Both the position numbers and the translations under genes were made by a program. The notes beneath the pieces were generated by a model. The model had not been told where the DNA came from and did no database searches. It worked only from the letters and a program-made list of their open reading frames with translations. From Burkholderiaceae bacterium (GTDB taxonomy: Bacteria > Pseudomonadota > Gammaproteobacteria > Burkholderiales > Burkholderiaceae_C): a stretch of DNA of 64,000 nt. The DNA lies in contig JAIRVR010000005.1 in NCBI GenBank assembly GCA_031253795.1, positions 1 to 64,000 of the forward strand, read 5' to 3'. Below are positions 1-64,000 of the stretch, one piece after another; the stretch's first letter is position 1; each line of letters opens with the position of its first letter.

Positions 1-102
1 CTTGATGACCATGGTCTTGCCATGGAACTTGCGGATGTAGGGCAGGGCCTGGGCGAGGATTTCGGCCTTGTCGCGGGGGGCAATCGAGAGGATATCGTTC
101 AT
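1..102 (-). CDS. argB: N-acetylglutamate kinase, N-terminal fragment (cut by window edge)
   Basis: The first 34 codons of ArgB, which phosphorylates N-acetyl-L-glutamate in arginine biosynthesis in the cytosol. The gene is on the minus strand and its remainder lies left of the window. The visible protein starts [20 protein letters not shown] and reaches FHGKTMVIK, the first strand of the amino-acid-kinase fold, where the lysine leads into the phosphate-binding YGGNAM segment expected next. The ATG at 102 is the only plausible start. The next gene on this strand ends at 221, leaving about 118 bases for a promoter. The call rests on recognising the N-terminus. Confidence 0.9.
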
Positions 103-220
103 GGTGCTAGCCCGGGGGCATGGAAGTAGTCAACAACAAGGCGGGCATTGTGCCGCAACTGCGGCCCAGTGTTGCAGGGCCGTGTGACGCTGGCGCATCT
201 GCCCGCCGGCCCGACCGCCA

Positions 221-1333
221 TCACCCGTTCTGCATCCAGCCTGGCAGCTTGAAACGCACGATGGCCAGATACGCCCCCACATAACCCAGCACGAAGAGCA
301 GGCAAAAGCCTATCAGCACCGGCGTATTGCTCCAGAACAGCAAGGCCGGCATCACCGTCAGCAGGGTAAAAGCCCACAGATACGGCGAGGTTCGATTGTT
401 GCGCCGCAGCATGCGCCGCGCAAGATCGTCGTCGAACACACCGCGCACAATGCGCCGGTAGATCAGTTGGTGAAAGTGCAAGGCATCGGCCACGCCGGGC
501 GACATGCCGCGCATGATCTTGCGGTAGATGGAAAAAACGGTTTCCCAGACGGGATAGATCAGCAGCAGCATGGGAAACCATGGCGAGACCACGGCATTGC
601 GCTGCACCAGGGCGATGCTGGCCATGGCGATAGCCAGCCCCCAGACATAGGCGCCGCCGTCGCCAGCGAACATCAGGCCGCGCGGATAGTTCCAGGCCAG
701 AAAGCCGACGGTGGCAGCAGCCATGGTCACCAGCATGGCCGCCAGGGCCCGGTCGCCCACCTGCAGTGCCACGTGGGCCAGGGCCAGGCAGATGATGGTA
801 GCCACCATGCCGGCCAGTCCGTTGTAGCCGTCGATGATGTTGAAGGCATGGGGCAGCCCTGTCAGCGCCAGAATGGCCAGACCCATGCCAAGCCAGGGCA
901 TGGCGCCACCCAGCGACTGCTCCAGCCAGGGCCAGCCCAGCCGCGGTACGGACAGGCCGCAAAACCCCACCAGGAGCAGGGCGCTGAGCAGGGTCAGTAC
1001 GAGCCGGTATCGGACGCTCAGTCGCTGGGACACATCCTCGATCACGCCCCCCACCACGGCCGGCAGCATGGCCGCCATGTACAAAATGGCCCAGGGCTGC
1101 ATGCGCAGCGATCCCGGGTCCCCGCCGCGCGTGGACATCCAGGTTCCCACGCTCCAGGAAACGACCAGGCTGAGGAACATGGGCACGCCCCCGAGACGCG
1201 GCACCTCGCCGACGTGGAAGCGCTGAGGCTTGTCATCGCCGTAGGCGCACACCGAATAACGCCGTGCCCAGCGCAGCACGAGGGCACAGCCCGCGCAGGA
1301 CACCATGAAAGCCAGAACGGACAACCAGATCAC
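221..1333 (-). CDS. WecA/MraY-family polyprenyl-phosphate sugar-1-phosphate transferase (glycosyltransferase family 4)
   Basis: A 370-aa polytopic membrane protein predicted to move a HexNAc-1-phosphate (or similar) from a UDP-sugar to undecaprenyl phosphate, the step that primes O-antigen or capsule synthesis at the inner face of the cytoplasmic membrane. Family marks: FNIIDGYNG at residues 164-172, FAGDGGAY at 222-229, and a His-containing loop ADALHFHQL near 282-290, between about ten hydrophobic segments. I chose the GTG at 1333 because it overlaps the stop of the upstream glycosyltransferase as GTGA; the longer reading frame has only non-membrane sequence upstream. It is translationally coupled to that gene. 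The exact sugar cannot be read from sequence; MraY itself is unlikely outside a dcw cluster. Confidence 0.85.
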   Translation of the reverse strand: MIWLSVLAFMVSCAGCALVLRWARRYSVCAYGDDKPQRFHVGEVPRLGGVPMFLSLVVSWSVGTWMSTRGGDPGSLRMQPWAILYMAAMLPAVVGGVIEDVSQRLSVRYRLVLTLLSALLLVGFCGLSVPRLGWPWLEQSLGGAMPWLGMGLAILALTGLPHAFNIIDGYNGLAGMVATIICLALAHVALQVGDRALAAMLVTMAAATVGFLAWNYPRGLMFAGDGGAYVWGLAIAMASIALVQRNAVVSPWFPMLLLIYPVWETVFSIYRKIMRGMSPGVADALHFHQLIYRRIVRGVFDDDLARRMLRRNNRTSPYLWAFTLLTVMPALLFWSNTPVLIGFCLLFVLGYVGAYLAIVRFKLPGWMQNG

Positions 1334-2094
1334 GACGGCTCCCCGCGCAATGCCGGCACCGCCAGCGGCAAGGCCTTGGCCTTCCAGTACACAGGGCGGC
1401 TCCACAGCCGCAGCAGGCTGGCCACATGCCAGGCACCGTGGCGCAGGCTGCGCCGGCTCGCACGCTGGCCTGCATGCACGATCGAGACATCGGCGCGCCG
1501 CAGGGCCCCGCCCAGCACCCGCAAACGCAGGCACAGCTCCACATCCTCGCAATACATATAGAAACCTTCATCAAACCCGCCCAGGCGCTGCCAGGTCTCC
1601 TGGCGCAGCACCCAGCAGGCTGCATTGACCCATTCCACACGCTGTTCACGGCGCCCCCACAGCTTGCGCCGCAACAGGTTCCAGAACGAGGGCAGTTCCC
1701 GTTCGAAATCCTGCAGGGCGCCATGGCCATCGCGCTGGCTGGGATAGGCCAGCGCCAGACCCGGCAACGCCGCCTGGGCCAACAGGGCGGGCAATACGCC
1801 ATCCCGGGCATCCCACGACACATCGGGATTGATCACGCAGGCAAACGGCTCGCTGGATGCGGCCAGCGCCCGGTTGTGGTTGCGGCCGAAGCCCTGCGGC
1901 CGCGCATTGCGCCGCACCTCCAGCACGAACGGCCAGCCGCCGGCCGGTGCGAGGGGGTCAGGCTCGGGGATGTTCTGCGTCAGAACCACACGGGCCACCA
2001 GGCCTGCGGGCTCGCAGGCCAGGCACTCCAGCAGCGTCTGGATATGGCTGCCGTGTCCGTGGCTGACCACCGACACGACCAAGGAGGAATCCAT
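1330..2094 (-). CDS. Family 2 glycosyltransferase (rhamnosyltransferase-like)
   Basis: A 254-aa cytosolic GT-A enzyme. The N-terminus (SLVVSVVSHGHGSHI) is a nucleotide-sugar binding strand, CVINPDVSW near residues 87-95 supplies the DxD-like metal site, and GGFDEGFYMYCEDVELCLR near 180-198 is the typical acceptor/catalytic ED motif of GT2 rhamnosyltransferases such as WbbL. It probably adds one sugar to the lipid-linked intermediate made by the coupled WecA-like gene just downstream (4-base overlap). The dTDP-rhamnose genes elsewhere in the window would fit as donor supply, but this is inference. Confidence 0.85.
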   Translation of the reverse strand: MDSSLVVSVVSHGHGSHIQTLLECLACEPAGLVARVVLTQNIPEPDPLAPAGGWPFVLEVRRNARPQGFGRNHNRALAASSEPFACVINPDVSWDARDGVLPALLAQAALPGLALAYPSQRDGHGALQDFERELPSFWNLLRRKLWGRREQRVEWVNAACWVLRQETWQRLGGFDEGFYMYCEDVELCLRLRVLGGALRRADVSIVHAGQRASRRSLRHGAWHVASLLRLWSRPVYWKAKALPLAVPALRGEPS

Positions 2095-2418
2095 CTAAGC
2101 TGCCCTTCAATTTTCCAGTTTTCTGCGGGAATGGGCAGACCGCCCCAAGACCGGCCCCGAGTATTCAGCCAAACACCGCCGCGCTGCCGTCGGTGCACAC
2201 GCCGTGGTGAAAAAAAATGAAACAACGACGAGAAATGTCATTACCTTGCCATGCCATGGCGGCATTCCCGTGGCCGGGATTATGATGCGCGACAATTCGC
2301 CGCCCGGGTTTCCAGGAATTTTCGTCGTGCTTTGTGCGCAAAGAGACAAAGCCGAAAGCATCCAGGCCGGCCTTGATGATTGACGCCCCCCGGCAGGGGC
2401 GGCGCAGGCTCCCATCCT
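2095..2418. other. Divergent intergenic region of the polysaccharide locus
   Basis: 324 bases between the minus-strand GT2 gene and the plus-strand large glycosyltransferase. It is more AT-rich than its surroundings, with an A-tract at about 2210-2218. It should carry promoters for both directions. I see -10-like hexamers (for example CATAAT on the minus strand near 2279-2284) but no convincing -35 partner, and no small gene. Confidence 0.4.
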
Positions 2419-5400
2419 ATGACCACACCGATTCCCGACCCCCATGTCTATCTGCGAACCGTCGACCTGAATGAGCGCACCTCGCTGTCCGTGCTCGCCG
2501 GCCATGTCCGGCCCGGTTCGCAGGTTCTGGACCTGGGCTGCGGCAGCGGCGCCCTGGGGGCCTTTCTGGCCGAGCACAAGCAGTGCATCTGCGACGGCGT
2601 TACGCTGAGCCAGGAAGAAAAACGCCACGCCGCCCCGTTCTACCGCGAGGTCCATGTGGCGGACCTCGAGGACTGCGACCTGGACCAGCTGTTCGGCGAG
2701 GCGCGCTACGACTACATCGTCTGCGCCGACGTGCTGGAGCACCTGCGACAGCCCGAGCGCATTCTCGCGGCCTGCCGCGAACGGCTCACACCCCAGGGCC
2801 GGCTGCTGATTTCCGTGCCCAACGCAGGTTACAGCGGCCTGGTCGCCGAACTCCTGCATGGCGAGTTCCGCTACCGCGAGGAGGGCCTGCTGGACCGCAC
2901 CCATCTGCGCTTTTTCACACGGCGCTCGCTGTCGCGCTTTCTTGCCGAGCAGAGCTGGCAGGTGGATGACATCGACACCATAGAACGCGCCCTGCCGGAG
3001 TCGGAATTCCACGTCGCCTACGACACCCTGCCCCCGGCGGTGGCCCGCCATCTGCTGACCACGCCCGATGCGCTGGCCTACCAGTTCATCGCCATTGCCG
3101 GCCCCTCGGCCCATGCACAGCCGGCCGAGCCCCCGCTCAGCTACCCGCAGGGCCAGGCCTTGTTCACGGCCCAGCTGTATCTGGCCCGCAATGGCCATTA
3201 CGACGAGCACGACAAGCTTTCGATCACGGGAGCCATTGGCAAGGCCCGCCAGACCCTGCGCTTTGCCCTGCCCTCCGAGGGTACGCCGCTGAGCCACCTG
3301 CGGCTGGACCCGGCCGACCGGCCCGGTTTCCTGCACCTGCACCGGCTGGCCTTGGTCGATGCACACGGCCATGCCGTCTGGCAATGGCAGCCCGAGGACT
3401 CCGACCGCGCCCTGCTGGGCCAGCGCCCCCACCAGCAGATCGCCTGGAACGCCCCCTATCCCGCGGGGGCTTTCGCCCTGGTGTTGCTGCTGACCGGAGA
3501 CGACCCCTGGTTCGAGCTGCCGGTCCCGCCCCAGACCCTGGCCGCGCATCCCGGCGCCTCCCTCGAAATCGAGATGGGCTGGCCCATGTCGGCCGACTAT
3601 CTGGCTTTGTCCGACCTGGTCCTTCCCCTGCAAAGGCAACTGGAACAGGAACGCAATGCGGCGGCCGCCACCCAGACGCAATTGCAGGGCGCCAACACGC
3701 AGCTGGCCGAGCAGCTTGCCCAGGCCATAGAACAGCGCGACAGCACCATCGACAAGCTCCAGCACCGCGCCGCGCTGCTGGAGGAAAGCCACCAGACCCA
3801 AAGCCGTGAACGCGCCGTATGGCAGCAGGAGGCCACGCGCGTGCAGCGCGACTTCGCGCAGCTCGCCCAGCACCTGCAACAGATCGAAAACTCCACCGTG
3901 TTCCGAGCCACCCGCCCCATCGTCCACGCCAAGATGCGCCTCGACCGTCTGCTGGGCCGCACGCCGGCCCCGGCTGCCGTCCATGTTCCCGTGCCCCAGC
4001 CCCAGCCCCAGCCCGACCAGCCCGTCGACGTCATCGTGCCCGTCTACCGGGGCCTGGGCGACACGCGTGATTGCATAGAGTCGGTGCTGGCCAGCCAGTG
4101 CCGTACGCCGTGGCGCCTGGTCGTCATCAACGACGCCAGCCCCGAGCCCGAGGTCACGGCATGGCTGCGCGAGCGCGCCGCGCAGGAGCCGCGCATCACG
4201 CTGTTGGAGAACCCGGAAAATCTCGGCTTTGTCGGCACGGTCAACCGCGGCATGGCGCTGAGCACGGCCCATGACGTGCTCCTGCTCAACAGCGACACCG
4301 TGGTCGCCAACGACTGGCTGGACCGCATCCGGCAGGCAGCCTATGGCGATGCACGCGTCGCCTCGGTCACACCCTTCTCCAACAACGCCACCATCTGCAG
4401 CTATCCGCGCTTTTGCGAGGGCAACGACCTGCCCCCCGGCATGGACACCGCCGCCATCGATGCCCTGTGTGCGCGCACCAACCCCGGTCAGGTCGTGGAT
4501 GTGCCGACCGGCGTGGGTTTTTGCATGTACATACGCCGCGACTGCCTGGACGCCGTCGGCCTGTTCGACACCGAGCACTTCGGCAAGGGCTATGGCGAGG
4601 AAAACGACTTCTGTCAGCGCGCCGCGGCCGCCGGCTGGCGCAATCTGCATCTGCTGGACACCTTTGTGCTGCACACCGGCGGCGTGAGCTTTGGCGAAAG
4701 CAAGAGCCCGCGTGAACGCGCCGCCATGGAAACGCTGCGCAAGCTGCATCCGCGCTACGAAGCCGATGTCATGGCCTTCGTGCAGGCCGACCCCGCCCGC
4801 ACGGCGCGCCTGGCCCTGGACGTGGCCCGCCTGCAGGCCGAAGCCGCCCGGCAGCCCGTGGTGCTGTCCGTGCTGCACGACCGTGCCGGCGGCACGGTGC
4901 GCCATGTGCGCGAACTGGCGGCCCATCTGCAGGGCAAGGCGGTGTTCCTCACGCTGTCGCCCGCGCCCGCCGGCACCGTCGTGCTGCGCCGCGCCGAGGA
5001 GGCCGAGGGCTTCGAACTGGCCTTCCGCGTGGCCGACCAGATGGAGGAGCTGCTGCAGGCCCTGCGCCAGCTGGGCGTGGCCCATGTGCACTACCAGCAC
5101 CTGCTGGGCCATGACCAGACCGTCCTCGACCTGCCAGCCCGGCTGGGCGTGGACTATGACGTCACGGCCCATGACTTCTATGCCTACTGCAAGAACATTT
5201 CGCTGACGGGTTCGGACAACCGCTACATCCCCCAGCCACGCGCCGGCGAATGCGGCTGCTGCGAGGCCATGGACACCGCCCCCTATGCCGGCAACGTGGC
5301 CCAATGGCGCCACCGCAACGTGCTGCTGCTGAACAATGCACGCCATGTGCTGGCACCCAGCCAGGACACGGCAGGACGCATCGCCGGCTTTGCACCGGGA

Positions 5401-6204
5401 GCCCGTGTGCAAGCCGTTGCCCACACCGACCTGCCGGAACAGTTGCCCGCGCCGTCGGCACGCGCCCTGGCGGCATCGGCGCCTCTGAAGATCGTGGTGC
5501 TGGGCGCCATGAGCGCCATCAAGGGGGCCGATGTGCTGGAGGCTGTGGCCCTGGAGGCGGCCAAGCGCGGCGCCCCCGTGGAATTCCACCTGTTCGGCTA
5601 TGGCTACCGCAGCCTGCAGACCCAGCCCCGCGCCCATCTCACCGTCCATGGGGCCTACAAGGAAGAGGAGCTGCCCCAGCTGCTGCAATGGCTGCAGCCA
5701 GACCTGGCCTGGTTCCCCGCCCAATGGCCGGAGACCTACAGCTATACGCTGAGCGCCTGCCTGGAGGCCGGCCTGCCCGTGGTGGCTCCCGATATCGGCG
5801 CCTTCCCTGAACGGCTGGCGGGCCGGGACTGGTCCTGGGTCTCGCCCTGGGATGCCAGCGCCGCCCAATGGCTGGAATTTTTCGTCGACCTGCGCGAGCG
5901 CCACTTCCTGCCGGCCCAGCCACCGCAACGCCCCGAAACCGCCAAGGGTGCGCCCGCGCAGTCAGGCCATGCGTTCTATGGCAGCCACTACCTCGAGGCC
6001 CTGCAGCCGCAGGGCCCGGCCGTTCTGCAGCCGCTGGATGCCGCCTTCCTGGCCGCCCATCGCTTGCAGCGACAGGACCATGCTGCGCGCTCGGCGGCCC
6101 TGACCACGCTGGCGCGCCTGCGCTCGCTACCCGTCCTGCGCGGCGTGGCCCGGCGCATTCCGGCCCACTGGCAGCGGCGCGTCAAAAACTGGCTGCAGGC
6201 CTAG
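2419..6204 (+). CDS. Giant bifunctional protein: SAM methyltransferase, coiled coil, GT2 and GT4-type glycosyltransferase
   Basis: 1261 aa. Residues about 15-220 form a class I methyltransferase (VLDLGCGSG at 37-45, then a YIVCADVLEHL strand); about 235-395 is a beta-rich segment I do not recognise; about 395-500 is Gln/Glu/Ala-rich heptad sequence, a likely coiled coil; about 535-780 is a GT2 domain (VDVIVPVYRG, LLLNSDTVV near 620, GYGEENDFCQR); about 1020-1200 is a GT-B domain (KIVVLGAMSAIKGADVLE; SACLEAGLPVVAPD). It likely extends and perhaps methylates the surface polysaccharide. ATG 2419 was preferred to the in-frame TTG at 2380 because the extra 13 residues are Gly/Pro-rich and unlike the fold. 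The MT plus coiled coil recalls WbdD-type chain-capping rulers, but here fused to two transferases. Its 3' end overlaps the convergent acyltransferase gene by 78 bases. Confidence 0.88.
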   Translation: MTTPIPDPHVYLRTVDLNERTSLSVLAGHVRPGSQVLDLGCGSGALGAFLAEHKQCICDGVTLSQEEKRHAAPFYREVHVADLEDCDLDQLFGEARYDYIVCADVLEHLRQPERILAACRERLTPQGRLLISVPNAGYSGLVAELLHGEFRYREEGLLDRTHLRFFTRRSLSRFLAEQSWQVDDIDTIERALPESEFHVAYDTLPPAVARHLLTTPDALAYQFIAIAGPSAHAQPAEPPLSYPQGQALFTAQLYLARNGHYDEHDKLSITGAIGKARQTLRFALPSEGTPLSHLRLDPADRPGFLHLHRLALVDAHGHAVWQWQPEDSDRALLGQRPHQQIAWNAPYPAGAFALVLLLTGDDPWFELPVPPQTLAAHPGASLEIEMGWPMSADYLALSDLVLPLQRQLEQERNAAAATQTQLQGANTQLAEQLAQAIEQRDSTIDKLQHRAALLEESHQTQSRERAVWQQEATRVQRDFAQLAQHLQQIENSTVFRATRPIVHAKMRLDRLLGRTPAPAAVHVPVPQPQPQPDQPVDVIVPVYRGLGDTRDCIESVLASQCRTPWRLVVINDASPEPEVTAWLRERAAQEPRITLLENPENLGFVGTVNRGMALSTAHDVLLLNSDTVVANDWLDRIRQAAYGDARVASVTPFSNNATICSYPRFCEGNDLPPGMDTAAIDALCARTNPGQVVDVPTGVGFCMYIRRDCLDAVGLFDTEHFGKGYGEENDFCQRAAAAGWRNLHLLDTFVLHTGGVSFGESKSPRERAAMETLRKLHPRYEADVMAFVQADPARTARLALDVARLQAEAARQPVVLSVLHDRAGGTVRHVRELAAHLQGKAVFLTLSPAPAGTVVLRRAEEAEGFELAFRVADQMEELLQALRQLGVAHVHYQHLLGHDQTVLDLPARLGVDYDVTAHDFYAYCKNISLTGSDNRYIPQPRAGECGCCEAMDTAPYAGNVAQWRHRNVLLLNNARHVLAPSQDTAGRIAGFAPGARVQAVAHTDLPEQLPAPSARALAASAPLKIVVLGAMSAIKGADVLEAVALEAAKRGAPVEFHLFGYGYRSLQTQPRAHLTVHGAYKEEELPQLLQWLQPDLAWFPAQWPETYSYTLSACLEAGLPVVAPDIGAFPERLAGRDWSWVSPWDASAAQWLEFFVDLRERHFLPAQPPQRPETAKGAPAQSGHAFYGSHYLEALQPQGPAVLQPLDAAFLAAHRLQRQDHAARSAALTTLARLRSLPVLRGVARRIPAHWQRRVKNWLQA

Positions 6205-7281
6205 GCCGGCTGGCTTGCGTGAGGCCCGGCGGCCCAGCCAGCGCTGGGCCATGAGCATGGCGGGCCGCTCCACCGCGTGCCACGACAGCCAGGCCAGAAC
6301 CAGGGTCAGGGCCAGGGACAGCAGCAGGCACAGCCCCAGCGACCAGCCCTCGCGCAAGGCCACGGCCGTCAGGGCCTGCTGCACGGGGAAGGCATAGATG
6401 TAGACCCCGTAGGACAGGTCCACGCGCCACCGGCGCCGCCCAGCCTCCCGGCCAGCATGGGCCAAGTAAAAGCAGGCCAGCGCCACCAGCCCCCAGACCG
6501 CCACCTGCCGGGACATGGTGCTGGAGGTCACCAGGGCGACACCGGCCAGCGCCAAGGCCGCCAGCGCCATCCAGGGGCGGTGAACGACGCCATAGGCTGC
6601 CATGGTGCTGCCCAGGAAAAAGGGCACGCCGAAGCCGCAGAAATCCCGCCAGCGGAACATGTCGGCCAGGGGCGTGTGCACGGCCTCCAGGCCCTGATCC
6701 CATCCCCGGACACGTGCCAGCTGCCACAGCACCGCAAGCACCACGGCCACCAGCGGATGGACCCAGCGCCTGCCGCGCGCGCACCAGGCCAGGACCACCA
6801 GTGCCAGGTACATGGCCAGCTCATAGCGCAGTGTCCACAGCGATCCATTGACCGTATAGGCGAACGGATTGGACTCGAAGACACCGGGCAAGGTCTGTAC
6901 CGTCGCCTGGGCCGTCATGTTGTTGAAAAGATGGTTCCAGGTCTGGGGCGAACGCCAGTAATCGGCAAAGGGCAGGCTGGTCATGGCCCAGCCGATGACG
7001 AAGACCGAGAACACCACGGCCATGACCAGGCCGGGGAAAATGCGCATCAGCCGCTTCGCCCAGAAGGCATGCCAGGCGGGCTCCCTGGACCAGCTGTGCA
7101 TGACCAGATAGCCGCTCATGAAGAAGAACACGTACACGGCCAGCGAACCCAGGCTGTGCCCGGCAAAGGGCTCGGGCAGGCTCAGACGATAGAGAAACTC
7201 GCCATGGGCCACCAATACCGCCAGCGCCGCCGTCAGGCGCAGCATGTCAAAGCGGTTCCCACTCTGTGCAATGCCGCGCAT
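6127..7281 (-). CDS. Acyltransferase 3 family membrane O-acyltransferase (OafA/YrhL-like), copy 1
   Basis: 384 aa with about ten membrane segments. N-terminal GNRFDMLRLTAALAVLVAHG is the typical family opening, and YVFFFMSGYLVMHSW followed by RLMRIFPGL is the conserved loop with the RxxRxxP motif. Such proteins move acetyl or other short acyl groups onto O-antigen or exopolysaccharide sugars at the inner membrane. The ATG at 7281 was chosen because AAGGA lies just upstream and the fold starts immediately; the open frame extends 34 codons further without family similarity. It ends inside the 3' end of the opposite-strand glycosyltransferase gene. A tandem paralogue lies 11 bases upstream. Confidence 0.88.
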   Translation of the reverse strand: MRGIAQSGNRFDMLRLTAALAVLVAHGEFLYRLSLPEPFAGHSLGSLAVYVFFFMSGYLVMHSWSREPAWHAFWAKRLMRIFPGLVMAVVFSVFVIGWAMTSLPFADYWRSPQTWNHLFNNMTAQATVQTLPGVFESNPFAYTVNGSLWTLRYELAMYLALVVLAWCARGRRWVHPLVAVVLAVLWQLARVRGWDQGLEAVHTPLADMFRWRDFCGFGVPFFLGSTMAAYGVVHRPWMALAALALAGVALVTSSTMSRQVAVWGLVALACFYLAHAGREAGRRRWRVDLSYGVYIYAFPVQQALTAVALREGWSLGLCLLLSLALTLVLAWLSWHAVERPAMLMAQRWLGRRASRKPAGLGLQPVFDAPLPVGRNAPGHAAQDG

Positions 7282-7292
7282 GGCGTTCCTTT

Positions 7293-8336
7293 CTAAGGTT
7301 GGCTTACCACACGCTTGAATCGCAGCACCGGCGATTCGACCAGATGCCACGATGCATAGCCGGCGGCCAGCGCCAGCACCCATGCCAGCACCAGACTGGA
7401 AGTGAACGCAAGCTCAGGCCCCAGCGCCTGTACTGCCTGCTGTATGGGACAACCCAGTACGTAAACACCATAAGAAGGATCCCCAAGTCGGCGCAACCCC
7501 GAGAAGACCCTAGAACGAAGAGATCCCAAATAGACTAAGAGCGGCGGCAACAGCAGCAGACCCGCCGAGTGCTCCAGCTTCGCACCAAAGAACAGCAGGG
7601 CGGCCAGCGGCGCCAATACCAGCAGCAAGGTCCCGCCATTTGCTGCAAACGGCTTGCGGAACAAGGCAATCAGGCCACCATAGGCAAAATACGCAGGGTA
7701 TTCGAACCAGTGGAACATGGTGCCCGTCACATCGGCATTGCGCTGTGTGAGAAAAAACACCATATAGGCCGCAATCACCGCGCTGGCCAGCATGCGGGAA
7801 CGCAGCAGCCCCATGCAACCCAATGCGGCCAGCACCGCATAGCACATGAATTCCATGGGAATGGTCCACAGAGGGCCATTCATCAATCCCGGCAATGGAT
7901 TGGAAGAGAAAACGCCGGGCATGAAGGCATAGTCCTTGACCAGAAGCAAATTGAGCCAATGCTCCAGCGTCTGCGGATGCAGCCAGAACTCCCGCAGCGG
8001 CAAGGTCGTGAACGCCGGACCGAACAGCAGCACGCCCGCCATAACGGCGACCAGCATCCCGGGCCACAGGCGCAGCAGGCGCTTGGCGATGAAGGGCAGG
8101 ACATGCGGCTCCCGCATCCAGCTCAAGGTGACCAGAAAGCCGCTGATGCTGAAAAAGGTCATCACCGCCACGCCGCCCACCATGTCCGAGTGCAGCCATG
8201 ACGGCGGCCTGGTGCCGGTGATGTGGAAGTGGTGGCTGAAAATGACGGCCGAGGCTGCGGCGATGCGCAGCGCGTCGAAGCCATTGTGGTGCACCGGCTG
8301 TGCCGTGGAAGAAGGGGCGGGAACCGGTGCTGCCAT
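7293..8336 (-). CDS. Acyltransferase 3 family membrane O-acyltransferase, copy 2
   Basis: 347 aa, the same family as the neighbour: HNGFDALRIAAASAVIFSHH near the N-terminus, VMTFFSISGFLVTLSW and RLLRLWPGM (RxxRxxP) in the conserved position, GPLWTIPMEFMCY mid-protein, and about ten hydrophobic helices. Predicted to O-acylate a surface glycan. ATG 8336 follows the stop of the upstream methyltransferase by 8 bases; the frame stays open to 8390, inside that gene. The two copies are clearly diverged, so they may modify different sugars or positions rather than being a recent duplication. Confidence 0.86.
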   Translation of the reverse strand: MAAPVPAPSSTAQPVHHNGFDALRIAAASAVIFSHHFHITGTRPPSWLHSDMVGGVAVMTFFSISGFLVTLSWMREPHVLPFIAKRLLRLWPGMLVAVMAGVLLFGPAFTTLPLREFWLHPQTLEHWLNLLLVKDYAFMPGVFSSNPLPGLMNGPLWTIPMEFMCYAVLAALGCMGLLRSRMLASAVIAAYMVFFLTQRNADVTGTMFHWFEYPAYFAYGGLIALFRKPFAANGGTLLLVLAPLAALLFFGAKLEHSAGLLLLPPLLVYLGSLRSRVFSGLRRLGDPSYGVYVLGCPIQQAVQALGPELAFTSSLVLAWVLALAAGYASWHLVESPVLRFKRVVSQP

Positions 8337-8344
8337 CGCTGCAA

Positions 8345-9205
8345 TCAGGTCTTGCCCAGCAGCAGAAAGATCTCGTTGTTGCGCAACCAATCTTCCGGAT
8401 AGCGGCCCTGCAGGGCCTCGGGAATCGGCAGATCCACCTGGCGGCGCTCCTGGCGCAGCAACGCGAACCCGGCCTGCTGGGCGATGTCCACCAGCTCGTC
8501 GGCCGTCAGCCGGTTCAGCGCCTGGTATTCCTTGAAGACAAAGCGCTTGTAGCCGTCCACTCCGAAATCGGCAAAGCCGAAGTCCACTTCGGCGGCGTCC
8601 AGCGGGCCTTCATGCGCCTCGATGATGCGCCACAGCTCCTCTTCCGAAGCCATCAGATGGTGCCATGGCACATCGTCATAGCGGCGCAGGTGCGAGCCCC
8701 AGGGGGAGTAAAACAGGGGTTCGATCTGCAGGAAGAACACGCCGCCCGGTCGCAGGCAGGCATGCAGGTCGGTCAGGATGGGCAGGACCTTGTCGCGCTG
8801 CACATGCTCGAAGGTCGACCAACTCATCAGCCCATCGTAGTGGGCATGCCGCCCTGCCAGGGGTGAATTCGGCACGATGGTTTCGAAGCTCAGCGCGCTG
8901 GGAATGCGCGACATGCCCAGTTGCTCGCGGGCAATGCGCGGCAGCTTGGCATATTCCTGGCGGATGTCGATGCCGTGAATGCTTGTCGCGCCATGGCGCA
9001 GCACCAGGGCCAGGTCGGTAATGCCGTCGCCGCAGCCGAAATTGAGCAGGCGCGCCCGGGGCAGGTCCAGCGACTGCCCCAGCCAGTGGTGGACCACATC
9101 GGCCGCATAGTCGAAATGCGCGCGAAACCATTCATCCGTGATCTGGCCGGCATCCCATGGCGCCAGACCGAAAAGCCGCTCCTGCAAGCGCAGCATCCAA
9201 CTCAT
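8345..9205 (-). CDS. Class I SAM-dependent methyltransferase
   Basis: 286 aa. Motif I is LLNFGCGDGITDLAL (about residues 53-67), followed by IHGIDIRQEY, the acidic strand-2 end that binds the SAM ribose, and by LMSWSTFEHVQRDKVLPIL and LRPGGVFFLQIEP, typical of Methyltransf_11/23 domains. No membrane segment or signal peptide. The location between acyltransferases and a second methyltransferase in a Wzm/Wzt locus suggests it methylates a sugar or the terminal residue of the O-chain, but the acceptor cannot be deduced. Spacing to both neighbours is short, consistent with one transcript from wzm. Confidence 0.8.
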   Translation of the reverse strand: MSWMLRLQERLFGLAPWDAGQITDEWFRAHFDYAADVVHHWLGQSLDLPRARLLNFGCGDGITDLALVLRHGATSIHGIDIRQEYAKLPRIAREQLGMSRIPSALSFETIVPNSPLAGRHAHYDGLMSWSTFEHVQRDKVLPILTDLHACLRPGGVFFLQIEPLFYSPWGSHLRRYDDVPWHHLMASEEELWRIIEAHEGPLDAAEVDFGFADFGVDGYKRFVFKEYQALNRLTADELVDIAQQAGFALLRQERRQVDLPIPEALQGRYPEDWLRNNEIFLLLGKT

Positions 9206-9234
9206 TGCTTCATCCTCTCAAGGCGTGGCAGCGC

Positions 9235-10131
9235 TCACAGCCGCTGCAGCACGTAGGCGTCCTGGTGGTTCCAGAAATGCACCAGCGAACGGTGGCGCAG
9301 CGCATCGCTGCCCCAGGTCTCGGCAATGCGATCAAGCACGAAACGCTCCGACGTGAAGGCCGTTCCGTATTCGTGCGCATCGATGGCGTTCGACTCGCTG
9401 GAGGGTGCGAAGAAGAAACCGTCCTCGTCCAGCGTGACATGGTCGAAGTCCGCGGCCTTGATGCCATGGGTGCTGAACACCAGCAGGCCACCCGGCTTGA
9501 CCGCGTCGCGCAGCACCTGCAGCCAGCGCGTCCAGGTCGTGCGCGGCAGATGGCTGAACAGCGACAGCACAAAGACCAGATCGTATTGCTGCGGCCAGCG
9601 TACCTCCTCCGGCACGCTGGCGGACGCAAAGCCCTGCACGCCAAAGGTCTGCTGCGAGAACTCCACGGCATCGACCACGATGTCGGACACGGTGACACGC
9701 TCTGCGCCAAGGGCCTTGACCAGGTGGCGCGTGAAGCGCCCATGGCCGCTGGCGAACTCCAGCATGCTGGGCGTGCGCAGCAGGGGCTTGTCCACCGCTT
9801 CCAGCAGAAGCATCAGCTCCGACAGGGTGCGCCAGCCATCGGCGAAGTAGTCGCGCAGCGGATTGACGCTGGAGGGATGCCCGCGGAAGAAGCCGAAGAT
9901 GTCGTCACGCGCCGAGATGCGGCAGTCCAGACCCATGATGTTGGAAAAGGAGCCGATCAGGCCTTGCGACTCGATCAGGTCATGGGCTTGCATCAGGCTC
10001 GAATCGAGCGCGCGGGCACGCACCAGCACCTGGGCGGCCGCCTCGCGGTCGCCACGCTCCAGCAGTTGTCGGGCCTCGTGCAGCAGCCGCTGCCCTTCAT
10101 CGGAAAACGTCGGGGAATGCTCGGATGTCAT
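9235..10131 (-). CDS. Class I SAM-dependent methyltransferase with N-terminal helical (TPR-like) segment
   Basis: 298 aa. The first 50 residues (RLLHEARQLLERGDREAAAQ) are a helical, TPR-like piece; the methyltransferase core follows with LEFASGHGRFTRHLVKAL near residues 122-139, VTVSDIVVDAVEF, YDLVFVLSLFSHLP and VKPGGLLVFSTHG. Cytosolic. In ABC-exported O-antigens a terminal methyl group often marks the finished chain for recognition by the C-terminal domain of Wzt, and the next gene upstream here is such a Wzt, so a capping role is plausible. That is inference from context. The gap to wzt is 40 bases. Confidence 0.8.
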   Translation of the reverse strand: MTSEHSPTFSDEGQRLLHEARQLLERGDREAAAQVLVRARALDSSLMQAHDLIESQGLIGSFSNIMGLDCRISARDDIFGFFRGHPSSVNPLRDYFADGWRTLSELMLLLEAVDKPLLRTPSMLEFASGHGRFTRHLVKALGAERVTVSDIVVDAVEFSQQTFGVQGFASASVPEEVRWPQQYDLVFVLSLFSHLPRTTWTRWLQVLRDAVKPGGLLVFSTHGIKAADFDHVTLDEDGFFFAPSSESNAIDAHEYGTAFTSERFVLDRIAETWGSDALRHRSLVHFWNHQDAYVLQRL

Positions 10132-10171
10132 GGGGATAGTATGTTGTGGGACCGGCGCACATGGCGGCCGG

Positions 10172-11455
10172 CTAGCTCCAGTGGTGCGGCAGGCGCACCA
10201 GGCCCGGCAGGGGCTTGGGGAAGATGAAGCGCAGGTGCAGGAACTGGAACCATTCGTCGTAGACGGCCAGGCCGGTCTCGTCGAACAGGAAGGCGCTGAT
10301 CACATAGTCGCCGCTGTGCAGGGGCAGATCGGGGAAGGTCAGCACCGTCTGCCAGGTGCCGTCGGGCAACTGGCGCGGTACGGCACCGTCCTCATGCGTG
10401 GCCAGCGAGGTGATGCCCACCCCCTTGGACTGCTCGATCATGAAACCGATGTGCGGCCGCTCGTCGCCACGGCCACGCGCCGTGATGGTGACCACCAGGT
10501 CCTGGCTTTGCAGCATGCCGGGCTGGTCGCCCACGGGGGCAGCCAGGTCCTTCACATCCACGGAAAGAATGCAGGCGGAACCGCTGTCGACGGCGGCCAC
10601 GGGACTGGCCTGCGCCTCCCCCCCTACCTCCGCCACGGGCGCGGACACTTCGGCCGCGGCAGGGGCCGCCGCCTCCAGCAGGGCCTGCTGTTCACGCTCC
10701 TGGCGCTCGCGCGTGTGCAGGTCATAGGCGGCCAGCACGGGTTCGGTGTCGCCGAACTGGGCCACCTGGCCGCCGCGCAGCCACAGCGCGGCATCGCACA
10801 GATGGCGTATGTGGTAGGGGCTGTGCGAACAAAAGAGGATGGTGCAGCCGCTGTTGCGGAACGCCATGATGCGCTCTATGCACTTCTTCTGGAAATGCTG
10901 GTCACCCACGGCCAGGGCCTCGTCGATGATCAGCACATCGGGCTGCACGGCGGTCACCAGGGCAAAGGCCAGGCGCACGGTCATGCCCGAGGAATAGGTT
11001 TTGACCGGGCGCTCCATCGCTTCGCCCAGCTCGGCGAAGGCGGCGATCTCGGGCTCCAGCTCCCGCATGCGCTCGGGGCTGATGCCGATCAGGCTGCCGC
11101 CGAAATACAGGTTGTCGCGGCCGCTGAAATCCGGGTGGAAGCCTGCGCCCAGCTCCAGGATGGCCGTGACCCGGCCCACGCGTTCGATCTGCCCGCGGCT
11201 GGGCTGCAAGGTGCCCGCCAGCAGCTTGAGCAGCGAGCTCTTGCCCGCGCCGTTGTCACCGATCACGCCAATGCACTGGCCCCGGTGCAGCTCGAAGGAG
11301 ACGTCGCGCAGGGCCCAATGGCTGCGGTGCGTGGCAGCCCCCGTCAGCAAGGCCTTGAAGCGCGCGCGCGGCGAGGGGTAGAGCTTGTATTCCTTGCCCA
11401 GGTCGCGCACACGCAAGACCAGGTCGCCTTCCAGTTCGACATGTTTGGCGTTCAT
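10172..11455 (-). CDS. wzt: O-antigen/polysaccharide ABC exporter, ATP-binding subunit with C-terminal glycan-binding domain
   Basis: 427 aa. The nucleotide-binding domain has Walker A GDNGAGKS at 66-73, signature YSSGM at 154-158 and Walker B VLIIDEAL at 174-181. An Ala/Pro/Glu-rich linker (about 255-285) leads to a C-terminal beta-sandwich domain (about 285-427) of the Wzt_C type, which in E. coli O8/O9a binds the capped end of the O-chain before export. The ATG at 11455 overlaps the permease stop as ATGA, so the two subunits are coupled; the frame is open upstream for another 36 codons but only as overlap with wzm. Works with Wzm to move undecaprenyl-linked polysaccharide to the periplasm. 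Confidence 0.92.
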   Translation of the reverse strand: MNAKHVELEGDLVLRVRDLGKEYKLYPSPRARFKALLTGAATHRSHWALRDVSFELHRGQCIGVIGDNGAGKSSLLKLLAGTLQPSRGQIERVGRVTAILELGAGFHPDFSGRDNLYFGGSLIGISPERMRELEPEIAAFAELGEAMERPVKTYSSGMTVRLAFALVTAVQPDVLIIDEALAVGDQHFQKKCIERIMAFRNSGCTILFCSHSPYHIRHLCDAALWLRGGQVAQFGDTEPVLAAYDLHTRERQEREQQALLEAAAPAAAEVSAPVAEVGGEAQASPVAAVDSGSACILSVDVKDLAAPVGDQPGMLQSQDLVVTITARGRGDERPHIGFMIEQSKGVGITSLATHEDGAVPRQLPDGTWQTVLTFPDLPLHSGDYVISAFLFDETGLAVYDEWFQFLHLRFIFPKPLPGLVRLPHHWS

Positions 11456-12252
11456 AGCCAGTCCACCAGTTGATCGCGGCTGCGCCGCACCAGGCCGTTG
11501 AGCAGCACGGCCAGCACCAGCAGCCATGCCACCAGGGCCACCCAGACGGAGACACCGGGCCACAGCCCCTGCAGCAGCACGTTCTGGTAGCCCAGCACCA
11601 GGGCCGTCATGGGGTTGGCCCAGAGCACCCAGCGCCAGCGTTCGGGAAACAGTGCCAGCGGAAACAGAATGGGCGACAGGTATATGCCCACCGACAGCAA
11701 AAAGGTCACCAGCTGGCCCACGTCACGCAACGCGGCCGTCAGGATGGCCAGTGCATAGGCCAGGACGGCGCACAGCAGCAACTGGCCCAGCAGCAGTGGC
11801 ACAAGGGCCAGCACATGCCAGCCCGGTCCGTGCTGGGGAAGATAGGCCAGGGCCACCAGCAACAGCAGGGGGCCGAAGATCACGCCGCTGGCCAGCACCG
11901 CGCGCATGGGAAACAGCACGGGCGGCAGGGGGTTCTTCTGCAGGATGCCGCCGGCCTCGACCAGGCTGTTCATGCCGCGCGCCGTGGCGTCGCAAAACGC
12001 CATCCAGGGCAAGGCACCCACGACGAGAAAGGCACCCACCGCATGCGTGGGGGCGTTGTCGCCCAGGCGCATGGAGAACACCACGTCGAACACGAGGTAG
12101 TAGGCAGCGACCGTGAGCAGGGGCTGCAGATAGGGCCAGAGCACGCCCGCAGCCGTGCCTGCATGGCGCGCGGCCACCTCGCGCCGGGTCATCACCCAAA
12201 GAAGGCCACGGGCCTGCCAGAGCGCCCGGATATCGCCCAATAGAGAGTACAT
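11452..12252 (-). CDS. wzm: O-antigen/polysaccharide ABC exporter, permease subunit
   Basis: 266 aa with six hydrophobic helices, of the ABC-2 type. VMTRREVAARHAGTAAGVLW near residues 20-40 is the typical amphipathic N-terminus before TM1, WPYLQPLLTVAAYYLVF follows, and NPMTALVLGYQNVLLQG lies in the last third, as in Wzm/KpsM/TagG. It forms the membrane channel for the lipid-linked glycan with Wzt. ATG 12252 (MYSLLGDIRAL) was preferred to an upstream ATG at 12327 because the extra 25 residues do not resemble the family. It is probably the first gene of the minus-strand operon running to the acyltransferases. Confidence 0.92.
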   Translation of the reverse strand: MYSLLGDIRALWQARGLLWVMTRREVAARHAGTAAGVLWPYLQPLLTVAAYYLVFDVVFSMRLGDNAPTHAVGAFLVVGALPWMAFCDATARGMNSLVEAGGILQKNPLPPVLFPMRAVLASGVIFGPLLLLVALAYLPQHGPGWHVLALVPLLLGQLLLCAVLAYALAILTAALRDVGQLVTFLLSVGIYLSPILFPLALFPERWRWVLWANPMTALVLGYQNVLLQGLWPGVSVWVALVAWLLVLAVLLNGLVRRSRDQLVDWL

Positions 12253-12310
12253 GCGTGTGATATGAACAATGCCGCGTGCGCCTTCAGGCAAACACGCGGC
12301 ACCTTGAATC

Positions 12311-12328
12311 AATGCCAAACCTGGCATT
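12311..12328. promoter_or_regulatory. Inverted repeat upstream of wzm (candidate operator)
   Basis: AATGCCA, a 4-base centre AACC, then TGGCATT: a perfect 7-bp dyad 59 bases upstream of the wzm start, in the 189-base gap between the parvulin gene and the exporter operon. A short direct repeat of GCTTGCAA lies nearby (about 12370-12387). The placement suits a regulator site controlling the polysaccharide operon, but no regulator is encoded beside it and the stem is short. It lacks a T-tract, so it is not a standard terminator. Confidence 0.3.
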
Positions 12329-12441
12329 CTCGCGCATCAAGCGCCGCTGCGCTCGCCAATCGGAGCAAAGCTTGCAAACGCTTGCAACGGCCAGCCCGTG
12401 CGCTGCCAGTGCCTGGGGCACCGGCAGGCTCGGGCATGGCC

Positions 12442-13392
12442 TCAGGGCTGGGCCTTGTTCGCAGCCGTGAAGGCCTCCAGCGCGGCCTCGTTCAGCTTGG
12501 CATCCTGCCGGATCTTGTCGGCCGCGGCGACGCGGGCATTCTGGGTCGCCGATGCCTGGATTTCCTTGACCAGTTCGTCGCGCACCTCGTCAAAAGGCTT
12601 CACGCCCGCGGGCCTGCGCTCTTCCAGCTGGATGATGTGGAAACCGAACTGGGACTCGACCACGGCACTGAGTTCGCCGGGCTGCTTCAGCGCGAAGGCC
12701 GCCTTCTCAAACTCGGGCACCATGCGGCCCGCACCGAAAAATCCCAGATCGCCGCCACGCGATGCGCTGCCCTTGTCGCTGGATTTTTCCTGGGCCAGGG
12801 TGGCGAAATCGGCACCATTCTTGAGGTCGGCCAGGACCTTGTCGGCCTGCGCGCGGGCCTCGGCGTCCTTGCCGCCGATCAGGATGTGGCGAGCACGCAC
12901 CTGCGCGTCCACCTTGAAGCGCTCGGGCTGGGCCTGGTACTGGCTGCGTGCCAGCTTCTCGGCGGCCTCCGCGCTGGGGCGGCTTTTCTGATCCTGGGCA
13001 GCCATCCAGGCCTCTGCCAGCACCTTGTCGCGCGCCACCTGCAGGGCCGCCATCACCTTGGGGTCGCTGGCCATGCCCTGCTGCTGCGCCGTTTGTGCCA
13101 AGCTGCGCAGGACAAAGAGGTCCGTCGCCATTCTCTGCACATTCGCAGGGCGGCCGATGATCATGGGCCTCACGTCGGGAGGAATGCGCAGTGCGTCGGC
13201 CTGTACATCCAACCCCGTGATGGCCACGCCCTTGCCTTCCACCAGCACGGGCGATGCAGAAGCCTCGGCGGGTCGGGAAGCAGCAGGCTGAGCGGCCTTG
13301 GCGGCCTGGTCCGCGGCCTGCACCGCCAGCGCAGACAGCGACAAGGCCAAAGCCAGGGAAATGGAGCTCAAACGTTGGGTGGAAACAGTCAT
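12442..13392 (-). CDS. Periplasmic parvulin-type peptidyl-prolyl cis-trans isomerase (PpiC/SurA-like)
   Basis: 316 aa. Residues 1-26 are a Sec signal peptide (hydrophobic SISLALALSLSALAVQA). A helical chaperone-like region is followed by a parvulin domain at about 165-260: VRARHILIGG, DFATLAQEKSSDKGSASRGGDLGFFGAGRMVPEFEKAAF in outline, and FGFHIIQLEER, all hallmarks of the PpiC fold. It would catalyse prolyl isomerisation and assist folding of exported proteins in the periplasm. It sits directly downstream of the S-layer-like gene on the same strand, separated by a strong terminator, so it is probably expressed at a lower level or from its own promoter. Helping that protein fold is a reasonable guess. 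Confidence 0.88.
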   Translation of the reverse strand: MTVSTQRLSSISLALALSLSALAVQAADQAAKAAQPAASRPAEASASPVLVEGKGVAITGLDVQADALRIPPDVRPMIIGRPANVQRMATDLFVLRSLAQTAQQQGMASDPKVMAALQVARDKVLAEAWMAAQDQKSRPSAEAAEKLARSQYQAQPERFKVDAQVRARHILIGGKDAEARAQADKVLADLKNGADFATLAQEKSSDKGSASRGGDLGFFGAGRMVPEFEKAAFALKQPGELSAVVESQFGFHIIQLEERRPAGVKPFDEVRDELVKEIQASATQNARVAAADKIRQDAKLNEAALEAFTAANKAQP

Positions 13393-13418
13393 AAGTCCTA
13401 TAAGTCCGTAAAAAGCAA

Positions 13419-13446
13419 AAAAGGCGGGAGTTTCCTCCCGCCTTTT
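13419..13446 (-). terminator. Strong intrinsic terminator downstream of the S-layer-like gene
   Basis: A perfect 12-bp stem (AAAAGGCGGGAG at 13419-13430 with CTCCCGCCTTTT at 13435-13446) and a 4-base loop. It carries A and T tracts on its two sides, so it could stop transcription from either strand. It lies 31 bases after the stop of the S-layer-like gene and before the parvulin gene, as expected for a very highly transcribed single gene. Confidence 0.88.
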
Positions 13447-13477
13447 CTAGATCACACTGAAGTGTGAAAGTGCCCTA

Positions 13478-14983
13478 TCACTTGTAAGCGTGGGGCCAGG
13501 TGATGCCGTAGGTGCCCGAAGTGCCAGGAGCAGCTTGGGGGTTCGACAGCTTGATGAACGCAGCGCCCAGCACGGGGGTGGGAGCCGAGAAGTTCACTTG
13601 GCCCCAGCCGTTGGCGTAAGGAGCAGCCACGGACTGGCGAGCAACCGATGCGGCCAGAGCCGAGTTGTCGGTCGAGAAGCCCAGAACGTTCACTTCACCG
13701 CACAGCTGGGTCTTGCTGATCGTGCCAGGCGAGAACACGGCGCCGTCTTCTTGGAAACGCTCTTCGCGGTCATAGAAGGTTTGGCCCGAAGCTTCCACGC
13801 AGATCTGACCAGCGGCGTTCACCGTGGTGTTGCCCGCGTTAGCCGTGAAGATGTTGCCAGCCACAGCCGTGTTGAACAGACGGTACGAGGTAGCAGCAGA
13901 CGTGCCACCGCCGAACGCAGCGCCAGGAGCCTTTGCGTCCCAACCGTTGTTGTTGGAGGGAGCAGATGCGGAACCAGCGGCGTAGTTGGCAGCCACGGAG
14001 TAACGACGGGTGGGCATGGAGAACACCCAGTCGGTCTTGGCCGTGATGGTCGCGTCGGTAGCGTACTGGTTGATCACCGAGGTACGGGCGATGGCGTCGG
14101 TCAGAGCCTTGGCTTGTGCATCGGCAGCAGCTTGGCCAGCAGTCAGACCACCAGCAACGGTGTAAGGCGTGGACAGGTCAGGCACGTCGTAGTGCTGAGC
14201 TGCGATCACGTTAGCCACCATCAGCGGGTCGGAGGTCAGCAGGCCGGCGGTACCGGTCTTCTGGGGCGAGAAGACGTTCACAGGAGCGTCACCCGTGGCG
14301 ACGATGGCAGCCATCGAACCCGAGAAGGTCGTGGTCTGAGCAACGTTCATCACGTACCAAGCGCCCGTCAGGCCGCCCGTGGGGGCGACGATGTCGGTGT
14401 TGTCCACACCGGGTGCCCAGTTCAGGGTGGCGTTCAGAGCGGAAGACGTGCAAGGAGCCGTGCCGTCCACGTGCTTGATGGCCTTGTACAGGTCGCTGCC
14501 AGTCTTGATGTTGGCCATGGCCAGCACTTCGACGTAGCCTTCGCGGGTCTGAGCAGCCTTGTCGGCGGCCGTCCAGTCCTTCTTGGACAGGCGGTCGGTC
14601 ACGAACTTGACGGGCTGGTTGGCAGCGATGCGGGGCAGCGTGCAGGTGTTGTCAGACGTCACCAGTTGGGCCAGGCCATTGGCGTCGGCGGTCACTGCAG
14701 CAGTCCAAACGTCGCCGGGCGACATGAAGACTTGGAAGTCCAGCACGTCGTCGGAGTTGGAAGCACCGCGGAAGCGCACCTTGACAGCCTTACCGATGGT
14801 GTCGGTGTTGGTCAGGTGGAACACGGACATGTTGCCATTCTGGGCGTTGTAGTAAGGCGCCAGCAGAATGTGACCCGTGCCGCTTTCGTTCACGGCAAAC
14901 GTAGGAGCTGCAGCAGCAGCACCTGCGAAGCCCATGCCACCAACCATGGCAGCAATGCTCAGGGCCAGAACATTTTTCTTCAT
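13478..14983 (-). CDS. S-layer-like secreted surface protein, resembling the nanopod protein NpdA of Delftia
   Basis: 501 aa. Residues 1-24 or so are a signal peptide (MKKNVLALSIAAMVGGMGFA then GAAAAA, with cleavage near AAAAAP). The mature protein is rich in Ala, Thr, Asn, Val and Gly, with few Cys (four) and little Lys, no membrane helix and no recognised enzyme motif: the composition of a secreted, self-assembling surface protein. Start: ATG 14983 with GGAGA about 8 bases upstream; the upstream frame is the leader region. The codon choice is narrower and the GC lower than in neighbours, and a strong terminator follows, all signs of very high expression. From memory it resembles the Comamonadaceae S-layer/nanopod protein NpdA; a search is needed to confirm. 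The type II secretion operon ends just upstream, suggesting an export route. Confidence 0.65.
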   Translation of the reverse strand: MKKNVLALSIAAMVGGMGFAGAAAAAPTFAVNESGTGHILLAPYYNAQNGNMSVFHLTNTDTIGKAVKVRFRGASNSDDVLDFQVFMSPGDVWTAAVTADANGLAQLVTSDNTCTLPRIAANQPVKFVTDRLSKKDWTAADKAAQTREGYVEVLAMANIKTGSDLYKAIKHVDGTAPCTSSALNATLNWAPGVDNTDIVAPTGGLTGAWYVMNVAQTTTFSGSMAAIVATGDAPVNVFSPQKTGTAGLLTSDPLMVANVIAAQHYDVPDLSTPYTVAGGLTAGQAAADAQAKALTDAIARTSVINQYATDATITAKTDWVFSMPTRRYSVAANYAAGSASAPSNNNGWDAKAPGAAFGGGTSAATSYRLFNTAVAGNIFTANAGNTTVNAAGQICVEASGQTFYDREERFQEDGAVFSPGTISKTQLCGEVNVLGFSTDNSALAASVARQSVAAPYANGWGQVNFSAPTPVLGAAFIKLSNPQAAPGTSGTYGITWPHAYK

Positions 14984-15043
14984 AAGAACTATCTCCAGTA
15001 AAAAGATAAGGTAGTTGCAACCACCACGATTGATCGCCAGGGA

Positions 15044-15052
15044 ATCGTAGCA
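15044..15052 (-). promoter_or_regulatory. Candidate extended -10 promoter element of the S-layer-like gene
   Basis: On the minus strand this reads TGCTACGAT, an extended -10 (TGn plus TACGAT) about 60 bases upstream of the ATG at 14983. There is no good -35 at 17 bases, which extended -10 promoters tolerate. A second -10-like GATAAT lies further upstream, near 15150. Tentative. Confidence 0.3.
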
Positions 15053-15234
15053 CAGCCAATCATGCCCCCATACCGCTTTCTGGAGGCGCCGAAGCCTTGT
15101 TTTGAAAAAAAACAACACTTCCCTAGCGAGCACCGTGTCAGGGACGGCGCATTATCACAAACATTGGCTGCTTCGCCTATCCCGTCTTCATTTTTCGCGC
15201 TATCAGGCAAGTGCCTTGCATGCGAAAAACCGTT

Positions 15235-15259
15235 GGCAAACCCCGTCGAGGGGCCTGCC
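15235..15259 (-). terminator. Probable terminator downstream of the small lipoprotein gene
   Basis: On the minus strand GGCAGGCCCC and GGGGUUUGCC (as RNA) pair in a 10-bp stem with two G-U pairs and a 5-base loop, followed after 5 bases by UUUUU. It lies 7 bases beyond the lipoprotein stop and would separate the secretion operon from the S-layer-like gene. The offset T-tract makes it less certain. Confidence 0.45.
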
Positions 15260-15266
15260 TAAACGT

Positions 15267-15698
15267 TTATTGAACGAACAGCCACCACTGTCCGTCTTCC
15301 TTGATCCAGACCTCGCTGATCGAGATCGGGATCTCCGCGCCACGCATCATGGGCGTGTAGGTCACGAAGTTCTTGCGCACCTCACAGCGGGCCTCCTCGC
15401 AGGTCACCGAGGCGATCTCTCCCCCCTTGAGCACGGGAATCACGCCGTGGTTGAGGCGGTACTTTTCCTGGTCATTCACCGCGCGGTAGCCGGGCGAGGT
15501 GAAGGCATAGGCCTTGGCCACCTCGCCAGCCATGCGGGCCTTCCAGAAATCGTTGGAGCGCTGCGTCACCGCGGCCTCGGGATTCTGGCTGTCCTGCAAC
15601 GTGGCACAGCCCGCCAGGGCCAGCGCCAGGGCCAGTCCACCGCCCCAGCGAAGCCATTGCGTCCGGGACGCTGCGAAATTCTTGTTCAACTTCTTCAT
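15267..15698 (-). CDS. Small putative lipoprotein of unknown function
   Basis: 143 aa. A positively charged start (MKKLNKNFAASRTQWLRW), a hydrophobic run LALALAL and the lipobox LAGC place the lipidated cysteine at residue 31, so the mature protein is about 113 aa and membrane-anchored in the periplasm. It has a compact domain with two further cysteines (TCEEARCEV) that could form a disulfide and ends in WWLFVQ. I do not recognise the family. It follows gspD by 67 bases on the same strand and may be the last gene of the type II secretion transcript; a pilotin (GspS-like) role is possible but not shown by sequence. Confidence 0.75.
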   Translation of the reverse strand: MKKLNKNFAASRTQWLRWGGGLALALALAGCATLQDSQNPEAAVTQRSNDFWKARMAGEVAKAYAFTSPGYRAVNDQEKYRLNHGVIPVLKGGEIASVTCEEARCEVRKNFVTYTPMMRGAEIPISISEVWIKEDGQWWLFVQ

Positions 15699-15765
15699 AT
15701 CTATGGATTTCCCCTAAAGTGGCTTGGAACCGCTTCATCAGCGAATGTTCCGGGAGTTGGACCAA

Positions 15766-18234
15766 TTAGCGTCGTTCCGGCGTGAGCGGTCCCACCTCGA
15801 CCGAGGCCCGGCCGCCCGGAACATCGTCCGCCGCGGGCGCCGAAGACGGCACCTTCAGCAACGGCGCCAGGGAACGCATCTGCTCACGCAAGGCATCGCT
15901 GACATCGCGCACATCGATATCGGTGCGAACCACGCGGGGCGTGATGATGACGATCAGCTCGGTGCGCGCACCGGTATTGTTCGTGGAACCGAACAAATTG
16001 CCCACGACCGGCAGATCATAGAGATAGGGGATGCCGGCGCGTCCTGCGCTGGAGTTTTCCTGGATCAGGCCCCCCATGACGATGGACTCGCCCGAGCGCA
16101 CGGCCACACGGCTCGCGATCTGGCGCTGCAGGAAGGAGCGCTGCTTGGTCACCGTATCTTCGCTGCCCACATCGGTGACGGATTGATTGACCGTCATGGT
16201 GACCAGATTGCCGGCATTGACCGACGGCGTGACCTGCAGGTTCACGCCCGTGTCCTTGTACGCGTAATTGTTGATGGGCGTGCCCGAGGTGCCTACCACC
16301 GTGGTGCCGGACTGGTAGGGTTGCTGCGTTCCCACGGAAATCGCGGCCTGGTGGTTGTCCAATACCATCAGCGTGGGACTGGCCACGACCTTGACCTGGG
16401 TCTTGCCCGCCAGCGCCGTCAGCACGGCCTTGATATTGCCCAGGGAGTTCTTGAGCGTGTAATTGAAGCCCTGGCCCTGCGCCAGACCCGCCAGGGCACC
16501 CGTTGCGGTATCCAGCGCCGAAGCCCCGGGGGGCGTAGTCGCATCGCTCAGCAGCCCGCCGTTGCCCGTATAACCCTTGTTGCCCACGTCGCCGCTGAAG
16601 GCCCACTGCAGGCCATAGCGCAGGGAATCGTTGAGCGTCACCTCGACGATGCTGGCCTCGATCAGCACCTGGGTCGGCGGCAGGTCCAGCTTCCTGAGCG
16701 CCACTTCGATGCGCTCGTACTCCGCTGGCGATCCCCAGACCAGAACGGAATTGTTCAGCTCGTCGGCCATGACCCGGATGCTGCCGAAGCTGGCCACCAC
16801 CGCACCCTGGCCCGTACCCGACTGGCCTGACGTGCCCGAGGTCTGTCCGAAGCTGTTCGTGCGCAACCCGCCGCTGGAGCCGAAGCCGCTGCTGCTTCCG
16901 AAGCCACCGCTGCTGCCGAAGCCGCTGTTGCTGCCGAAGCCGCTGTTGCCAAAACCGCTGTTCCCGAAAGGACTGCTGCTGTTGCCAAAGCCGCCTATGC
17001 CCTGTCCCGTGGTCGAGGTGCCCAGGCCGGGTGCCACGCCGCTGTTGGCGGTCGAGCCACCGCCCGTGCCACCGAAAATGCCGGAAAGCACGCTGGCCAG
17101 ATGCCGGGCGTTGCCGTTTTGCACGCGGTAGATGTTGAGCTGGGGCTGGGCACCGCCCGTGCCTGCCTGGTCCAGCTTGGCGATCCAGCGCCGCGCCTCG
17201 TCCAGGTAGCTGGCACGCGGCGTGATCACCAGAATGCTGTTGAGCCGTTCGATGGGAATGATGCGCAAGGCACCGAACAATGGATTGCCGTCGCCCAGGG
17301 CCGTGGCTGCCGCAGCCCCGGCCGGTGCGCCGCCCCCCGGCCGTGCACCGGCCGCGCCTGGCGCCGCAATGCCCCCCGCGGCCCCAGCTGCCGCGGCACC
17401 GCCACCATTCATCAGCTGCAGGGCGGAGCTCACTTCCTGGATGGACACATACTTGAGAGGGAACACGCCGACCGACATGCCTTCGAGCACGTTCACATCA
17501 AAGGTGCGCACCATCTCCAGCCAGCCTTCGGCCTGGGCGCGCGAGCCGGACATCACCAGCACGTTGCGCACCGTGTCCACGCGCAAGATGGCATCCGCCG
17601 GCACCATGGGCCGCAAAATCGTGGCCATTTCGTTGGCACCGATGTAGTTCAGCGGAATGACCACGGCGCCGAAGCCAGGCGCCAGTGGAACGGACGATGA
17701 CACCTGGCGCACCGAGGCTCCCAGGCTCTTGAGCACATCGGCGCGTCCCACATGGTAGGTGCCGCGCGCATCCCGGACGATGGCCAGGCCGTTGGCCTGC
17801 AGGGCCGTCTCGAGCAGGTACAGGGCCTGGTCGCCGGGAATGTTCTTTTGCGTGCTCAGCGTGACCGTGCCATTGATGGGCGGATGCAGCACATAGTCCA
17901 GCCCCAGGATGTCGCCCAGCACGGTGCGCACCACCTGGGACAGCGGCGCGTCCTCGAAGCTGAGCTTGACGGGGGCGTCCTTGAGGGCCGGGGTCGGCTT
18001 GGGGTCTCCCAGCAGCTTGCCCGTACCCGCCAGGATGCGCGGCTCGGTCTTGCCGTCCTTGTCCGGCTCGCCCTTGGCCTCGGGCTCCTCTCCGGGGAAC
18101 ACATAGCTTTCCTGCGAAGGGCCGGTTCCAAAGTGGCTGACGAAGTTGTTCTTGGCGGGCTGGGCACAGGCCAGCAGCATTTGACAGACAGCCAATGCCA
18201 ATGCAGTGCGGAGGGGACGGTTATGCAATTTCAT
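15766..18234 (-). CDS. gspD: Type II secretion outer-membrane secretin
   Basis: 822 aa. Lipobox LLAC with Cys23 suggests a lipidated secretin that might reach the outer membrane without a separate pilotin. N0 and N1-N3 ring domains follow (VKLSFEDAPLSQVVRTVLGD near 90-110; IPLNYIGANEMATILRPMV; FPLKYVSIQEVSSALQ), then the secretin beta-barrel domain at about 590-790 (VVASPTLMVLDNHQAAISVG; GIPYLYDLPVVGNLFGS). It forms the gated outer-membrane pore through which folded exoproteins leave. Residues about 406-478 are an unusual Gly-Phe-Ser-Asn low-complexity stretch inserted in the N3 region. Being last in the gsp operon is unusual compared with the common gspC-D-E order. Confidence 0.93.
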   Translation of the reverse strand: MKLHNRPLRTALALAVCQMLLACAQPAKNNFVSHFGTGPSQESYVFPGEEPEAKGEPDKDGKTEPRILAGTGKLLGDPKPTPALKDAPVKLSFEDAPLSQVVRTVLGDILGLDYVLHPPINGTVTLSTQKNIPGDQALYLLETALQANGLAIVRDARGTYHVGRADVLKSLGASVRQVSSSVPLAPGFGAVVIPLNYIGANEMATILRPMVPADAILRVDTVRNVLVMSGSRAQAEGWLEMVRTFDVNVLEGMSVGVFPLKYVSIQEVSSALQLMNGGGAAAAGAAGGIAAPGAAGARPGGGAPAGAAAATALGDGNPLFGALRIIPIERLNSILVITPRASYLDEARRWIAKLDQAGTGGAQPQLNIYRVQNGNARHLASVLSGIFGGTGGGSTANSGVAPGLGTSTTGQGIGGFGNSSSPFGNSGFGNSGFGSNSGFGSSGGFGSSSGFGSSGGLRTNSFGQTSGTSGQSGTGQGAVVASFGSIRVMADELNNSVLVWGSPAEYERIEVALRKLDLPPTQVLIEASIVEVTLNDSLRYGLQWAFSGDVGNKGYTGNGGLLSDATTPPGASALDTATGALAGLAQGQGFNYTLKNSLGNIKAVLTALAGKTQVKVVASPTLMVLDNHQAAISVGTQQPYQSGTTVVGTSGTPINNYAYKDTGVNLQVTPSVNAGNLVTMTVNQSVTDVGSEDTVTKQRSFLQRQIASRVAVRSGESIVMGGLIQENSSAGRAGIPYLYDLPVVGNLFGSTNNTGARTELIVIITPRVVRTDIDVRDVSDALREQMRSLAPLLKVPSSAPAADDVPGGRASVEVGPLTPERR

Positions 18235-18255
18235 GGTTTGAGTGACCAGTCTTTC

Positions 18256-18936
18256 TCATTTCTTGCCAGGTTGACCGGTTCCACCGAAGACGGCCTGCGG
18301 CTCCTCGGGCTTGGTCGGTGCATCGGGGCCAGCATCGGGCTCGGGAGCCTGCCCCTGGGCATTGGGCTGGGGGGGCACGCGCAGGGCTGGCGGCACCCGC
18401 AGGCCGGGTGGCATGTTAGGGCCTTTGTCCAGGGCGGCCTTCACCAGTTGCAACGTGCGCGTCTGTCCGTTGCTTTCCAGAACCACATTGCGACCCTGCA
18501 GGCTCTGCAGCTTCCAGCCTGCGAAATTCTGGTTCAGCAGCAAGCGGCGCTCCTTGCCATCCAGCGTGAAAATGATGCCGCTGACCGGCCCTTCGAAAAT
18601 CCCGGTGACCGAGGCCTGCTTCCAGATGTCCGGTACCTCTTGTTGCGCTTTTTTCTCGGGTGGCGGCGGGGGTGGAGGAGGCGGCGGCCTGCGCGTGATC
18701 GAAAACAGGGGACGCTCCTGCATGGCCAGCATCAGCTGCTCGTCACGCTGGCGCAAATCCTCGGGCGCGCCCGATGCAGGCACCAGTGCACGGATATCGG
18801 CCTTGATGGGTTCGGGGGGCTGCCATGCCACGTTCCTAGGCTGAAGGTCCGGCGTCAGCCATGCCCAGCTCAGCGCCCCCACCAGCAGCGCCACAGGTGC
18901 CGCCAGGCCGACGGTCCAAAGAATGCGCTGGTTCAC
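18256..18936 (-). CDS. Type II secretion inner-membrane protein, GspC/XpsN-like
   Basis: 226 aa. One N-terminal membrane anchor (WTVGLAAPVALLVGALSWAWL), a RPLFSITRR motif at about residue 75, a run of ten prolines, then a small beta domain (VTGIFEGPVSGIIFTLDGKE to VVLESNGQTRTLQL, about 108-165) like the HR domain of GspC, and a Pro-rich tail. It should link the inner-membrane platform to the secretin, taking the position of GspC/GspN in this operon. The start overlaps the end of gspM by 4 bases. The GspC versus GspN/XpsN label cannot be settled by eye, so no symbol is given. Confidence 0.75.
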   Translation of the reverse strand: MNQRILWTVGLAAPVALLVGALSWAWLTPDLQPRNVAWQPPEPIKADIRALVPASGAPEDLRQRDEQLMLAMQERPLFSITRRPPPPPPPPPPEKKAQQEVPDIWKQASVTGIFEGPVSGIIFTLDGKERRLLLNQNFAGWKLQSLQGRNVVLESNGQTRTLQLVKAALDKGPNMPPGLRVPPALRVPPQPNAQGQAPEPDAGPDAPTKPEEPQAVFGGTGQPGKK

Positions 18937-19529
18937 GGCTTGCTCCGGAGAATGCTGAAGGTAAATTGGGCGCTGAGCTTGGGCGCGGCCCTGGGGTTGT
19001 TGCCCTCCAGGCTGCCCAGCAGGTTCAGTTGCAGATCATCCAGCCACACGGTAGGAGAGACTTCGCGGAAAGACAGCAAGGCCAGCTGTATGGCCGGCCA
19101 GTTGCCTTCCGCCGTCATGGACACGGAAATGCGCTCGTACGGTCCTTGCACCTGCCCCTGGTCTTCCGACTCCGACGCAGGCCGCACCTGGCTGCTGACG
19201 ACGGACAGGCCTGCCTTGTCGAGCAGGGCCCGCAGGCGCTGCTGAATGGCATTGCCGGTCTGCGTGCTGTCCTGCTCGCCAGGGTAGACATGCTGCGCCT
19301 TCACCGTGGCGATATCTTCCAGCGCCTTCTGGATATCGTCGGATTGCGCCTGCATACCCACCAATCTGGCATAGCGGGGCTCCATCGTCGCCAGTTGCTC
19401 CTGCGCCCAGAGATGCTTGCCATAGACCCAGGAGCCCAGAAGCGCCAGGGGAACGATCACCGCCAGGGCCAGCACGCTCAGCAGCAGCCACTGACGTGGT
19501 GTCAGCTTGGGAGAAACCGCGGCGGTCAT
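18933..19529 (-). CDS. gspM: Type II secretion platform protein GspM
   Basis: 198 aa bitopic protein: cytosolic start, one membrane segment (WLLLSVLALAVIVPLALLGS, about 14-33), a coiled-coil-prone stretch (LATMEPRYARLVGMQAQSDD), and a ferredoxin-like periplasmic domain near 90-195. It binds GspL in the inner-membrane platform. The start overlaps the gspL stop (ATGA at 19526-19529) and its end overlaps the GspC-like gene, so the three are coupled. Assignment rests mainly on size, topology and operon position. Confidence 0.85.
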   Translation of the reverse strand: MTAAVSPKLTPRQWLLLSVLALAVIVPLALLGSWVYGKHLWAQEQLATMEPRYARLVGMQAQSDDIQKALEDIATVKAQHVYPGEQDSTQTGNAIQQRLRALLDKAGLSVVSSQVRPASESEDQGQVQGPYERISVSMTAEGNWPAIQLALLSFREVSPTVWLDDLQLNLLGSLEGNNPRAAPKLSAQFTFSILRSKP

Positions 19530-20650
19530 TGCGCCTCCTTGGCATCGGCATCGGCATTGGCCCCGGCCTCTTCGGAGGGCTGGGGCTCCTCCTTGGGCGC
19601 CAAAAGTCCCAGTATCTGGGGATTGATGCTGGCCTCCAGCACAAAGCTTTCCTTGCCCGAACCCGGTACGCGCGTCACGGCCGTGGGCAGCCTGACGTCC
19701 TGGAAGCCGGGTGTCTTGGCCAGCAGAGCCACCATATTGGAGGCGTTGTTGGTCAGTCCCTGAACCGTCAGTTTGGTTCCCCGGAACGACACCCGCTGCA
19801 CGGCGGCATCGTCAGGCAGCGCCTCGGTCAGCACCGCAAGCACCTGCACATGGTTGATCTGCTGCTGCAGACGCTCCTGAAGCCGGCCCAGATCCTGGCC
19901 GCCCTCCACCAGGGTTTCTCGTTGGGACATCACCGCCGCCGATGCCCGGGTCTGGGCCGCGAACTGCTGGCTGGCATCGAGCGCCCGCATCCTCAGCTGC
20001 AGTGTCGGCGTCACGGCCAGCACCCCACCCAGAACCAGGATCAAGCCCAGGCCGGTGAGTATGGCGTTGCGCCGCCGCGCCTCGCTGCGCAGGCGGGCCC
20101 CCTCGCCGAACCCCGGCAGCACCACCGGCGCCCGTTCGCTCGGAGCCCAGACTTCGGGCACGGCGTCGGCCGCCAGCCTTGCCGACTGCAGGCGCAAGGC
20201 CTGGTCCACCTGCTGTCGCGAGGTGATGACAACGTCGATGCGTTGGCGCCCCTTGTCCGCCGGACTTTGGGCATAGGACCAGACCGTGTCCTGCGATGCG
20301 AACGGCGACATGGTCTGCACATCGAGTTCGATGGCGCTGCGCAGGGCTGCCGGCGCCATGGGCGGCAGCATCAGCACCCGCTGGAGCACCTGCTCGGAAT
20401 CGAGCAGGACGGCAGTATGGGACGCCTTGTCAAGCGCCTCGCCATCGTCCCCGGCCCATTCGATGCTGTCGCCCTGGGCCCGGGCAGCCACGGGCGCAGA
20501 ACCGCCCTCCAGCACCTGGACACGGGAACTGGGCAGCACCCGGTGCAGCCACGGCAGTTGCGTGAGCTTGCGCAAGGCATCGCTCAGCTCCGCGGAAAGC
20601 CCACGCAGGTCCAGCCCGAACAGCTTGGCATCGGATGTCATCAATCCCAT
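19526..20650 (-). CDS. gspL: Type II secretion platform protein GspL
   Basis: 374 aa. A cytoplasmic actin-like domain (about 1-180; FGLDLRGLSAEL at the start, LRSAIELDVQTMSPFA, IDVVITSRQQVDQAL) that contacts the ATPase GspE, one membrane helix (ILTGLGLILVLGGVLAV, about 200), and a ferredoxin-like periplasmic domain with a coiled coil (QFAAQTRASAAVMSQRETL). ATG 20650 was chosen as the first start giving the family fold; the open frame continues far upstream only as antiparallel overlap with gspK. A 116-base gap before it is the longest in the operon. The C-terminal tail is acidic and Ala/Pro-rich. Confidence 0.87.
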   Translation of the reverse strand: MGLMTSDAKLFGLDLRGLSAELSDALRKLTQLPWLHRVLPSSRVQVLEGGSAPVAARAQGDSIEWAGDDGEALDKASHTAVLLDSEQVLQRVLMLPPMAPAALRSAIELDVQTMSPFASQDTVWSYAQSPADKGRQRIDVVITSRQQVDQALRLQSARLAADAVPEVWAPSERAPVVLPGFGEGARLRSEARRRNAILTGLGLILVLGGVLAVTPTLQLRMRALDASQQFAAQTRASAAVMSQRETLVEGGQDLGRLQERLQQQINHVQVLAVLTEALPDDAAVQRVSFRGTKLTVQGLTNNASNMVALLAKTPGFQDVRLPTAVTRVPGSGKESFVLEASINPQILGLLAPKEEPQPSEEAGANADADAKEAQ

Positions 20651-20766
20651 AGGCCACCATTTCCACTCAACAAAATTGCATTCACTTGCGCCGAATCCTT
20701 CCTGGTGCGCCCTCCGGGGCACATGCCTCGCCCCGGGCGCGGCCGTCGGCCGCTGGCGGTGCCTTG

Positions 20767-21534
20767 CTAAACCCGTCCCGCCCAGACCTGGGCCGCCGAC
20801 AGCAGCGTCCAGGGCAAGGCCCCCTGGCTTCCGCCGCCGATATCCACATCGCGCATCACCATGACCGCCCCCTGCCCATCGAACACGGTGCGGGCAGTCA
20901 GCCGATAACGTGTGCTGTTGGTACTGTCCTGCCCTGTACTGCCATCCAGCAGCTGGCGCAGCGCAGGCGCTGCCGCATTGGCATTGACACCGGGCCGGCC
21001 GTCGATATCGGCCACCACGAAAGGCTTGAGCCGGGCATAAATGCCGTAGTTCATGCCTGGTATCTGCAGCAGGTCCTCGGGCGACTCCCATGCAAAGCCG
21101 CTCGCAGCCGCCTGACGGGCCTCTTGGCGGGCGTCCACCAGGGCCTGTGCAATCCCTTCGCCCGCCCCTCCCCCCAGGCGCGAGATCAAGGTGCTCAACA
21201 GAGGCTGGGACGCGGCATTGATATCCACCAGCCCGCTCCACGGGACCACCTCGACCTCTATTATCCGGCCAGCCCATGGAAGCTGCACCACCTGATACTG
21301 GGAGAACTCCGCAGGTTTTAGCACCATTTGCTGCAGCAGCTGATAGATGGCGGCCTCGCCCATGGCCCGCCCTTCCGCCATGTTCCGGGTTACACCAATG
21401 ACCGCCGCCTCCTGGCGCACCATGCGCCCCAGGCTGCTGGCGAAAATCGACAGCGCCGCCACGATCCACAGCACCAGTACCAGGGCCATGCCCCGGGAGT
21501 GCCCCACTGCCTTGGTCGCCGGATGCCGCTTCAT
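20767..21534 (-). CDS. gspK: Type II secretion minor pseudopilin GspK
   Basis: 255 aa. Prepilin-type start with cleavage expected after Gly15 (HSRGMALVLVLWIVAALSIF); as usual for GspK, the +5 glutamate is missing (Leu). SGLVDINAASQPLLSTLI and a helix-hairpin-helix-like ESPEDLLQIPGM near 165 are typical of the large GspK alpha domain. It caps the tip of the pseudopilus with GspI and GspJ. It overlaps the gspJ stop by 4 bases. It is smaller than the E. coli-type GspK (about 320 aa). Confidence 0.9.
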   Translation of the reverse strand: MKRHPATKAVGHSRGMALVLVLWIVAALSIFASSLGRMVRQEAAVIGVTRNMAEGRAMGEAAIYQLLQQMVLKPAEFSQYQVVQLPWAGRIIEVEVVPWSGLVDINAASQPLLSTLISRLGGGAGEGIAQALVDARQEARQAAASGFAWESPEDLLQIPGMNYGIYARLKPFVVADIDGRPGVNANAAAPALRQLLDGSTGQDSTNSTRYRLTARTVFDGQGAVMVMRDVDIGGGSQGALPWTLLSAAQVWAGRV

Positions 21535-22199
21535 CGGCGGCTCCCGCCAAATACGGCGCCACCGCCGCCCGTGCTGCGGTTCGTGGTCGGCGGCGTATAG
21601 AACGCAATCGCCATCACAGGCCAGCTTCCCGCCGCCGATTGCAGCTGGATCTGCACGGCCGTGGGCAGATCCTTTTCATCGGCCCATTGGGGCTGCCATT
21701 GGGCCACATTGACTCTCGCGTTCTGGTAACTCAGCGAAAAGGCCGTGACTGCACGTTCCAGCACATAGGACTGTGCCTGGCTCCAGTCCGGCGCGACCTG
21801 CACGCCCTTCCAGGGTGCAAAGCGCAGCACCAGGGCGTCGCCGTCCAGGGCGAGCTGGAAGTGCGTGATCCCGCCCATGCCAAAGCGTGCAGGCATGATG
21901 CCAAGCCACTGCATGCCTTTCGGCCCGCCTTCGAAAAAGTATTCGCTCTCGCCCTGCTTGCGCATGCCCGTCTGGCGCTGTGCGGCCGACAGCTGTCCCA
22001 GCACCGAGCGCAGAAAGCCGATGGAGACACGCTGGTGGTCCATGCGGTCAAGGCGCACATCCACGCGTTCCTGCGTCTGGGACACCGTGGACATGACCGT
22101 CGCCAGGCCCAGGGTCAGCATGGAAAGCAGCACCATGGCCACCAGAAGCTCCACCATCGTGAAGCCCCGCTGCCTGCGTCGCAACACATCCCGCCTCAC
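21531..22199 (-). CDS. gspJ: Type II secretion minor pseudopilin GspJ
   Basis: 222 aa. RRRQRGFTMVELLVAMVLLS gives a type III prepilin signal, with processing between Gly12 and Phe13 and Glu at +5. The C-terminal beta domain contains LVLRFAPWKGVQVAP and ends in a Gly/Ser-rich tail. It forms the GspI-J-K tip complex. The 4-base overlaps with gspI upstream and gspK downstream show tight coupling. The prepilin peptidase gene (gspO/pilD) is not in the window. Confidence 0.9.
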   Translation of the reverse strand: MRRDVLRRRQRGFTMVELLVAMVLLSMLTLGLATVMSTVSQTQERVDVRLDRMDHQRVSIGFLRSVLGQLSAAQRQTGMRKQGESEYFFEGGPKGMQWLGIMPARFGMGGITHFQLALDGDALVLRFAPWKGVQVAPDWSQAQSYVLERAVTAFSLSYQNARVNVAQWQPQWADEKDLPTAVQIQLQSAAGSWPVMAIAFYTPPTTNRSTGGGGAVFGGSRR

Positions 22200-22600
22200 C
22201 GCGCCACCTCGCCCTGCTGCAGCGGACGCTGAGGCCGCAGGGTCTCGAATACCCAGTTGCGCCCTTCGGCGGAGATGGTGATGCGCAATGCAAACAAGGG
22301 CACGGCATTGGCCGGCAGATCACCTGCGGAAAACGGTGCCGACACCACCTGCCAGCCAAAGGCACCATCCTGGCCCGAGGCCTGGACCCCGCCGGGGTCC
22401 ACCATGGGAAAGGCATCCATCAGGGAATCGGCCAGCAGGGCGACACGCTGGGCCTGTTCGAGCTTGGCCACGCCGCGCGCCGAGCCACCCACGGCGCGGT
22501 AGATCAGCGCGACGGACAGCGCCATGATGGTCAATGCCACCAGCAGCTCCAACAGCGTCATGCCGCGCACTGCCGCGCGCACTGTCTTGCCCTGGTGCAT
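22196..22600 (-). CDS. gspI: Type II secretion minor pseudopilin GspI
   Basis: 134 aa. VRGMTLLELLVALTIMALSV is a prepilin signal with cleavage after Gly13, Met at +1 and Glu at +5; a short beta domain follows (WQVVSAPFSAGDLP, LRITISAEGRNWVFETLRP). Size and order match GspI, the initiator of tip assembly. It overlaps gspJ by 4 bases, and its ATG abuts the gspH stop. Confidence 0.9.
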   Translation of the reverse strand: MHQGKTVRAAVRGMTLLELLVALTIMALSVALIYRAVGGSARGVAKLEQAQRVALLADSLMDAFPMVDPGGVQASGQDGAFGWQVVSAPFSAGDLPANAVPLFALRITISAEGRNWVFETLRPQRPLQQGEVAR

Positions 22601-23046
22601 TACAGGGCCTCTTTGGTGACCAGGCCCGACAGCCAGTCCACACGCAGTCGCACGCCGGCACCGCCTTCGGCCCGTACCAGGGAAATGCTGCCCCCCGTGG
22701 CGCCGCCTTCGGGCAGGAAGACGATGCTCTGGCTGCCGTCGGGCGTTTCCAGGCCCGCCGCCGTGACCAGCTGGACCTTGAGGCTGTCGGGCAGGCGGCT
22801 TCGGGCCTGGCCCTCGATGCCATATTCGTGGCTTCTGGCGTTGAAGCCGAAGGCCACGGGCACGCCTTGCAGCGCGGCTTGCTGGCGTGCCTTGCGCAAC
22901 AGGCCCGTGACATCCTGCACGGCCTGGCGATACGCCACGGCATCGCGCAGCTTGCCCAGGGCAGGCGGCACGATGCCGATGATCACCGCCAGGATGGCAA
23001 AGACCACCAGCAGCTCGATCAGCGTAAAGCCCTTCGATCGCTTCAA
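22600..23046 (-). CDS. gspH: Type II secretion minor pseudopilin GspH
   Basis: 148 aa. KRSKGFTLIELLVVFAILAV is a prepilin signal cut after Gly6, with Glu at +5. LLRKARQQAALQGVPVAFGF is the GspH/FimT helix-to-strand segment, and a beta-sandwich ends the protein. It links the tip complex to the GspG fibre. The gap to gspG is 47 bases. Confidence 0.9.
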   Translation of the reverse strand: MKRSKGFTLIELLVVFAILAVIIGIVPPALGKLRDAVAYRQAVQDVTGLLRKARQQAALQGVPVAFGFNARSHEYGIEGQARSRLPDSLKVQLVTAAGLETPDGSQSIVFLPEGGATGGSISLVRAEGGAGVRLRVDWLSGLVTKEAL

Positions 23047-23093
23047 GACGCTTTTCCGTTCACAAGGCCCACCGCCGCGGCAACGCTGCAGGC

Positions 23094-23534
23094 TTATTTG
23101 GTGTTGCGGATATCGGAGGCCTCGCCCTCACCGCCCGGAGTTCCGTCGGAACCCAGCGACAGGATTTCCACGTCGCCATTGGCGGCCGGATAGGTGTAGC
23201 GATAGGGGTTGTTCCAGGGGTCGTTGGGCACGCCGCCCTTGAGGTAGGGACCGGCCCAGCCGCCGACCCCGGCCGGCTGCTTGACCAGGGCTTCCAGGCC
23301 CTGCTGCGAGGTCGGATAGCGGCCCACGTCCAGCTTGTACAGCTCCAGCGCCTTTTCGATATCGGCGATCTGCACGCCTGCCGTCTTGGTCTTGGCACCG
23401 CCCAGCTGGTTCAGCACCTTGGGGCCCACCAGACCGGCCAGCAGCGTCAGAATGGCCAGCACGACCAGCAGTTCGATCAGCGTGAAGCCACGCTTGCGGG
23501 CGCGGGAGGACAGTTGCTTTTGCATGCGCATCAT
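23094..23534 (-). CDS. gspG: Type II secretion major pseudopilin GspG
   Basis: 146 aa. ARKRGFTLIELLVVLAILTL: cleavage between Gly16 and Phe17, Glu at +5. GLVGPKVLNQLGGAKTK, LELYKLDVGRYPTSQQGLEA and PWNNPYRYTYP are the classic GspG body, and LSLGSDGTPGGEGEASDI is the calcium-binding loop with its Asp and Glu ligands. It is the most abundant pseudopilin and builds the periplasmic piston. 31 bases separate it from gspF. Confidence 0.95.
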   Translation of the reverse strand: MMRMQKQLSSRARKRGFTLIELLVVLAILTLLAGLVGPKVLNQLGGAKTKTAGVQIADIEKALELYKLDVGRYPTSQQGLEALVKQPAGVGGWAGPYLKGGVPNDPWNNPYRYTYPAANGDVEILSLGSDGTPGGEGEASDIRNTK

Positions 23535-23565
23535 CTTCTAAATACCTTTCAGAAATTCAAAATCA

Positions 23566-24783
23566 TCAGACGGCCAGATCGTTGACGGAGAGGATACCGA
23601 GCAGGATCGACACGATGATGGAGGCGATCAGGATACCGAGGACCAGGATCAGCGCCGGCTCCAGCATGGTGAGCAGGCGTTTGATTGCATTTTCCACCTC
23701 TCGGTTCAATATGTTGGACAGCTCCAGCATCATGTCGCCGAGCCGGCCGGTCTCCTCGCCCACCCGCACCAGATTCAGGGCCAGGGGCTCGAACTCCCCG
23801 GACTTCTGTGCGGCATGGGCCATGCGGTGGCCTTCCTTGACCATGGGCCCCATTTTCTCGAGACGTTCGCGGATGGCCGCATTGGAGACGGTATCGCTGG
23901 CAATGCGCAACGCCGTCAGCAGGGTGACGCCATTGCCCAGCAAGGTGCCCAGCGACCGGCTGAACAGGGTCAGCTGGTATTTGCGCACCACGCCACCCAG
24001 GCCGGGCAGACCCAGCAGCCAGGCCTGCCAGGCCAGACGGCCCCTGGGACTTCTCATCCAGCGCCGCACGACCCAGACCAGCAGGGCCACCACGATGAAC
24101 ACCACCCAGCCATAGCTGCGAAATCCCTTGCCCAGGGCCATGACGAACTGGGTGGGCAGGGGCAGGGCATCGCCCATATCGTTGAACAATTGCTCGAACT
24201 GCGGCACGACGAAGCCGAGCATGGCCACCAGGGACAGCACGGCCACGCCCAGCAGGATGGCCGGATAAATCGTGGCCGAAACCACGCTGTCGCGCAGCGA
24301 GCGCTGGCGCGCCATGTGCTCGACCAGGCGGTTGAGCACGGCCGACATCTGGCCGCTGGCCTCGCCCGAACGCACCATGTTGATATAGAAATCGCCAAAC
24401 AACTCATGGTGCTTGGCCAGGGCCTGGCTCAGCGGCATGCCGGCCTTCACGCTTTCGAGCACGGACTGCAACATGGCCCGCATCTCGATCTTGTGGCTCA
24501 TTTCGACCAGCACCTTGAGCGCATTGTCCAGCGACAGGCCGGCACGCATCATGATGGCCAGCTCCGTGGTCATGGCCTGGATGTCGTCCGTCTTGATGCG
24601 GCCCTTCTTCAAGGCCCGCACCACCACGGTGGCGCCGCCCAGGCCCGAGGACTCCTCGACCTTGATGGGCGACAGCCGGCTTTTGCGCAGATGCACCACG
24701 ACCTCGGCCACGGCGGCGGCCGAATACGTGCCCTTGACCACCTGGCCCTTGCCGTCCACGGCCTCCCAGCTGTAATCAGGCAT
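23566..24783 (-). CDS. gspF: Type II secretion inner-membrane platform protein GspF
   Basis: 405 aa. MPDYSWEAVDGKGQVVKGTY is the family start. Two repeated GspF domains (about 75-195 and 275-395) each hold a FxxNxxxxGExSGxL-like motif (INMVRSGEASGQM; LNLVRVGEETGRLGDMM), with three membrane helices. The ATG at 24783 overlaps the gspE stop by 8 bases; the frame is open upstream only within gspE. It couples ATP hydrolysis by GspE to pseudopilus growth. Confidence 0.94.
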   Translation of the reverse strand: MPDYSWEAVDGKGQVVKGTYSAAAVAEVVVHLRKSRLSPIKVEESSGLGGATVVVRALKKGRIKTDDIQAMTTELAIMMRAGLSLDNALKVLVEMSHKIEMRAMLQSVLESVKAGMPLSQALAKHHELFGDFYINMVRSGEASGQMSAVLNRLVEHMARQRSLRDSVVSATIYPAILLGVAVLSLVAMLGFVVPQFEQLFNDMGDALPLPTQFVMALGKGFRSYGWVVFIVVALLVWVVRRWMRSPRGRLAWQAWLLGLPGLGGVVRKYQLTLFSRSLGTLLGNGVTLLTALRIASDTVSNAAIRERLEKMGPMVKEGHRMAHAAQKSGEFEPLALNLVRVGEETGRLGDMMLELSNILNREVENAIKRLLTMLEPALILVLGILIASIIVSILLGILSVNDLAV

Positions 24784-26503
24784 CGCTTTGGTCCTGGGTA
24801 ACGCGCAGCACTTCGTCCAGCGTGGTCGCGCCCGAGGCCACCTTGCGCAGGCCGTCCTCATACAGGCTCAGCATGCCGCTTCTGGCCGCCAGCGCATGCA
24901 GGGCATTGGCGTCCTGGCCCTCGATGATGGCGCGGCGCAGCGGCTCGTCGATGACCATCAGTTCGTGGATGCCGGTACGGCCCTTGTAGCCCGTGCCACG
25001 GCAATGCTCGCAGCCCACAGCGCGGTAAATCGGGGCACCTTCGCGCAGGAAGCGCTTGAGGCCACTGCCCTCGATGGCGGAGGCCGGCAAGGCGTCGGGC
25101 TGCTTGCACTGCGAGCACAGCGTGCGCACCAGGCGCTGGGCCAGCACGCCGTTGACCGACGAGGTGATCAGGTAGCTCTCCACCCCCATGTCGCGCATGC
25201 GGGTGACGGCGCCAGCCGCCGTGTTGGTGTGCAGCGTGGACAGCACCAGGTGACCCGTCAGTGCCGACTGGACGGCGATCTGCGCGGTTTCGCCGTCACG
25301 CATTTCCCCGATCATGATGATGTCCGGATCCTGGCGCAGGATGGAGCGCAGTGCATTGGCGAAGGTCAGGTCGATCTGTGGATGGACCTGGATCTGGTTG
25401 ATCCCGTCGAGCTGGTACTCCACGGGGTCCTCGACCGTGATGATCTTGTTGGAGACCGAGTCGATCTTGGACAGGGCCGCATACAGCGTGGTGGTCTTGC
25501 CCGAACCCGTGGGACCGGTCACGAGCACGATGCCGTGGGGCCTGGCCAGCAGTTCGTTGAAGCGCTCCAGCGTATCCACCTCGAAGCCCATGGTCTCCAG
25601 GCGCAGGCGCACGCTGGCACGGTCCAGCACACGCATGACGATGCTTTCGCCGTGGACCGTGGGCGCCGTGGACACGCGCAGGTCCAGTTCGCGCCCCTTG
25701 GCCCGGGTCTTGATACGGCCGTCCTGCGGCAGGCGCCGCTCGGCGATGTCCAGATGGGCCAGCAGCTTGACGCGCGAACCCACGGCGGCACTCAGGCGCG
25801 TGGGCACGAGTTCGGCCGCGTGGATCACGCCGTCCATGCGGTAGCGCACCTGCAGGCCCGACTCAAAGGGCTCCAGGTGGATGTCGGAAGCGTGCAGCTC
25901 GATGGCCCGCGAAATGATGCCCGTGACCAGGCGGATGACGGGTGCCTCGCTGGCCAGGTCCTTGAGGTGCTCGACGAAGTCGCCGCCCGTGGCGTCCGAC
26001 TCCCAATCCCCGCCCTCCTCGGCCGCCTGCTCCTGGCCGGCTTCCTGCAAGGCCTTGCGGATGTCGGCCTCCAGCGCCAGCAAGGGCCGGATCTGCAGGC
26101 CCGTGGCCAGGCGCAGCGCCTTGTTCACAAAGGCATCCTGGGGCACGGCCATGGCCACCTCGAGCACGCCTTCCTGCAGCGACACGGGGCAGACGCATTG
26201 CGCCTCCAGGAAACCGGGCAGCAGGCCCGGCACCTCGGGCAGCAGGTCTGGAAACTCCTCGGCGCGCAGCCAGCGCAGCTTCAGTTGTTCGGACAGCACC
26301 TGGGCCACGTCCGTTTCCGCCACCACGCCCAACTGGACCAGCACCTGCCCCAGATAGCCGCCCAATTCCTGCTGCGCCTGCAGGGCATTTTGCAGATCGC
26401 GCTCGTTGAGCTTTCCCGCGGAAAGCAAGCGCTCACCCAAACGCGAACCCGCCGGGGTTTCTACGCTGGCAAGCGGTTCCATGACGTGATTGGTGGAAGA
26501 CAT
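24776..26503 (-). CDS. gspE: Type II secretion assembly ATPase GspE
   Basis: 575 aa cytosolic hexameric ATPase. N1/N2 domains (MshEN-like, about 20-150: LGERLLSAGKLNERDLQNAL) bind GspL; Walker A GPTGSGKTT is near 330, an Asp box with LRSILRQDPDIIMIGEMRD near 395 includes Walker B, and the His box TGHLVLSTLHTN is near 420. A zinc-binding C-terminal module has two CxxC pairs (CSQC near 465, CEHC near 500). The first gene of the operon; ATG 26503 was kept, though Met8 is also possible. No clear Shine-Dalgarno is seen. Confidence 0.95.
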   Translation of the reverse strand: MSSTNHVMEPLASVETPAGSRLGERLLSAGKLNERDLQNALQAQQELGGYLGQVLVQLGVVAETDVAQVLSEQLKLRWLRAEEFPDLLPEVPGLLPGFLEAQCVCPVSLQEGVLEVAMAVPQDAFVNKALRLATGLQIRPLLALEADIRKALQEAGQEQAAEEGGDWESDATGGDFVEHLKDLASEAPVIRLVTGIISRAIELHASDIHLEPFESGLQVRYRMDGVIHAAELVPTRLSAAVGSRVKLLAHLDIAERRLPQDGRIKTRAKGRELDLRVSTAPTVHGESIVMRVLDRASVRLRLETMGFEVDTLERFNELLARPHGIVLVTGPTGSGKTTTLYAALSKIDSVSNKIITVEDPVEYQLDGINQIQVHPQIDLTFANALRSILRQDPDIIMIGEMRDGETAQIAVQSALTGHLVLSTLHTNTAAGAVTRMRDMGVESYLITSSVNGVLAQRLVRTLCSQCKQPDALPASAIEGSGLKRFLREGAPIYRAVGCEHCRGTGYKGRTGIHELMVIDEPLRRAIIEGQDANALHALAARSGMLSLYEDGLRKVASGATTLDEVLRVTQDQSDA

Positions 26504-26569
26504 TGCCGCGGATTATCCACTGTCGCCGCGAACCCGGAAAAAGCCGCGGCTTCGCGGTGATGCCCGGGC

Positions 26570-27388
26570 TCAGGCCGCACGCGTGGCTGCGGCCTGCTGC
26601 AAAGGGCCCGGCTCCTCGCCCCAGCGCCGCTGCGCCATCACGAGAAGGCCTTCGAAAATCAGGTTGTCCACCAGCTCGAAGGGCCGTGTCATGCTGGGCA
26701 CCATCTTCCAGCCCGCGCCGCCAGCCATGATGCAGGCCGGCTCCATGCTGCAGTGCATGTAAAGATGCTGGTACATGCGCTCCACCGCCCCGGCTATGGC
26801 ATAGGTGCCGCCGCTGGTCAGCGCATCGCTGGTGTTGGTGGGGAACGGCGTGACCACGCCCGTGGGCACATGCAGGCCGGCCGTCCCGCTTTCCAGCGCC
26901 CGCAGCATGATGCCGTGGCCCGGCAGGATGAGGCCGCCCATGAAATGGCCATGCTGGTCCAGCGCATCCACGGTGACGGCCGTGCCCACCATGACCACCA
27001 GCAGCGGCCTTGCGGTCCCGCGCTGCAGCATGTGGTTGCGCGCGCCGATCATGGCCACCCAGCGGTCGGCACCCAGGCGCGTCGGAAAATCGTAGCCATT
27101 GGTGACACCGGCTTCGGCCGCACTGGGCACGGCCCACTGGGGCTCGAACTTCCAGCCCAGCATCAGGTCGATCTGGTCGTGCACGCGCCTGCGCGCCGTC
27201 TCGCCGGCCACCACGCAGCCCAGCATGCGCGTGGGCGTGGGCAGGTCGCTCCACGGGCCTTCGGCCAGATGCTCGATGTGCTCCAGGAATTCGGCACCGT
27301 GCGCCAGCAGGGCTGCGCCAGGCCGGTGCGCGTCGTACATCGCCCATTTCAAGCGGGTGTTGCCGATGTCTATGGCCAGGAAAGTCAT
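26570..27388 (-). CDS. coaX: Type III pantothenate kinase
   Basis: 272 aa. It phosphorylates pantothenate, the first step of CoA synthesis. [19 protein letters not shown] is the phosphate-1 motif of the ASKHA fold, [12 protein letters not shown] and [14 protein letters not shown] are the other signature segments, and [20 protein letters not shown] and [16 protein letters not shown] follow. The upstream open frame adds 28 non-family residues, so the ATG at 27388 was chosen. In many betaproteobacteria birA precedes coaX; here the upstream neighbour is instead a divergent LysM gene. It is co-oriented with gspE and 66 bases upstream of it. Confidence 0.93.
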
Positions 27389-27573
27389 GGCCGCGATTAT
27401 CGGAGTTTTCCAGAAGTTGGCGTCAGCCATTGGCGACAGCTGCCATGGCACGAATGCTGATATCGCGGGCAAATGTCAAAAATCCAGCCGCCGCCGGGCA
27501 CGGCAGCGCATGCCGGCATGCTTAGGCGTTACATTGGGCCTTCCGTTTTCTCTACCCACCACAGGAGTCATCC

Positions 27574-28044
27574 ATGGGACTGTTCAGTTTCATCAAGGAA
27601 GCAGGCGAGAAGCTGTTCGGCGGCAGCGCCGCCCAGGCGGCCGAGCCCGCGCAAGACCTGAATGCCAAGGCCGCCAAGGCCATAGAGACCTATATCGGCA
27701 CGCAGAACCTGGGCGTCAGCGACGTCAAGGTGCAATTCGACGGATCCCAGGGCAAGGTCACGGTGCAGGGCACGGCCCCGACCCAGGCCGCCAAGGAAAA
27801 GGTCACGCTGTGCTGCGGCAACGTCGCCAGCGTGCAGTCCGTGGACAACCTGATGACGGTGAGCAGCCCCGAACCGGAAGCCCAGTACCACGACGTGGTG
27901 CGCGGCGACACGCTGTCGGCCATCGCCAAGAAGTTCTATGGCGATGCCAACAAATACCCCGTGATCTTCGAGGCCAACAAGCCCATGCTGACCCATCCGG
28001 ACAAGATCTATCCGGGCCAGAAACTGCGCATCCCGGCGCTGTAA
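27574..28044 (+). CDS. kbp: BON and LysM domain protein, Kbp (YgaU)-like
   Basis: 156 aa, no signal peptide. An amphipathic N-terminus (MGLFSFIKEAGEKLFGG) is followed by a BON domain (about 30-92; GVSDVKVQFDGSQGKVTVQG) and a C-terminal LysM domain (about 104-155; YHDVVRGDTLSAIAKKFYGD, ending LYPGQKLRIP-like). The order and length match E. coli Kbp, a cytoplasmic potassium-binding protein, and many proteobacterial relatives. Single-gene unit: preceded by AGGAG before the ATG and followed by a strong terminator. The potassium role is by family, not shown here. Confidence 0.88.
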   Translation: MGLFSFIKEAGEKLFGGSAAQAAEPAQDLNAKAAKAIETYIGTQNLGVSDVKVQFDGSQGKVTVQGTAPTQAAKEKVTLCCGNVASVQSVDNLMTVSSPEPEAQYHDVVRGDTLSAIAKKFYGDANKYPVIFEANKPMLTHPDKIYPGQKLRIPAL

Positions 28045-28065
28045 CTGCCAGGCCCTGCCGGCTCG

Positions 28066-28088
28066 ACCGCCCTCGGGCGGTTTTTTTG
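28066..28088 (+). terminator. Intrinsic terminator of the Kbp-like gene
   Basis: ACCGCCC, a two-base loop TC and GGGCGGT, then a run of seven T. A compact rho-independent terminator 21 bases after the stop codon, also separating this gene from the convergent maleate isomerase gene. Confidence 0.9.
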
Positions 28089-28094
28089 CGGCCG

Positions 28095-28853
28095 TCAGTA
28101 CCTGCCGCTGAGCAGCGCGCCATGGCCCGGCACGGCCGTGGACAGGCCCAGGCGCTTGAGCATCATGTACGTCGTCGCCACCGAAGAGGACAGCACGGGC
28201 AGGCCCACCCGGTCCTCGATGGGCTGCACCGAAGCCAGCGAAGGCATTTGCACGCAGGCCGAGGCGATGACGGCATCGGCACGGGAAGTGTCCAGGCGCC
28301 GCGTGATCTCGATGGGCGCGCGCGCGTCCTGGGCGCCGACCTCCAGGTTGTCGGCGATTTCCAGCGAGATGCTGTCCACCACTTCGATGCCTTCGTTCTC
28401 GATGTAGTCGATCACCAGGCGCGTCAACGGCTTCATATAGGGTGCCAGCAGCGCCACCTTCTTCGCGCCGATGGCATGCAGGCCGTCGACCAGGGCGCCG
28501 GCGCTGGTGACCACGGGCGCGGGGCCGCCGTTGTCCACGGTACGCTGGTGCAGGCGCTTTTCGGAGACACGGTGGTAGCCCAGCCCCATGCTCATGATGG
28601 CCACCAGGCAGGCATAGCCCAGCACATCGACCCGGGCATCCGACAGCTCCAGCGCGCAGCGGTCGCTGTCTGCGTCCATGGCAGCCAGCTCCTCGCGCGT
28701 CACATGCTTCATGCGCATGCGGCTGGAGTGGAAGCTGAAGCGCTCGGGTGCCAGGGCCTCGCGCGCGCGCAAGATGGCGGGGATCTCGGTCTCCATCGTG
28801 GTGTTGGAGCTGGGCACGATCTGCCCGATGCGGAAATGGGTTTTGTTGGTCAT
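28095..28853 (-). CDS. maiA: Maleate cis-trans isomerase (Asp/Glu racemase superfamily)
   Basis: 252 aa. IGQIVPSSNTTMETEIPAIL at the N-terminus and the two catalytic cysteines, Cys82 in LGYACLVAIMSMG and Cys200 in IASACVQMPSL, are as in Nocardia and Pseudomonas maleate isomerases, which convert maleate to fumarate. It is the last gene of a two-gene transcript behind a Bug-type binding protein (106-base gap), with a LysR gene divergent from the pair. Arylmalonate decarboxylase relatives share the fold, but the paired cysteines and the VPSSNTTME motif favour maleate isomerase. Substrate inferred from family. Confidence 0.85.
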   Translation of the reverse strand: MTNKTHFRIGQIVPSSNTTMETEIPAILRAREALAPERFSFHSSRMRMKHVTREELAAMDADSDRCALELSDARVDVLGYACLVAIMSMGLGYHRVSEKRLHQRTVDNGGPAPVVTSAGALVDGLHAIGAKKVALLAPYMKPLTRLVIDYIENEGIEVVDSISLEIADNLEVGAQDARAPIEITRRLDTSRADAVIASACVQMPSLASVQPIEDRVGLPVLSSSVATTYMMLKRLGLSTAVPGHGALLSGRY

Positions 28854-28959
28854 ATCAGTTCTTCATAGCCGGACATCGCACCGGCCCCCTCGGAGAGACC
28901 AGTCCAGGGGCCCCGGCGGATTGCGCGGAAGGCCCGAAATACCCCAGGGGGCCCTCGCA

Positions 28960-29934
28960 TCAATCCACCGTGATGTGGTTGGCCTTGATGACCTTGCCCC
29001 AGTGTTCGGTTTCGCGCTGGACCAGGGCCGCCAGGGCCTGAGGGCCCAGGTAGCGCGGCTCCACCCCTTGCAGGGCGGCGCGCTTTTGCACGTCAGGCGA
29101 CTCCAGCGCGGTCTTGAGCGCAGCCGACAGCCGATCCAACGCCTCGGGTGGTGTTCCGGCCGGAGCGAACAGGCCCACCCAGGCCTCCAGCTCGAAGCCC
29201 GGCAGGCCCGCCTCGGCCGTGGTCGGCACATCGGGCAGCATGGGATGGCGCTGGCGGCTGGTCACGGCCAGGGCCTTGAGCTTGCCGGTCTGCACATGGC
29301 CCAGCACCGAAGGCGGCGTGGTGATGAACATCTGCACCTGGCCACCCAGCACATCCTGGATGGCAGGGCCGGAACCCTTGTAGGGCACATGGGTGATCTG
29401 GGTCTGCGTGACCTGGGCGAACACGGCCGTGCCCACATGCGACAGCGAGCCATTGCCCTGGGATGCGTAGTTGACCTTGCCGGGATTTTTGCGCAGGTAG
29501 GCGATGAACTCCTGCAGATTGTTCGCGGGCACCGAAGGATGGACGGCGATCACATTGGTGGCAGCCACGATCAGCCCCACGGGCGCCAGCTCGGACTGCG
29601 CCCAGGGCAGCTTGGGAAACAGGGCCGGATTGCCGACATGGTAGGCCGAGTAGGACGCCAGCAAGGTATAGCCATCCTTGGGCGCGCGCGCCACCATCTG
29701 GTAGGCGATGTTGCCGCTGGCCCCGCCACGGTTATCGACCACCACCGACTGCCCCAGCAGGCGCGACAGGGGGTCGGAAGCCAGGCGTGCCGCCGTGTCC
29801 ACCACGCCGCCGGGCGGGTTGGGAACGACCACGGTGATGGACTTGGCGGGAAAGGGCTGTGCCCAGGCCGGGGCGCCACCCAGGCAGGTGACCGCCGCCA
29901 GGCCTGCGGCCTGCAGCGCAATGCGTCGCTTCAT
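28960..29934 (-). CDS. Bug/TctC-type periplasmic solute-binding protein (possibly maleate or related acid)
   Basis: 324 aa. Signal peptide at 1-26 (KRRIALQAAGLAAVTCLGGAP then AWA). PFPAKSITVVVPNPPGGVVD is the classic Bug loop that contacts a carboxylate, followed by DNRGGASGNIAYQMVARA and GLFAPAGTPPEALDRL. Bug proteins capture organic acids for tripartite transporters or act as sensors; no TctA/TctB genes are nearby. ATG 29934 was chosen because GAGGAG lies just upstream and the signal peptide starts there. Position before maleate isomerase suggests a dicarboxylate ligand, as inference. Confidence 0.87.
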   Translation of the reverse strand: MKRRIALQAAGLAAVTCLGGAPAWAQPFPAKSITVVVPNPPGGVVDTAARLASDPLSRLLGQSVVVDNRGGASGNIAYQMVARAPKDGYTLLASYSAYHVGNPALFPKLPWAQSELAPVGLIVAATNVIAVHPSVPANNLQEFIAYLRKNPGKVNYASQGNGSLSHVGTAVFAQVTQTQITHVPYKGSGPAIQDVLGGQVQMFITTPPSVLGHVQTGKLKALAVTSRQRHPMLPDVPTTAEAGLPGFELEAWVGLFAPAGTPPEALDRLSAALKTALESPDVQKRAALQGVEPRYLGPQALAALVQRETEHWGKVIKANHITVD

Positions 29935-30039
29935 GCTTGTCTCCTCGTTGTGTTCTATGGCCAGCATTCTTGCGGGCCGGCGCGGCACTGAACAGCCGTA
30001 TCTGGTTGAGCTATCCTTCGCGGCTCATGGAGGATGCGC

Positions 30040-30975
30040 GTGATCAATCTGCACCGTTTCGATCTGATGACCCTGCGCCTGTACATGGTCGTGGTCGACG
30101 CAGGCAGTCTGACGGCCGGCTCGCGGTCCCTGGGCCTGTCACTGGCGGCTGCCAGCAAGCGCGTGGCCGAACTGGAACAGCATTGCGGCGTGACCCTGCT
30201 GGTGCGCAGCAAGCGCGGCGTCACTCCCACACCGGCCGGGCAAAGCATGTACCACCATGCGGTGGACGTGGTGGCCCGGCTGCAGCACCTGGCCCTGGCC
30301 ATGGACGACTTTCGCAGCGGCGCCACAGGCCAGCTGCGCCTGTGGGCCAACAACTCGGCCTTTGCAGGCTTTCTGCCCCGGCTGCTGGCCGACTACACCG
30401 CAGCCCACCCCGGCGTATCGGTGGACCTGGAGGACGCGCTGAGCGAGGAGTCCGTGCGTGCGGTGCTCAGCGGCGTGGCCGAGCTGGCCATCATCGGCGA
30501 GAACACGCCCCTCGAAGGACTGAGCACCCAGGTCTGCGACGTGGACGAGCTGGTGCTCATCATGCCGCCCGGCCATGCCCTCGACACGGAGTCTGCGGCC
30601 CCCGTGCCCCTGGCCACGGTCCTGGACCATGACTTTGTCAGCCTGGCCCGCTCCACTTCGCTGATGCGGCGCATCGCAGCCGAGGCAGAGGCCATCAACC
30701 GGCCTGTGCGCATACGCATCCAGGTGCGCAGCTTCGATGCCATGTGCCACATGGTCTCGGTGGGGCTGGGCCTGGCCATACTGCCGCGCGCCGCCACGAC
30801 CCCCCATCTGGCCGCGCGGGCACTGCGTCTGCGCCCCCTGGGGGCGCTCAACACCCAGCGCCGGCTGCTGCTGGCCATGCGTTCGCAGGCCATGCTGTCA
30901 GGACCCGCACAGGCCCTGGTCGACATGGTGGCGACCCGGGCAGCCTCCCTGGGTTTCACCGCCGCCGGCCGCTGA
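30040..30975 (+). CDS. LysR-family transcriptional regulator (likely of the maleate isomerase operon)
   Basis: 311 aa. N-terminal winged helix (FDLMTLRLYMVVVDAGSLTA, then LSLAAASKRVAELEQHCGVTLLVR) and a C-terminal substrate-binding domain from about 90. It is transcribed away from the Bug-maiA pair, the usual LysR arrangement. GGAGG (30029-30033) directly abuts an ATG at 30034, which is too close; the GTG at 30040, six bases after the Shine-Dalgarno, is the better start. The inducer is unknown; maleate or a precursor fits the neighbours. Confidence 0.85.
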   Translation: MINLHRFDLMTLRLYMVVVDAGSLTAGSRSLGLSLAAASKRVAELEQHCGVTLLVRSKRGVTPTPAGQSMYHHAVDVVARLQHLALAMDDFRSGATGQLRLWANNSAFAGFLPRLLADYTAAHPGVSVDLEDALSEESVRAVLSGVAELAIIGENTPLEGLSTQVCDVDELVLIMPPGHALDTESAAPVPLATVLDHDFVSLARSTSLMRRIAAEAEAINRPVRIRIQVRSFDAMCHMVSVGLGLAILPRAATTPHLAARALRLRPLGALNTQRRLLLAMRSQAMLSGPAQALVDMVATRAASLGFTAAGR

Positions 30976-31013
30976 GGTCCGGAGCCTGGCGCAGGATCGC
31001 AGGCCACGGGCGC

Positions 31014-31454
31014 TCACTGGCGCCAGGGCAGGCCGCGCAGGCGCCAACCACCGACATGTCCGCGCTGGCCGCTGCCGTCCACATCGCCTTCGAAGCCCTC
31101 AAGGATGTTATAGGCCTCGATGCCCAGTTCGGCCGCCCGCCGGGCTGCCGCAACGGAGCGCACACCGCTGCGGCACAGCAGTGCCACCTTGCCGCCTTGG
31201 GGCACGGCCGCGCGCAGCTGGCTATCGAAATCGGGGTTCATGGCCATGGAAGGCCACTGCTTCCAGGCCACGGCCGCGGCGCCGGGCACGCGGCCCACCC
31301 ATTCGCGCTCGGCGTCGGTGCGCACATCCACGAGCACGGCTTCGCCGGCCTGCAGCCATTGCCAGGCCAGCTCGGCGGGAATATCGCCCGCATAGCCCTG
31401 GGCAGGCTGCACGGACAGGGGGATGTGGGCGGGAAAGGAAGTCGCTGCGGTCAT
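31014..31454 (-). CDS. Rhodanese-like domain protein
   Basis: 146 aa single rhodanese domain with no signal peptide. VLVDVRTDAEREWVGRVPGA is the CH2A-type strand and loop, and VALLCRSGVRS places the catalytic Cys94 in a CRSGxRS loop suited to sulfur transfer. ATG 31454 was chosen because the upstream open frame lacks family sequence. The role (thiosulfate or persulfide sulfurtransferase) is general to the family. Convergent with the LysR gene, 38 bases apart. Confidence 0.87.
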   Translation of the reverse strand: MTAATSFPAHIPLSVQPAQGYAGDIPAELAWQWLQAGEAVLVDVRTDAEREWVGRVPGAAAVAWKQWPSMAMNPDFDSQLRAAVPQGGKVALLCRSGVRSVAAARRAAELGIEAYNILEGFEGDVDGSGQRGHVGGWRLRGLPWRQ

Positions 31455-31504
31455 GAATGGCTCCGGGATCGGTACGGGAGCAAGAATAACCGCGTGGCCA
31501 GGCC

Positions 31505-32419
31505 CTATTCCCAGGGCGGTAACAGCCGATCGCGCAAAACCTGGCGCCGCTCCTGCCAGTCCGGCAGCACGCCGGCCACCGTGGCCCAAAAGCGCGGGCT
31601 GTGGTCCATATGGCGCAGGTGGGACAGCTCATGCACGACCACGTAGTCAATGACTTCGGGTGCATGCTGCATGAGGCGCCAGTTCAGCCGTATGGCACCC
31701 ACGCTGTTGGCGCTGCCCCAGCGCGTGCGTGCGCTGGTCAGGCGAAGACTGGTCCATTGCACGCCCAGCAGGGGCGCATGGCGCTGCAGGCTGGCCGTGA
31801 ACCAGGCCCTGGCCTCGCGCAGCATCCAGGCCTGCACGCAGGCCCGCACCTCGGCCGGTGCAGCACCCGGAGCCAGCGGCAGGTGCAGCGACTGGCTGCC
31901 ATCGGATGCCTGTTCGCGGTGCGCCTGGCGCGTGCGCAGGGGAAGGGCCTCGCCCCCTGTCAGGCACAGGCGCAGAGGCCGCCCCAGATAATCGAGTTCA
32001 CCGCCATGGGCCCAGCAGATGCGCGCCGCCTGCTGGTCTGCATGGCGCTGGCCGGCCTCCTGCAGCTTGCGCAGTATCCACGCCGCCTTGGCTTGCAGAG
32101 CCTGGCCGATGGCGGCCATGTCCACCCAGGGCGGTGCACTGACCACCAGCCCCTGTGCCCCTACGGTGAAGCCTATGCTGCGCCGGCGCGAGCGCTGCAG
32201 GCGGTAGTGCAGCAAGCGGCCCTGAAGCAGGGCCTGCTGGTTGGCCTCTGGATGGGCAGGCAGATCCGTGGGCTGCGGCAGGGATGGAGCGGTCTGTTCC
32301 CGGGCCGGCGCGGGCACAGGCGCGCGCGCGGGCCGGCGAGGCTGCAGCCGGCCGTCGGCACCCTGCACGGCGGGCGGCACCAGCCACTGCCACAGGTGCG
32401 CCGGCACATCGCCCGCCAT
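31505..32419 (-). CDS. YgjP-like (DUF45) M48-type metallopeptidase
   Basis: 304 aa. The zinc site is HELSH at 263-267 with a third histidine at 273 (HExxHxxxxxHxxxFW pattern), in the C-terminal half; the core includes LQRSRRRSIGFTVGAQGLVV (start of the DUF45 domain) and SARTRWGSANSVGAIRLNWR. A Pro/Ala-rich N-terminal 60 residues look disordered. No signal peptide, so cytosolic. It follows plsC by 3 bases, a linkage typical of Burkholderiales (glyQ-glyS-gmhB-plsC-metallopeptidase). The substrate is unknown. Confidence 0.87.
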   Translation of the reverse strand: MAGDVPAHLWQWLVPPAVQGADGRLQPRRPARAPVPAPAREQTAPSLPQPTDLPAHPEANQQALLQGRLLHYRLQRSRRRSIGFTVGAQGLVVSAPPWVDMAAIGQALQAKAAWILRKLQEAGQRHADQQAARICWAHGGELDYLGRPLRLCLTGGEALPLRTRQAHREQASDGSQSLHLPLAPGAAPAEVRACVQAWMLREARAWFTASLQRHAPLLGVQWTSLRLTSARTRWGSANSVGAIRLNWRLMQHAPEVIDYVVVHELSHLRHMDHSPRFWATVAGVLPDWQERRQVLRDRLLPPWE

Positions 32420-32422
32420 GGC

Positions 32423-33163
32423 TCAGCCCCGATAGGCCTCGGGGTCGAGGCGCCGCATTTCGGACTCTATCCAGTTCTCGACCTCGACCATGAGTTCGTC
32501 GTACTTGCGGCCTTGCGTGGAGATGGGCTGGCCGATGGAGACATCGACCACGCCGGGCTTCTTGATGAAGGCCTTGCGCGGCCAGCACTTGGCCGAAGTC
32601 ACGGCAATGGGCACGACAGGCACACCGGCCATGATGGCCAGGCGTGTGGCACCCGACTTGTATTCACCTTTCTGGCCCCGGTCAATGCGTGTGCCCTCGG
32701 GGAACATGATGACCCAGGTGCCCTGGGCCAGCAGGCGCTTGCCCTGCTCCACCACCTTGTGGAAGGCGCGCGAGCCATGGGCGCGGTCGATGTGGATCAT
32801 GTCCAGGCTGCCGATGGACCAGCCGAAGAAGGGCACCTTGAGCAGTTCCTTCTTGAACACATAGGCCAGCGGCCTCGGCATGATTGCCGGCATCAGAAAG
32901 GTCTCGTAGGTGGACTGGTGCTTGACCAGCAGCACCACGCCCTGCGAGGGGTCGGTGGGCAGGTGGTCCATGCCCTGCACGCGGTAGCGCACGCCCATCA
33001 GGACGCGGGCGCTGTCCACCGACAGCTTGAGCCAGGCACGCGCCACGCTGTAGACGCGGCGCGGCGAGCCGCCGAGCCAGCGCGTGAGCAGCACGGCCAG
33101 GGTGTAGGGGATCACGGTAATGCCCATCCAGAGCATGTGGAGGGTGGAGCGGATCAGGGACAT
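32423..33163 (-). CDS. plsC: 1-acyl-sn-glycerol-3-phosphate acyltransferase
   Basis: 246 aa membrane-associated enzyme making phosphatidic acid. One N-terminal hydrophobic segment (LWMGITVIPYTLAVLLTRWL), motif I LLVKHQSTYETF (HX4E rather than the more common HX4D), motif II YVFKKELLKVPFFGW and motif III MFPEGTRIDRG. Start: ATG 33163 (MSLIRSTLHMLW) matches the usual family beginning; two ATGs at 33205 and 33211 give 14-16 extra residues and cannot be excluded. In the glyQ-glyS-gmhB-plsC operon. Confidence 0.9.
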   Translation of the reverse strand: MSLIRSTLHMLWMGITVIPYTLAVLLTRWLGGSPRRVYSVARAWLKLSVDSARVLMGVRYRVQGMDHLPTDPSQGVVLLVKHQSTYETFLMPAIMPRPLAYVFKKELLKVPFFGWSIGSLDMIHIDRAHGSRAFHKVVEQGKRLLAQGTWVIMFPEGTRIDRGQKGEYKSGATRLAIMAGVPVVPIAVTSAKCWPRKAFIKKPGVVDVSIGQPISTQGRKYDELMVEVENWIESEMRRLDPEAYRG

Positions 33164-33269
33164 GGCGGCAGAAGTGGGCAGCTTGGGGCAGGCGAAGCGG
33201 ACCATGACCATGCCATGGCAGCCTCGTGCGCCCTCGATTCAGGAATCAGGAAGATAGCATTGCGGGCGC

Positions 33270-33851
33270 TCAGCCGGCAGCCCGCGAGGCCGGCGCCTGC
33301 GTTTCGGAGGACAGAAGCGCCGCCAGCGCGGCAAGGCTGGCAAAGCGCTGCGTGCCCGCGGGCATGCCTGCGGGCAGCTCGCCCTCCACCGGCACTCCGG
33401 CGCTGGCCCCGGTGCAGATCAGGGACAGGCGCGCGCCCATGGCGGCGCCGGCCTGCAGATGGGCAACGCACGACCCGATGACCCACAGTTGCGCACCCTC
33501 GACGCCAAAGCGCTCGGCAATCTGCTCGAACAGCGCCGTGCCGGGCTTGCGGCAGCCGCATTCCTCGTCGGGCGCATGGGGGCAGTAGAAGACGGCGTCG
33601 ACCCGCCCCCCCGCAGCCGCCATCTCGCGGTGCATCTTCGTGTGGATGGCGTTGAGCTCGGTCACGTCGAACAGCCCGCGCCCCAGGCCCGGCTGGTTGG
33701 TGGCAACCACCACATGCCAGCCCGCACGGTTGAGCAGCGCCACGGCCTCCAGCGCTCCCGGCAGGGCCTTCCAGGCATCGGCCGAGGCGATGAAGCCCTC
33801 CTCTCCCATCGGGTTGAGGGTGCCGTCACGGTCCAGGATCGCAATTTTCAT
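33270..33851 (-). CDS. gmhB: D-glycero-beta-D-manno-heptose 1,7-bisphosphate 7-phosphatase, with altered HAD motif
   Basis: 193 aa HAD phosphatase of ADP-heptose synthesis for the LPS core. AILDRDGTLN holds nucleophile Asp7 and acid Asp9; TNQPGLGRGLF is motif II; the zinc loop CPH...CGCR has Cys90, His92, Cys98 and Cys100; Lys102 follows. But the motif expected as GDxxxD reads VIGSCVAHLQAG (124-135), with Ser127 and His131 where magnesium-binding Asp residues normally sit. The flanking sequence stays in frame. ATG 33851 gives the family start. Activity may be reduced or metal binding rearranged; see findings. Confidence 0.86.
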   Translation of the reverse strand: MKIAILDRDGTLNPMGEEGFIASADAWKALPGALEAVALLNRAGWHVVVATNQPGLGRGLFDVTELNAIHTKMHREMAAAGGRVDAVFYCPHAPDEECGCRKPGTALFEQIAERFGVEGAQLWVIGSCVAHLQAGAAMGARLSLICTGASAGVPVEGELPAGMPAGTQRFASLAALAALLSSETQAPASRAAG

Positions 33852-33906
33852 GGTCGGGTCCCAGGGTGGAAGACGCAGGGCCCGGGCGGCAGATGCCGCC
33901 ACGGGA

Positions 33907-36021
33907 TCAGGAGGCCAGGCGCGAGAGGTCGGCGACCCGGTTCATGGCTTCGTGCAAGGTGGCCAGCAGGCCCAGGCGGTTGGCCTTGAGGGCCGGGTCC
34001 TCGGCGTTGACCATCACATGCTCGAAGAAGGCATCGACGGGGGCGCGCAGCGCGGCCAGGGTCTGCAGGCTGGCAGTGTAGTCGCCGGCCGTGAACTGCT
34101 GCTGGGCCTTGGGCGCCACGGATTGCAGGGCCGCGTACAAGTCCTTTTCGGCGGCTTCGGCCAGCACGGCCGCGTTGACCTGGGCCTGCACGGCCTGGTC
34201 GGCCTTCTTGAGGATGTTGCCGACGCGCTTGTTGGCAGCGGCCAGGGCCGGGGCCTCGGACAGCTGGCCAAAGGCGCGCACGGCTTCCAGGCGCTTTTGC
34301 ACGTCGGACAGGCGTTGCGGGCGCAGGGCCAGCACGGAATCCACTTCCTGGGCCGAGAAGCCCTGCTCGCGCAGGCTGCCGGCCAGACGGTCGTAGATGA
34401 AGTCCAGCAACTGGGGCGTGGCATCCTCGATCTTGTCGCCAAAGGCCGGCAGCACGCTGACCAGCAGGGTTTCGAGGTCCAGGGCCAGGTCTTTTTCGAC
34501 CAGCATGCGGACCACACCCAGCGCATGGCGGCGCAGCGCGAAGGGATCGCGATCGCCGGTGGGCAGATTGCCGATGCCGAACATGCCGACCAGGGTTTCC
34601 AGCTTGTCGGCCAGGGCCACGACCACGCCAACCTGGCCGCGCGGCAGCTCATCACCCGCGAAACGCGGCTTGTAGTGGTCCTCGATGGCATCGGCCACAG
34701 CCAGGTCCAGGCCGTCGTTGAGGGCGTAGTAGCGGCCCATGGTGCCTTGCAGCTCGGGGAACTCGCCCACCATGTCGGTGATGAGGTCCGTCTTGGCCAG
34801 TTGCGCGGCCAGGTCGGCCTGCCGGGCCAGGTCCGTGTCGCCCAATTGGCGGGCAATGCTCTTGGCGATGGCACGCACGCGCTCCACGCGCTCGCCCTGG
34901 GTGCCCAGCTTGTTGTGGTAGACCACCTTGCCCAGCGCATCCACGCGCGAGGCCAGGGTCTTCTTGCGGTCCTGGTCGAAGAAGAACTTGGCGTCGGCCA
35001 GGCGCGGGCGCACCACGCGCTCGTTGCCGCCCGTGACGGCGCTGGCATCCTGAGGGCTGATGTTGCTGACCACCAGGAACTGGTGGGTCAGCTTGCCGGC
35101 GGTGTCCAGCAGCGGAAAGTATTTCTGGTTGGCCTTCATGGTCAGGATCAGGCATTCCTGCGGCACGTCCAGGAATTCCTTCTCGAACTCGCAGACCAGC
35201 ACATTGGGACGCTCGACCAGGGCCGTGACTTCGTCGAGCAGGGCCCCGTCCTCGATGGGACGCACGCCACCGCCCACGCGCTCGGCCGCGGCCTGCAGCT
35301 GGCGCGCGATCTCGGCGCGGCGCTCGGTGAAGCTGGCGATCACCGCACCCTCCTCGCGCAGCTGATCGGCGTAGGAATTGGCATCTCGGATGACCACGGG
35401 GTCGACGGCGGCCTCGAAGCGGTGGCCATGCGTGGCCGAGCCCGCCGTCAGGCCCAGGGTCTTGACGCCGATCAGGACCTCGGTGCCGTGCAGCACGACC
35501 AGGCCATGGGCCGGGCGCACGAAGTTGACGCTGCTCCAGCCGTCAGCCAGCTGGTAGCGCATGACCTTGGGGATGGGCAGCTTGGCGATGGCCTCATCCA
35601 GCGCCTTTTGCACGCCATCGGCCAGCAGCACGCCGCGCACGGTGGATGCATAGAACAGGGCCTCGGCCTTGCCTTCACCCTGGCGCGTCAGGCCGGCCAC
35701 GGCCTCCTCGCCGGCGCCCAGGGACGCCAGCTTCTTGATCAGGGCCGGCGTGGGCTGGCCGCCAGCGTCCAGGCCCACGGACACGGGCATGAGTTTTTGC
35801 GAGACAGCCTTGTCCTCGGCCTGGGGCAGGACTTCGGTGATGTGGGCAGCCAGGCGGCGTGGCGAGGCATAGGCGGTCAGGCGCGCTTCGCTGGAGGCCA
35901 GCAGGCCCTGGGCCTTGAGCTGCTCGAACAGCACGCCGGCAAAGGCGTCGCCCAGCTTTTGCAGCGCCTTGGGCGGCAGCTCTTCGACAAACAGTTCAAC
36001 AAGAAGATTCGATGCGTTCAT
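33907..36021 (-). CDS. glyS: Glycine--tRNA ligase beta subunit
   Basis: 704 aa, the full length usual for bacterial GlyS. NLLVELFVEELPPKALQKLG opens the protein; DAGGQPTPALIKKLASLG, GSATHGHRFEAA, RPRLADAKFFFDQDRK and GKVVYHNKLGTQGERVERV are hallmark segments, and an anticodon-binding DALR domain ends it. It pairs with GlyQ in the alpha2beta2 class II enzyme. ATG 36021 was chosen; the open frame continues upstream through the end of glyQ in another phase. gmhB follows after 55 bases. Confidence 0.96.
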   Translation of the reverse strand: MNASNLLVELFVEELPPKALQKLGDAFAGVLFEQLKAQGLLASSEARLTAYASPRRLAAHITEVLPQAEDKAVSQKLMPVSVGLDAGGQPTPALIKKLASLGAGEEAVAGLTRQGEGKAEALFYASTVRGVLLADGVQKALDEAIAKLPIPKVMRYQLADGWSSVNFVRPAHGLVVLHGTEVLIGVKTLGLTAGSATHGHRFEAAVDPVVIRDANSYADQLREEGAVIASFTERRAEIARQLQAAAERVGGGVRPIEDGALLDEVTALVERPNVLVCEFEKEFLDVPQECLILTMKANQKYFPLLDTAGKLTHQFLVVSNISPQDASAVTGGNERVVRPRLADAKFFFDQDRKKTLASRVDALGKVVYHNKLGTQGERVERVRAIAKSIARQLGDTDLARQADLAAQLAKTDLITDMVGEFPELQGTMGRYYALNDGLDLAVADAIEDHYKPRFAGDELPRGQVGVVVALADKLETLVGMFGIGNLPTGDRDPFALRRHALGVVRMLVEKDLALDLETLLVSVLPAFGDKIEDATPQLLDFIYDRLAGSLREQGFSAQEVDSVLALRPQRLSDVQKRLEAVRAFGQLSEAPALAAANKRVGNILKKADQAVQAQVNAAVLAEAAEKDLYAALQSVAPKAQQQFTAGDYTASLQTLAALRAPVDAFFEHVMVNAEDPALKANRLGLLATLHEAMNRVADLSRLAS

Positions 36022-36046
36022 GGTCTGGTGTTCTCTCGGTGCAGCC

Positions 36047-36985
36047 TCAGGCGGCCTTCTTGCCCTGTTGTTCCGCGGCCTTGGCCAGTTCGGCCAGCAC
36101 TTCCTCGGCATGGGCGCGCGGCGCCATGGGGAAGCCCAGGCGCGCACGGCTGTCCAGGTAGGCCTTGGCCACGGCACGGGCCAGATTGCGGATGCGGCCG
36201 ATGTAGGCAGCGCGCTCGGTCACGCTGATGGCGCCGCGCGCATCGAGCAGGTTGAAGGTATGGGCAGCCTTGAGCACTTGCTCGTAGGCCGGCAGGGCCA
36301 GCTGCTCGCCCATCAGGTGGTTGGCCTGCTTTTCATAGGCGCCGAAGGCCGTGAACAGGAAGTCCGCGTCCGAATGCTCGAAGTTGTAGGTGGACTGCTC
36401 GACCTCGTTCTGGTGGTAGACGTCGCCATAGCTCAGGCCGTCGGTCCAGGTCAGGTTGTAGACGTTGTCCACGCCCTGCAGGTACATGGCCAGGCGTTCC
36501 AGGCCGTAGGTGATCTCGCCCGTGGCGGGTTTGCAGTCGATGCCGCCCACCTGCTGGAAATAGGTGAACTGGGTCACCTCCATGCCGTTAAGCCAGACTT
36601 CCCAGCCCAGGCCCCAGGCACCCAGCGTGGGGTTTTCCCAGTCGTCCTCGACGAAGCGGATGTCGTTTTTCCTGAGATCGAAGCCCAGCGCCTCGAGCGA
36701 GCCCAGGTACAGCTCCAGGATGTTGTCGGGCGCGGGCTTGAGCACCACCTGGTACTGGTAGTAGTGCTGCAGGCGGTTGGGGTTGTCTCCATAGCGGCCA
36801 TCCTTGGGACGGCGGCTGGGCTGGACATAGGCGGCCTTCCACGGCTCGGGGCCCAGGGCGCGCAGGAAGGTGGCGGTGTGCGATGTACCCGCACCCACTT
36901 CCATGTCATAGGGCTGGAGCAGCGCGCAGCCCTGGTCGGCCCAGTAGGACTGCAGCTTGAGGATGATTTGTTGGAAAGTGAGCAT
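36047..36985 (-). CDS. glyQ: Glycine--tRNA ligase alpha subunit
   Basis: 312 aa. [19 protein letters not shown] is the conserved start; [38 protein letters not shown] and [16 protein letters not shown] are class II catalytic segments. It carries the aminoacylation active site and needs GlyS. ATG 36985 is the family start. First gene of the glyQ-glyS-gmhB-plsC transcript; the 335-base divergent region upstream should hold its promoter. Confidence 0.96.
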
Positions 36986-37320
36986 GAGGTGTTTCAGGCT
37001 TCGCACGCAGGCCAAGGCTGCGCCGGTGAATTTAAGAGGCGGCTCGCGCCGCGCAAACGGCGATTTTAAGTCGCCGCCCGGCCGCGCGCCGTCGTGCCGG
37101 CCTGCGGCCCCACGCAGGGCTTGCCACCAGCCCGCAGCCATCAAAAAGAGAAGCGCACAACCCAGGCCCCCGCTGGACGCCCCTGCGGGCGGCATCCAAC
37201 CCTCATTTCTTGACAATTGAGCGGCCCCGCCAGTACCGCCCCACCCCACAGCCGCCATGGGGGCGCCCTAGAATGGGCCATTGCGTTTTTTCGTGGACCA
37301 CCACCGCCCCGGAGCCTGCC
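36986..37320. other. Divergent intergenic region between glyQ and the SPFH gene
   Basis: 335 bases with no gene. It contains a dyad CGGCGA and TCGCCG around an AT core (37058-37076), a consensus -35 TTGACA at 37210-37215 on the plus strand, and a -10-like TAGAAT at 37269-37274. These two hexamers are too far apart to pair, so two weak promoters or one promoter with a poor partner (GTACCG after 17 bases) are possible. On the minus strand TTAAAT upstream of glyQ may be a -10. Confidence 0.4.
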
Positions 37321-38424
37321 ATGAACCTGATGAACATCATCACCAAGCAACTGATCGAGATCATCGAATGGACCGATGACTCGCGCGACACGCTGTCCTA
37401 CCGCTGGCCCGACGACGACAAGGAAATCAAGAACGGCGCCCAGCTCATCGTGCGCGAGTCGCAGCAGGTCCAGTTCGTCTCCGCCGGCCAGTACGCCGAC
37501 CTGTTCGGCCCCGGCAAGCACACGCTGGCCACCCAGAACATCCCCGTCCTGTCCACCATCCAGGGCTGGAAGTACGGCTTCAACTCGCCGTTCAAGTGCG
37601 ATGTCTACTTCATCAACACGCGGCTGTTCACGGGCAACAAGTGGGGCACGTCCAACCCCGTGATGGTGCGCGACAAGGACTTTGGCGCCGTGCGCCTGCG
37701 CGCCTTCGGCACCTACGACTTCCGCATTGTCGAGCCTGCCAAATTCCTCAAGGAAGTGGCCGGGACCGACCAGAATTTCCGCATCGACGAATTCGCGGAC
37801 ACCATGCGCTCGCGCATCATCAGCGTCTTCACCGAATCGCTGGCCAGGGCCCAGGTGCCCGTGCTGGACGTGGCCCAGCGCTATGGCGAGCTGGGCGATG
37901 CACTGCTGCCCCTGATCAACCCGGCCATGACGGACAAGTACGGCCTGGAGATCACCAGCTTCGTGCTGGAGAACGTGTCCGTGCCGCCGGAGGTGGAGCA
38001 GGCCATCGACAAGCGCTCCAGCATGACGGCCATCGGCAACCTCAACGACTACGTCAAGTACCAGATGGGCCAGGCCATGGCCAATGGCGGCGAAGGCGCG
38101 GCCGCGGCAGCCATGCCCGCCACCATGGCCATGGGCTTCGGCATGGCCCAGGAAATGATGAAGAGCATGCAGGGCGGAGCGCCGGCCGGCCACGACAGCG
38201 CCACCGATCCCTTCTCGCCGGCAGCCGCCCAGGCAGCCCAGGCACCGGCCACGCCGGCCGCCGCCGGCCTGCAGGTGCTGACTCCGGCCCAGGCAGCCCA
38301 GGTGCTGGGCGTCAGCGAGGCCGACGTGCTGTCCGAGATCCAGGCGGGCCACCTCAAGGCGCGCCAGATCGGCAGCCAGTGGCGCATCGCCCAGAGCGCC
38401 CTCGACGAGTTCCTCAGGGGATGA
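37321..38424 (+). CDS. SPFH/band-7 protein (YdjI-like) with C-terminal excisionase-type helix-turn-helix
   Basis: 367 aa. Residues about 15-220 match the YdjI branch of the SPFH family: IIEWTDDSRDTLSYRWPDDD, KNGAQLIVRESQQVQFVSAG, GWKYGFNSPFKCDVYFINTR. No membrane helix; SPFH proteins of this branch associate peripherally. An Ala/Met/Gly-rich linker (about 250-315) leads to LTPAQAAQVLGVSEADVLSE (about 320-339) plus IGSQWRIAQSALDEFL, an excisionase/MerR-like winged helix. In Bacillus, YdjI helps place PspA at the membrane with YdjG/YdjH; a YdjG-like zinc-ribbon gene follows here, but no pspA is present. What the helix-turn-helix binds is unknown. Confidence 0.82.
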   Translation: MNLMNIITKQLIEIIEWTDDSRDTLSYRWPDDDKEIKNGAQLIVRESQQVQFVSAGQYADLFGPGKHTLATQNIPVLSTIQGWKYGFNSPFKCDVYFINTRLFTGNKWGTSNPVMVRDKDFGAVRLRAFGTYDFRIVEPAKFLKEVAGTDQNFRIDEFADTMRSRIISVFTESLARAQVPVLDVAQRYGELGDALLPLINPAMTDKYGLEITSFVLENVSVPPEVEQAIDKRSSMTAIGNLNDYVKYQMGQAMANGGEGAAAAAMPATMAMGFGMAQEMMKSMQGGAPAGHDSATDPFSPAAAQAAQAPATPAAAGLQVLTPAQAAQVLGVSEADVLSEIQAGHLKARQIGSQWRIAQSALDEFLRG

Positions 38425-38458
38425 GGCTGTCCACTCCTTTTGCCGCTTGAACCATTGC

Positions 38459-38490
38459 GGCGCCAGGCACCCCCTGGCGCCGTACGTTTT
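38459..38490 (+). terminator. Hairpin with short T-tract between the SPFH and zinc-ribbon genes
   Basis: GGCGCCAGG (38459-38467) and CCTGGCGCC (38473-38481) form a perfect 9-bp stem with a 5-base loop; TTTT follows at 38487-38490. It lies 35 bases after the SPFH stop and 15 bases before the next start, so it may act as a partial terminator setting the ratio of the two proteins. Confidence 0.5.
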
Positions 38491-38504
38491 CCAGGACCGA
38501 TGCC

Positions 38505-39671
38505 GTGAGCGCGCCCTCTCCCCGTCCCTCTGCCTCTGCCTCTGCCGGCTCCTGGGAAGCCGCAGCCGCCGCTCCGGCCATGGTGCGCAAGCACCCCTGC
38601 CCCGAATGCGGCGCCAACCTCGAATGGAATGCCCAGGCCCAGGCGCTCAAATGCCCCTACTGCGGCACGGTCGTACCCTGGAGCGAGGAAACGCGCGAGG
38701 AACTGGGCCGCGCCGTGGTCGAGCAGGACCTGGCCCAGGCCCTGAGCAACCCCCAGGCCGGCCGGGGCTGGGGCACCGAGGACCGCTACGAGGTGCAGTG
38801 CCAGAACTGCCGTGCCATCTCGGTCTTCGTGAACCGCACCGTGGCCCAGCGCTGCGACTTCTGCGGATCGCCGGCCATCGTGGCCCATGAGGAACGCAGC
38901 GACGCCATCACCCCGCAAAGCATCCTGCCCTTCAAGATCAGCGACGGCCAGATCCGCGACCGCATACGCCAGTGGTATGGCAGCCGCTGGTTTGCGCCCA
39001 ATCGTCTCAAGTCGGCCGCGCTGACCGACACCCTGCACGGGGTCTACCTCCCCTACTGGACCTTCGACGCCCATGCCAGCGCCGACTGGTGGGCCGAGGC
39101 CGGCTTCTACTACGACACCACCGAGACCTATCGGGACAGCAACGGCAACACACAGACGCGCCAGGTGCGCCATGTGCGCTGGGAGCCGGCCTCGGGCAGC
39201 CTGGTCCATTTCTTCGACGACGAGCTGGTACCCGGCACCGTGGGCGTGCACGCCCACCTGCTGCGCCAGGTCGAGCCCTTTCCCACCACCACGGACCTGC
39301 AGCCCTATACGCCCGAATTCGTGCGCGGCTGGACCGTGGAGCGCTACCAGGTCGACCTGGGCAAGGCGGCCCAGCTCAACATCGAGGACATGGACGAGCA
39401 GCTGCGCGCCATGTGCGCCCGCCAGGTGCCCGGCGACACCTATCGCAACCTGCAGATGCAGCGTGACTACCAGGGCCGTACGTTCAAGCATGTGCTCGTG
39501 CCGGTCTGGCTGGTGGGCTATACCTATGGCAGCCGGACCTTCCAGATCGTGGCCAACGGCTACACGGGCCAGATCGCGGGCGAGCGCCCTTACAGCGCCC
39601 TCAAGATCACGCTGGCCGTGCTGGCCACCATCGCGCTGCTGGCGCTGCTGTGGGTGCTGTTCGGGCAGTAG
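38505..39671 (+). CDS. Double zinc-ribbon, C-terminally membrane-anchored protein (YdjG-like)
   Basis: 388 aa. First zinc ribbon Cys32/Cys35/Cys50/Cys53 (CPECG and CPYCG), second Cys99/Cys102/Cys117/Cys120 (CQNC and CDFCG). A large soluble region with LPYWTFDAHASADWWAEAGF and VLVPVWLVGYTYGSRTFQIV follows; one membrane helix near 366-386 ends it. The layout is that of TFIIB-zinc-ribbon proteins often called primosomal-protein-like, including Bacillus YdjG. The start taken is GTG 38505 with AGGA upstream; ATG 38580, just before the first ribbon, is an alternative. It very likely works with the SPFH protein at the membrane; function unknown. Confidence 0.8.
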   Translation: MSAPSPRPSASASAGSWEAAAAAPAMVRKHPCPECGANLEWNAQAQALKCPYCGTVVPWSEETREELGRAVVEQDLAQALSNPQAGRGWGTEDRYEVQCQNCRAISVFVNRTVAQRCDFCGSPAIVAHEERSDAITPQSILPFKISDGQIRDRIRQWYGSRWFAPNRLKSAALTDTLHGVYLPYWTFDAHASADWWAEAGFYYDTTETYRDSNGNTQTRQVRHVRWEPASGSLVHFFDDELVPGTVGVHAHLLRQVEPFPTTTDLQPYTPEFVRGWTVERYQVDLGKAAQLNIEDMDEQLRAMCARQVPGDTYRNLQMQRDYQGRTFKHVLVPVWLVGYTYGSRTFQIVANGYTGQIAGERPYSALKITLAVLATIALLALLWVLFGQ

Positions 39672-39702
39672 GCGCCGCGGGCGCTGCCTGCTCGCGGAGT
39701 CA

Positions 39703-40818
39703 TCACCATGCGCTCCATACTTCCTCGGCCAGGCCGAAGGCCGTGCTGGCACCCGAGCCGCCCGTGACCGCCACCACGCGCGTGGCTTCGTCGGGGGCAT
39801 GCACCAGGCAGGGCACGTCGGGGGCACTGGGGTAGACGCCCACCCAGCGCTCCACGACCTGCGCATCCTGCATATGCAGGGCCTCGGACAAGTGGCGCAG
39901 CATCAGGCGGTCCACGGCATCGCTGGCGAACGGAGAGACGGCCGCGCCATAGTGGTGAGAATCACCCACCACCAGGCTGCCATCGGCGCTTTGCACGGCG
40001 ATCAGGTGGATGCCATGGGACAGGCTCTCGCCCTCTTCCCGCTCCAGCTCGGCGCGCAATGCCGCGGCCTCGGGCAGGGCGCTGTAGCCTTCGTAGCGGA
40101 CCATGCTCAGGTCGCCCATGACCGAGCCCTGGAGCTTCAGGCCCGGCTGCGGCCGCACACGCAGCATCTGCAGCTGGCATTGCTGCAGCCGGTGTGGCGT
40201 CCACAGGTCCGCGAACAGGCCGCCGGGATCGGCGTTGTGGCATACCACGACACGCTCGCCGTGGTAGAGGGCACGCGAAGTGCGCACCTGCGGGGCCTGC
40301 ACCTCGAGCACGGCTTCGCCGAAGCGCAAATCCACGCCCAGCGCACGGTCCAGCCACTGCGCCAGTCGGGGAATGGCCGTGCGCGACTCCACGCGCAACT
40401 CGTGGGGGCTGTAGAGCACGGCGGCCAGGCCCTCGGTGCGCAGCGCCGCATGGCGCCCGGCCGCCTCGGCCGGCGTGAGCAGCTCGCAGCGCTGGCCCAT
40501 TTCCGTGCCCAGAAAGGCATGGACCACGGCCTCGGCCGCGCTGCGCCGCGCCGTCAGCCACAGGCCCCGGTGCAGCACCTCGATGCCCGCCTGGGGCGCG
40601 ATCTCGGCCCAGACATCGCGTGAGCGCATGGCCCGGCGCCAATGGGCGCCGGCCTGCTGTCCCGTGACGGTGACGAAGCCGAAGTTGCGGATGGAGGCGG
40701 AGATGCAGGCCGCGTCGCGCTCGATGACGAGCACGCTGCGGCCACGGCGCGCAGCCGCATAGGCGTGGGCCAGGCCGACAATGCCGGCCCCCACCACGAT
40801 CAGGTCGTAGTTCTTCAT
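39703..40818 (-). CDS. FAD-dependent amine oxidase, aminophosphonate-linked family
   Basis: 371 aa, a DAO-fold flavoprotein: GAGIVG at residues 10-15 binds FAD, ERDAACISASIRNFGFVTV follows, and VVAVTGGSGASTAFGLAEEV closes the cofactor site near the C-terminus. It looks like the glycine-oxidase relatives that travel with phosphonatase-like enzymes and aminophosphonate transporters, thought to oxidise aminoethylphosphonates to phosphonoacetaldehyde-type products. That fits the aminoethylphosphonate-type importer immediately upstream on the same strand. No C-P hydrolase gene is nearby. ATG 40818 starts the Rossmann fold. Substrate is inferred. Confidence 0.78.
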   Translation of the reverse strand: MKNYDLIVVGAGIVGLAHAYAAARRGRSVLVIERDAACISASIRNFGFVTVTGQQAGAHWRRAMRSRDVWAEIAPQAGIEVLHRGLWLTARRSAAEAVVHAFLGTEMGQRCELLTPAEAAGRHAALRTEGLAAVLYSPHELRVESRTAIPRLAQWLDRALGVDLRFGEAVLEVQAPQVRTSRALYHGERVVVCHNADPGGLFADLWTPHRLQQCQLQMLRVRPQPGLKLQGSVMGDLSMVRYEGYSALPEAAALRAELEREEGESLSHGIHLIAVQSADGSLVVGDSHHYGAAVSPFASDAVDRLMLRHLSEALHMQDAQVVERWVGVYPSAPDVPCLVHAPDEATRVVAVTGGSGASTAFGLAEEVWSAW

Positions 40819-40843
40819 GGTCTGAACGGAAAAGGAAAAGGTT

Positions 40844-42610
40844 TCAGCGCTGGCGCCAGCGCTGCGTGCGCCGCTGCACCCGGGCATCGAGCAGGGCGAT
40901 CAGCAAACGCCCCGTGGCCGCCGTGGCGAAGATCAGCGTGGCCATGGCGGCGGCCGGCGCGGTATCGCCCGCATCGTCCATGGCCAGCACGGCCACCGAG
41001 GCCAGCGTGGTGTCGGGCGAATACAGGAACACGACAGCCGACACCGTGGTCATGGCATTGACGAAGAAGTAGCCCGCCACCTGCATGAGCACGGGCAGGC
41101 ACACGGGCAGGTGCACGCGCCACAGCAAGGTCCAGAAGGGCACGCCCAGGGAATCGGCCACGCGCTCGTACTCGGCATCGAGCTGCTGCAGCGCCGTGAG
41201 CAGGGTGATGTGGGCCACGGAAAAGAAATGGGCCACCGTGCACAGCACGAGGATGGACAGGCTGCCGTAGAGGAAGTGCAGGGGGTTGCCCTGGGCATTG
41301 AAGAACAGGATATAGCCCAGGCCCAGGGCCAGCCCCGGCACGGCCATGGGCAGGGTGGCCACGCCATGCAGCCACTGGCGCGTGCGCGCCCAGCCCGAGG
41401 GCTTTGCCACCAGGTAGGCCGTCACAAAACTCAGTGCCGCGCCCAGCACGGCCGTGGCCAGGGCCATGCGCAGCGAATTGCCATAGCTGGCCCATCCGCC
41501 TCCGTCCATCATGTCGAAGCGGTAGTGCCTGAAACCCAGCGCCATGTCATAGGGCCAGTAGCTGACCAGGGAGGCCAGCACGGCCGTGGCCATCACGGAC
41601 AGCAGGGCCAGGGCCACGAGGGCGCAGTAGGCGAACAGTGCCCGGTCCCGTGGCCCATGGGGCTGGGGCGTCAGGGGCACGGAACGCAGGCCCAGGCTGG
41701 CGGCCTGGCGGGCGCGCAAATGCCGTTCGGCTGCGAAGGCCAGGCCCGCGGGCACCAGGAGCAGCATGGCCACCACGGCGCCCATGGACAGGTTCTGCTG
41801 GCCTATGACCTGCTTGTAGATGTCGGTGGCCAGCATGGCCGTGTTGCCGCCGATGACCTTGGGCACGCCGAAGTCCGTGACCACGAGCACGAAGACCACG
41901 ATCCAGGCAATCATCAGCCCGTAGCGGCTGGACGGCAGGGTGACCTGGCAGAAGCTGCGCCAGCGGCCCGCGCCCAGCGTGGCCGCGGCCTCGTACAGAC
42001 GCGCATCGCCCGACGCCAGCGCGGTGCACAGAATCATCAGCGCATGTGGAAAGGTCCAGAGCACCGAACCGATGACGATGCCCAGCGGACCGTAGGCAGA
42101 ACCACCGGGCAGCCAGCCCTTGAGCAGGCCCTGGCTGCCGAACAGGTAGATCAGGCTGATGGCCATGAGCAGCGAGGGGGCCAGCAGCGGCACCAGGGCC
42201 AGCGCCCGGAACCAGCGCGCCAGCGGCATGCAGCTGCGCATGACGCCATAGGCATAGCCATAGGCCAGCAGCACGCAGGCCGTGGCGCTCGCGGCCGACA
42301 GCCACAGGCTGTTGGACAGCGACTGCCCCACGCCCGGTGTGCGCGCATAGGCCATGAACCGGGCCAGGCCGGTGAACTGGCCGCTCTCGTCCCACAGGCT
42401 GCGGCCCAGCAGGCCGGCCACGGGCAGGGCGACCGTGGCCAACAGCCAGGCCAGGGTGGCCAGCACCAGGACCGCCAGCCACCAGCGCTCCGCGCTCCAG
42501 TGGCGGCCCTGCGGACGCACGGGGCCTGCGGGCGCGCTGCGCCGGGGGGCGGCAGCGGCCTGCCGCTCAAGGGCCGGTCCGGCCGCCGCATCGAGAGGGT
42601 GCGCGCTCAT
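40844..42610 (-). CDS. ABC transporter permease, two fused permease domains (2-aminoethylphosphonate type)
   Basis: 588 aa with about twelve membrane helices: two copies of the binding-protein-dependent permease domain, each with an EAA-like loop (YEAAATLGAGRWRSFCQVTL; ERVADSLGVPFWTLLWRVHL). The N-terminal 40 residues are Pro/Ala/Arg-rich and probably cytosolic. Fused permeases occur in iron(III) and putative aminoethylphosphonate importers; the binding protein here favours the latter. The start ATG 42610 overlaps the ATPase stop (ATGA), showing coupling. The frame is open far upstream only within the ATPase gene. Confidence 0.86.
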   Translation of the reverse strand: MSAHPLDAAAGPALERQAAAAPRRSAPAGPVRPQGRHWSAERWWLAVLVLATLAWLLATVALPVAGLLGRSLWDESGQFTGLARFMAYARTPGVGQSLSNSLWLSAASATACVLLAYGYAYGVMRSCMPLARWFRALALVPLLAPSLLMAISLIYLFGSQGLLKGWLPGGSAYGPLGIVIGSVLWTFPHALMILCTALASGDARLYEAAATLGAGRWRSFCQVTLPSSRYGLMIAWIVVFVLVVTDFGVPKVIGGNTAMLATDIYKQVIGQQNLSMGAVVAMLLLVPAGLAFAAERHLRARQAASLGLRSVPLTPQPHGPRDRALFAYCALVALALLSVMATAVLASLVSYWPYDMALGFRHYRFDMMDGGGWASYGNSLRMALATAVLGAALSFVTAYLVAKPSGWARTRQWLHGVATLPMAVPGLALGLGYILFFNAQGNPLHFLYGSLSILVLCTVAHFFSVAHITLLTALQQLDAEYERVADSLGVPFWTLLWRVHLPVCLPVLMQVAGYFFVNAMTTVSAVVFLYSPDTTLASVAVLAMDDAGDTAPAAAMATLIFATAATGRLLIALLDARVQRRTQRWRQR

Positions 42611-43683
42611 GCGGCCTGCCTCGCCAGCTCCGGCGCCGCCAGCGGCTGCAGCGCGGCGGCGGGCAGCTCCATCAGCACCTCGCCCTGCAGCCAATCGGGC
42701 AGGCGTGCATCGTGGCGCAGCGGCCACTGGGCATCGACCTGGCACTGCAGCGTGGGACTGAACAGCCGCACCAGCGCCACGGGGCCGAGGAAGGAGGTCT
42801 CGACCACCCGCGCCCGCAGCAGATTGGGCAGTGCGGCGGGCTGGGCCGGATGCAGGACCACGCTTTCGGGCCGCACGCCCACCACCAGCGAATCGCCCCG
42901 CGCAAAGCCGGCCAGCGCGCAATGCAGGCGGGCCTCGCCGATGCGCACCTGGTCCTGTCCCTCTGCCGTGGCCGGCAGCAGGTTCATGCGCCCAACAAAG
43001 CCCGCGGCGAACCGGCTCACCGGCTGGGCATAGAGCTGCTCGGGCGAACCCTGCTGCTCGATGCGCCCCTGGTGCATGAGCACCACGCGGTCGGCCATGG
43101 ACAAGGCCTCCTCCTGATCGTGCGTCACCATGATGGAGGCAATGCCCAGCTGGCGCTGCAGCTGGCGGATTTCGCTGCGCAACTCGGTGCGCACCTGGGC
43201 ATCGAGCGCGGACAGCGGCTCGTCAAGCAGCAGCAGGCGCGGCCGCGGCGCCAGCGCGCGGGCCAGGGCCACACGCTGCTGCTGCCCCCCCGACAACTGG
43301 GCAGGATGGCGCTGGGCCTGGCCCGTCAGGCCGACCAGGGACAGCATCTCGGCCACGCGCTCGCGCACCCGGGCCGGCGACTGGCCCTTCAGGCCGAAGG
43401 CCACGTTCTGCGCAGCCGTGAGATTGGGAAACAGCGCATAGCTCTGGAACACCACGCCGAAGCCACGCTGCGCCGCAGGCCAGCGCGTGATGTCGTCGCC
43501 CTGGAACAGCACCCTCCCCTCGTCGGGCAGGTCGATGCCGCAGACAATGCGCAGCAGCGTCGTCTTGCCGCAGCCCGACGGCCCCAGCAGGCTCACGAAC
43601 TCGCCCGCCTCCACGCGCAGATCGATGTCCCGCAGCACCTGCTGCTCGCGGTAGCGCTTGGCGATATGGTCAATACACAGCAT
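42607..43683 (-). CDS. ABC transporter ATP-binding subunit (2-aminoethylphosphonate type)
   Basis: 358 aa. Walker A GPSGCGKT at 34-41, Q-loop [13 protein letters not shown], signature LSGGQ at 130-134, Walker B LLLLDEP at 150-156, and [10 protein letters not shown]; a TOBE-type beta domain occupies about 240-350. It powers the fused permease encoded next. ATG 43683 ([11 protein letters not shown]) was taken as the start; another ATG at 43719 adds 12 residues. Substrate is assigned through the binding protein. Confidence 0.87.
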
Positions 43684-43747
43684 GTTGTGGCTCCGGCATG
43701 GCTTGTCGCTCCGATGCATTGCCTGTGAAACTGGCGCGGCCCCATCT

Positions 43748-43847
43748 CAGGGACAGCGAGCAAGGGCCGCCCCGCAGCGAGGCTGTCGTCCCCCTCCCTC
43801 GCGCAGCGAGTAGAGAGGGGGAAGGCGCGTCAGCGCCTCAGGGGGTG
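43748..43847. repeat. Palindromic GC-rich intergenic element (REP-like) in the transporter operon
   Basis: About 100 bases made of nested inverted repeats: AGGCGC-GTCA-GCGCCT is a perfect 6-bp stem, CTCGC-GCA-GCGAG lies beside it, flanked by CCCCCTC and GAGGGGG arms. It sits exactly between the binding-protein stop and the ATPase gene. I remember very similar sequences between genes in other Comamonadaceae, so this is probably a dispersed REP-like repeat; copy number cannot be judged from this window. As RNA it would fold strongly and could protect or attenuate the upstream transcript. Confidence 0.55.
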
Positions 43848-44882
43848 CTACTTCTTCTCCGCCTTGCCCTCATAGCGCCGGCTCCACTCGGCCAGGATGC
43901 GGTCGCGGTTGGCGGCGGCCCAGTCGAAGTCGTTCTTCGCCAGACGCTGCTCCAGATCGGCGGGAATGAAGTCGAGCTTCTCCTGCGCCTCGGGCAGGGC
44001 CAGCACGGCAAAATTGGCGGCATACAGCCGGTTGGCCTCGGGCGTGGCGGCCCAGTCGGCCAGTGCCCTGGCGGCCTCCGGCTTCTTGCTGGTCTTGAGG
44101 ATGGCCGTGGCTTCCACGTCCCAGCCCAGGCCTTCCTTCGGAAAGACGATGTCGATGGGCGCGCCGTCCTTCTTGGTCCTGCTGGCGCGGTATTCGAAAC
44201 TCAGGCCCACGGGAAACTCGCCCGCGCCGGCCTGGCGGCAGGGCTTGGACCCGCTGTGGGTGTAGACCCCGATGTTCTGGTGCAGGCCGTCCATGTAGGC
44301 CCAGCCTTTTTCCTCGCCCATCATCTGCAGCCAAGCTGCCACCATCAGGTAGCCCGTGCCGCTGGAAGCCGGATGGGGCATGGTGATCGTGCCCTTGAAC
44401 TCGGGCCGGACCAGGTCGGCCCAGCCGGTGGGCACGGGCAGTTTGCGCTTGCCGGCTTCCACGGTGTTGAAACAGATGGCCGAGGACCACAGATCCATTC
44501 CCACCCAGGTCGGCTGGGCGCGCGGATCGCGCATGGTGGGACGCACCTTGTCCAGGCCCTTGGGCGCATAGGGCTGGAGCATGCCCTGCTTGTCCAGCAG
44601 CATCAGCGAGGTGGCGGCCACGCCCCAGACCACGTCGGCCTGGGGATTGGCCTTCTCGGCCAGCAGCCGGGCCGTGATGATGCCCGTGCTGTCGCGCACG
44701 AAGCGCAGCTCGATGTCGGGGTGGGCTTTTTCAAACCCGCTCTTGTAGGCCTTGATCTGATCGGCCTCCAGCGCACTGTAGACCAGCAGCTCGGTCTTGG
44801 CGGCGTGGGCCAGGCAGGTGGTGGCCAGTGCCGCGGCGGCGAGGACGAGGCGGCGGCTCCAGAAAGCAGTTGTGTGGCGCAT
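43848..44882 (-). CDS. Periplasmic substrate-binding protein, 2-aminoethylphosphonate ABC transporter family
   Basis: 344 aa. Signal peptide at 1-27 (RRLVLAAAALATTCLAHA). The mature start TELLVYSALEADQIKAYKSG, the run RDSTGIITARLLAEKANPQA, DVVWGVAATSL and the later ASSGTGYLMVAAWLQMMGEE and YTHSGSKPC match, from memory, the family annotated as putative 2-aminoethylphosphonate binding proteins; iron(III)-binding proteins share the fold but use Tyr ligands not evident here. Upstream, 157 bases separate it from the GntR gene; a CTGTCAT half-site of Pho-box type lies there (44932-44938). Confidence 0.82.
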   Translation of the reverse strand: MRHTTAFWSRRLVLAAAALATTCLAHAAKTELLVYSALEADQIKAYKSGFEKAHPDIELRFVRDSTGIITARLLAEKANPQADVVWGVAATSLMLLDKQGMLQPYAPKGLDKVRPTMRDPRAQPTWVGMDLWSSAICFNTVEAGKRKLPVPTGWADLVRPEFKGTITMPHPASSGTGYLMVAAWLQMMGEEKGWAYMDGLHQNIGVYTHSGSKPCRQAGAGEFPVGLSFEYRASRTKKDGAPIDIVFPKEGLGWDVEATAILKTSKKPEAARALADWAATPEANRLYAANFAVLALPEAQEKLDFIPADLEQRLAKNDFDWAAANRDRILAEWSRRYEGKAEKK

Positions 44883-45039
44883 GGTCGTTCAGAGGCGTTG
44901 GGGTGGACAAGGACGGTGGGGTGAACCGCCGATGACAGCCAATGTAGGAAACGGCCATGAAACGCAGATGTCACATAACGGAAGTTTTCCGAGGACGGTA
45001 TTCGCGGATTTGGGAGGCACCTGCCCTGCGGCGCCGGAC

Positions 45040-45750
45040 TCAGTTCAGGGGCTGCAGAGCCGCCAGCAGGCGGTCCTGAACCCGTGCACGATGGGCCAGG
45101 GTCTCGTCCAGGCGTGCGGCCAGCACGTCGATGTGCTCGCGCATCAGCCGCTCGGCGAGGGCCATGTCGCCTGCAGCCAGCGCCTCGACGATGGCCTCGT
45201 GGTCGGCATTGGAGTGCTGTGCCTCGGTCTGCGACTGGTACAGGGCCGACACCAGGGTGGTGCGCGCCGAAAGATCGGCCATCATGGCCGTGAGGAAGCG
45301 GTTGCCCAGCTGCTGTGCCAGGCAGACATGGAAGTCGGCCAGCAGCACGCTGCGCTGGCCGGCGTTGTCCTGCTCGGCGATGGCTCGGCGTTCGCGCTCC
45401 ACATGCTGGCGCAGGGACAGGATGGCCGACTGCAGCGGCCGGCCCGCGTCGCGCAGCATGCCGGGTTCCAGCACGCGGCGTGCGGCATAGGTTTCCTGGG
45501 CCTCGGCGAAAGAGGGCTCGACCACGTACCAGCCCAGGCGCGACCGCACCTCGACGAAGCCGCGCGCCTGCAGCTGCATCAGGGCCTCGCGCACCATGGT
45601 GCGGCTGACGCCGAAGAAATCGGCCAGCTCCTTTTCGCCCAGTCGCTCGCCGGGGCGCAGCCTGCGCTCGACGATGGAGCGCATCACGCGCTCGGCAATC
45701 GCCGCCGGCCCCGTCGCCGCCATACCGCCCTGTGCCGCTGCCGTGGACAT
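45040..45750 (-). CDS. GntR-family transcriptional regulator, FCD subfamily
   Basis: 236 aa. Winged helix near 15-80 (ERVMRSIVERRLRPGERLGE, then LADFFGVSRTMVREALMQLQ) and an all-helical FCD ligand domain (about 95-220) with the His/Asp metal-site segments DFHVCLAQQLGN and ADHEAIVEAL. ATG 45750 follows the permease stop by 7 bases with GAGGG as ribosome site, so it is co-transcribed with the NCS1 permease; Met at 45723 is an alternative start. It probably autoregulates this pair, and perhaps the phosphonate genes downstream. The ligand is unknown. Confidence 0.86.
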   Translation of the reverse strand: MSTAAAQGGMAATGPAAIAERVMRSIVERRLRPGERLGEKELADFFGVSRTMVREALMQLQARGFVEVRSRLGWYVVEPSFAEAQETYAARRVLEPGMLRDAGRPLQSAILSLRQHVERERRAIAEQDNAGQRSVLLADFHVCLAQQLGNRFLTAMMADLSARTTLVSALYQSQTEAQHSNADHEAIVEALAAGDMALAERLMREHIDVLAARLDETLAHRARVQDRLLAALQPLN

Positions 45751-45757
45751 GTCGCCC

Positions 45758-47209
45758 TCAGGCGGCCAGGGGCATGCGGCGCGGGCGCAGGCTGGCCATG
45801 ACCCAGTACACGCCGCCACCGATGAACACGCCGAAGAACCAGCCATAGGTGTTCCACCACACGGGCAGCAGGCTGGTGAAATTCGGCAGTATGGTGGAGA
45901 ACACGCTGCCTATGCCCGTGGCCACCAGGGCGTTGATGTTCCAGCCGCCTTCGTAGCGGTACTCGCCGTGCTCGTCATAGAGCGCCGCCACGTTGATGCG
46001 CCCCCTGGCCACCAGGTAGTAGTCGACCAGGATGATGCCCAGCAGCGGCCCCATGGTCGCGCCGATGGCGTTGACGAAATGCGCGGCACCGCCTTCCCAG
46101 GGCGCAAAGGGGTAGAGCACCAGCGCGATCAGCGCCGCGATGTATCCACCGCGCTTGAAGTCGATGCGCCGGGGAAAGGCATTGGAAATATCGAAGGCCG
46201 CCGACACGAAGTTGGCCACCACGTTGATGCCCAGCGTGGCCACGGCAAAGGTCAGCGCCGCCAGCAGCGCCAGCACCCAGCTGTCGAACTTGGCCGAGAT
46301 CTGCTCGGGGTGGAGCAGCACCTCGCCATAGACCTTGAAGGCCGCCAGCGTGGTGATGCCGGCCACCAGCGAAAAGGCGATCAGGTTCACGGGCAGGCCC
46401 CAGAGATTGCCGCGGCGCACGGCCTGCCTGTTGACCGCATAGCGCGAGAAGTCGCAGAAGTTCAGGTATAGCGCAGCGAAATACGTGATCCAGGTCGCGC
46501 CCACCGCCATCAGCGCCCAGAAGCTGCCAGGCTCGCCGCTGACACCCGCATCCCGGGTCTTGTCCAGCAGCACCTCCATGGGAATGCCATGCTCGAAGCT
46601 GAAGCCGCCGGCCTTGATGCACAGGCCCACGGCCAGCACCAGCATGGCCACCCAGACCGCCGGGCCGGCCCAGTCCTGGAAGCGCCGCACCGTCTCCATT
46701 CCCTTCTGGATGATGAGCAGCTGCAGTGCCCAGATGACGACATAGCAGATCAGCTCCAGCCCCGAATGGCCCAGCCAGTGCGTGCCCTGGTGGAATGACA
46801 GCATGGACTCGTTGCGCACCAGCAGGGCCACCATGGCGCCCGAGGCTGCGGCCGTCTGCGCCCCGTACCAGAAGCAGGCCACGACGGCGCGCACCAGGGC
46901 TGCCAGATTGGCCCCCCAGACGCCGAAGGAGGCGCGCGCCAGCACGGGATAGGGCACGCCGGTCTTCTCGCCCGCATAGCCGATGAGGTTCATCAGGAAA
47001 AAGATGACCAGGGAGCTGAGCCCGATGGCGATCAGGAAGTTGACGAAGCTGCCGCACAGCAGGAACAGGCTGGCCGCCAGGTAATAGCCCCAGAGGCTGT
47101 GGACGTCCGACGTCCAGACATTGAAGATGCTGAAGGCACCCCAGCGGCGGTCACGGGTGGGGGCCAGATCTTCGTTGTACAGACCGGGCGAAGGGTTTCG
47201 GATGTCCAT
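45758..47209 (-). CDS. NCS1-family nucleobase/hydantoin/allantoin permease
   Basis: 483 aa with about twelve membrane helices. NEDLAPTRDRRWGAFSIFNV is the typical NCS1 entry before TM1; YAGEKTGVPYPVLARASFGV and DFSRYAVNRQAVRRGNLWGL are signature segments, the latter near the substrate site. Members carry cytosine, uracil, thiamine, allantoin or hydantoins with H+ or Na+; sequence alone does not decide. ATG 47209 was preferred over the open frame upstream, which lacks membrane or family features. Divergent from a LysR gene and coupled to a GntR regulator. Confidence 0.88.
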   Translation of the reverse strand: MDIRNPSPGLYNEDLAPTRDRRWGAFSIFNVWTSDVHSLWGYYLAASLFLLCGSFVNFLIAIGLSSLVIFFLMNLIGYAGEKTGVPYPVLARASFGVWGANLAALVRAVVACFWYGAQTAAASGAMVALLVRNESMLSFHQGTHWLGHSGLELICYVVIWALQLLIIQKGMETVRRFQDWAGPAVWVAMLVLAVGLCIKAGGFSFEHGIPMEVLLDKTRDAGVSGEPGSFWALMAVGATWITYFAALYLNFCDFSRYAVNRQAVRRGNLWGLPVNLIAFSLVAGITTLAAFKVYGEVLLHPEQISAKFDSWVLALLAALTFAVATLGINVVANFVSAAFDISNAFPRRIDFKRGGYIAALIALVLYPFAPWEGGAAHFVNAIGATMGPLLGIILVDYYLVARGRINVAALYDEHGEYRYEGGWNINALVATGIGSVFSTILPNFTSLLPVWWNTYGWFFGVFIGGGVYWVMASLRPRRMPLAA

Positions 47210-47304
47210 GGCGCATGCCTCTATCGTTGAAGAAGACGGTCGACAGGCCCCGGTCGCCCTGAATGCCGCTGGCACGGGACTGCTTACAAAACTGGCGCAC
47301 AAAA

Positions 47305-47316
47305 CTGGTATGCAAG
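47305..47316. promoter_or_regulatory. Candidate GntR operator upstream of the NCS1 permease
   Basis: CTGGTATGCAAG (minus: CTTGCATACCAG) is a near-palindrome close to the TnGTATACnA-type sites bound by FCD-GntR proteins. It lies about 100 bases upstream of the permease start, in the divergent region with the LysR gene. Two AAAACTGG repeats stand beside it. Predicted by pattern only. Confidence 0.4.
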
Positions 47317-47432
47317 CAGTTTAGGCGCGCACCGGCGACCACCCCCCTGTGTTTTCCCGGGGCTTGCGCCCGTGGTGAAATGGCGCCACGTCCCCTGCCC
47401 TTTGCCAATGGCCGCCCCCCCCCCCTGTACCC

Positions 47433-48308
47433 ATGTTCGTCACCCAGCTCAAGTCCTTTTTCTGGGTTGCCCGCCTGGGCAGCATCACGCAGGCCGCGCG
47501 CCAGCTGCAGCTGAGCCAGCCCACGGTGACCACGCAGATCCGCGCCCTAGAGGAGCATTACGGCGTGGAGCTGTTTCACCGCCAGGGCGGGCGCCTGGCC
47601 ATCAGCGATGCCGGCCTGCGCCTGCTGCCCGGGGTGGAGACTCTGCTGCTGCAGACGGCCCAGCTGGAATCGGCGCTGCGCCACTCGGGCGATGTGAGCC
47701 AGGGCCAGCTGCGCATAGGCGCGACGGCACCCTACTATGTGCTGGACATCGTCAAGCGCTACCAGCAGCGCTTCGCACGCGTGGAAGTGGCCATGGTGGG
47801 CGGCAACTCGCGCCAGATGGTCCAGGCCCTGGTCGACTACCAGGTAGACCTGGCCACCTCATCCCATCTGGAAGACGATCCCCGCCTGCTGCGCATGGAG
47901 CTGGGCCAGGACCCGCTGGCCCTGGTCGTGCACCGCAGCCACCGCCTCGCCCGCCAGCCCCAGGTCGAAGCGCGCGACCTGGTCGAAGACACGCTGATCC
48001 TGCGCGAACGCGGTTCGATGACACGCCAGCTCACCGAGCAGATGCTGGAGGCCCAGGGCCTGTCGCCGCGCCACGTGATGGAGATCGCCAGCCGCGAAGC
48101 CATACGCGAGGCCGTGATCCGCGACATGGGCATCAGCGTTTTCGCAAGGCACGAGGCATCGGCCCACCCCGACATCGTGGTCCTGCCCTTCGCAGGCCCC
48201 GTGCCACGCCTGCCCGAGTACCTGTACTGCCTGCGCGAGCGCCGCGATGCGCGGCTGATCGCGGGCTTCCTGGCCGAGGCCGTGCCGGGAGGCACGGCCC
48301 GGCCTTAG
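47433..48308 (+). CDS. LysR-family transcriptional regulator (possibly aminophosphonate-related)
   Basis: 291 aa. Winged helix at 1-60 (FVTQLKSFFWVARLGSITQA, then LSQPTVTTQIRALEEHYGVE) and a ligand-binding domain from about 92 (GQLRIGATAPYYVLDIVKRY). The N-terminal sequence reminds me of the LysR subgroup linked to aminoethylphosphonate breakdown, which would match the importer 3 kb away; this is not certain, and it could instead control the divergent NCS1 permease. Its TAG stop uses the TA at 48306-48307, the left flank of the MITE-like element. Confidence 0.85.
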   Translation: MFVTQLKSFFWVARLGSITQAARQLQLSQPTVTTQIRALEEHYGVELFHRQGGRLAISDAGLRLLPGVETLLLQTAQLESALRHSGDVSQGQLRIGATAPYYVLDIVKRYQQRFARVEVAMVGGNSRQMVQALVDYQVDLATSSHLEDDPRLLRMELGQDPLALVVHRSHRLARQPQVEARDLVEDTLILRERGSMTRQLTEQMLEAQGLSPRHVMEIASREAIREAVIRDMGISVFARHEASAHPDIVVLPFAGPVPRLPEYLYCLRERRDARLIAGFLAEAVPGGTARP

Positions 48309-48464
48309 GGCCTGCTCCCACTGATGTGGGGTCACGGAGCTGTCTGCCAGCCCGCCACTGGGCGTTGCCCGCGCTTGCAAGGCAAGGGCCTTGCTGCGCA
48401 CGTGCGCCTTGCATACGGCCCCGCAGCCGGACAACGCGATCCCCACATCAGTGGGAACAGGCCC
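48308..48464. mobile_element. 157-bp MITE-like element with 24-bp terminal inverted repeats, flanked by TA
   Basis: Left repeat 48308-48331 starts GGGCCTGCTCCCACTGATG; right repeat 48441-48464 is its reverse complement with one mismatch (23 of 24 match). TA flanks both ends (48306-48307 and 48465-48466), as for elements that duplicate a TA target. The 109-base centre has no ORF but contains further self-complementary pieces (GCGTTG with CAACGC; CAAGGC with GCCTTG). It separates the convergent LysR and rfbC genes; in both, the stop codon TAG is the flanking TA plus the first G of the element. It could also serve as a two-way terminator hairpin. The parent transposase is not in the window. Confidence 0.7.
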
Positions 48465-49012
48465 TAGACCAGCTGGGCCTGGGCCAGCAGAGGCGCCTTC
48501 TGGTCCTTGTCGGACAGCGACAGCTCCACGTCGAGCTGAGGCCATTCAATGCCTATGGCCGGGTCGTTCCAGGCGATGCCGCGCTCGAACTGGGGTGCAT
48601 AGTAGGAAGTGGCCTTGTAGAGGAAGTCGGCACTGTCGCTGAGCACCACGAAGCCGTGTGCAAAGCCTGGCGGCACCCACAGCTGGCGATGGTTGTCCTC
48701 GCTGAGCTCGGCGCCCACCCATTGTCCGAAGCTGGGCGAGCCAGGCCGCACGTCGACGGCCACATCGAACACGGCGCCACGCACCACGCGCACCAGTTTT
48801 CCCTGGGCATGGGGTGCCAGCTGGTAGTGCAGACCGCGCAGCACGCCCTTTTTGCTGCGGCTGTGGTTGTCCTGCACGAACTGGTGGTTTGTGCCCGTGG
48901 CCTCGTTGAAGGCCTGCTGGCTGAAGCTTTCCAGGAAGAAGCCGCGCGCGTCGCCGAAGACCTTGGGCTCGATCAGTTTCACATCGGCAATCGCCAGGGA
49001 AATCATGTTCAT
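48464..49012 (-). CDS. rfbC: dTDP-4-dehydrorhamnose 3,5-epimerase
   Basis: 182 aa cupin-type epimerase, third step of dTDP-L-rhamnose synthesis. [40 protein letters not shown] (with the catalytic His of RGLHYQ), [20 protein letters not shown] and [16 protein letters not shown] are canonical. Start ATG 49012 overlaps the rfbA stop by 4 bases. The stop codon lies at the edge of the MITE-like element; the C-terminus is normal in length, so the protein is intact. Confidence 0.95.
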
Positions 49013-49899
49013 GGAAGCACCTTTTCCTTGAGCATTTGCAGCAGGTACTGGCCATAGCCATTCTTGGCCAGGGCCCGACCCAGCTTTTCCAGCTGCGCCG
49101 CGTCGATCCAGCCCTGGCGGAAAGCGATTTCCTCGGGACAGGCCACCTTCAGGCCCTGGCGCTGCTGCAGCGTGGCGATGAACTGGCTGGCTTCGAGCAA
49201 GCTGTCGTGGGTGCCGGTATCGAGCCAGGCATAGCCCCGCCCCATCAGCTCCACATTGAGCTGCCCGCCCTCCAGGTACAGGCGGTTGAGGTCGGTGATT
49301 TCCAGCTCGCCACGCGCCGAAGGCCGGATGGACTTTGCCAACTCCACCACCTGGCTGTCGTAGAAATACAGGCCTGTGACCGCGTAGTTGCTCTTGGGCT
49401 GGCTGGGCTTTTCCTCGATGGACAGCACACGGCCCTGGGCATCGAACTCGGCCACGCCATAGCGCTCGGGGTCCTGCACGTGGTAGGCGAACACCGATGC
49501 GCCGGCCTCGCGCGCATCAGCGCGCTCCAGCAGCTTGAGGAAGTCGTGGCCGTAGAAAATGTTGTCGCCCAGCACCAGGGCGCTGGGCGCGCCGGCCAGG
49601 AAGTCCTCGGCGATCAGAAAGGCCTGTGCCAGGCCGTCGGGACTGGGCTGGACCGCATACTCCAGATTCAGACCCCACTGGGAGCCATCCTCCAGCAGCT
49701 GCTGAAAGCGCGGCGTGTCCTGGGGCGTGCTGATGACAAGAATGTCACGTATGCCCGCGAGCATGAGAGCGCTCAGCGGGTAGTAGATCATGGGCTTGTC
49801 GTAGACCGGCAGCAATTGCTTGCTGATGGCCAGCGTGGCCGGGTGCAGGCGGGTGCCGGAGCCTCCCGCCAGGATGATGCCTTTGCGTTTCTGGGTCAT
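49009..49899 (-). CDS. rfbA: Glucose-1-phosphate thymidylyltransferase
   Basis: 296 aa. [20 protein letters not shown] is the nucleotidyltransferase signature, [17 protein letters not shown] and [14 protein letters not shown] follow, and [20 protein letters not shown] carries the sugar-phosphate site. It makes dTDP-glucose from glucose-1-phosphate and dTTP, the entry to rhamnose. ATG 49899 was chosen; the open frame extends into rfbD in another phase. 28 bases separate it from rfbD. Confidence 0.96.
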
Positions 49900-49927
49900 T
49901 TCATGGTTCCTGGACGGCAGGGCCGCA

Positions 49928-50821
49928 TCAGAGGATTTCCCGCAGCATGCGGTCCACGCCGACCTGCCAATCGGGCAGGCGCAGACCGAAGGTTTGCTGC
50001 AGCCGCCGCGTATCCAAGCGCGAATTGTGCGGCCGCCGTGCCGGCGTGGGGAAGGCTGTGGTGGGCACGGCATCGATCTGCCGGACTTTCCATTCCCGCT
50101 CGGGAGCGAGTTCGCGGGCCCGGGCAATCACGTGGCTGGCATAGGCATGCCAGGTGGTTTCGCCACCCGCGACCAGGTGGTATAGGCCCTGGTCCTGCGG
50201 CTGGCGCAGCACCTGGCGTATGGCATGCGCGCTCACATCGGCGATGAGGTCGGCCCCCGTGGGTGCGCCCCACTGGTCGTCGATCACGCTCAGCGTCTCG
50301 CGCTCCTGGGCCAGGCGCAACATGGTCTTGGCAAAATTGCCTCCGCGCGCTGCATACACCCAGCTGGTGCGCAGGATCAGATGGCGGCAGCCCGAGGCCT
50401 GGATGCACTGCTCACCCTCGAGCTTGGTGCGGCCGTAGACGGACAGCGCAGCCGTGGCCTGCTCCTCGTCGCGCGCCATGCTGCCGCTGCCGTCAAAGAC
50501 ATAGTCGGTGCTGTAGTGCACCAGCAGGGCACCCAGCCGCGCGGCTTCGTCTGCCAGGGCCTGGGGGGCCGCTGCATTCAACTGCCGGGCCAGTTCAGGC
50601 TCGCTTTCGGCCTTGTCCACGGCTGTGTGGGCCGCGGCGTTGACGATGACATCGGGCCGCAGTTCACGCACGGTCTGCGCCAGGGCCTCGGGCTGCGCCA
50701 GGTCACCGCAAAGACCGTGTTCTCCCAGGCGATCCAGCGCGATCAGCTCACCCAGCGGCGCCAGGCTGCGTTGCAGCTCCCAGCCTACCTGGCCGTTGCG
50801 GCCCAGCAGCAGCAGCTTCAT
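49928..50821 (-). CDS. rfbD: dTDP-4-dehydrorhamnose reductase
   Basis: 297 aa SDR protein, last step of dTDP-L-rhamnose synthesis. [12 protein letters not shown] is the dinucleotide-binding loop, [19 protein letters not shown] and [10 protein letters not shown] are family-specific, and YGRTKLEGE has the catalytic Tyr and Lys. ATG 50821 overlaps the rfbB stop as ATGA. Operon order is rfbB-rfbD-rfbA-rfbC. Confidence 0.95.
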
Positions 50822-51888
50822 GCCGCATCTCCGTCCGCATACTGCCGGCTCACCCATTCACGGTAGGCGCCCGACAGCACGTCGGCAACCCAGTCGGGGT
50901 TGTCCAGGTACCACTGCACCGTCTTGCGGATGCCGGTCTCGAAGGTCTCCGCGGGCTTCCAGCCCAGTTCGCGCTCCAGCTTGCGCGCGTCGATGGCATA
51001 ACGCCGGTCATGGCCCGGGCGGTCCTTGACATAGGTGATCTGGGCGCTGTAGCTGCTGCCGTCGGCCTTGGGGCGCATCTCGTCCAGCAGGGCGCAGACC
51101 GTGTTCACGATCTCCACATTCGGCTTTTCATTCCAGCCACCCACGTTGTAGGTCTCGCCCACGGTACCGGCCTCGAGAACGCGGCGGATGGCGCTGCAGT
51201 GGTCGCGCACGTACAGCCAGTCGCGCACCTGCATGCCATCGCCATAGATGGGCAGCGGCTTGCCGGCCAGGGCGTTGACGATCATGAGCGGGATCAGCTT
51301 CTCGGGAAAGTGCAGGGGCCCGTAGTTGTTGCTGCAGTTGGTGGTCAGCACGGGCAGGCCATAGGTATGGTGCCAGGCGCGCACCAAGTGGTCGCTGGCG
51401 GCCTTGCTGGCCGAGTAGGGGCTGTTGGGCTCGTAGTGGTGCTGTTCGGTGAAGGCCGGCGCCTGGGGCGCCAGGCTGCCGTAGACCTCGTCGGTGGACA
51501 CATGCAGGAAGCGGAAGCCGGCCCTGGCCTCGGGCTCCAGCCCGTTCCAGTAGCCGCGCACGGCTTCGAGCAGGCGGAAGCTGCCGACCACATTGGTCTG
51601 GATGAAATCCTCGGGGCCATGGATGGAACGGTCCACATGGCTTTCGGCTGCGAAGTTCACCACGGCGCGCGGCCGGTGCTCGGCCAGCAGGCGCGCCAGG
51701 GTGGCGCCATCGCCGATGTCGGCCTGCACGAAGACATGGCGTGCATCGCCGCGCAAGCTGTCCAGACTCTTGAGATTGCCTGCATAGGTGAGCTTGTCGA
51801 CATTGAGCACGGGCTCATCGCCGGTCGCCAGCCAGTCCAGCACGAAATTGGCGCCGATGAAGCCAGCGCCGCCAGTGACAAGAATCAT
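50818..51888 (-). CDS. rfbB: dTDP-glucose 4,6-dehydratase
   Basis: 356 aa. [20 protein letters not shown] is the NAD-binding start, [11 protein letters not shown] has the catalytic Thr-Asp-Glu triad, and [20 protein letters not shown] has the Tyr-xxx-Lys pair. It makes dTDP-4-keto-6-deoxyglucose. ATG 51888 was chosen; a shorter N-terminal extension to 51921 is open but not needed. First gene of the rhamnose operon, behind the fabB terminator. Product likely feeds the polysaccharide genes at 1-12 kb. Confidence 0.96.
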
Positions 51889-51944
51889 GGGTTCACCCTT
51901 GCAAATCTTCAGTTTCCACATGCGGGCAGCGGGCGCCCACCAGT

Positions 51945-51968
51945 AAAAAAGCCCGCGGCCAGGCGGGC
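51945..51968 (-). terminator. Intrinsic terminator downstream of fabB
   Basis: On the minus strand GCCCGC, loop CTGGCC, GCGGGC, then six T. It lies 41 bases after the fabB stop and isolates the fab genes from the rhamnose operon. Confidence 0.85.
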
Positions 51969-52008
51969 GTGTTCGGCCATGGCATGCCCGGGAAAGCCTG
52001 GGCAGTGC

Positions 52009-53232
52009 TCAGCGGCCTTCCCAGCGGCGCAGCACCAGGGATGCATTGGTGCCGCCAAAGCCGAAGCTGTTGGACAGTACCGTGGTCAGCTGTGCATCGC
52101 GCGTTTGCGTGACCAAGGGCATGTCGCCCAGCGCAGGGTCAGGCGTGTCCACGTTGACCGAACCGGCGATGAAGCCCTTGTTCAGCATGATCAGGCAGTA
52201 GATGGCCTCCTGCACGCCCGTGGCGCCCAGCGAGTGGCCGGTCAGCGATTTGGTCGACGAGAACGGTGGCACCTGGTCGCCGAACAGGGTCTTCATGGCA
52301 CGCACTTCCTGCATGTCGCCCACGGGGGTGGAGGTGCCATGGGTATTGATGTAGTCCACGCCGCCGTCCAGGCCTTCCAGGGCCTGCTGCATGCAGGCGA
52401 TGGCGCCATCGCCCGAGGGAGCGACCATGTCCTCGCCGTCGCTGGTCGCGCCGAAGCCCACGACTTCGGCCAGGATGCGGGCACCGCGGGCCTGGGCATG
52501 CTCCAGGCTTTCGAGCACCACGGCACCGCCGCCGCCCGCGATCACGAAGCCGTCGCGCTGTGCGTCATAGGCGCGCGAGGCCTTCTCGGGCTGGTCGTTG
52601 TACTTGCTGGACATGGCGCCCATGCCGTCGAACAGCAGGGCCATGCCCCAGGACAGCTCTTCGCCGCCACCGGCGAACATCACGTCCTGCAGTCCGAAGG
52701 CGATCTGCTGGGCGGCCGCACCGATGCAGTGGGCCGAGGTCGAACAGGCCGAGGTGATGGAGTAGTTGATGCCCTTGACCTTGAAATTGGTCGCCAGGCA
52801 GGCCGACACCGTGGAGCTCATGCAGCGCGTGACCTGGTAGGGGCCCACGCGGCGTATGCCTTTTTCGCGCAATGTATCGGCGGCCTCGATCTGGTTGGCC
52901 GGCGAGCCGCCACCCGAGCCCATGATCAGGCCGGTGCGCGGATGGCTGACCTGCTCGGGCGGCAGGCCGGCCTGGGCGATGGCGTCTTCCAGCGCGATCT
53001 GCGCGTAGGCCGCTGCATCGCCCATGAAGCGCAGCTGCTTGCGGTCTATGCGCGCCTCGATGTCGATCTCCGGCACACCGGCCACCTGGCTGCGCATGCC
53101 CAGTTCGGTGAACTTCGGCACGGCCTTGATGCCCGTGCGCCCCTCGCGCAGCGAGGTCTCCACGGTGTCCAGGTCGTTGCCGATGCACGAGACGATGCCC
53201 GCGCCGGTGATGACTACGCGACGTTTGCTCAT
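52009..53232 (-). CDS. fabB: Beta-ketoacyl-ACP synthase I
   Basis: 407 aa condensing enzyme. Catalytic Cys163 lies in [14 protein letters not shown]; the two active histidines are in [13 protein letters not shown] (about 297) and [11 protein letters not shown] (about 332); [14 protein letters not shown] ends the protein. Together with FabA it makes unsaturated fatty acids anaerobically. Its ATG overlaps the fabA stop by 4 bases, so fabA-fabB is a coupled operon. Confidence 0.95.
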
Positions 53233-53753
53233 GCTGCCGTTCCCTGGCCTTCGGCTTCGCGCAGGAACAGGCCCACGCGCAGGTCATTGGCCACGTAGAT
53301 TTCCTTGCCATCGGCCAGCAGGCGCGCATCGCCGATGGCCATGTTGAGCTTGCGCTTGATCACGCGCTTGATGTCGATTTCGTAGGTCACAAGCTTGACG
53401 TCGGGGCCCACTTCGCCCGTGAACTTCACTTCGCCCGCGCCCAGCGCACGGCCGCGGCCCGGCAGGCGCAACCAGGTCAGGTAAAAGCCGATGAGCTGCC
53501 ACATGGCATCCAGGCCCAGGCAGCCGGGCATGACGGGATCGCCGCGGAAATGGCACTCGAAAAACCACAGGTCGGGGCGGATGTCGAGCTCGGCCACGAT
53601 CTTGCCCAGGCCGTGCGCACCGCCGTCGCTGTCGATGTGCGTAATGCGGTCGAACATCAGCATGGGCGGCAGGGGAAGCCGTCCGCTGTCGGCAGAAAAC
53701 AGCTTGCCCTCGCCCGAAGCGATCAGTTGCTCATACGAAAAAGAATCGGCCAT
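53229..53753 (-). CDS. fabA: 3-hydroxydecanoyl-ACP dehydratase/isomerase
   Basis: 174 aa hot-dog enzyme that dehydrates 3-hydroxydecanoyl-ACP and isomerises trans-2 to cis-3-decenoyl-ACP. The active pair is His68 in [14 protein letters not shown] and Asp82 in [10 protein letters not shown], close to the E. coli positions (70 and 84). ATG 53753 gives the family start ([16 protein letters not shown]). 159 bases upstream should hold the promoter; I see no clear FabR or FadR site. Confidence 0.96.
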
Positions 53754-53912
53754 TGTCTAACTTGCTCCGCGGTGGCATGGATGCCACCTGTATCTCTGGA
53801 TGGTGCGGCCCGCAGCGGGCCATGCAGCCGCGCATTATCGGGGTTAGCCGTTGCATGCCGGCAACAAAACCCCGAGCGCAGGTCAAAACTCTGCCACAAA
53901 AGCGGCTTCAAC

Positions 53913-55568
53913 TCAGAACCGCCGGGCTTTCCCCCGCTCACGCCGCCGCAGACCCCAGCCTGTGGCCAGCACTGCCAGACAAGCGATGGTCAGGGGCAGC
54001 AGACCGGCCGCATGGACCCAGCGGGCGAACGGCGTCAGCGCCTCGCGCCCCTGCACATCGGCCTCGAGCACGGCGCGTTCGTAGGGCGCCAGCGCATGGG
54101 TCACCACGCCACGATGGTCTATGACCACGGTGGCACCGGTGTTTGTGGCGCGCAACATGGGCCGCTCGAATTCGAGCGCCCGCATGCGGCTGATCGCCAG
54201 ATGCTGGTCGATGGCCACGCTATCGCCGAACCAGCCGATGTTGCTGAAATTGACCAGCACCGTCGGCGCCGTCGCGGCGTCGCCGAAATGCGCGCCGAGC
54301 TCCTCGCCAAACAGATCCTCGTAGCAGATGTTGGGCGCCAGACGCTCGCCAGCCCACGCCATGCTGGGCTGGCCCAGGCCGCCGCGGTTGAAATCGCCCA
54401 GCGGGATATTCATCATCTGCGTGAACCAGCGGAACATGGGTGGGATGAATTCGCCAAAGGGCACCAGATGGTGCTTGTCGTATTGGTAGTCCCGGACCTG
54501 GCCCGGACGCCAGCCCACCACGGAATTGGTGTACCCCTGCTCTTCCGATCCCAGGGGAATGCCCACCAGGGCGGCCTGGGCGCCGTCCTGGCGCACATAG
54601 GGCTCGCTCACCAAGGCCAGATAATCCTCGGGCAGTTGCTGGGGCAGCAGGGGAATCGCCGTCTCGGGCGCCACGACCAGGCGGGCCGGGGCCGAGCGCA
54701 GCCCGCGTCCATACCAGCCCAGGGCCAGGGGAATGCCGCTGCCAGCCTCGAATTTTTCATCCTGCGGAATATTGCCCTGCAACAAGGCCACGCTCAGTGC
54801 GGGACGTTCGGCCGCGGCATCGTTGACGGAGGCATCACGCAACCACCACAGCCCCGCCCAGGCCAGGCACAGGACGGCGGCGGCCGATACGACGCGCACG
54901 GCGCGACCCGCAGGCCAGGGCGCCCGCAGCGCAGCCAGCCACCAGGCAAGCCAGGCAGCCACGGCGCCCGTGCCATAGACACCGATCCAGCGCGGCAGCA
55001 CGGACAACGGCCCCTCGACATGGGCATAGCCGCCACTGCCCCAGGGAAAGCCCGTCCATAGCCAACCGCGCGCCATTTCGGCCAGCGTCCAGACGGCTGC
55101 GAAGGCCAGTGCCGCGCCTGCCGGGCCCACAGGCCGCAGGCGGTGCAGTCCGGCAGCGGCCAGCGCGTAGTAGCTGCCCAGGAAGGCCGCCAGGGCCAGC
55201 ACGGCCAGCACAGCCAAAGGCGCGGGCAGGCCGCCATAGACATGCATGGAAATGAACAGCCACCAGAAGGTCGCCACCAGCCAGGCCGTGGCGAAAACCA
55301 TGGCCCGCGCCGCGGCCTGGGCCGGTCCGCGCGCTGTCTGCAACATGCCGGCCAGCAGGGACAGGGACAGGATCTGCAGCCACCACAGCGGACGGCCATA
55401 GCCTCCGACAAGGCTCAGGATCCCGTCGCCCTGGCCTCGGGCCCAGGGCCATGCCAGGGACAGTGCCTGCGCTGCGCCAGCCAGCGCCAGGCAAGTCCAG
55501 GCCACCCACCCCGTGCGAGGCGGGCGGGCGAGGCTGCCGCGCAAGCGGTCGGAACGGGCGAAGAACAT
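53913..55568 (-). CDS. lnt: Apolipoprotein N-acyltransferase
   Basis: 551 aa inner-membrane enzyme adding the third acyl chain to lipoproteins. About six to eight N-terminal helices, then a nitrilase-like periplasmic domain (about 235-500) with the triad Glu in VVAPETAIPLLP, Lys in YDKHHLVPFGEFIP and Cys in NICYEDLFGEEL, and a last helix (LLPLTIACLAVLATGWGL). ATG 55568 was chosen; an ATG at 55583 would add five residues. corC lies upstream by 30 bases, the usual corC-lnt pairing. Confidence 0.95.
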   Translation of the reverse strand: MFFARSDRLRGSLARPPRTGWVAWTCLALAGAAQALSLAWPWARGQGDGILSLVGGYGRPLWWLQILSLSLLAGMLQTARGPAQAAARAMVFATAWLVATFWWLFISMHVYGGLPAPLAVLAVLALAAFLGSYYALAAAGLHRLRPVGPAGAALAFAAVWTLAEMARGWLWTGFPWGSGGYAHVEGPLSVLPRWIGVYGTGAVAAWLAWWLAALRAPWPAGRAVRVVSAAAVLCLAWAGLWWLRDASVNDAAAERPALSVALLQGNIPQDEKFEAGSGIPLALGWYGRGLRSAPARLVVAPETAIPLLPQQLPEDYLALVSEPYVRQDGAQAALVGIPLGSEEQGYTNSVVGWRPGQVRDYQYDKHHLVPFGEFIPPMFRWFTQMMNIPLGDFNRGGLGQPSMAWAGERLAPNICYEDLFGEELGAHFGDAATAPTVLVNFSNIGWFGDSVAIDQHLAISRMRALEFERPMLRATNTGATVVIDHRGVVTHALAPYERAVLEADVQGREALTPFARWVHAAGLLPLTIACLAVLATGWGLRRRERGKARRF

Positions 55569-55598
55569 GGACCGCAAAGGCAAGTCGGGGTGGGGGCG

Positions 55599-56480
55599 TC
55601 AGCTGCGCAGCAAGCCGTCGGCCGCCGGGTCGCGCACCACCTTGAACCAGCGCACCGCGCCGCCCTTGGTGTGCAGCACGGTGAACTCCAGGCCCGCCAG
55701 ATGGATCTGCTCGCCGCGCTTGGGCACATGGCCGATCTCATGGGCAATCAGTCCGCCGATGGTGTCGAACTCCTCGTCGGGATCGCTGGCATGCAGGCTC
55801 ACGCCGAAGGCTTCGCCCACATGCTCCAGGCTGGTGTCGCCGGCCACGCGGTAGCTGTTGTCGGCCAGCGCGAAGATGTCGCCCTCGTCCTCGGGGATGT
55901 CGAACTCGTCCTCGATCTCGCCGACGATTTCCTCCAGCACGTCCTCGATGGTCACCAGTCCCGCCACGCGGCCGAACTCGTCGATGACCACGGCCAGGTG
56001 GTTGCGGTTGCCACGGAATTCGCGCAGCAGATCGTTGAGCCCCTTGCTCTCGGGCACGAAGGCCGCCGAGCGCAGCAGGGCGCGGATGTGGAGGTCGGGG
56101 GAACGCTGCAGCTTGAGCAGGTCCTTGGCCAGCAGGATGCCGATGATGTTCTCGCGCTCGCCCTGGTAGACGGGGAAGCGCGAGTGCGCGGTGGTGATGA
56201 CCTGGTGCAGGATCTCGTCGAACGGCGCGTCGATGTTGATCAGGTCCATGCGGGGCGCTGCGACCATGACATCGCCGGCCGTCATGTCAGCCATGCGGAT
56301 CACGCGTTCGAGCATGACGCGGGACTCGGGGCCGATGACCTGCTTGTCTTCGGCGTCGGCCAGGGTTTCAATCAGCTCATCGGCGGACTCGGGAGCCGGG
56401 TGGATGAACTCGGCCACCTTTTGCAGGAAGCTTCGCTTGCCTTCCTTCTCGGAAGGGCGCGCAGGATGGGGGTCGGACAC
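55599..56480 (-). CDS. corC: CorC/HlyC-family CBS-domain protein (magnesium/cobalt efflux associated)
   Basis: 293 aa cytosolic protein. Two CBS domains (about 70-195; VMVAAPRMDLINIDAPFDEI, SRFPVYQGERENIIGILLAK, HLAVVIDEFGRVAGLVTIED) followed by a CorC_HlyC domain (about 210-290; RVAGDTSLEHVGEAFGVSL). I placed the start at GTG 56480 (VSDPHPARPSEKEG); the longer frame to 56564 is Arg-rich and non-family. Paired with lnt as in many proteobacteria. Confidence 0.9.
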   Translation of the reverse strand: MSDPHPARPSEKEGKRSFLQKVAEFIHPAPESADELIETLADAEDKQVIGPESRVMLERVIRMADMTAGDVMVAAPRMDLINIDAPFDEILHQVITTAHSRFPVYQGERENIIGILLAKDLLKLQRSPDLHIRALLRSAAFVPESKGLNDLLREFRGNRNHLAVVIDEFGRVAGLVTIEDVLEEIVGEIEDEFDIPEDEGDIFALADNSYRVAGDTSLEHVGEAFGVSLHASDPDEEFDTIGGLIAHEIGHVPKRGEQIHLAGLEFTVLHTKGGAVRWFKVVRDPAADGLLRS

Positions 56481-56571
56481 TGTCTTGGAGTGCAGGACGT
56501 GCGGTAGTGGGACAAGACGCAAGGATAGCGGATTGCGCCGCCAGCGCCTGTTGCGCCGGCCCAAACCCCTG

Positions 56572-57297
56572 TTATTCGGCCGACTGGTGGCGGCCTTCCT
56601 GGACGCCGCGGCGGATTTCCTGCACGTCGGCCAGAAAATCCCAGAACTGCTTGGCCTGCTTCTTGAAGCGGTAGTCCACCTCGCCGATGTGCTCGGTCAT
56701 CAGCGACGCCATATGGGTGTCGATGCCGGCCGGAGGCAGCTGCAGGTAGGCCTCGGATTCGGAGCCATCGCGCTTGATGGTGGCGCCAGCCTTGCGCGCG
56801 ATCTTCAGCATGGCCGTGTTCTCCGACAGCGCATGGATGAACATCATGGACACGCCCTTGGTACGGGCGTGGATGACAGCGCGGTTGAACAGGCGCCCGC
56901 CATAGCCGCGGCCACGCGCCTGCTTGAGCACGGACACGCCGAACTCGGCGCAGTTCTGGTGCTCGGGATGGGAGGCGAAAGCCAGGTGGGCCACGGCGAT
57001 CAGTTCCAGGCGCCGGTTGTAGATGCCGAAGATGTCGTCGCGCTCGAAATCCAGCTGCATGGCGTAGCGGCGCACCTGTTCGTCGCTGGCGGCATAGCCG
57101 AAGCGCAGGTAGCGGTCGCCCTCGTCGAGCTTGAGCAAATGCGCCACCACGCGCTCGCGATGGGAGGGTCCCAGCGAACGGATGGGCACCATGGCCGAGG
57201 CACGGCCATCGGGTCGGTGCGGCTGGCCTGCGCTCGCACGCAACATGTCCCGGCCGGCCTGCCAGGATGCTTTCAACCAGTCTTTGGATGCATTCAT
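56572..57297 (-). CDS. GNAT-family N-acetyltransferase
   Basis: 241 aa. GNAT core at about 45-195: HLLKLDEGDRYLRFGYAASD, then EFGVSVLKQARGRGYGGRLF, where QARGRGYG is the acetyl-CoA pyrophosphate loop, and IHALSENTAMLKIARKAGAT. A C-terminal helical tail of about 45 residues lacks family features. The acceptor is unknown. ATG 57297; a perfect 12-bp palindrome TTGGCATGCCAA (57367-57378) lies 70 bases upstream. Confidence 0.85.
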   Translation of the reverse strand: MNASKDWLKASWQAGRDMLRASAGQPHRPDGRASAMVPIRSLGPSHRERVVAHLLKLDEGDRYLRFGYAASDEQVRRYAMQLDFERDDIFGIYNRRLELIAVAHLAFASHPEHQNCAEFGVSVLKQARGRGYGGRLFNRAVIHARTKGVSMMFIHALSENTAMLKIARKAGATIKRDGSESEAYLQLPPAGIDTHMASLMTEHIGEVDYRFKKQAKQFWDFLADVQEIRRGVQEGRHQSAE

Positions 57298-57366
57298 GGC
57301 TCAAATATAGGTAAAAACCCGAAGTCCAGCAACGGGAATATTGCAATGCAACAAACCTGTAGGGGA

Positions 57367-57378
57367 TTGGCATGCCAA
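57367..57378. promoter_or_regulatory. 12-bp perfect palindrome upstream of the GNAT gene
   Basis: TTGGCATGCCAA between the lrp-like gene and the GNAT gene. It may be an operator; no matching regulator is apparent. A second small dyad, ATTGCAATGCAA, lies near 57340-57352. Confidence 0.25.
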
Positions 57379-57457
57379 CCAATTCCCGGCCACCTCAACA
57401 GTCGGCTTTCACCGGCCCGGACTATGCGGGCCGCGGTCCCCCGCGGCAGCCGCCAGG

Positions 57458-57940
57458 CTACAGCGGAACCGCCGTGGTCACCTTCACACGGTCCATCACG
57501 AAACTGGTCTTGCAGTCCTGCACGCTGGGGTGCTTGAGCAAGGTGTCCATGATGAAGCGACTGTAGTGCTGCATGTCGGCCACGACAACCCGCAGCAAAT
57601 AGTCCATCTCGCCGGTCAGGGACACGCACTCCACGACCTCGGGCCAGGTCTGCACGCTGGCGCGAAAGACGTCCATGGGATTGCGCTTGCTGGTTTCGGT
57701 GTATTTTTCCAGCCGCACATTCAGGTAGGCCGTCAGGCCCAGGCCCACGGTTTCGGGCTGGACCAGGGCCACATAGCGGTCGATGACGCCGCCGTCCTCC
57801 AGCCGCTTGACACGGCGCAGCACGGCGCTGGGTGACAGGCCGACCTGCTCGCCGATGACGTCGTAGGTTTCACGGCCATTGGCCTGCAGGCGGCGCAAAA
57901 TCGCGCGGTCCAGTTTGTCGATGGAATGGGTGGCACTCAT
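57458..57940 (-). CDS. Lrp/AsnC-family transcriptional regulator
   Basis: 160 aa. N-terminal helix-turn-helix (LDRAILRRLQANGRETYDVI, then GLSPSAVLRRVKRLEDGGVI) and a RAM effector domain (about 70-150) with the ligand-loop segment SLTGEMDYLLRVVVADMQHY. It is divergent from hppD, so it probably senses an aromatic amino acid and controls tyrosine breakdown, like other Lrp proteins beside hpd. The 219-base divergent region contains two dyads that could be its sites. Confidence 0.9.
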   Translation of the reverse strand: MSATHSIDKLDRAILRRLQANGRETYDVIGEQVGLSPSAVLRRVKRLEDGGVIDRYVALVQPETVGLGLTAYLNVRLEKYTETSKRNPMDVFRASVQTWPEVVECVSLTGEMDYLLRVVVADMQHYSRFIMDTLLKHPSVQDCKTSFVMDRVKVTTAVPL

Positions 57941-57976
57941 GGCGGCTTCATCGGCTGCTCAAGCAGCATTTTTTCA

Positions 57977-58031
57977 GGGTTAACCCGAATTACCCAATGA
58001 AATTGCGATAAATCGGAAATATCCGCAATTT
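57977..58031. promoter_or_regulatory. Two dyads in the lrp-hppD divergent region (candidate Lrp operators)
   Basis: GGGTTAACCC (57977-57986) is a perfect 10-bp palindrome. AAATTGCG (58000-58007) and CGCAATTT (58024-58031) form an 8-bp inverted repeat around a 16-base AT-rich centre, the size and composition Lrp-type proteins favour. The pair lies 37-91 bases from the lrp start and about 130-180 from hppD. Confidence 0.45.
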
Positions 58032-58159
58032 TCATGCATTTCATATTTCTCCGCCACGCCGAAACGGTGAAAAGCTGACCCTCCGCGCGCCTACAGTGGC
58101 TGCAGCGATTGCCCAGGGCCGTGCCCAGGCACATCGAGCCCCCACCGGCCGGAGACCCC

Positions 58160-59266
58160 ATGAACGCCCCACTGCCTTCCTCCACCGTCGCCCCCTGGGA
58201 CAACCCCATGGGCACGGACGGATTCGAATTCATCGAATACGCAGCACCCGACCCCGAGGCCATGGGCCGGCTGTTCGAGCGCATGGGCTTCACCGCCGTG
58301 GCCCGCCACCGCCGCAAAAACGTGACCCTGTACCGCCAGGGCGGGATCAACTTCATCATCAACGCCGAGCCTGACAGCTTTGCCCAGCGTTTCGCGCGCC
58401 TGCACGGCCCGAGCGTCTGTGCCATCGCCTTCCGGGTGCAGGACGCCAAACAGGCCCATGAACGCGCCACCGCGCTGGGCGCCTGGGACTATGCGCAGCA
58501 GGCCGCGCCCGGCGAGCTGAGCATTCCCGCCATCAAGGGCATTGGCGACTCCCTGATCTATTTTGTCGACAAATGGCGCGGCAAGAACGGCGCCCGCGAT
58601 GGAGACCTGGGCAACATCAGCTTCTTCGACGTGGATTTCGAGCCCCTGCCCGGCGCCTGCCTGCACCCGCCGGGCCACGGCCTGACCTACATAGACCACC
58701 TCACGCACAACGTCTACCGCGGGCGGCTGGGGGAGCTGGCCGGTTTTTACGAACGCATCTTCAACTTCCGCGAAGTCCGCTACTTCGACATCGAAGGCCA
58801 GAGCACGGGCGTCAAGAGCAAGGCCATGACGAGCCCCTGCGGCAAGATCCGCATTCCCATCAACGAGGAGGGCAATGACAAGGCGGGCCAGATCCAGGAG
58901 TACCTGGACATGTACCACGGCGAGGGCATACAGCACATCGCGCTGGGATCGACCAACCTCTACGACACGGTGGACGCCCTGCAGATGCATGGCGTCAAGC
59001 TGCTGCCCACCAGCGAAACCTATTACGAACTGCTGCCCGCACGCATTCCGGCACTGCAGGAGCCCGTGGCCGAACTGCTGGCGCGCAACATCCTCGTGGA
59101 TGGCCAGCCTGGCGAGCTGCTGCTGCAGATCTTCAGCGAAAACCAGCTCGGCCCCATCTTCTTCGAGTTCATCCAGCGCAAGGGCAACGATGGCTTTGGC
59201 GAGGGCAACTTCAAGGCGCTGTTCGAGACCATGGAACTCGACCAGATGCGCCGGGGCGTGCTCTGA
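58160..59266 (+). CDS. hppD: 4-hydroxyphenylpyruvate dioxygenase
   Basis: 368 aa. It converts 4-hydroxyphenylpyruvate to homogentisate with non-heme iron. The metal ligands are His near 179 (YIDHLTHNVY), His near 259 (GIQHIALGS) and Glu near 336 (IFFEFIQRKG). FQ-type C-terminal helix segment GNFKALFETMELDQMRRG ends it. ATG 58160 was chosen because GGAGA lies 5 bases upstream; an in-frame ATG at 58109 would add 17 residues. Divergent from the Lrp gene. Homogentisate genes are not in the window. Confidence 0.95.
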   Translation: MNAPLPSSTVAPWDNPMGTDGFEFIEYAAPDPEAMGRLFERMGFTAVARHRRKNVTLYRQGGINFIINAEPDSFAQRFARLHGPSVCAIAFRVQDAKQAHERATALGAWDYAQQAAPGELSIPAIKGIGDSLIYFVDKWRGKNGARDGDLGNISFFDVDFEPLPGACLHPPGHGLTYIDHLTHNVYRGRLGELAGFYERIFNFREVRYFDIEGQSTGVKSKAMTSPCGKIRIPINEEGNDKAGQIQEYLDMYHGEGIQHIALGSTNLYDTVDALQMHGVKLLPTSETYYELLPARIPALQEPVAELLARNILVDGQPGELLLQIFSENQLGPIFFEFIQRKGNDGFGEGNFKALFETMELDQMRRGVL

Positions 59267-59416
59267 AACGAGGCCACCGGGCGGGCAAGGCGCGGCCAGG
59301 GATGGACATGCACACGTCACCACCGCGACTTGGACCGGCAGTCTGTGCAGGCCCTGCGCTTTGGCGCAGCGCACCCTGCCTATACTGCAGGGATCGCCCA
59401 TTTCCCGCTCCACGCC

Positions 59417-60487
59417 ATGCAGTCCCGCCACGACGCTTCCCGCGCCCTGCCACGCCATGCCGACACGGCATGCGCGCCAGCGGCGGGACAGCCGGACTGC
59501 CCGGCGCGGCGCCTCTGCCTGGCGGCGCTGGGAGCCCTGCCCTGGCTGAATGCCACGGCCCAGCCCCAGGGGGCGGCACGCGAGACGACGCCTTCGTCCC
59601 TGGCCCTGATCGTGCCCTATGCGGCCGGAGGCCCTCTGGACCGCACGGCCCGGCCGCTGGCCGAGGCCAGCGCTCCACAGCTGGGCCCCATCCACATCCT
59701 CAACGTGCCCGGCGACGGTGGTGCCAAGGGCTCGACCATGGTGGCCCAGGCCACGGCGCGCGACCGCGTGCTGCTCATGGGGGCGGCAGCCACCCATGCC
59801 GTGCTGCCATGGCTGCAGCCCCAGCTGGGCTACGACCCGCTGCGCGACTTCCAGCCCCTGGTCCTGGTGGCGCGCATGCCCAACGTGCTGGTCATGCGCA
59901 GCGACCTGGCGCGCCAGTGGCGCATACGCACGCCCGTGGATCTGCAGCGCTTTCTGGCGCGCAGCCGCCAGCCGCTGCGCTATGCAACCGGCGGCCCCGG
60001 TACCAGCGGCCACCTCTCGGGCGAGATGTACCAGATGCTGACGCGCCTGCCCCTGCTGCACCTGCCCTTCGGCGGGGCCCAGCCCGCGCTGTCGGCTCTG
60101 CTCGACGGCTCGGCCGACCTGATGTTCGACAGCATCGCCCTGACCCTGCCCCACATCCGTTCGGGCCGGTTGCTGCCGATTGGCGTGACCACGCTGGAAC
60201 GCGTGCCCCTGCTGCCCGAAGTCCCCAGCCTCAACGACACCGTGCCGGGCTTCAATCTGGCCAACTGGTTCGGGCTGTTCGCCCCGGCCAGCTGGCCGGC
60301 CGAAATGGCCCAGCGCCATGCAGCTGCCTTCGCCCTGGCCCTGCAGCACCGGCCCGTGCGCGACGACCTGGCCTCCATGGGCGTGCTGCCCGACCACATT
60401 CAGCTGCAGGAATTCGCACGCTTCGTGCGCTCCGAACACAGCAAATACGGCCTGCTGGTGCAGGCCGCCCGCATCCGCCAGCTCTGA
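59417..60487 (+). CDS. Bug/TctC-type periplasmic binding protein between hppD and phhA
   Basis: 356 aa. The Bug core begins at about 50 (SSLALIVPYAAGGPLDRTAR, NVPGDGGAKGSTMVAQATA) and continues to GLFAPASWPAEMAQRHAAAF. The signal region is unusual: about 30 polar residues (MQSRHDASRALPRHADTACA) precede ARRLCLAALGALPWLNATAQ, which looks like a Tat- or Sec-type signal with an extended n-region. An internal start nearer the hydrophobic part is possible. Placed between two phenylalanine/tyrosine-degradation genes on the same strand, it might bind an aromatic acid. No transporter membrane genes are nearby. Confidence 0.78.
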   Translation: MQSRHDASRALPRHADTACAPAAGQPDCPARRLCLAALGALPWLNATAQPQGAARETTPSSLALIVPYAAGGPLDRTARPLAEASAPQLGPIHILNVPGDGGAKGSTMVAQATARDRVLLMGAAATHAVLPWLQPQLGYDPLRDFQPLVLVARMPNVLVMRSDLARQWRIRTPVDLQRFLARSRQPLRYATGGPGTSGHLSGEMYQMLTRLPLLHLPFGGAQPALSALLDGSADLMFDSIALTLPHIRSGRLLPIGVTTLERVPLLPEVPSLNDTVPGFNLANWFGLFAPASWPAEMAQRHAAAFALALQHRPVRDDLASMGVLPDHIQLQEFARFVRSEHSKYGLLVQAARIRQL

Positions 60488-60575
60488 TCCGTGCCGCCGT
60501 CCGGTGCGCGTCCGGGGCGGCAGGAACACGGGAGCACCCGGCGTGCTCCAAAGAACCAGAGCCCAGGAGAGCACC

Positions 60576-61463
60576 ATGACAAGCACCGCCCCGACCCCCA
60601 CCGCCTCCGCCCCCGGCGTGGCCCCCGTGGTCTATGGCCAGGCCGACCGCCCCCCGCGCGGCGACTACAGCCGCGCCGCCCAGGACTACACCTGCGCACA
60701 GGATTACGCGGCCTACACTCCGGCCGACCATGACACCTACCGGCGCCTGTACGAACGCCAGTCTGCCCTGCTGCCGGGCCTGGCCAGCCGGCACTTCATC
60801 GACGCCCTGCCCTCGCTGGGCGCCAAGGACCGCATACCGCGCTTCGAGGAAGTCAACGAACGCCTGCGCCGCGCCACGGGATGGGAAATCGTGGGCGTGC
60901 CAGGCCTGATCCCCGAGGTCCCCTTCTTCAACCTGCTGGCCCACCGGAAATTCCCGGTCACGGACTGGATACGCAAGCCCGAGGAGTTCGAATACATCGT
61001 CGAGCCCGACGTATTCCACGATCTCTTCGGCCACGTGCCCCTGCTGTTCAATCCCGTCATCGCCGACTACATCCAGGCCTACGGCCAGGGCGGACTGAAG
61101 GCCGCCGGGCTGGGCGCCTGCGAAATGCTGTCGCGCCTGTACTGGTACACCATAGAGTTCGGCCTGATCCGCGAGCAGGGCGGGCTGCGCGCCTATGGCG
61201 CGGGCATACTCAGTTCCTCGGGCGAGCTGCACCATTCGGTGCGCAGCCCCGAACCCCACCGCCTGCCGCTGAGCCTGGAGCGCGCCATGCGCACGCTCTA
61301 CAAGATCGACACCTACCAGCACACCTACTTCGTCATCGACGACCTGCAGCAGCTGTTCGACCTGACTGCCGCCGACTTCGAGCCGCTGTACCGCCAGCTG
61401 AAGGATCAGCCCACGGTGGCCGCCGATGCACTGGAGCCCGGCGACACCCCCATCGCCGTGTAG
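60576..61463 (+). CDS. phhA: Phenylalanine 4-monooxygenase
   Basis: 295 aa bacterial-type single-domain hydroxylase using iron and a pterin. VFHDLFGHVPLLFNP supplies two His ligands (near 148 and 153) and YWYTIEFGL the Glu ligand (near 194). PGLIPEVPFFNLLAHRKFPV and LSSSGELHHSV are family segments. ATG 60576 with AGGAG just upstream is firm. It makes tyrosine, which HppD-type catabolism then degrades. The pterin dehydratase phhB is not adjacent. Its 3' end overlaps the convergent hydrolase gene by 58 bases. Confidence 0.95.
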   Translation: MTSTAPTPTASAPGVAPVVYGQADRPPRGDYSRAAQDYTCAQDYAAYTPADHDTYRRLYERQSALLPGLASRHFIDALPSLGAKDRIPRFEEVNERLRRATGWEIVGVPGLIPEVPFFNLLAHRKFPVTDWIRKPEEFEYIVEPDVFHDLFGHVPLLFNPVIADYIQAYGQGGLKAAGLGACEMLSRLYWYTIEFGLIREQGGLRAYGAGILSSSGELHHSVRSPEPHRLPLSLERAMRTLYKIDTYQHTYFVIDDLQQLFDLTAADFEPLYRQLKDQPTVAADALEPGDTPIAV

Positions 61464-62398
61464 GCATCGGGTGCGGCCGCGTCCAGCCGCGCATGCAGCT
61501 GCAGGCAGTGCTGCCAGACCCGCTCGTCGAACACCAGCTGCACATGGGCCACGTCGTCCAGGCCATGGGCCTCGCGACCCGGCAACGTGGCCAGGGTACC
61601 GGGAAAGACGATGTTGTCGCAGGCGCTCCACCAGCAGCTGAATGGCACATCCCCGGGCGGCGGCCCCAGCCGGCGCAGCCAGTCCCCTTGCGGACGCATG
61701 TCCCGCGCAGGCAGTCCATGGGCGAAACGCGCCATCCAGGTGCCACCATGCGGCGTGGCCAGGGTCACCACATGGGCTGCGAGCCGCCGGCGCTGCGCGC
61801 CGTCCAGGTCGCGCAGCCAGGCCCGCACCACCAGCCCACCCATGCTGTGGGCCACGATCAGGGGGGCGCGGCCCGTGGCCTGGGCCATGCGGCGTACGCA
61901 GGCATCGAGGTCGGGCACCATGGCGTCCATCGCCGCGCCATGTGCAGGCTCCAGCGTGACGGCGGTGCAGGCGATGCCCCGGGCCTTGAGCCCACGCAGC
62001 CAGGGTGCCCAGACGGCGCGGTTGCAGAAAAATCCATGGACCAGGACCACGCCAACCCGGCCGCGCTCCGGCACACCATCGGCCTCGGCATCCGCACGAA
62101 ACGGCAGGCGCCAGCCGAAGACCTGCAGTGCCAGTTTCCATTCGGCAGCCCAGGCCGCCGCCAGCACGGACCAGGCGGGCACCAGCGCACCCGTGGCGCG
62201 GGCCACACGCCGCATCATCAGCATCTGCAGGCCCAGCTGCAGCCCGGGCCAGGCCAGGCCCAGGGCCGCACCGGCCAGGGCCAGGGCCGGAGACTGCGGC
62301 CAGCACAGCAGCAGCCAGCCCAGGGACAGGGACAGGGCCACGGTGGCCAGCACCACGCCCTGCAGGATGCGGGCGTTCACGAGGGGATGGGCTTGCAT
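61406..62398 (-). CDS. Membrane-anchored alpha/beta hydrolase (lipase/PGAP1-like)
   Basis: 330 aa. Two or three hydrophobic segments in the first 75 residues (ILQGVVLATVALSLSLGWLL; LALAGAALGLAWPGLQLGL) anchor it. The hydrolase fold has VGVVLVHGFFCNRAVWAPWL, the nucleophile in LIVAHSMGGLVVRAWL (Ser in AHSMGG) and VTLATPHGGTWMARF, as in triacylglycerol lipases and PGAP1-like proteins. The substrate is unknown. ATG 62398; an ATG at 62422 adds eight residues. Divergent from fadD, which hints at lipid use but proves nothing. Confidence 0.82.
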   Translation of the reverse strand: MQAHPLVNARILQGVVLATVALSLSLGWLLLCWPQSPALALAGAALGLAWPGLQLGLQMLMMRRVARATGALVPAWSVLAAAWAAEWKLALQVFGWRLPFRADAEADGVPERGRVGVVLVHGFFCNRAVWAPWLRGLKARGIACTAVTLEPAHGAAMDAMVPDLDACVRRMAQATGRAPLIVAHSMGGLVVRAWLRDLDGAQRRRLAAHVVTLATPHGGTWMARFAHGLPARDMRPQGDWLRRLGPPPGDVPFSCWWSACDNIVFPGTLATLPGREAHGLDDVAHVQLVFDERVWQHCLQLHARLDAAAPDAYTAMGVSPGSSASAATVG

Positions 62399-62553
62399 TC
62401 GGACATGGAGGCACCCTAGCACAAAGCCCCTAGGACAACCCCGCGTAGACCGCCACCGGTCCGCCTGCCCAGAATCGGCCGCATCGGAGTCACGTCTCCG
62501 CCACCCTCTTTTTTTTCAATCGCCCCGCCCAGGGGCCCTCCCAAGGTAACCGC

Positions 62554-64000
62554 ATGGACGCTGCGCCCTGGCTCAAGAACTATCCCGCCGACGTGCCCCA
62601 CGAGGTGCATGCCGAGCAATACCGTTCTCTGACGCATTTGCTGGAAGAGGCCTTCACCCAGCACGCCGACCTGCCGTTCTCGGTCTGCATGGACCGCTGG
62701 ATGAGCTATCGCGAGGTCGATCAGCTGTCTGCGCGCCTGGGCGCCTGGCTGCAGGGGCTGGGCCTGGAGCCCGATGCGCGCGTGGCCATCATGCTTCCCA
62801 ATGTGCCGCAGTTCGCCGTGAGCATGGCAGCCGTGCTGCGCGCGGGCTACACCTGTGTCAACGTCAACCCCCTTTACACGCCGCGGGAGCTGGAGCACCA
62901 GCTCAGGGATTCGGGCGCGACGGCCATCATCATCCTGGAGAATTTCGCCCACACCCTGGCCGACGTCATCGAGCGCAGCGCCATACGCCACGTCTGCGTC
63001 ACCTCCATGGGCGACCTGCTGGGCGGCCTGTACGGCCACTGGATCACCTTCGCCGTGCGCCACCTGGCCAAGATGGTGCCGGCCTACAGCCTGCCCCTGG
63101 GCGAGAGCCGCGAGGTCACCTCCTTCACGCAGGCGCTGGCGCGTGGAGCCCAGCGCACGCTGCGACCCAGCGAAGCCACGCTCGATTCCGTGGCCTTCCT
63201 GCAGTACACGGGAGGCACCACGGGACTGTCCAAGGGTGCCGTGCTCACCCACCGCTGCATCGTGGCCGCCACCCTGCAGGCCCAGGCCTGGTTCACGCCG
63301 GCCCTGCACGGCAAGGTCAAGGCCCAGGACACCCACATCATCGCGGCCCTGCCGCTGTACCACATCTTCGCGCTCACGGTCAGCCTGTTCGCCATGCGCC
63401 TGGGCGCCAGTCTCAGCCTCATCCCCAACCCGCGCGACATACCCAAGTTCGTCAAGGTGCTGCAAAAGCGGCCATTCCACATCCTGCCGGCGGTCAACAC
63501 CCTGTTCAACGCCCTGCTCAACAACGCGCAGTTCCGCGCCCTGGACTTCTCGCAGCTGCGCGTCTCCCAGGCCGGCGGCATGGCGGCCAGCGAAGGCACG
63601 GCGCGCCAATGGCAGCAGGTCACGGGCAGCGTGATGATCGAAGGCTGGGGCATGAGCGAGACCTGTGCCATCGGCACCAACAACCCCGTCATCGCCACGC
63701 ACTTCAGCGGCACCATCGGCCTGCCCCTGCCTGGCATTTCCATTGCCATCAAGGACGACGAGGGCCGGGACCGGCCGGCCGGAGAGCCCGGGGAGCTGTG
63801 CATCAAGGGCCCCAACGTCATGGCCGGCTACTACAACCAGCCCGAGGAAACGGCCAGGGCCTTCACGGCCGACGGCTACATGCGCACCGGCGACATCGGC
63901 GTCATGGACGAAGAGGGCTACACCCGCATCATCGACCGCAAAAAGGACATGATGGTGGTCAGCGGCTTCAACGTCTATCCCAACGAACTGGAGAACGTGA
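62554..64000 (+). CDS. fadD: Long-chain fatty acid--CoA ligase, 3' end beyond window
   Basis: The first 482 codons (usual length about 560). YTGGTTGLSKGAVLTHR near 217-233 is the AMP-binding P-loop, GWGMSETC near 366 the adenylate site, GYYNQPEETARAF and YMRTGDIGVMDEEGY near 424-456 contain the conserved Asp, and DRKKDMMVVSGFNVYPNELE the hinge before the C-terminal subdomain. NYPADVPHEV at the start is typical of FadD. ATG 62554 has AAGG about 8 bases upstream. It activates fatty acids for beta-oxidation at the inner membrane. Confidence 0.95.
   Translation, partial: MDAAPWLKNYPADVPHEVHAEQYRSLTHLLEEAFTQHADLPFSVCMDRWMSYREVDQLSARLGAWLQGLGLEPDARVAIMLPNVPQFAVSMAAVLRAGYTCVNVNPLYTPRELEHQLRDSGATAIIILENFAHTLADVIERSAIRHVCVTSMGDLLGGLYGHWITFAVRHLAKMVPAYSLPLGESREVTSFTQALARGAQRTLRPSEATLDSVAFLQYTGGTTGLSKGAVLTHRCIVAATLQAQAWFTPALHGKVKAQDTHIIAALPLYHIFALTVSLFAMRLGASLSLIPNPRDIPKFVKVLQKRPFHILPAVNTLFNALLNNAQFRALDFSQLRVSQAGGMAASEGTARQWQQVTGSVMIEGWGMSETCAIGTNNPVIATHFSGTIGLPLPGISIAIKDDEGRDRPAGEPGELCIKGPNVMAGYYNQPEETARAFTADGYMRTGDIGVMDEEGYTRIIDRKKDMMVVSGFNVYPNELENV

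Follow-up and report, generated by a model that had tools for sequence, protein, structure and literature searches.

S-layer and nanopod loci in the literature

Folding, mass export and attachment of Gram-negative S-layer proteins are known for few species. NpdA forms the S-layer of Paracidovorax citrulli AAC00-1, and the linkage of its gene to the gsp genes of a type II secretion system (T2SS) was published as typical in 2023 (PMC10765051). The S-layer protein NpdA is glycosylated according to one description (PMC3958437). The NpdA loci of Delftia acidovorans and P. citrulli (PMC3110197, PMC10765051) are described, in the accessible parts of these papers, with gsp genes only. The main text of PMC10765051 names no isomerase, O-antigen, lipopolysaccharide or anchor, and its supplementary figures may show some companion genes.

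Aeromonas features an island with a T2SS, an S-layer gene and Wzm/Wzt O-antigen genes, in the order rmlBDAC - spsE to spsM - orf2 - spsD - vapA - wzm - wzt (PMC4413209, PMC4483657). The order in Comamonas odontotermitis is nearly equal, rfbBDAC - gspE to gspM - gspC-like - gspD - lipoprotein - npdA - parvulin - wzm - wzt, a likeness that rests on gene order and not on a comparison of the VapA and NpdA sequences. The ORFs tabulated for A. hydrophila AH-1, in the accessible part, differ in that spsD and vapA have no gene between them and no isomerase separates vapA from wzm. The Slr4 S-layer locus of Pseudoalteromonas tunicata has T2SS genes directly upstream, as found here, a likeness drawn from gene position, and the accessible part of its description includes no parvulin, lipoprotein or Wzm/Wzt (PMC7821379). 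The initial annotation had presented a secretion-to-anchor module as undescribed; the island concept is not new, because both the gsp-npdA link (PMC10765051) and the Aeromonas island (PMC4413209, PMC4483657) have been published. A literature search did not find the constant companions of npdA, a parvulin gene downstream and an NTF2-like lipoprotein gene upstream.

Gene order and genome context

The window, the whole 64,000-nucleotide stretch analysed, comes from a 59%-complete assembly and carries another member of the NpdA family with the same upstream gsp genes as the published loci (PMC3110197, PMC10765051). To these the present analysis adds the parvulin, the lipoprotein, Wzm/Wzt, the GspE motif and the occurrence of other secreted proteins within an equivalent frame. 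Every ORF named in the initial annotation was found at its position, and the placement of an S-layer-like gene between a gsp operon and a parvulin gene with wzm/wzt was borne out by the ORFs, profile matches and NpdA homology. All genes lie on the minus strand in the order gspE-F-G-H-I-J-K-L-M-C-D, lipoprotein gene, npdA, parvulin gene, wzm, wzt and two methyltransferase genes, so that the T2SS genes, S-layer gene and Wzm/Wzt form a single block of the Aeromonas type. The two class I methyltransferases (9235-10131 and 8345-9205, spanning 8345..10131) continue the polysaccharide genes and match, with 429 and 448 bits, the annotated methyltransferase pair that follows wzt in NZ_CP083452. In one complete genome from the genus of the window, neither NpdA nor a module-type GspD or Wzt was found, and coaX adjoins rfbBDAC instead. 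Such blocks are sometimes found on mobile DNA, the entire block being present on one 373-kb plasmid.

NpdA and its gene signals

The npdA gene (13478..14983) encodes a 501-aa S-layer (nanopod) protein with a signal peptide-like N-terminus, as judged by sequence. The mature protein (from residue 26) has a mass of 49.2 kDa, a pI of 5.4 and 17.0% Ala, 10.7% Thr and 6.5% Asn, and the structure model has a pLDDT of 86.8 and a pTM of 0.89. Searches of Pfam and NCBIfam gave no match for the protein. In alignment A2 the protein is homologous over its full length, signal peptide included, to the D. acidovorans and P. citrulli NpdA proteins; best-segment identities are 65% to the locus of D. acidovorans NBRC 14950 and 53% to P. 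citrulli DSM 17060, and the gsp cluster adjoins the gene as is usual in the family. By sequence, the 501-aa protein is an NpdA relative, and the nearest named npdA loci are those of Delftia.

The npdA gene would form a transcription unit by itself, probably with high expression, and a Sec-type signal would take NpdA across the inner membrane. An alignment of 23 loci features a conserved npdA 5' leader (14984..15055, minus strand) with TGTGCTACGAT, by eye extended -10-like. A strong terminator-like hairpin of 15 pairs lies 3' of npdA (13416..13449, minus strand) and another 3' of the lipoprotein gene (15235..15259, minus strand), both by consensus match only. An RNA structure in the leader was rejected, the consensus energy being -0.57 kcal/mol with zero covariation, and neither an Rfam search of 9000-27500 nor a sigma-70-type promoter search of 9000-27600 gave a match.

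The T2SS and the GspE motif

Curated profiles are passed by GspE (24776..26503; TIGR02533, 632.2 bits, cut-off 630.25), the major pseudopilin GspG (23094..23534; TIGR01710, 158.3 bits, cut-off 88.85) and the secretin GspD (15766..18234; TIGR02517, 456.5 bits, cut-off 351.35). The best match of GspF (23566..24783) is TIGR02120, with 365.7 bits over residues 4-403, below the cut-off of 424. Order and similarity to relatives identify gspH (22600-23046), gspI (22196-22600), gspJ (21531-22199) and gspL (about 19526-20770), and weak matches below cut-off were obtained for gspK (20767-21534; PF03934) and gspM (18933-19529; PF10741). The gspC-like gene (18256-18936) has no Pfam match and is placed as in relatives, in which the order from gspH to the gspC-like gene is the same. 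No prepilin peptidase gene was noticed among the ORFs of the gsp cluster. GspD as a self-piloting lipoprotein secretin was considered, the window GspD having a lipobox-like N terminus, and was dropped because only 16/63 module GspDs are lipobox-like, compared with 6/16 second-T2SS and 5/6 class-2 GspDs (by a crude pattern and crude start sites).

The MshEN domain of MshE and GspE ATPases has been described as a receptor for c-di-GMP (PMC5013675). Residues 21-73 of the window GspE fit the 53-residue MshEN model NF053729 with 53.5 bits (curated cut-off 38), which marks a putative N-terminal c-di-GMP-binding motif. The first half-motif, RLGERLLSAGKLNERDLQNALQAQ, keeps the Arg, Gly and Gln, with a Lys after the second Gly. 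The second half reads YLG...Q, so that Tyr replaces the Arg of RLG...Q found in the described receptors, for which the accessible part of the paper describes no link to S-layer export (PMC5013675). At E<=0.001 the motif is present in 17/18 module GspEs vs 0/14 second-T2SS GspEs; the curated NCBIfam model was used because a strict hand-written pattern missed several module GspEs. The GspE of the linked T2SS probably senses c-di-GMP, and this T2SS would push folded NpdA through GspD.

Conservation of the island

Linkage was followed in 80 named loci with npdA, which ranked best among 135 confirmed candidates. gspD lies upstream on the same strand in 56 of the 71 loci with at least 3.5 kb of upstream sequence, on the opposite strand in 3, and is absent in 12. 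The parvulin-type prolyl isomerase gene of the window (12442..13392; PF13616, 109.4 bits) encodes a signal peptide-like start, and a parvulin gene directly follows npdA in 65/76 of these loci with at least 1.2 kb downstream; the other 11 comprise 2 with a more distant parvulin, 8 extra npdA copies and 1 of neither kind. Eleven of the 80 loci have no companion at all, 9 being second copies in genomes with a module locus (per record title), together with L151, a 4.4-kb contig, and L123. L188 has no parvulin, and L183 has gsp and the lipoprotein, with parvulin and wzm/wzt absent within the 20 kb. The island is also conserved in some loci of other families; companions are absent in 9/20 regions outside the family, several of which lie at contig ends, are second copies or match only weakly. 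The initial annotation had proposed a comparison of synteny, and adjacency in one genome only is excluded by the conservation of the island in most of the best 80 loci. The gene adjacency is not due to chance, and a chance neighbourhood in the genome of the window has practically no probability left.

In a sample of 150 family genomes, 19 of which have NpdA, a parvulin match of at least 112 bits occurs in 17/19 NpdA genomes vs 0/131 others, a Wzt match of at least 480 bits in 16/19 vs 0/131, and a GspD of at least 590 bits, or matched in two pieces, in 17/19 vs 1/131; G034 and G008 have NpdA with no npdA-type GspD at E<=1e-60. Among the second-T2SS loci of these genomes, 0/16 have any of the companions. 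The linked T2SS might instead be general-purpose and export many proteins besides NpdA, with the neighbourhood reflecting a co-transfer of surface genes, as an npdA-type gsp cluster without npdA (G065) and the plasmid-borne block could suggest. This is rather improbable, given the distribution of the npdA-type GspD and the separate standard GspE found, among the matches listed, in each of the 17 npdA genomes searched.

Conserved linkage, co-occurrence and these same-genome controls support the proposal of the initial annotation that a T2SS, a foldase and a polysaccharide exporter would be dedicated to the surface protein. The favoured reading, with a probability of about two in three, is a dedicated S-layer island in which NpdA would be folded, exported by the linked T2SS and held as a lattice by Wzm/Wzt O-polysaccharide; we infer each functional step from the parts, their linkage and co-occurrence, the GspE motif and the conservation of the Wzt domain. 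Linkage lends good support to the predicted roles in export and folding. A T2SS takes up its substrates in folded form, and the neighbouring parvulin would therefore help to fold NpdA in the periplasm.

The putative NTF2-like lipoprotein

A lipoprotein gene absent from the initial annotation lies between gspD and npdA (15267..15698). Alignment A3 of 39 sequences shows that the lipobox Cys31, Cys100 and Cys105 are invariant. The protein has no Pfam family match; its structure model (pLDDT 84.9) has a tentative Foldseek match to an NTF2-like fold (3k7c, E 4.3e-4, TM 0.49/0.61), with PBP2a chains ranking first. The gene lies within 1.2 kb upstream of npdA in 62/78 named loci (from the best 80 of 135) and is kept near npdA with no gsp in reach in L185, L189, L190, L191, L192 and L202. 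In L064, which has an npdA-type gspD and no npdA, no lipoprotein was seen beside gspD. The lipoprotein appears to track NpdA and not GspD, a linkage pattern that by itself leaves its role undecided. It is proposed to act on NpdA, as an outer-membrane-held chaperone, escort or attachment factor, and not as a GspD pilotin.

Wzm/Wzt and possible attachment of the lattice

The wzm gene (11452..12327) encodes an ABC-2 polysaccharide exporter permease (PF01061, 51.7 bits, cut-off 26.9) and wzt (10172..11461) the exporter ATPase (PF00005) with a C-terminal glycan-recognition domain (PF14524, 31.5, cut-off 30.4), and these matches confirm a Wzm/Wzt-type exporter. The pair follows in 57/68 named loci with at least 4.5 kb downstream (from the best 80 of 135); 6 of the 63 loci that combine a parvulin with 4.5 kb of downstream sequence lack the pair in reach. 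The module Wzt glycan-recognition domain is unusually conserved, with a mean identity of 57.4% in 16 genomes vs 23.4% for 12 other Wzts from nine of these genomes.

Under the favoured reading, Wzm/Wzt would export a conserved O-polysaccharide, the outer part of which would keep the lattice attached to cells and nanopods. This anchor is plausible, although the dense LPS band of whole cells is missing from nanopods (PMC3110197), which does not favour it. Its main rival is that the Wzm/Wzt glycan mainly glycosylates NpdA, or serves both purposes. NpdA is described as glycosylated (PMC3958437) and the wzm/wzt-npdA linkage fits equally well, but no oligosaccharyltransferase-like gene was noticed beside npdA by inspection of the loci viewed, and wzt mutants of Aeromonas, with its island of near-equal order, lose LPS O-antigen (PMC4413209, PMC4483657), which makes glycosylation as the main function unlikely. 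Alternatively, the S-layer may be held by an outer-membrane protein or the NTF2-like lipoprotein, with the polysaccharide genes merely co-regulated surface genes. A porin-S-layer contact in Delftia is known from the older literature, the lipoprotein is a frequent npdA neighbour, and wzm/wzt are out of reach in loci such as L129, L131, L139 and L142. The missing LPS band in nanopods also fits such a holder (PMC3110197), but the frequency of wzm/wzt and the conserved glycan-recognition domain weigh against it, and it would seem a one-in-several prospect.

The favoured reading, if right, would provide a near-complete and testable list of the parts with which soil and water bacteria build nanopods and S-layers, with the parvulin and the NTF2-like lipoprotein as two new candidate factors and c-di-GMP control of coat export as a prediction.

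Possible exchange of the coat protein

Most of the island set recurs in related loci, where the secreted proteins are unrelated or have diverged very far, and the foldase is a parvulin or, in one case, DsbC. Our reading of these loci is a dedicated fold-export-anchor island in which the coat protein may be exchangeable. A tentative extension, for which the odds fall slightly short of even, is that an S-layer chassis is general in Beta- and Gammaproteobacteria, with a c-di-GMP-sensing T2SS, NTF2-like lipoprotein, dedicated periplasmic foldase and Wzm/Wzt exporter of a conserved anchoring glycan largely constant and the coat protein drawn from several families that are unrelated or have diverged very far. 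If true, c-di-GMP would act as a switch for the export of S-layers and nanopods, and the chassis would serve as bait for S-layer proteins that sequence search misses. Used as bait, the lipoprotein profile matched 29/370 genomes, some of them known NpdA loci, and 9 further regions were inspected, with the weakest matches left out. Nothing relevant was found in L301, L302 and L304; L296 and L297 each have a pair of class-2 secreted proteins and a lipoprotein, with no gsp, and L298, L299, L300 and L303 are module-like loci.

The npdA island and its gene organization

The best reading of the npdA locus is a dedicated fold-export-anchor island, in which NpdA would first pass through the Sec step, would be acted on by the parvulin and the lipoprotein before reaching the type II secretion system (T2SS), would then be exported by the T2SS, and would finally attach to the exported polysaccharide. 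All of the genes lie on the minus strand. The gsp cluster, gspE-F-G-H-I-J-K-L-M-C-D (26503–15766), starts next to coaX (26570–27472) and is followed by a lipoprotein gene (15267–15698), npdA (13478–14983), a parvulin gene (12442–13392), wzm (11452–12327), wzt (10172 to ~11461) and two methyltransferase genes. GspE, GspD, and GspG score above the curated cut-offs of their family models and GspF scores below its cut-off; family models also match the parvulin, Wzm (an ABC-2 permease), and Wzt (an ATPase with a Wzt C-terminal domain). The 501-aa npdA product is a full-length relative of NpdA, the S-layer/nanopod protein of Delftia acidovorans and Paracidovorax citrulli, and a model search assigned it to no Pfam or NCBIfam family. 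Its structure model is confident (pLDDT 86.8, pTM 0.89) and mostly beta, with no good match among solved folds, and the lipoprotein model (pLDDT 84.9) resembles NTF2-like domains.

Terminator-like hairpins matching the consensus follow the lipoprotein gene (15259–15235, minus strand) and npdA (13449–13416, minus strand, 15 pairs); consensus matches between 9000 and 27600 number 26, against 10.9 expected in shuffles. Because of these two hairpins, npdA appears to be transcribed separately, between one unit made up of the gsp and lipoprotein genes and another of parvulin, wzm and wzt. The npdA leader (14984–15055, minus strand) is strongly conserved with 22 other npdA loci. It features TGTGCTACnAT followed by GCGTAATCAATCGTGGTAGTTGCGC, a T-rich stretch and finally GGAG (alignment A11), and this 23-locus alignment gave no supported RNA fold. 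The start of the NpdA signal peptide, MKKNVLALSIAAM, is likewise unusually conserved. The rfbBDAC genes of the window are located away from the island (48464–51921). Past the two methyltransferase genes the surface-polysaccharide region goes on (2380–8390), with large methyltransferase/glycosyltransferase-like and acyltransferase-like ORFs recognized by eye.

Conservation of the companions

The initial annotation placed a surface-protein gene beside gsp genes and parvulin, wzm and wzt, and this neighbourhood is real: among 20 regions around NpdA matches in the family, the order gsp...D, lipoprotein, npdA, parvulin, wzm, wzt is repeated in most primary loci. The paralogue clusters L050, L052, L053, and L054 in the same set do not have this order. 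Tandem or many npdA paralogues occur in L050 (genome G017), with four in a row, and in L054 (G034); these arrays are possibly variable coats.

The linkage was counted in the best 80 of 135 confirmed npdA candidates, a set biased to closer relatives. The parvulin gene is directly downstream of npdA in 65 of the 76 loci with at least 1.2 kb of downstream sequence. Eight of the 11 exceptions (L126, L127, L132, L136, L137, L138, L140, and L141) are additional npdA copies, since their genomes, as judged by record title, have a module locus as well; two have the parvulin gene 3.7 and 5.6 kb away (L106 and L112), and the last is L123. Both wzm and wzt are downstream in 57/68 loci with at least 4.5 kb, a lipoprotein gene is found within 1.2 kb upstream in 62/78, and gspD is upstream on the same strand in 56/71 (opposite strand in 3, absent in 12). 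No companion whatever was found at 11 of the 80. Nine Acidovorax/Paracidovorax loci (L110, L126, L127, L132, L136, L137, L138, L140, and L141) feature an extra npdA copy with no module gene in reach.

NpdA is present in 19 of 150 family genomes. With bit thresholds that were chosen after the lists were seen, a parvulin match of at least 112 bits occurs in 17/19 NpdA genomes versus 0/131 without NpdA (best listed there, 108.7), a Wzt match of at least 480 bits in 16/19 versus 0/131 (best there, 300.3), and a GspD of at least 590 bits or in two pieces in 17/19 versus 1/131, the latter being G065. Exceptions among the NpdA genomes are G034 and G008, without an npdA-type GspD, and G059, with a dissimilar Wzt; contig ends truncate G011 and G008. 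As a natural control, the same genomes also have a second T2SS of the standard kind: npdA, lipoprotein, parvulin or module-type wzt matches were found in 0/16 of its loci (11.7–20 kb each), a count that excludes weak 31–52-bit ABC-ATPase matches in seven of them. The complete genome G120, from the same genus, has no NpdA, module-type GspD or module-type Wzt; there rfbBDAC comes after coaX, and the 20 kb with these genes showed no module gene. Dedicated export of NpdA by the linked T2SS is very likely judging from gene linkage, and a foldase role for the parvulin is likely. In the stretch fetched, the npdA-type gsp cluster of G065 (L064 and L240) stands without any match to npdA, the lipoprotein, the parvulin or wzm/wzt, and is possibly a repurposed system.

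A class-wide search found NpdA matches in 18 of 370 genomes. The 20 regions inspected contain the lipoprotein in 11, gspD in 5, and the parvulin and a wzm/wzt pair in 8 each (the pair in L202 is weak and capsule-exporter-like by eye). Nine show no companion; these include two second copies, along with some contig ends or weak matches. The whole set is present in L184, L186, and L187. Because the lipoprotein is kept with no gsp cluster in reach in six loci (L185, L189, L190, L191, L192, and L202), and no lipoprotein match was found at the npdA-less gsp stretch of G065, we link the lipoprotein with the coat protein and not with the secretin.

Related loci with other secreted proteins

Eight npdA-less genomes have a GspD that is 41–47% identical to the window GspD. 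In seven of these a Wzm/Wzt pair is located ~6–7.5 kb past gspD; the eighth contig stops at gspD. In six of the seven, these class-2 loci feature in the gap a homologous lipoprotein (profile of five against the NpdA type, 98.7%, E 1.6e-16), a ~320-aa secreted protein, a second probable lipoprotein, and a parvulin-type protein. The secreted protein is unrelated to NpdA or very diverged from it (comparison only 22.9%). The one parvulin-type protein tested, from L059, scored 26.5 bits for Rotamase_2 against a cut-off of 27, and the gene in L062 is in broken pieces. The seventh, the class-2-like locus L063 (G144), carries yet another type of secreted protein in two copies, with a DsbC-type thiol/disulfide isomerase in the parvulin's place; no lipoprotein match was found there.

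The lipoprotein profile, used as bait, gave 29 matches in the 370 genomes, and nine regions were inspected. L298, L300, and L303 have the order secreted protein, second companion, parvulin, NTF2-like protein, wzm, wzt. Immediately upstream, L300 and L303 have gsp genes, whereas L298 has none in reach. The NTF2-like protein of these three loci fits the profile of NpdA-type lipoproteins (97.9%, E 6.1e-13). L299 has gsp, secreted protein, wzm, wzt, with no parvulin match. No Pfam family was assigned to any of the four secreted proteins; the secreted proteins of the npdA-less loci may form S-layers. In L298 and L300 the second companion has FG-GAP repeats, and L303 has a similar ORF; this protein is possibly a further export or attachment factor.

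GspE, Wzt, and possible anchoring

The c-di-GMP motif model NF053729 (E ≤ 0.001) matches 17/18 module GspEs (one from a plasmid, the others from 17 genomes), 0/14 second-T2SS GspEs (G000, G017, and G139 left out), and 8/10 GspEs of class-2, gammaproteobacterial, and G065 clusters. The curated cut-off, checked only on members with scores shown, is 38 bits; the window GspE is above it (53.5) and L239 is below (24.7). Of the two half-motifs in the window GspE, the first largely agrees with the published c-di-GMP pattern and the second is without its Arg.

The C-terminal domains of the module Wzts from 16 genomes have a mean pairwise identity of 57.4% (120 pairs) with the outlier G059 left out and 53.1% (136 pairs) with it, compared with 23.4% (66 pairs) for 12 other Wzts from nine of the same genomes. 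The ABC domains differ too (76.1% versus 46.4%), therefore part of this contrast reflects closer kinship. The conserved recognition domain suggests a conserved end of the exported glycan, which is what anchoring would require. Since PMC3958437 refers to NpdA as a glycosylated protein, and PMC3110197 reports that an LPS band of whole cells is missing from nanopods, O-polysaccharide anchoring is graded only somewhat more likely than the contrary.

Relation to published S-layer islands

The claim that a module of T2SS, S-layer, and O-antigen genes is new is not supported: such an island is known from Aeromonas, and PMC10765051 and Slr4 are precedents for T2SS genes beside an S-layer gene. The main text of PMC10765051 describes a 12-gene gsp cluster upstream of npdA that is largely kept across Beta- and Gammaproteobacteria, sets it beside Aeromonas VapA and Slr4, and proposes a mutational test of the T2SS. 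That main text contains none of the words isomerase, O-antigen, lipopolysaccharide or anchor, nor "paralog" or "second copy". The Aeromonas passages of PMC4413209 and PMC4483657 list rmlBDAC, spsE to spsM, orf2, spsD, vapA, wzm, and wzt in the A. hydrophila AH-1 ORF table, report loss of O-antigen upon wzt deletion in this strain, and place wzm and wzt on the flanks of the T2SS and vapA genes in A. salmonicida. T2SS genes upstream of the Slr4 gene are noted in PMC7821379, and PMC4922055, on a membrane-associated archaeal parvulin, mentions the S-layer. In the titles, abstract openings, and Aeromonas passages of the open-licence papers found, linkage of a foldase gene to an S-layer gene in Proteobacteria is apparently undescribed. 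The published half of the finding is not new; what is added to the published island are companions that are conserved, a coat protein that is apparently exchangeable, and a GspE of the c-di-GMP type.

The order on a 373-kb Comamonas odontotermitis plasmid, coaX-rfbBDAC-gsp...-npdA-parvulin-wzm-wzt, resembles that of Aeromonas. This locus (L035, NZ_CP083452.1 295175–336094) carries the whole S-layer island together with dTDP-rhamnose and glycosyltransferase genes.
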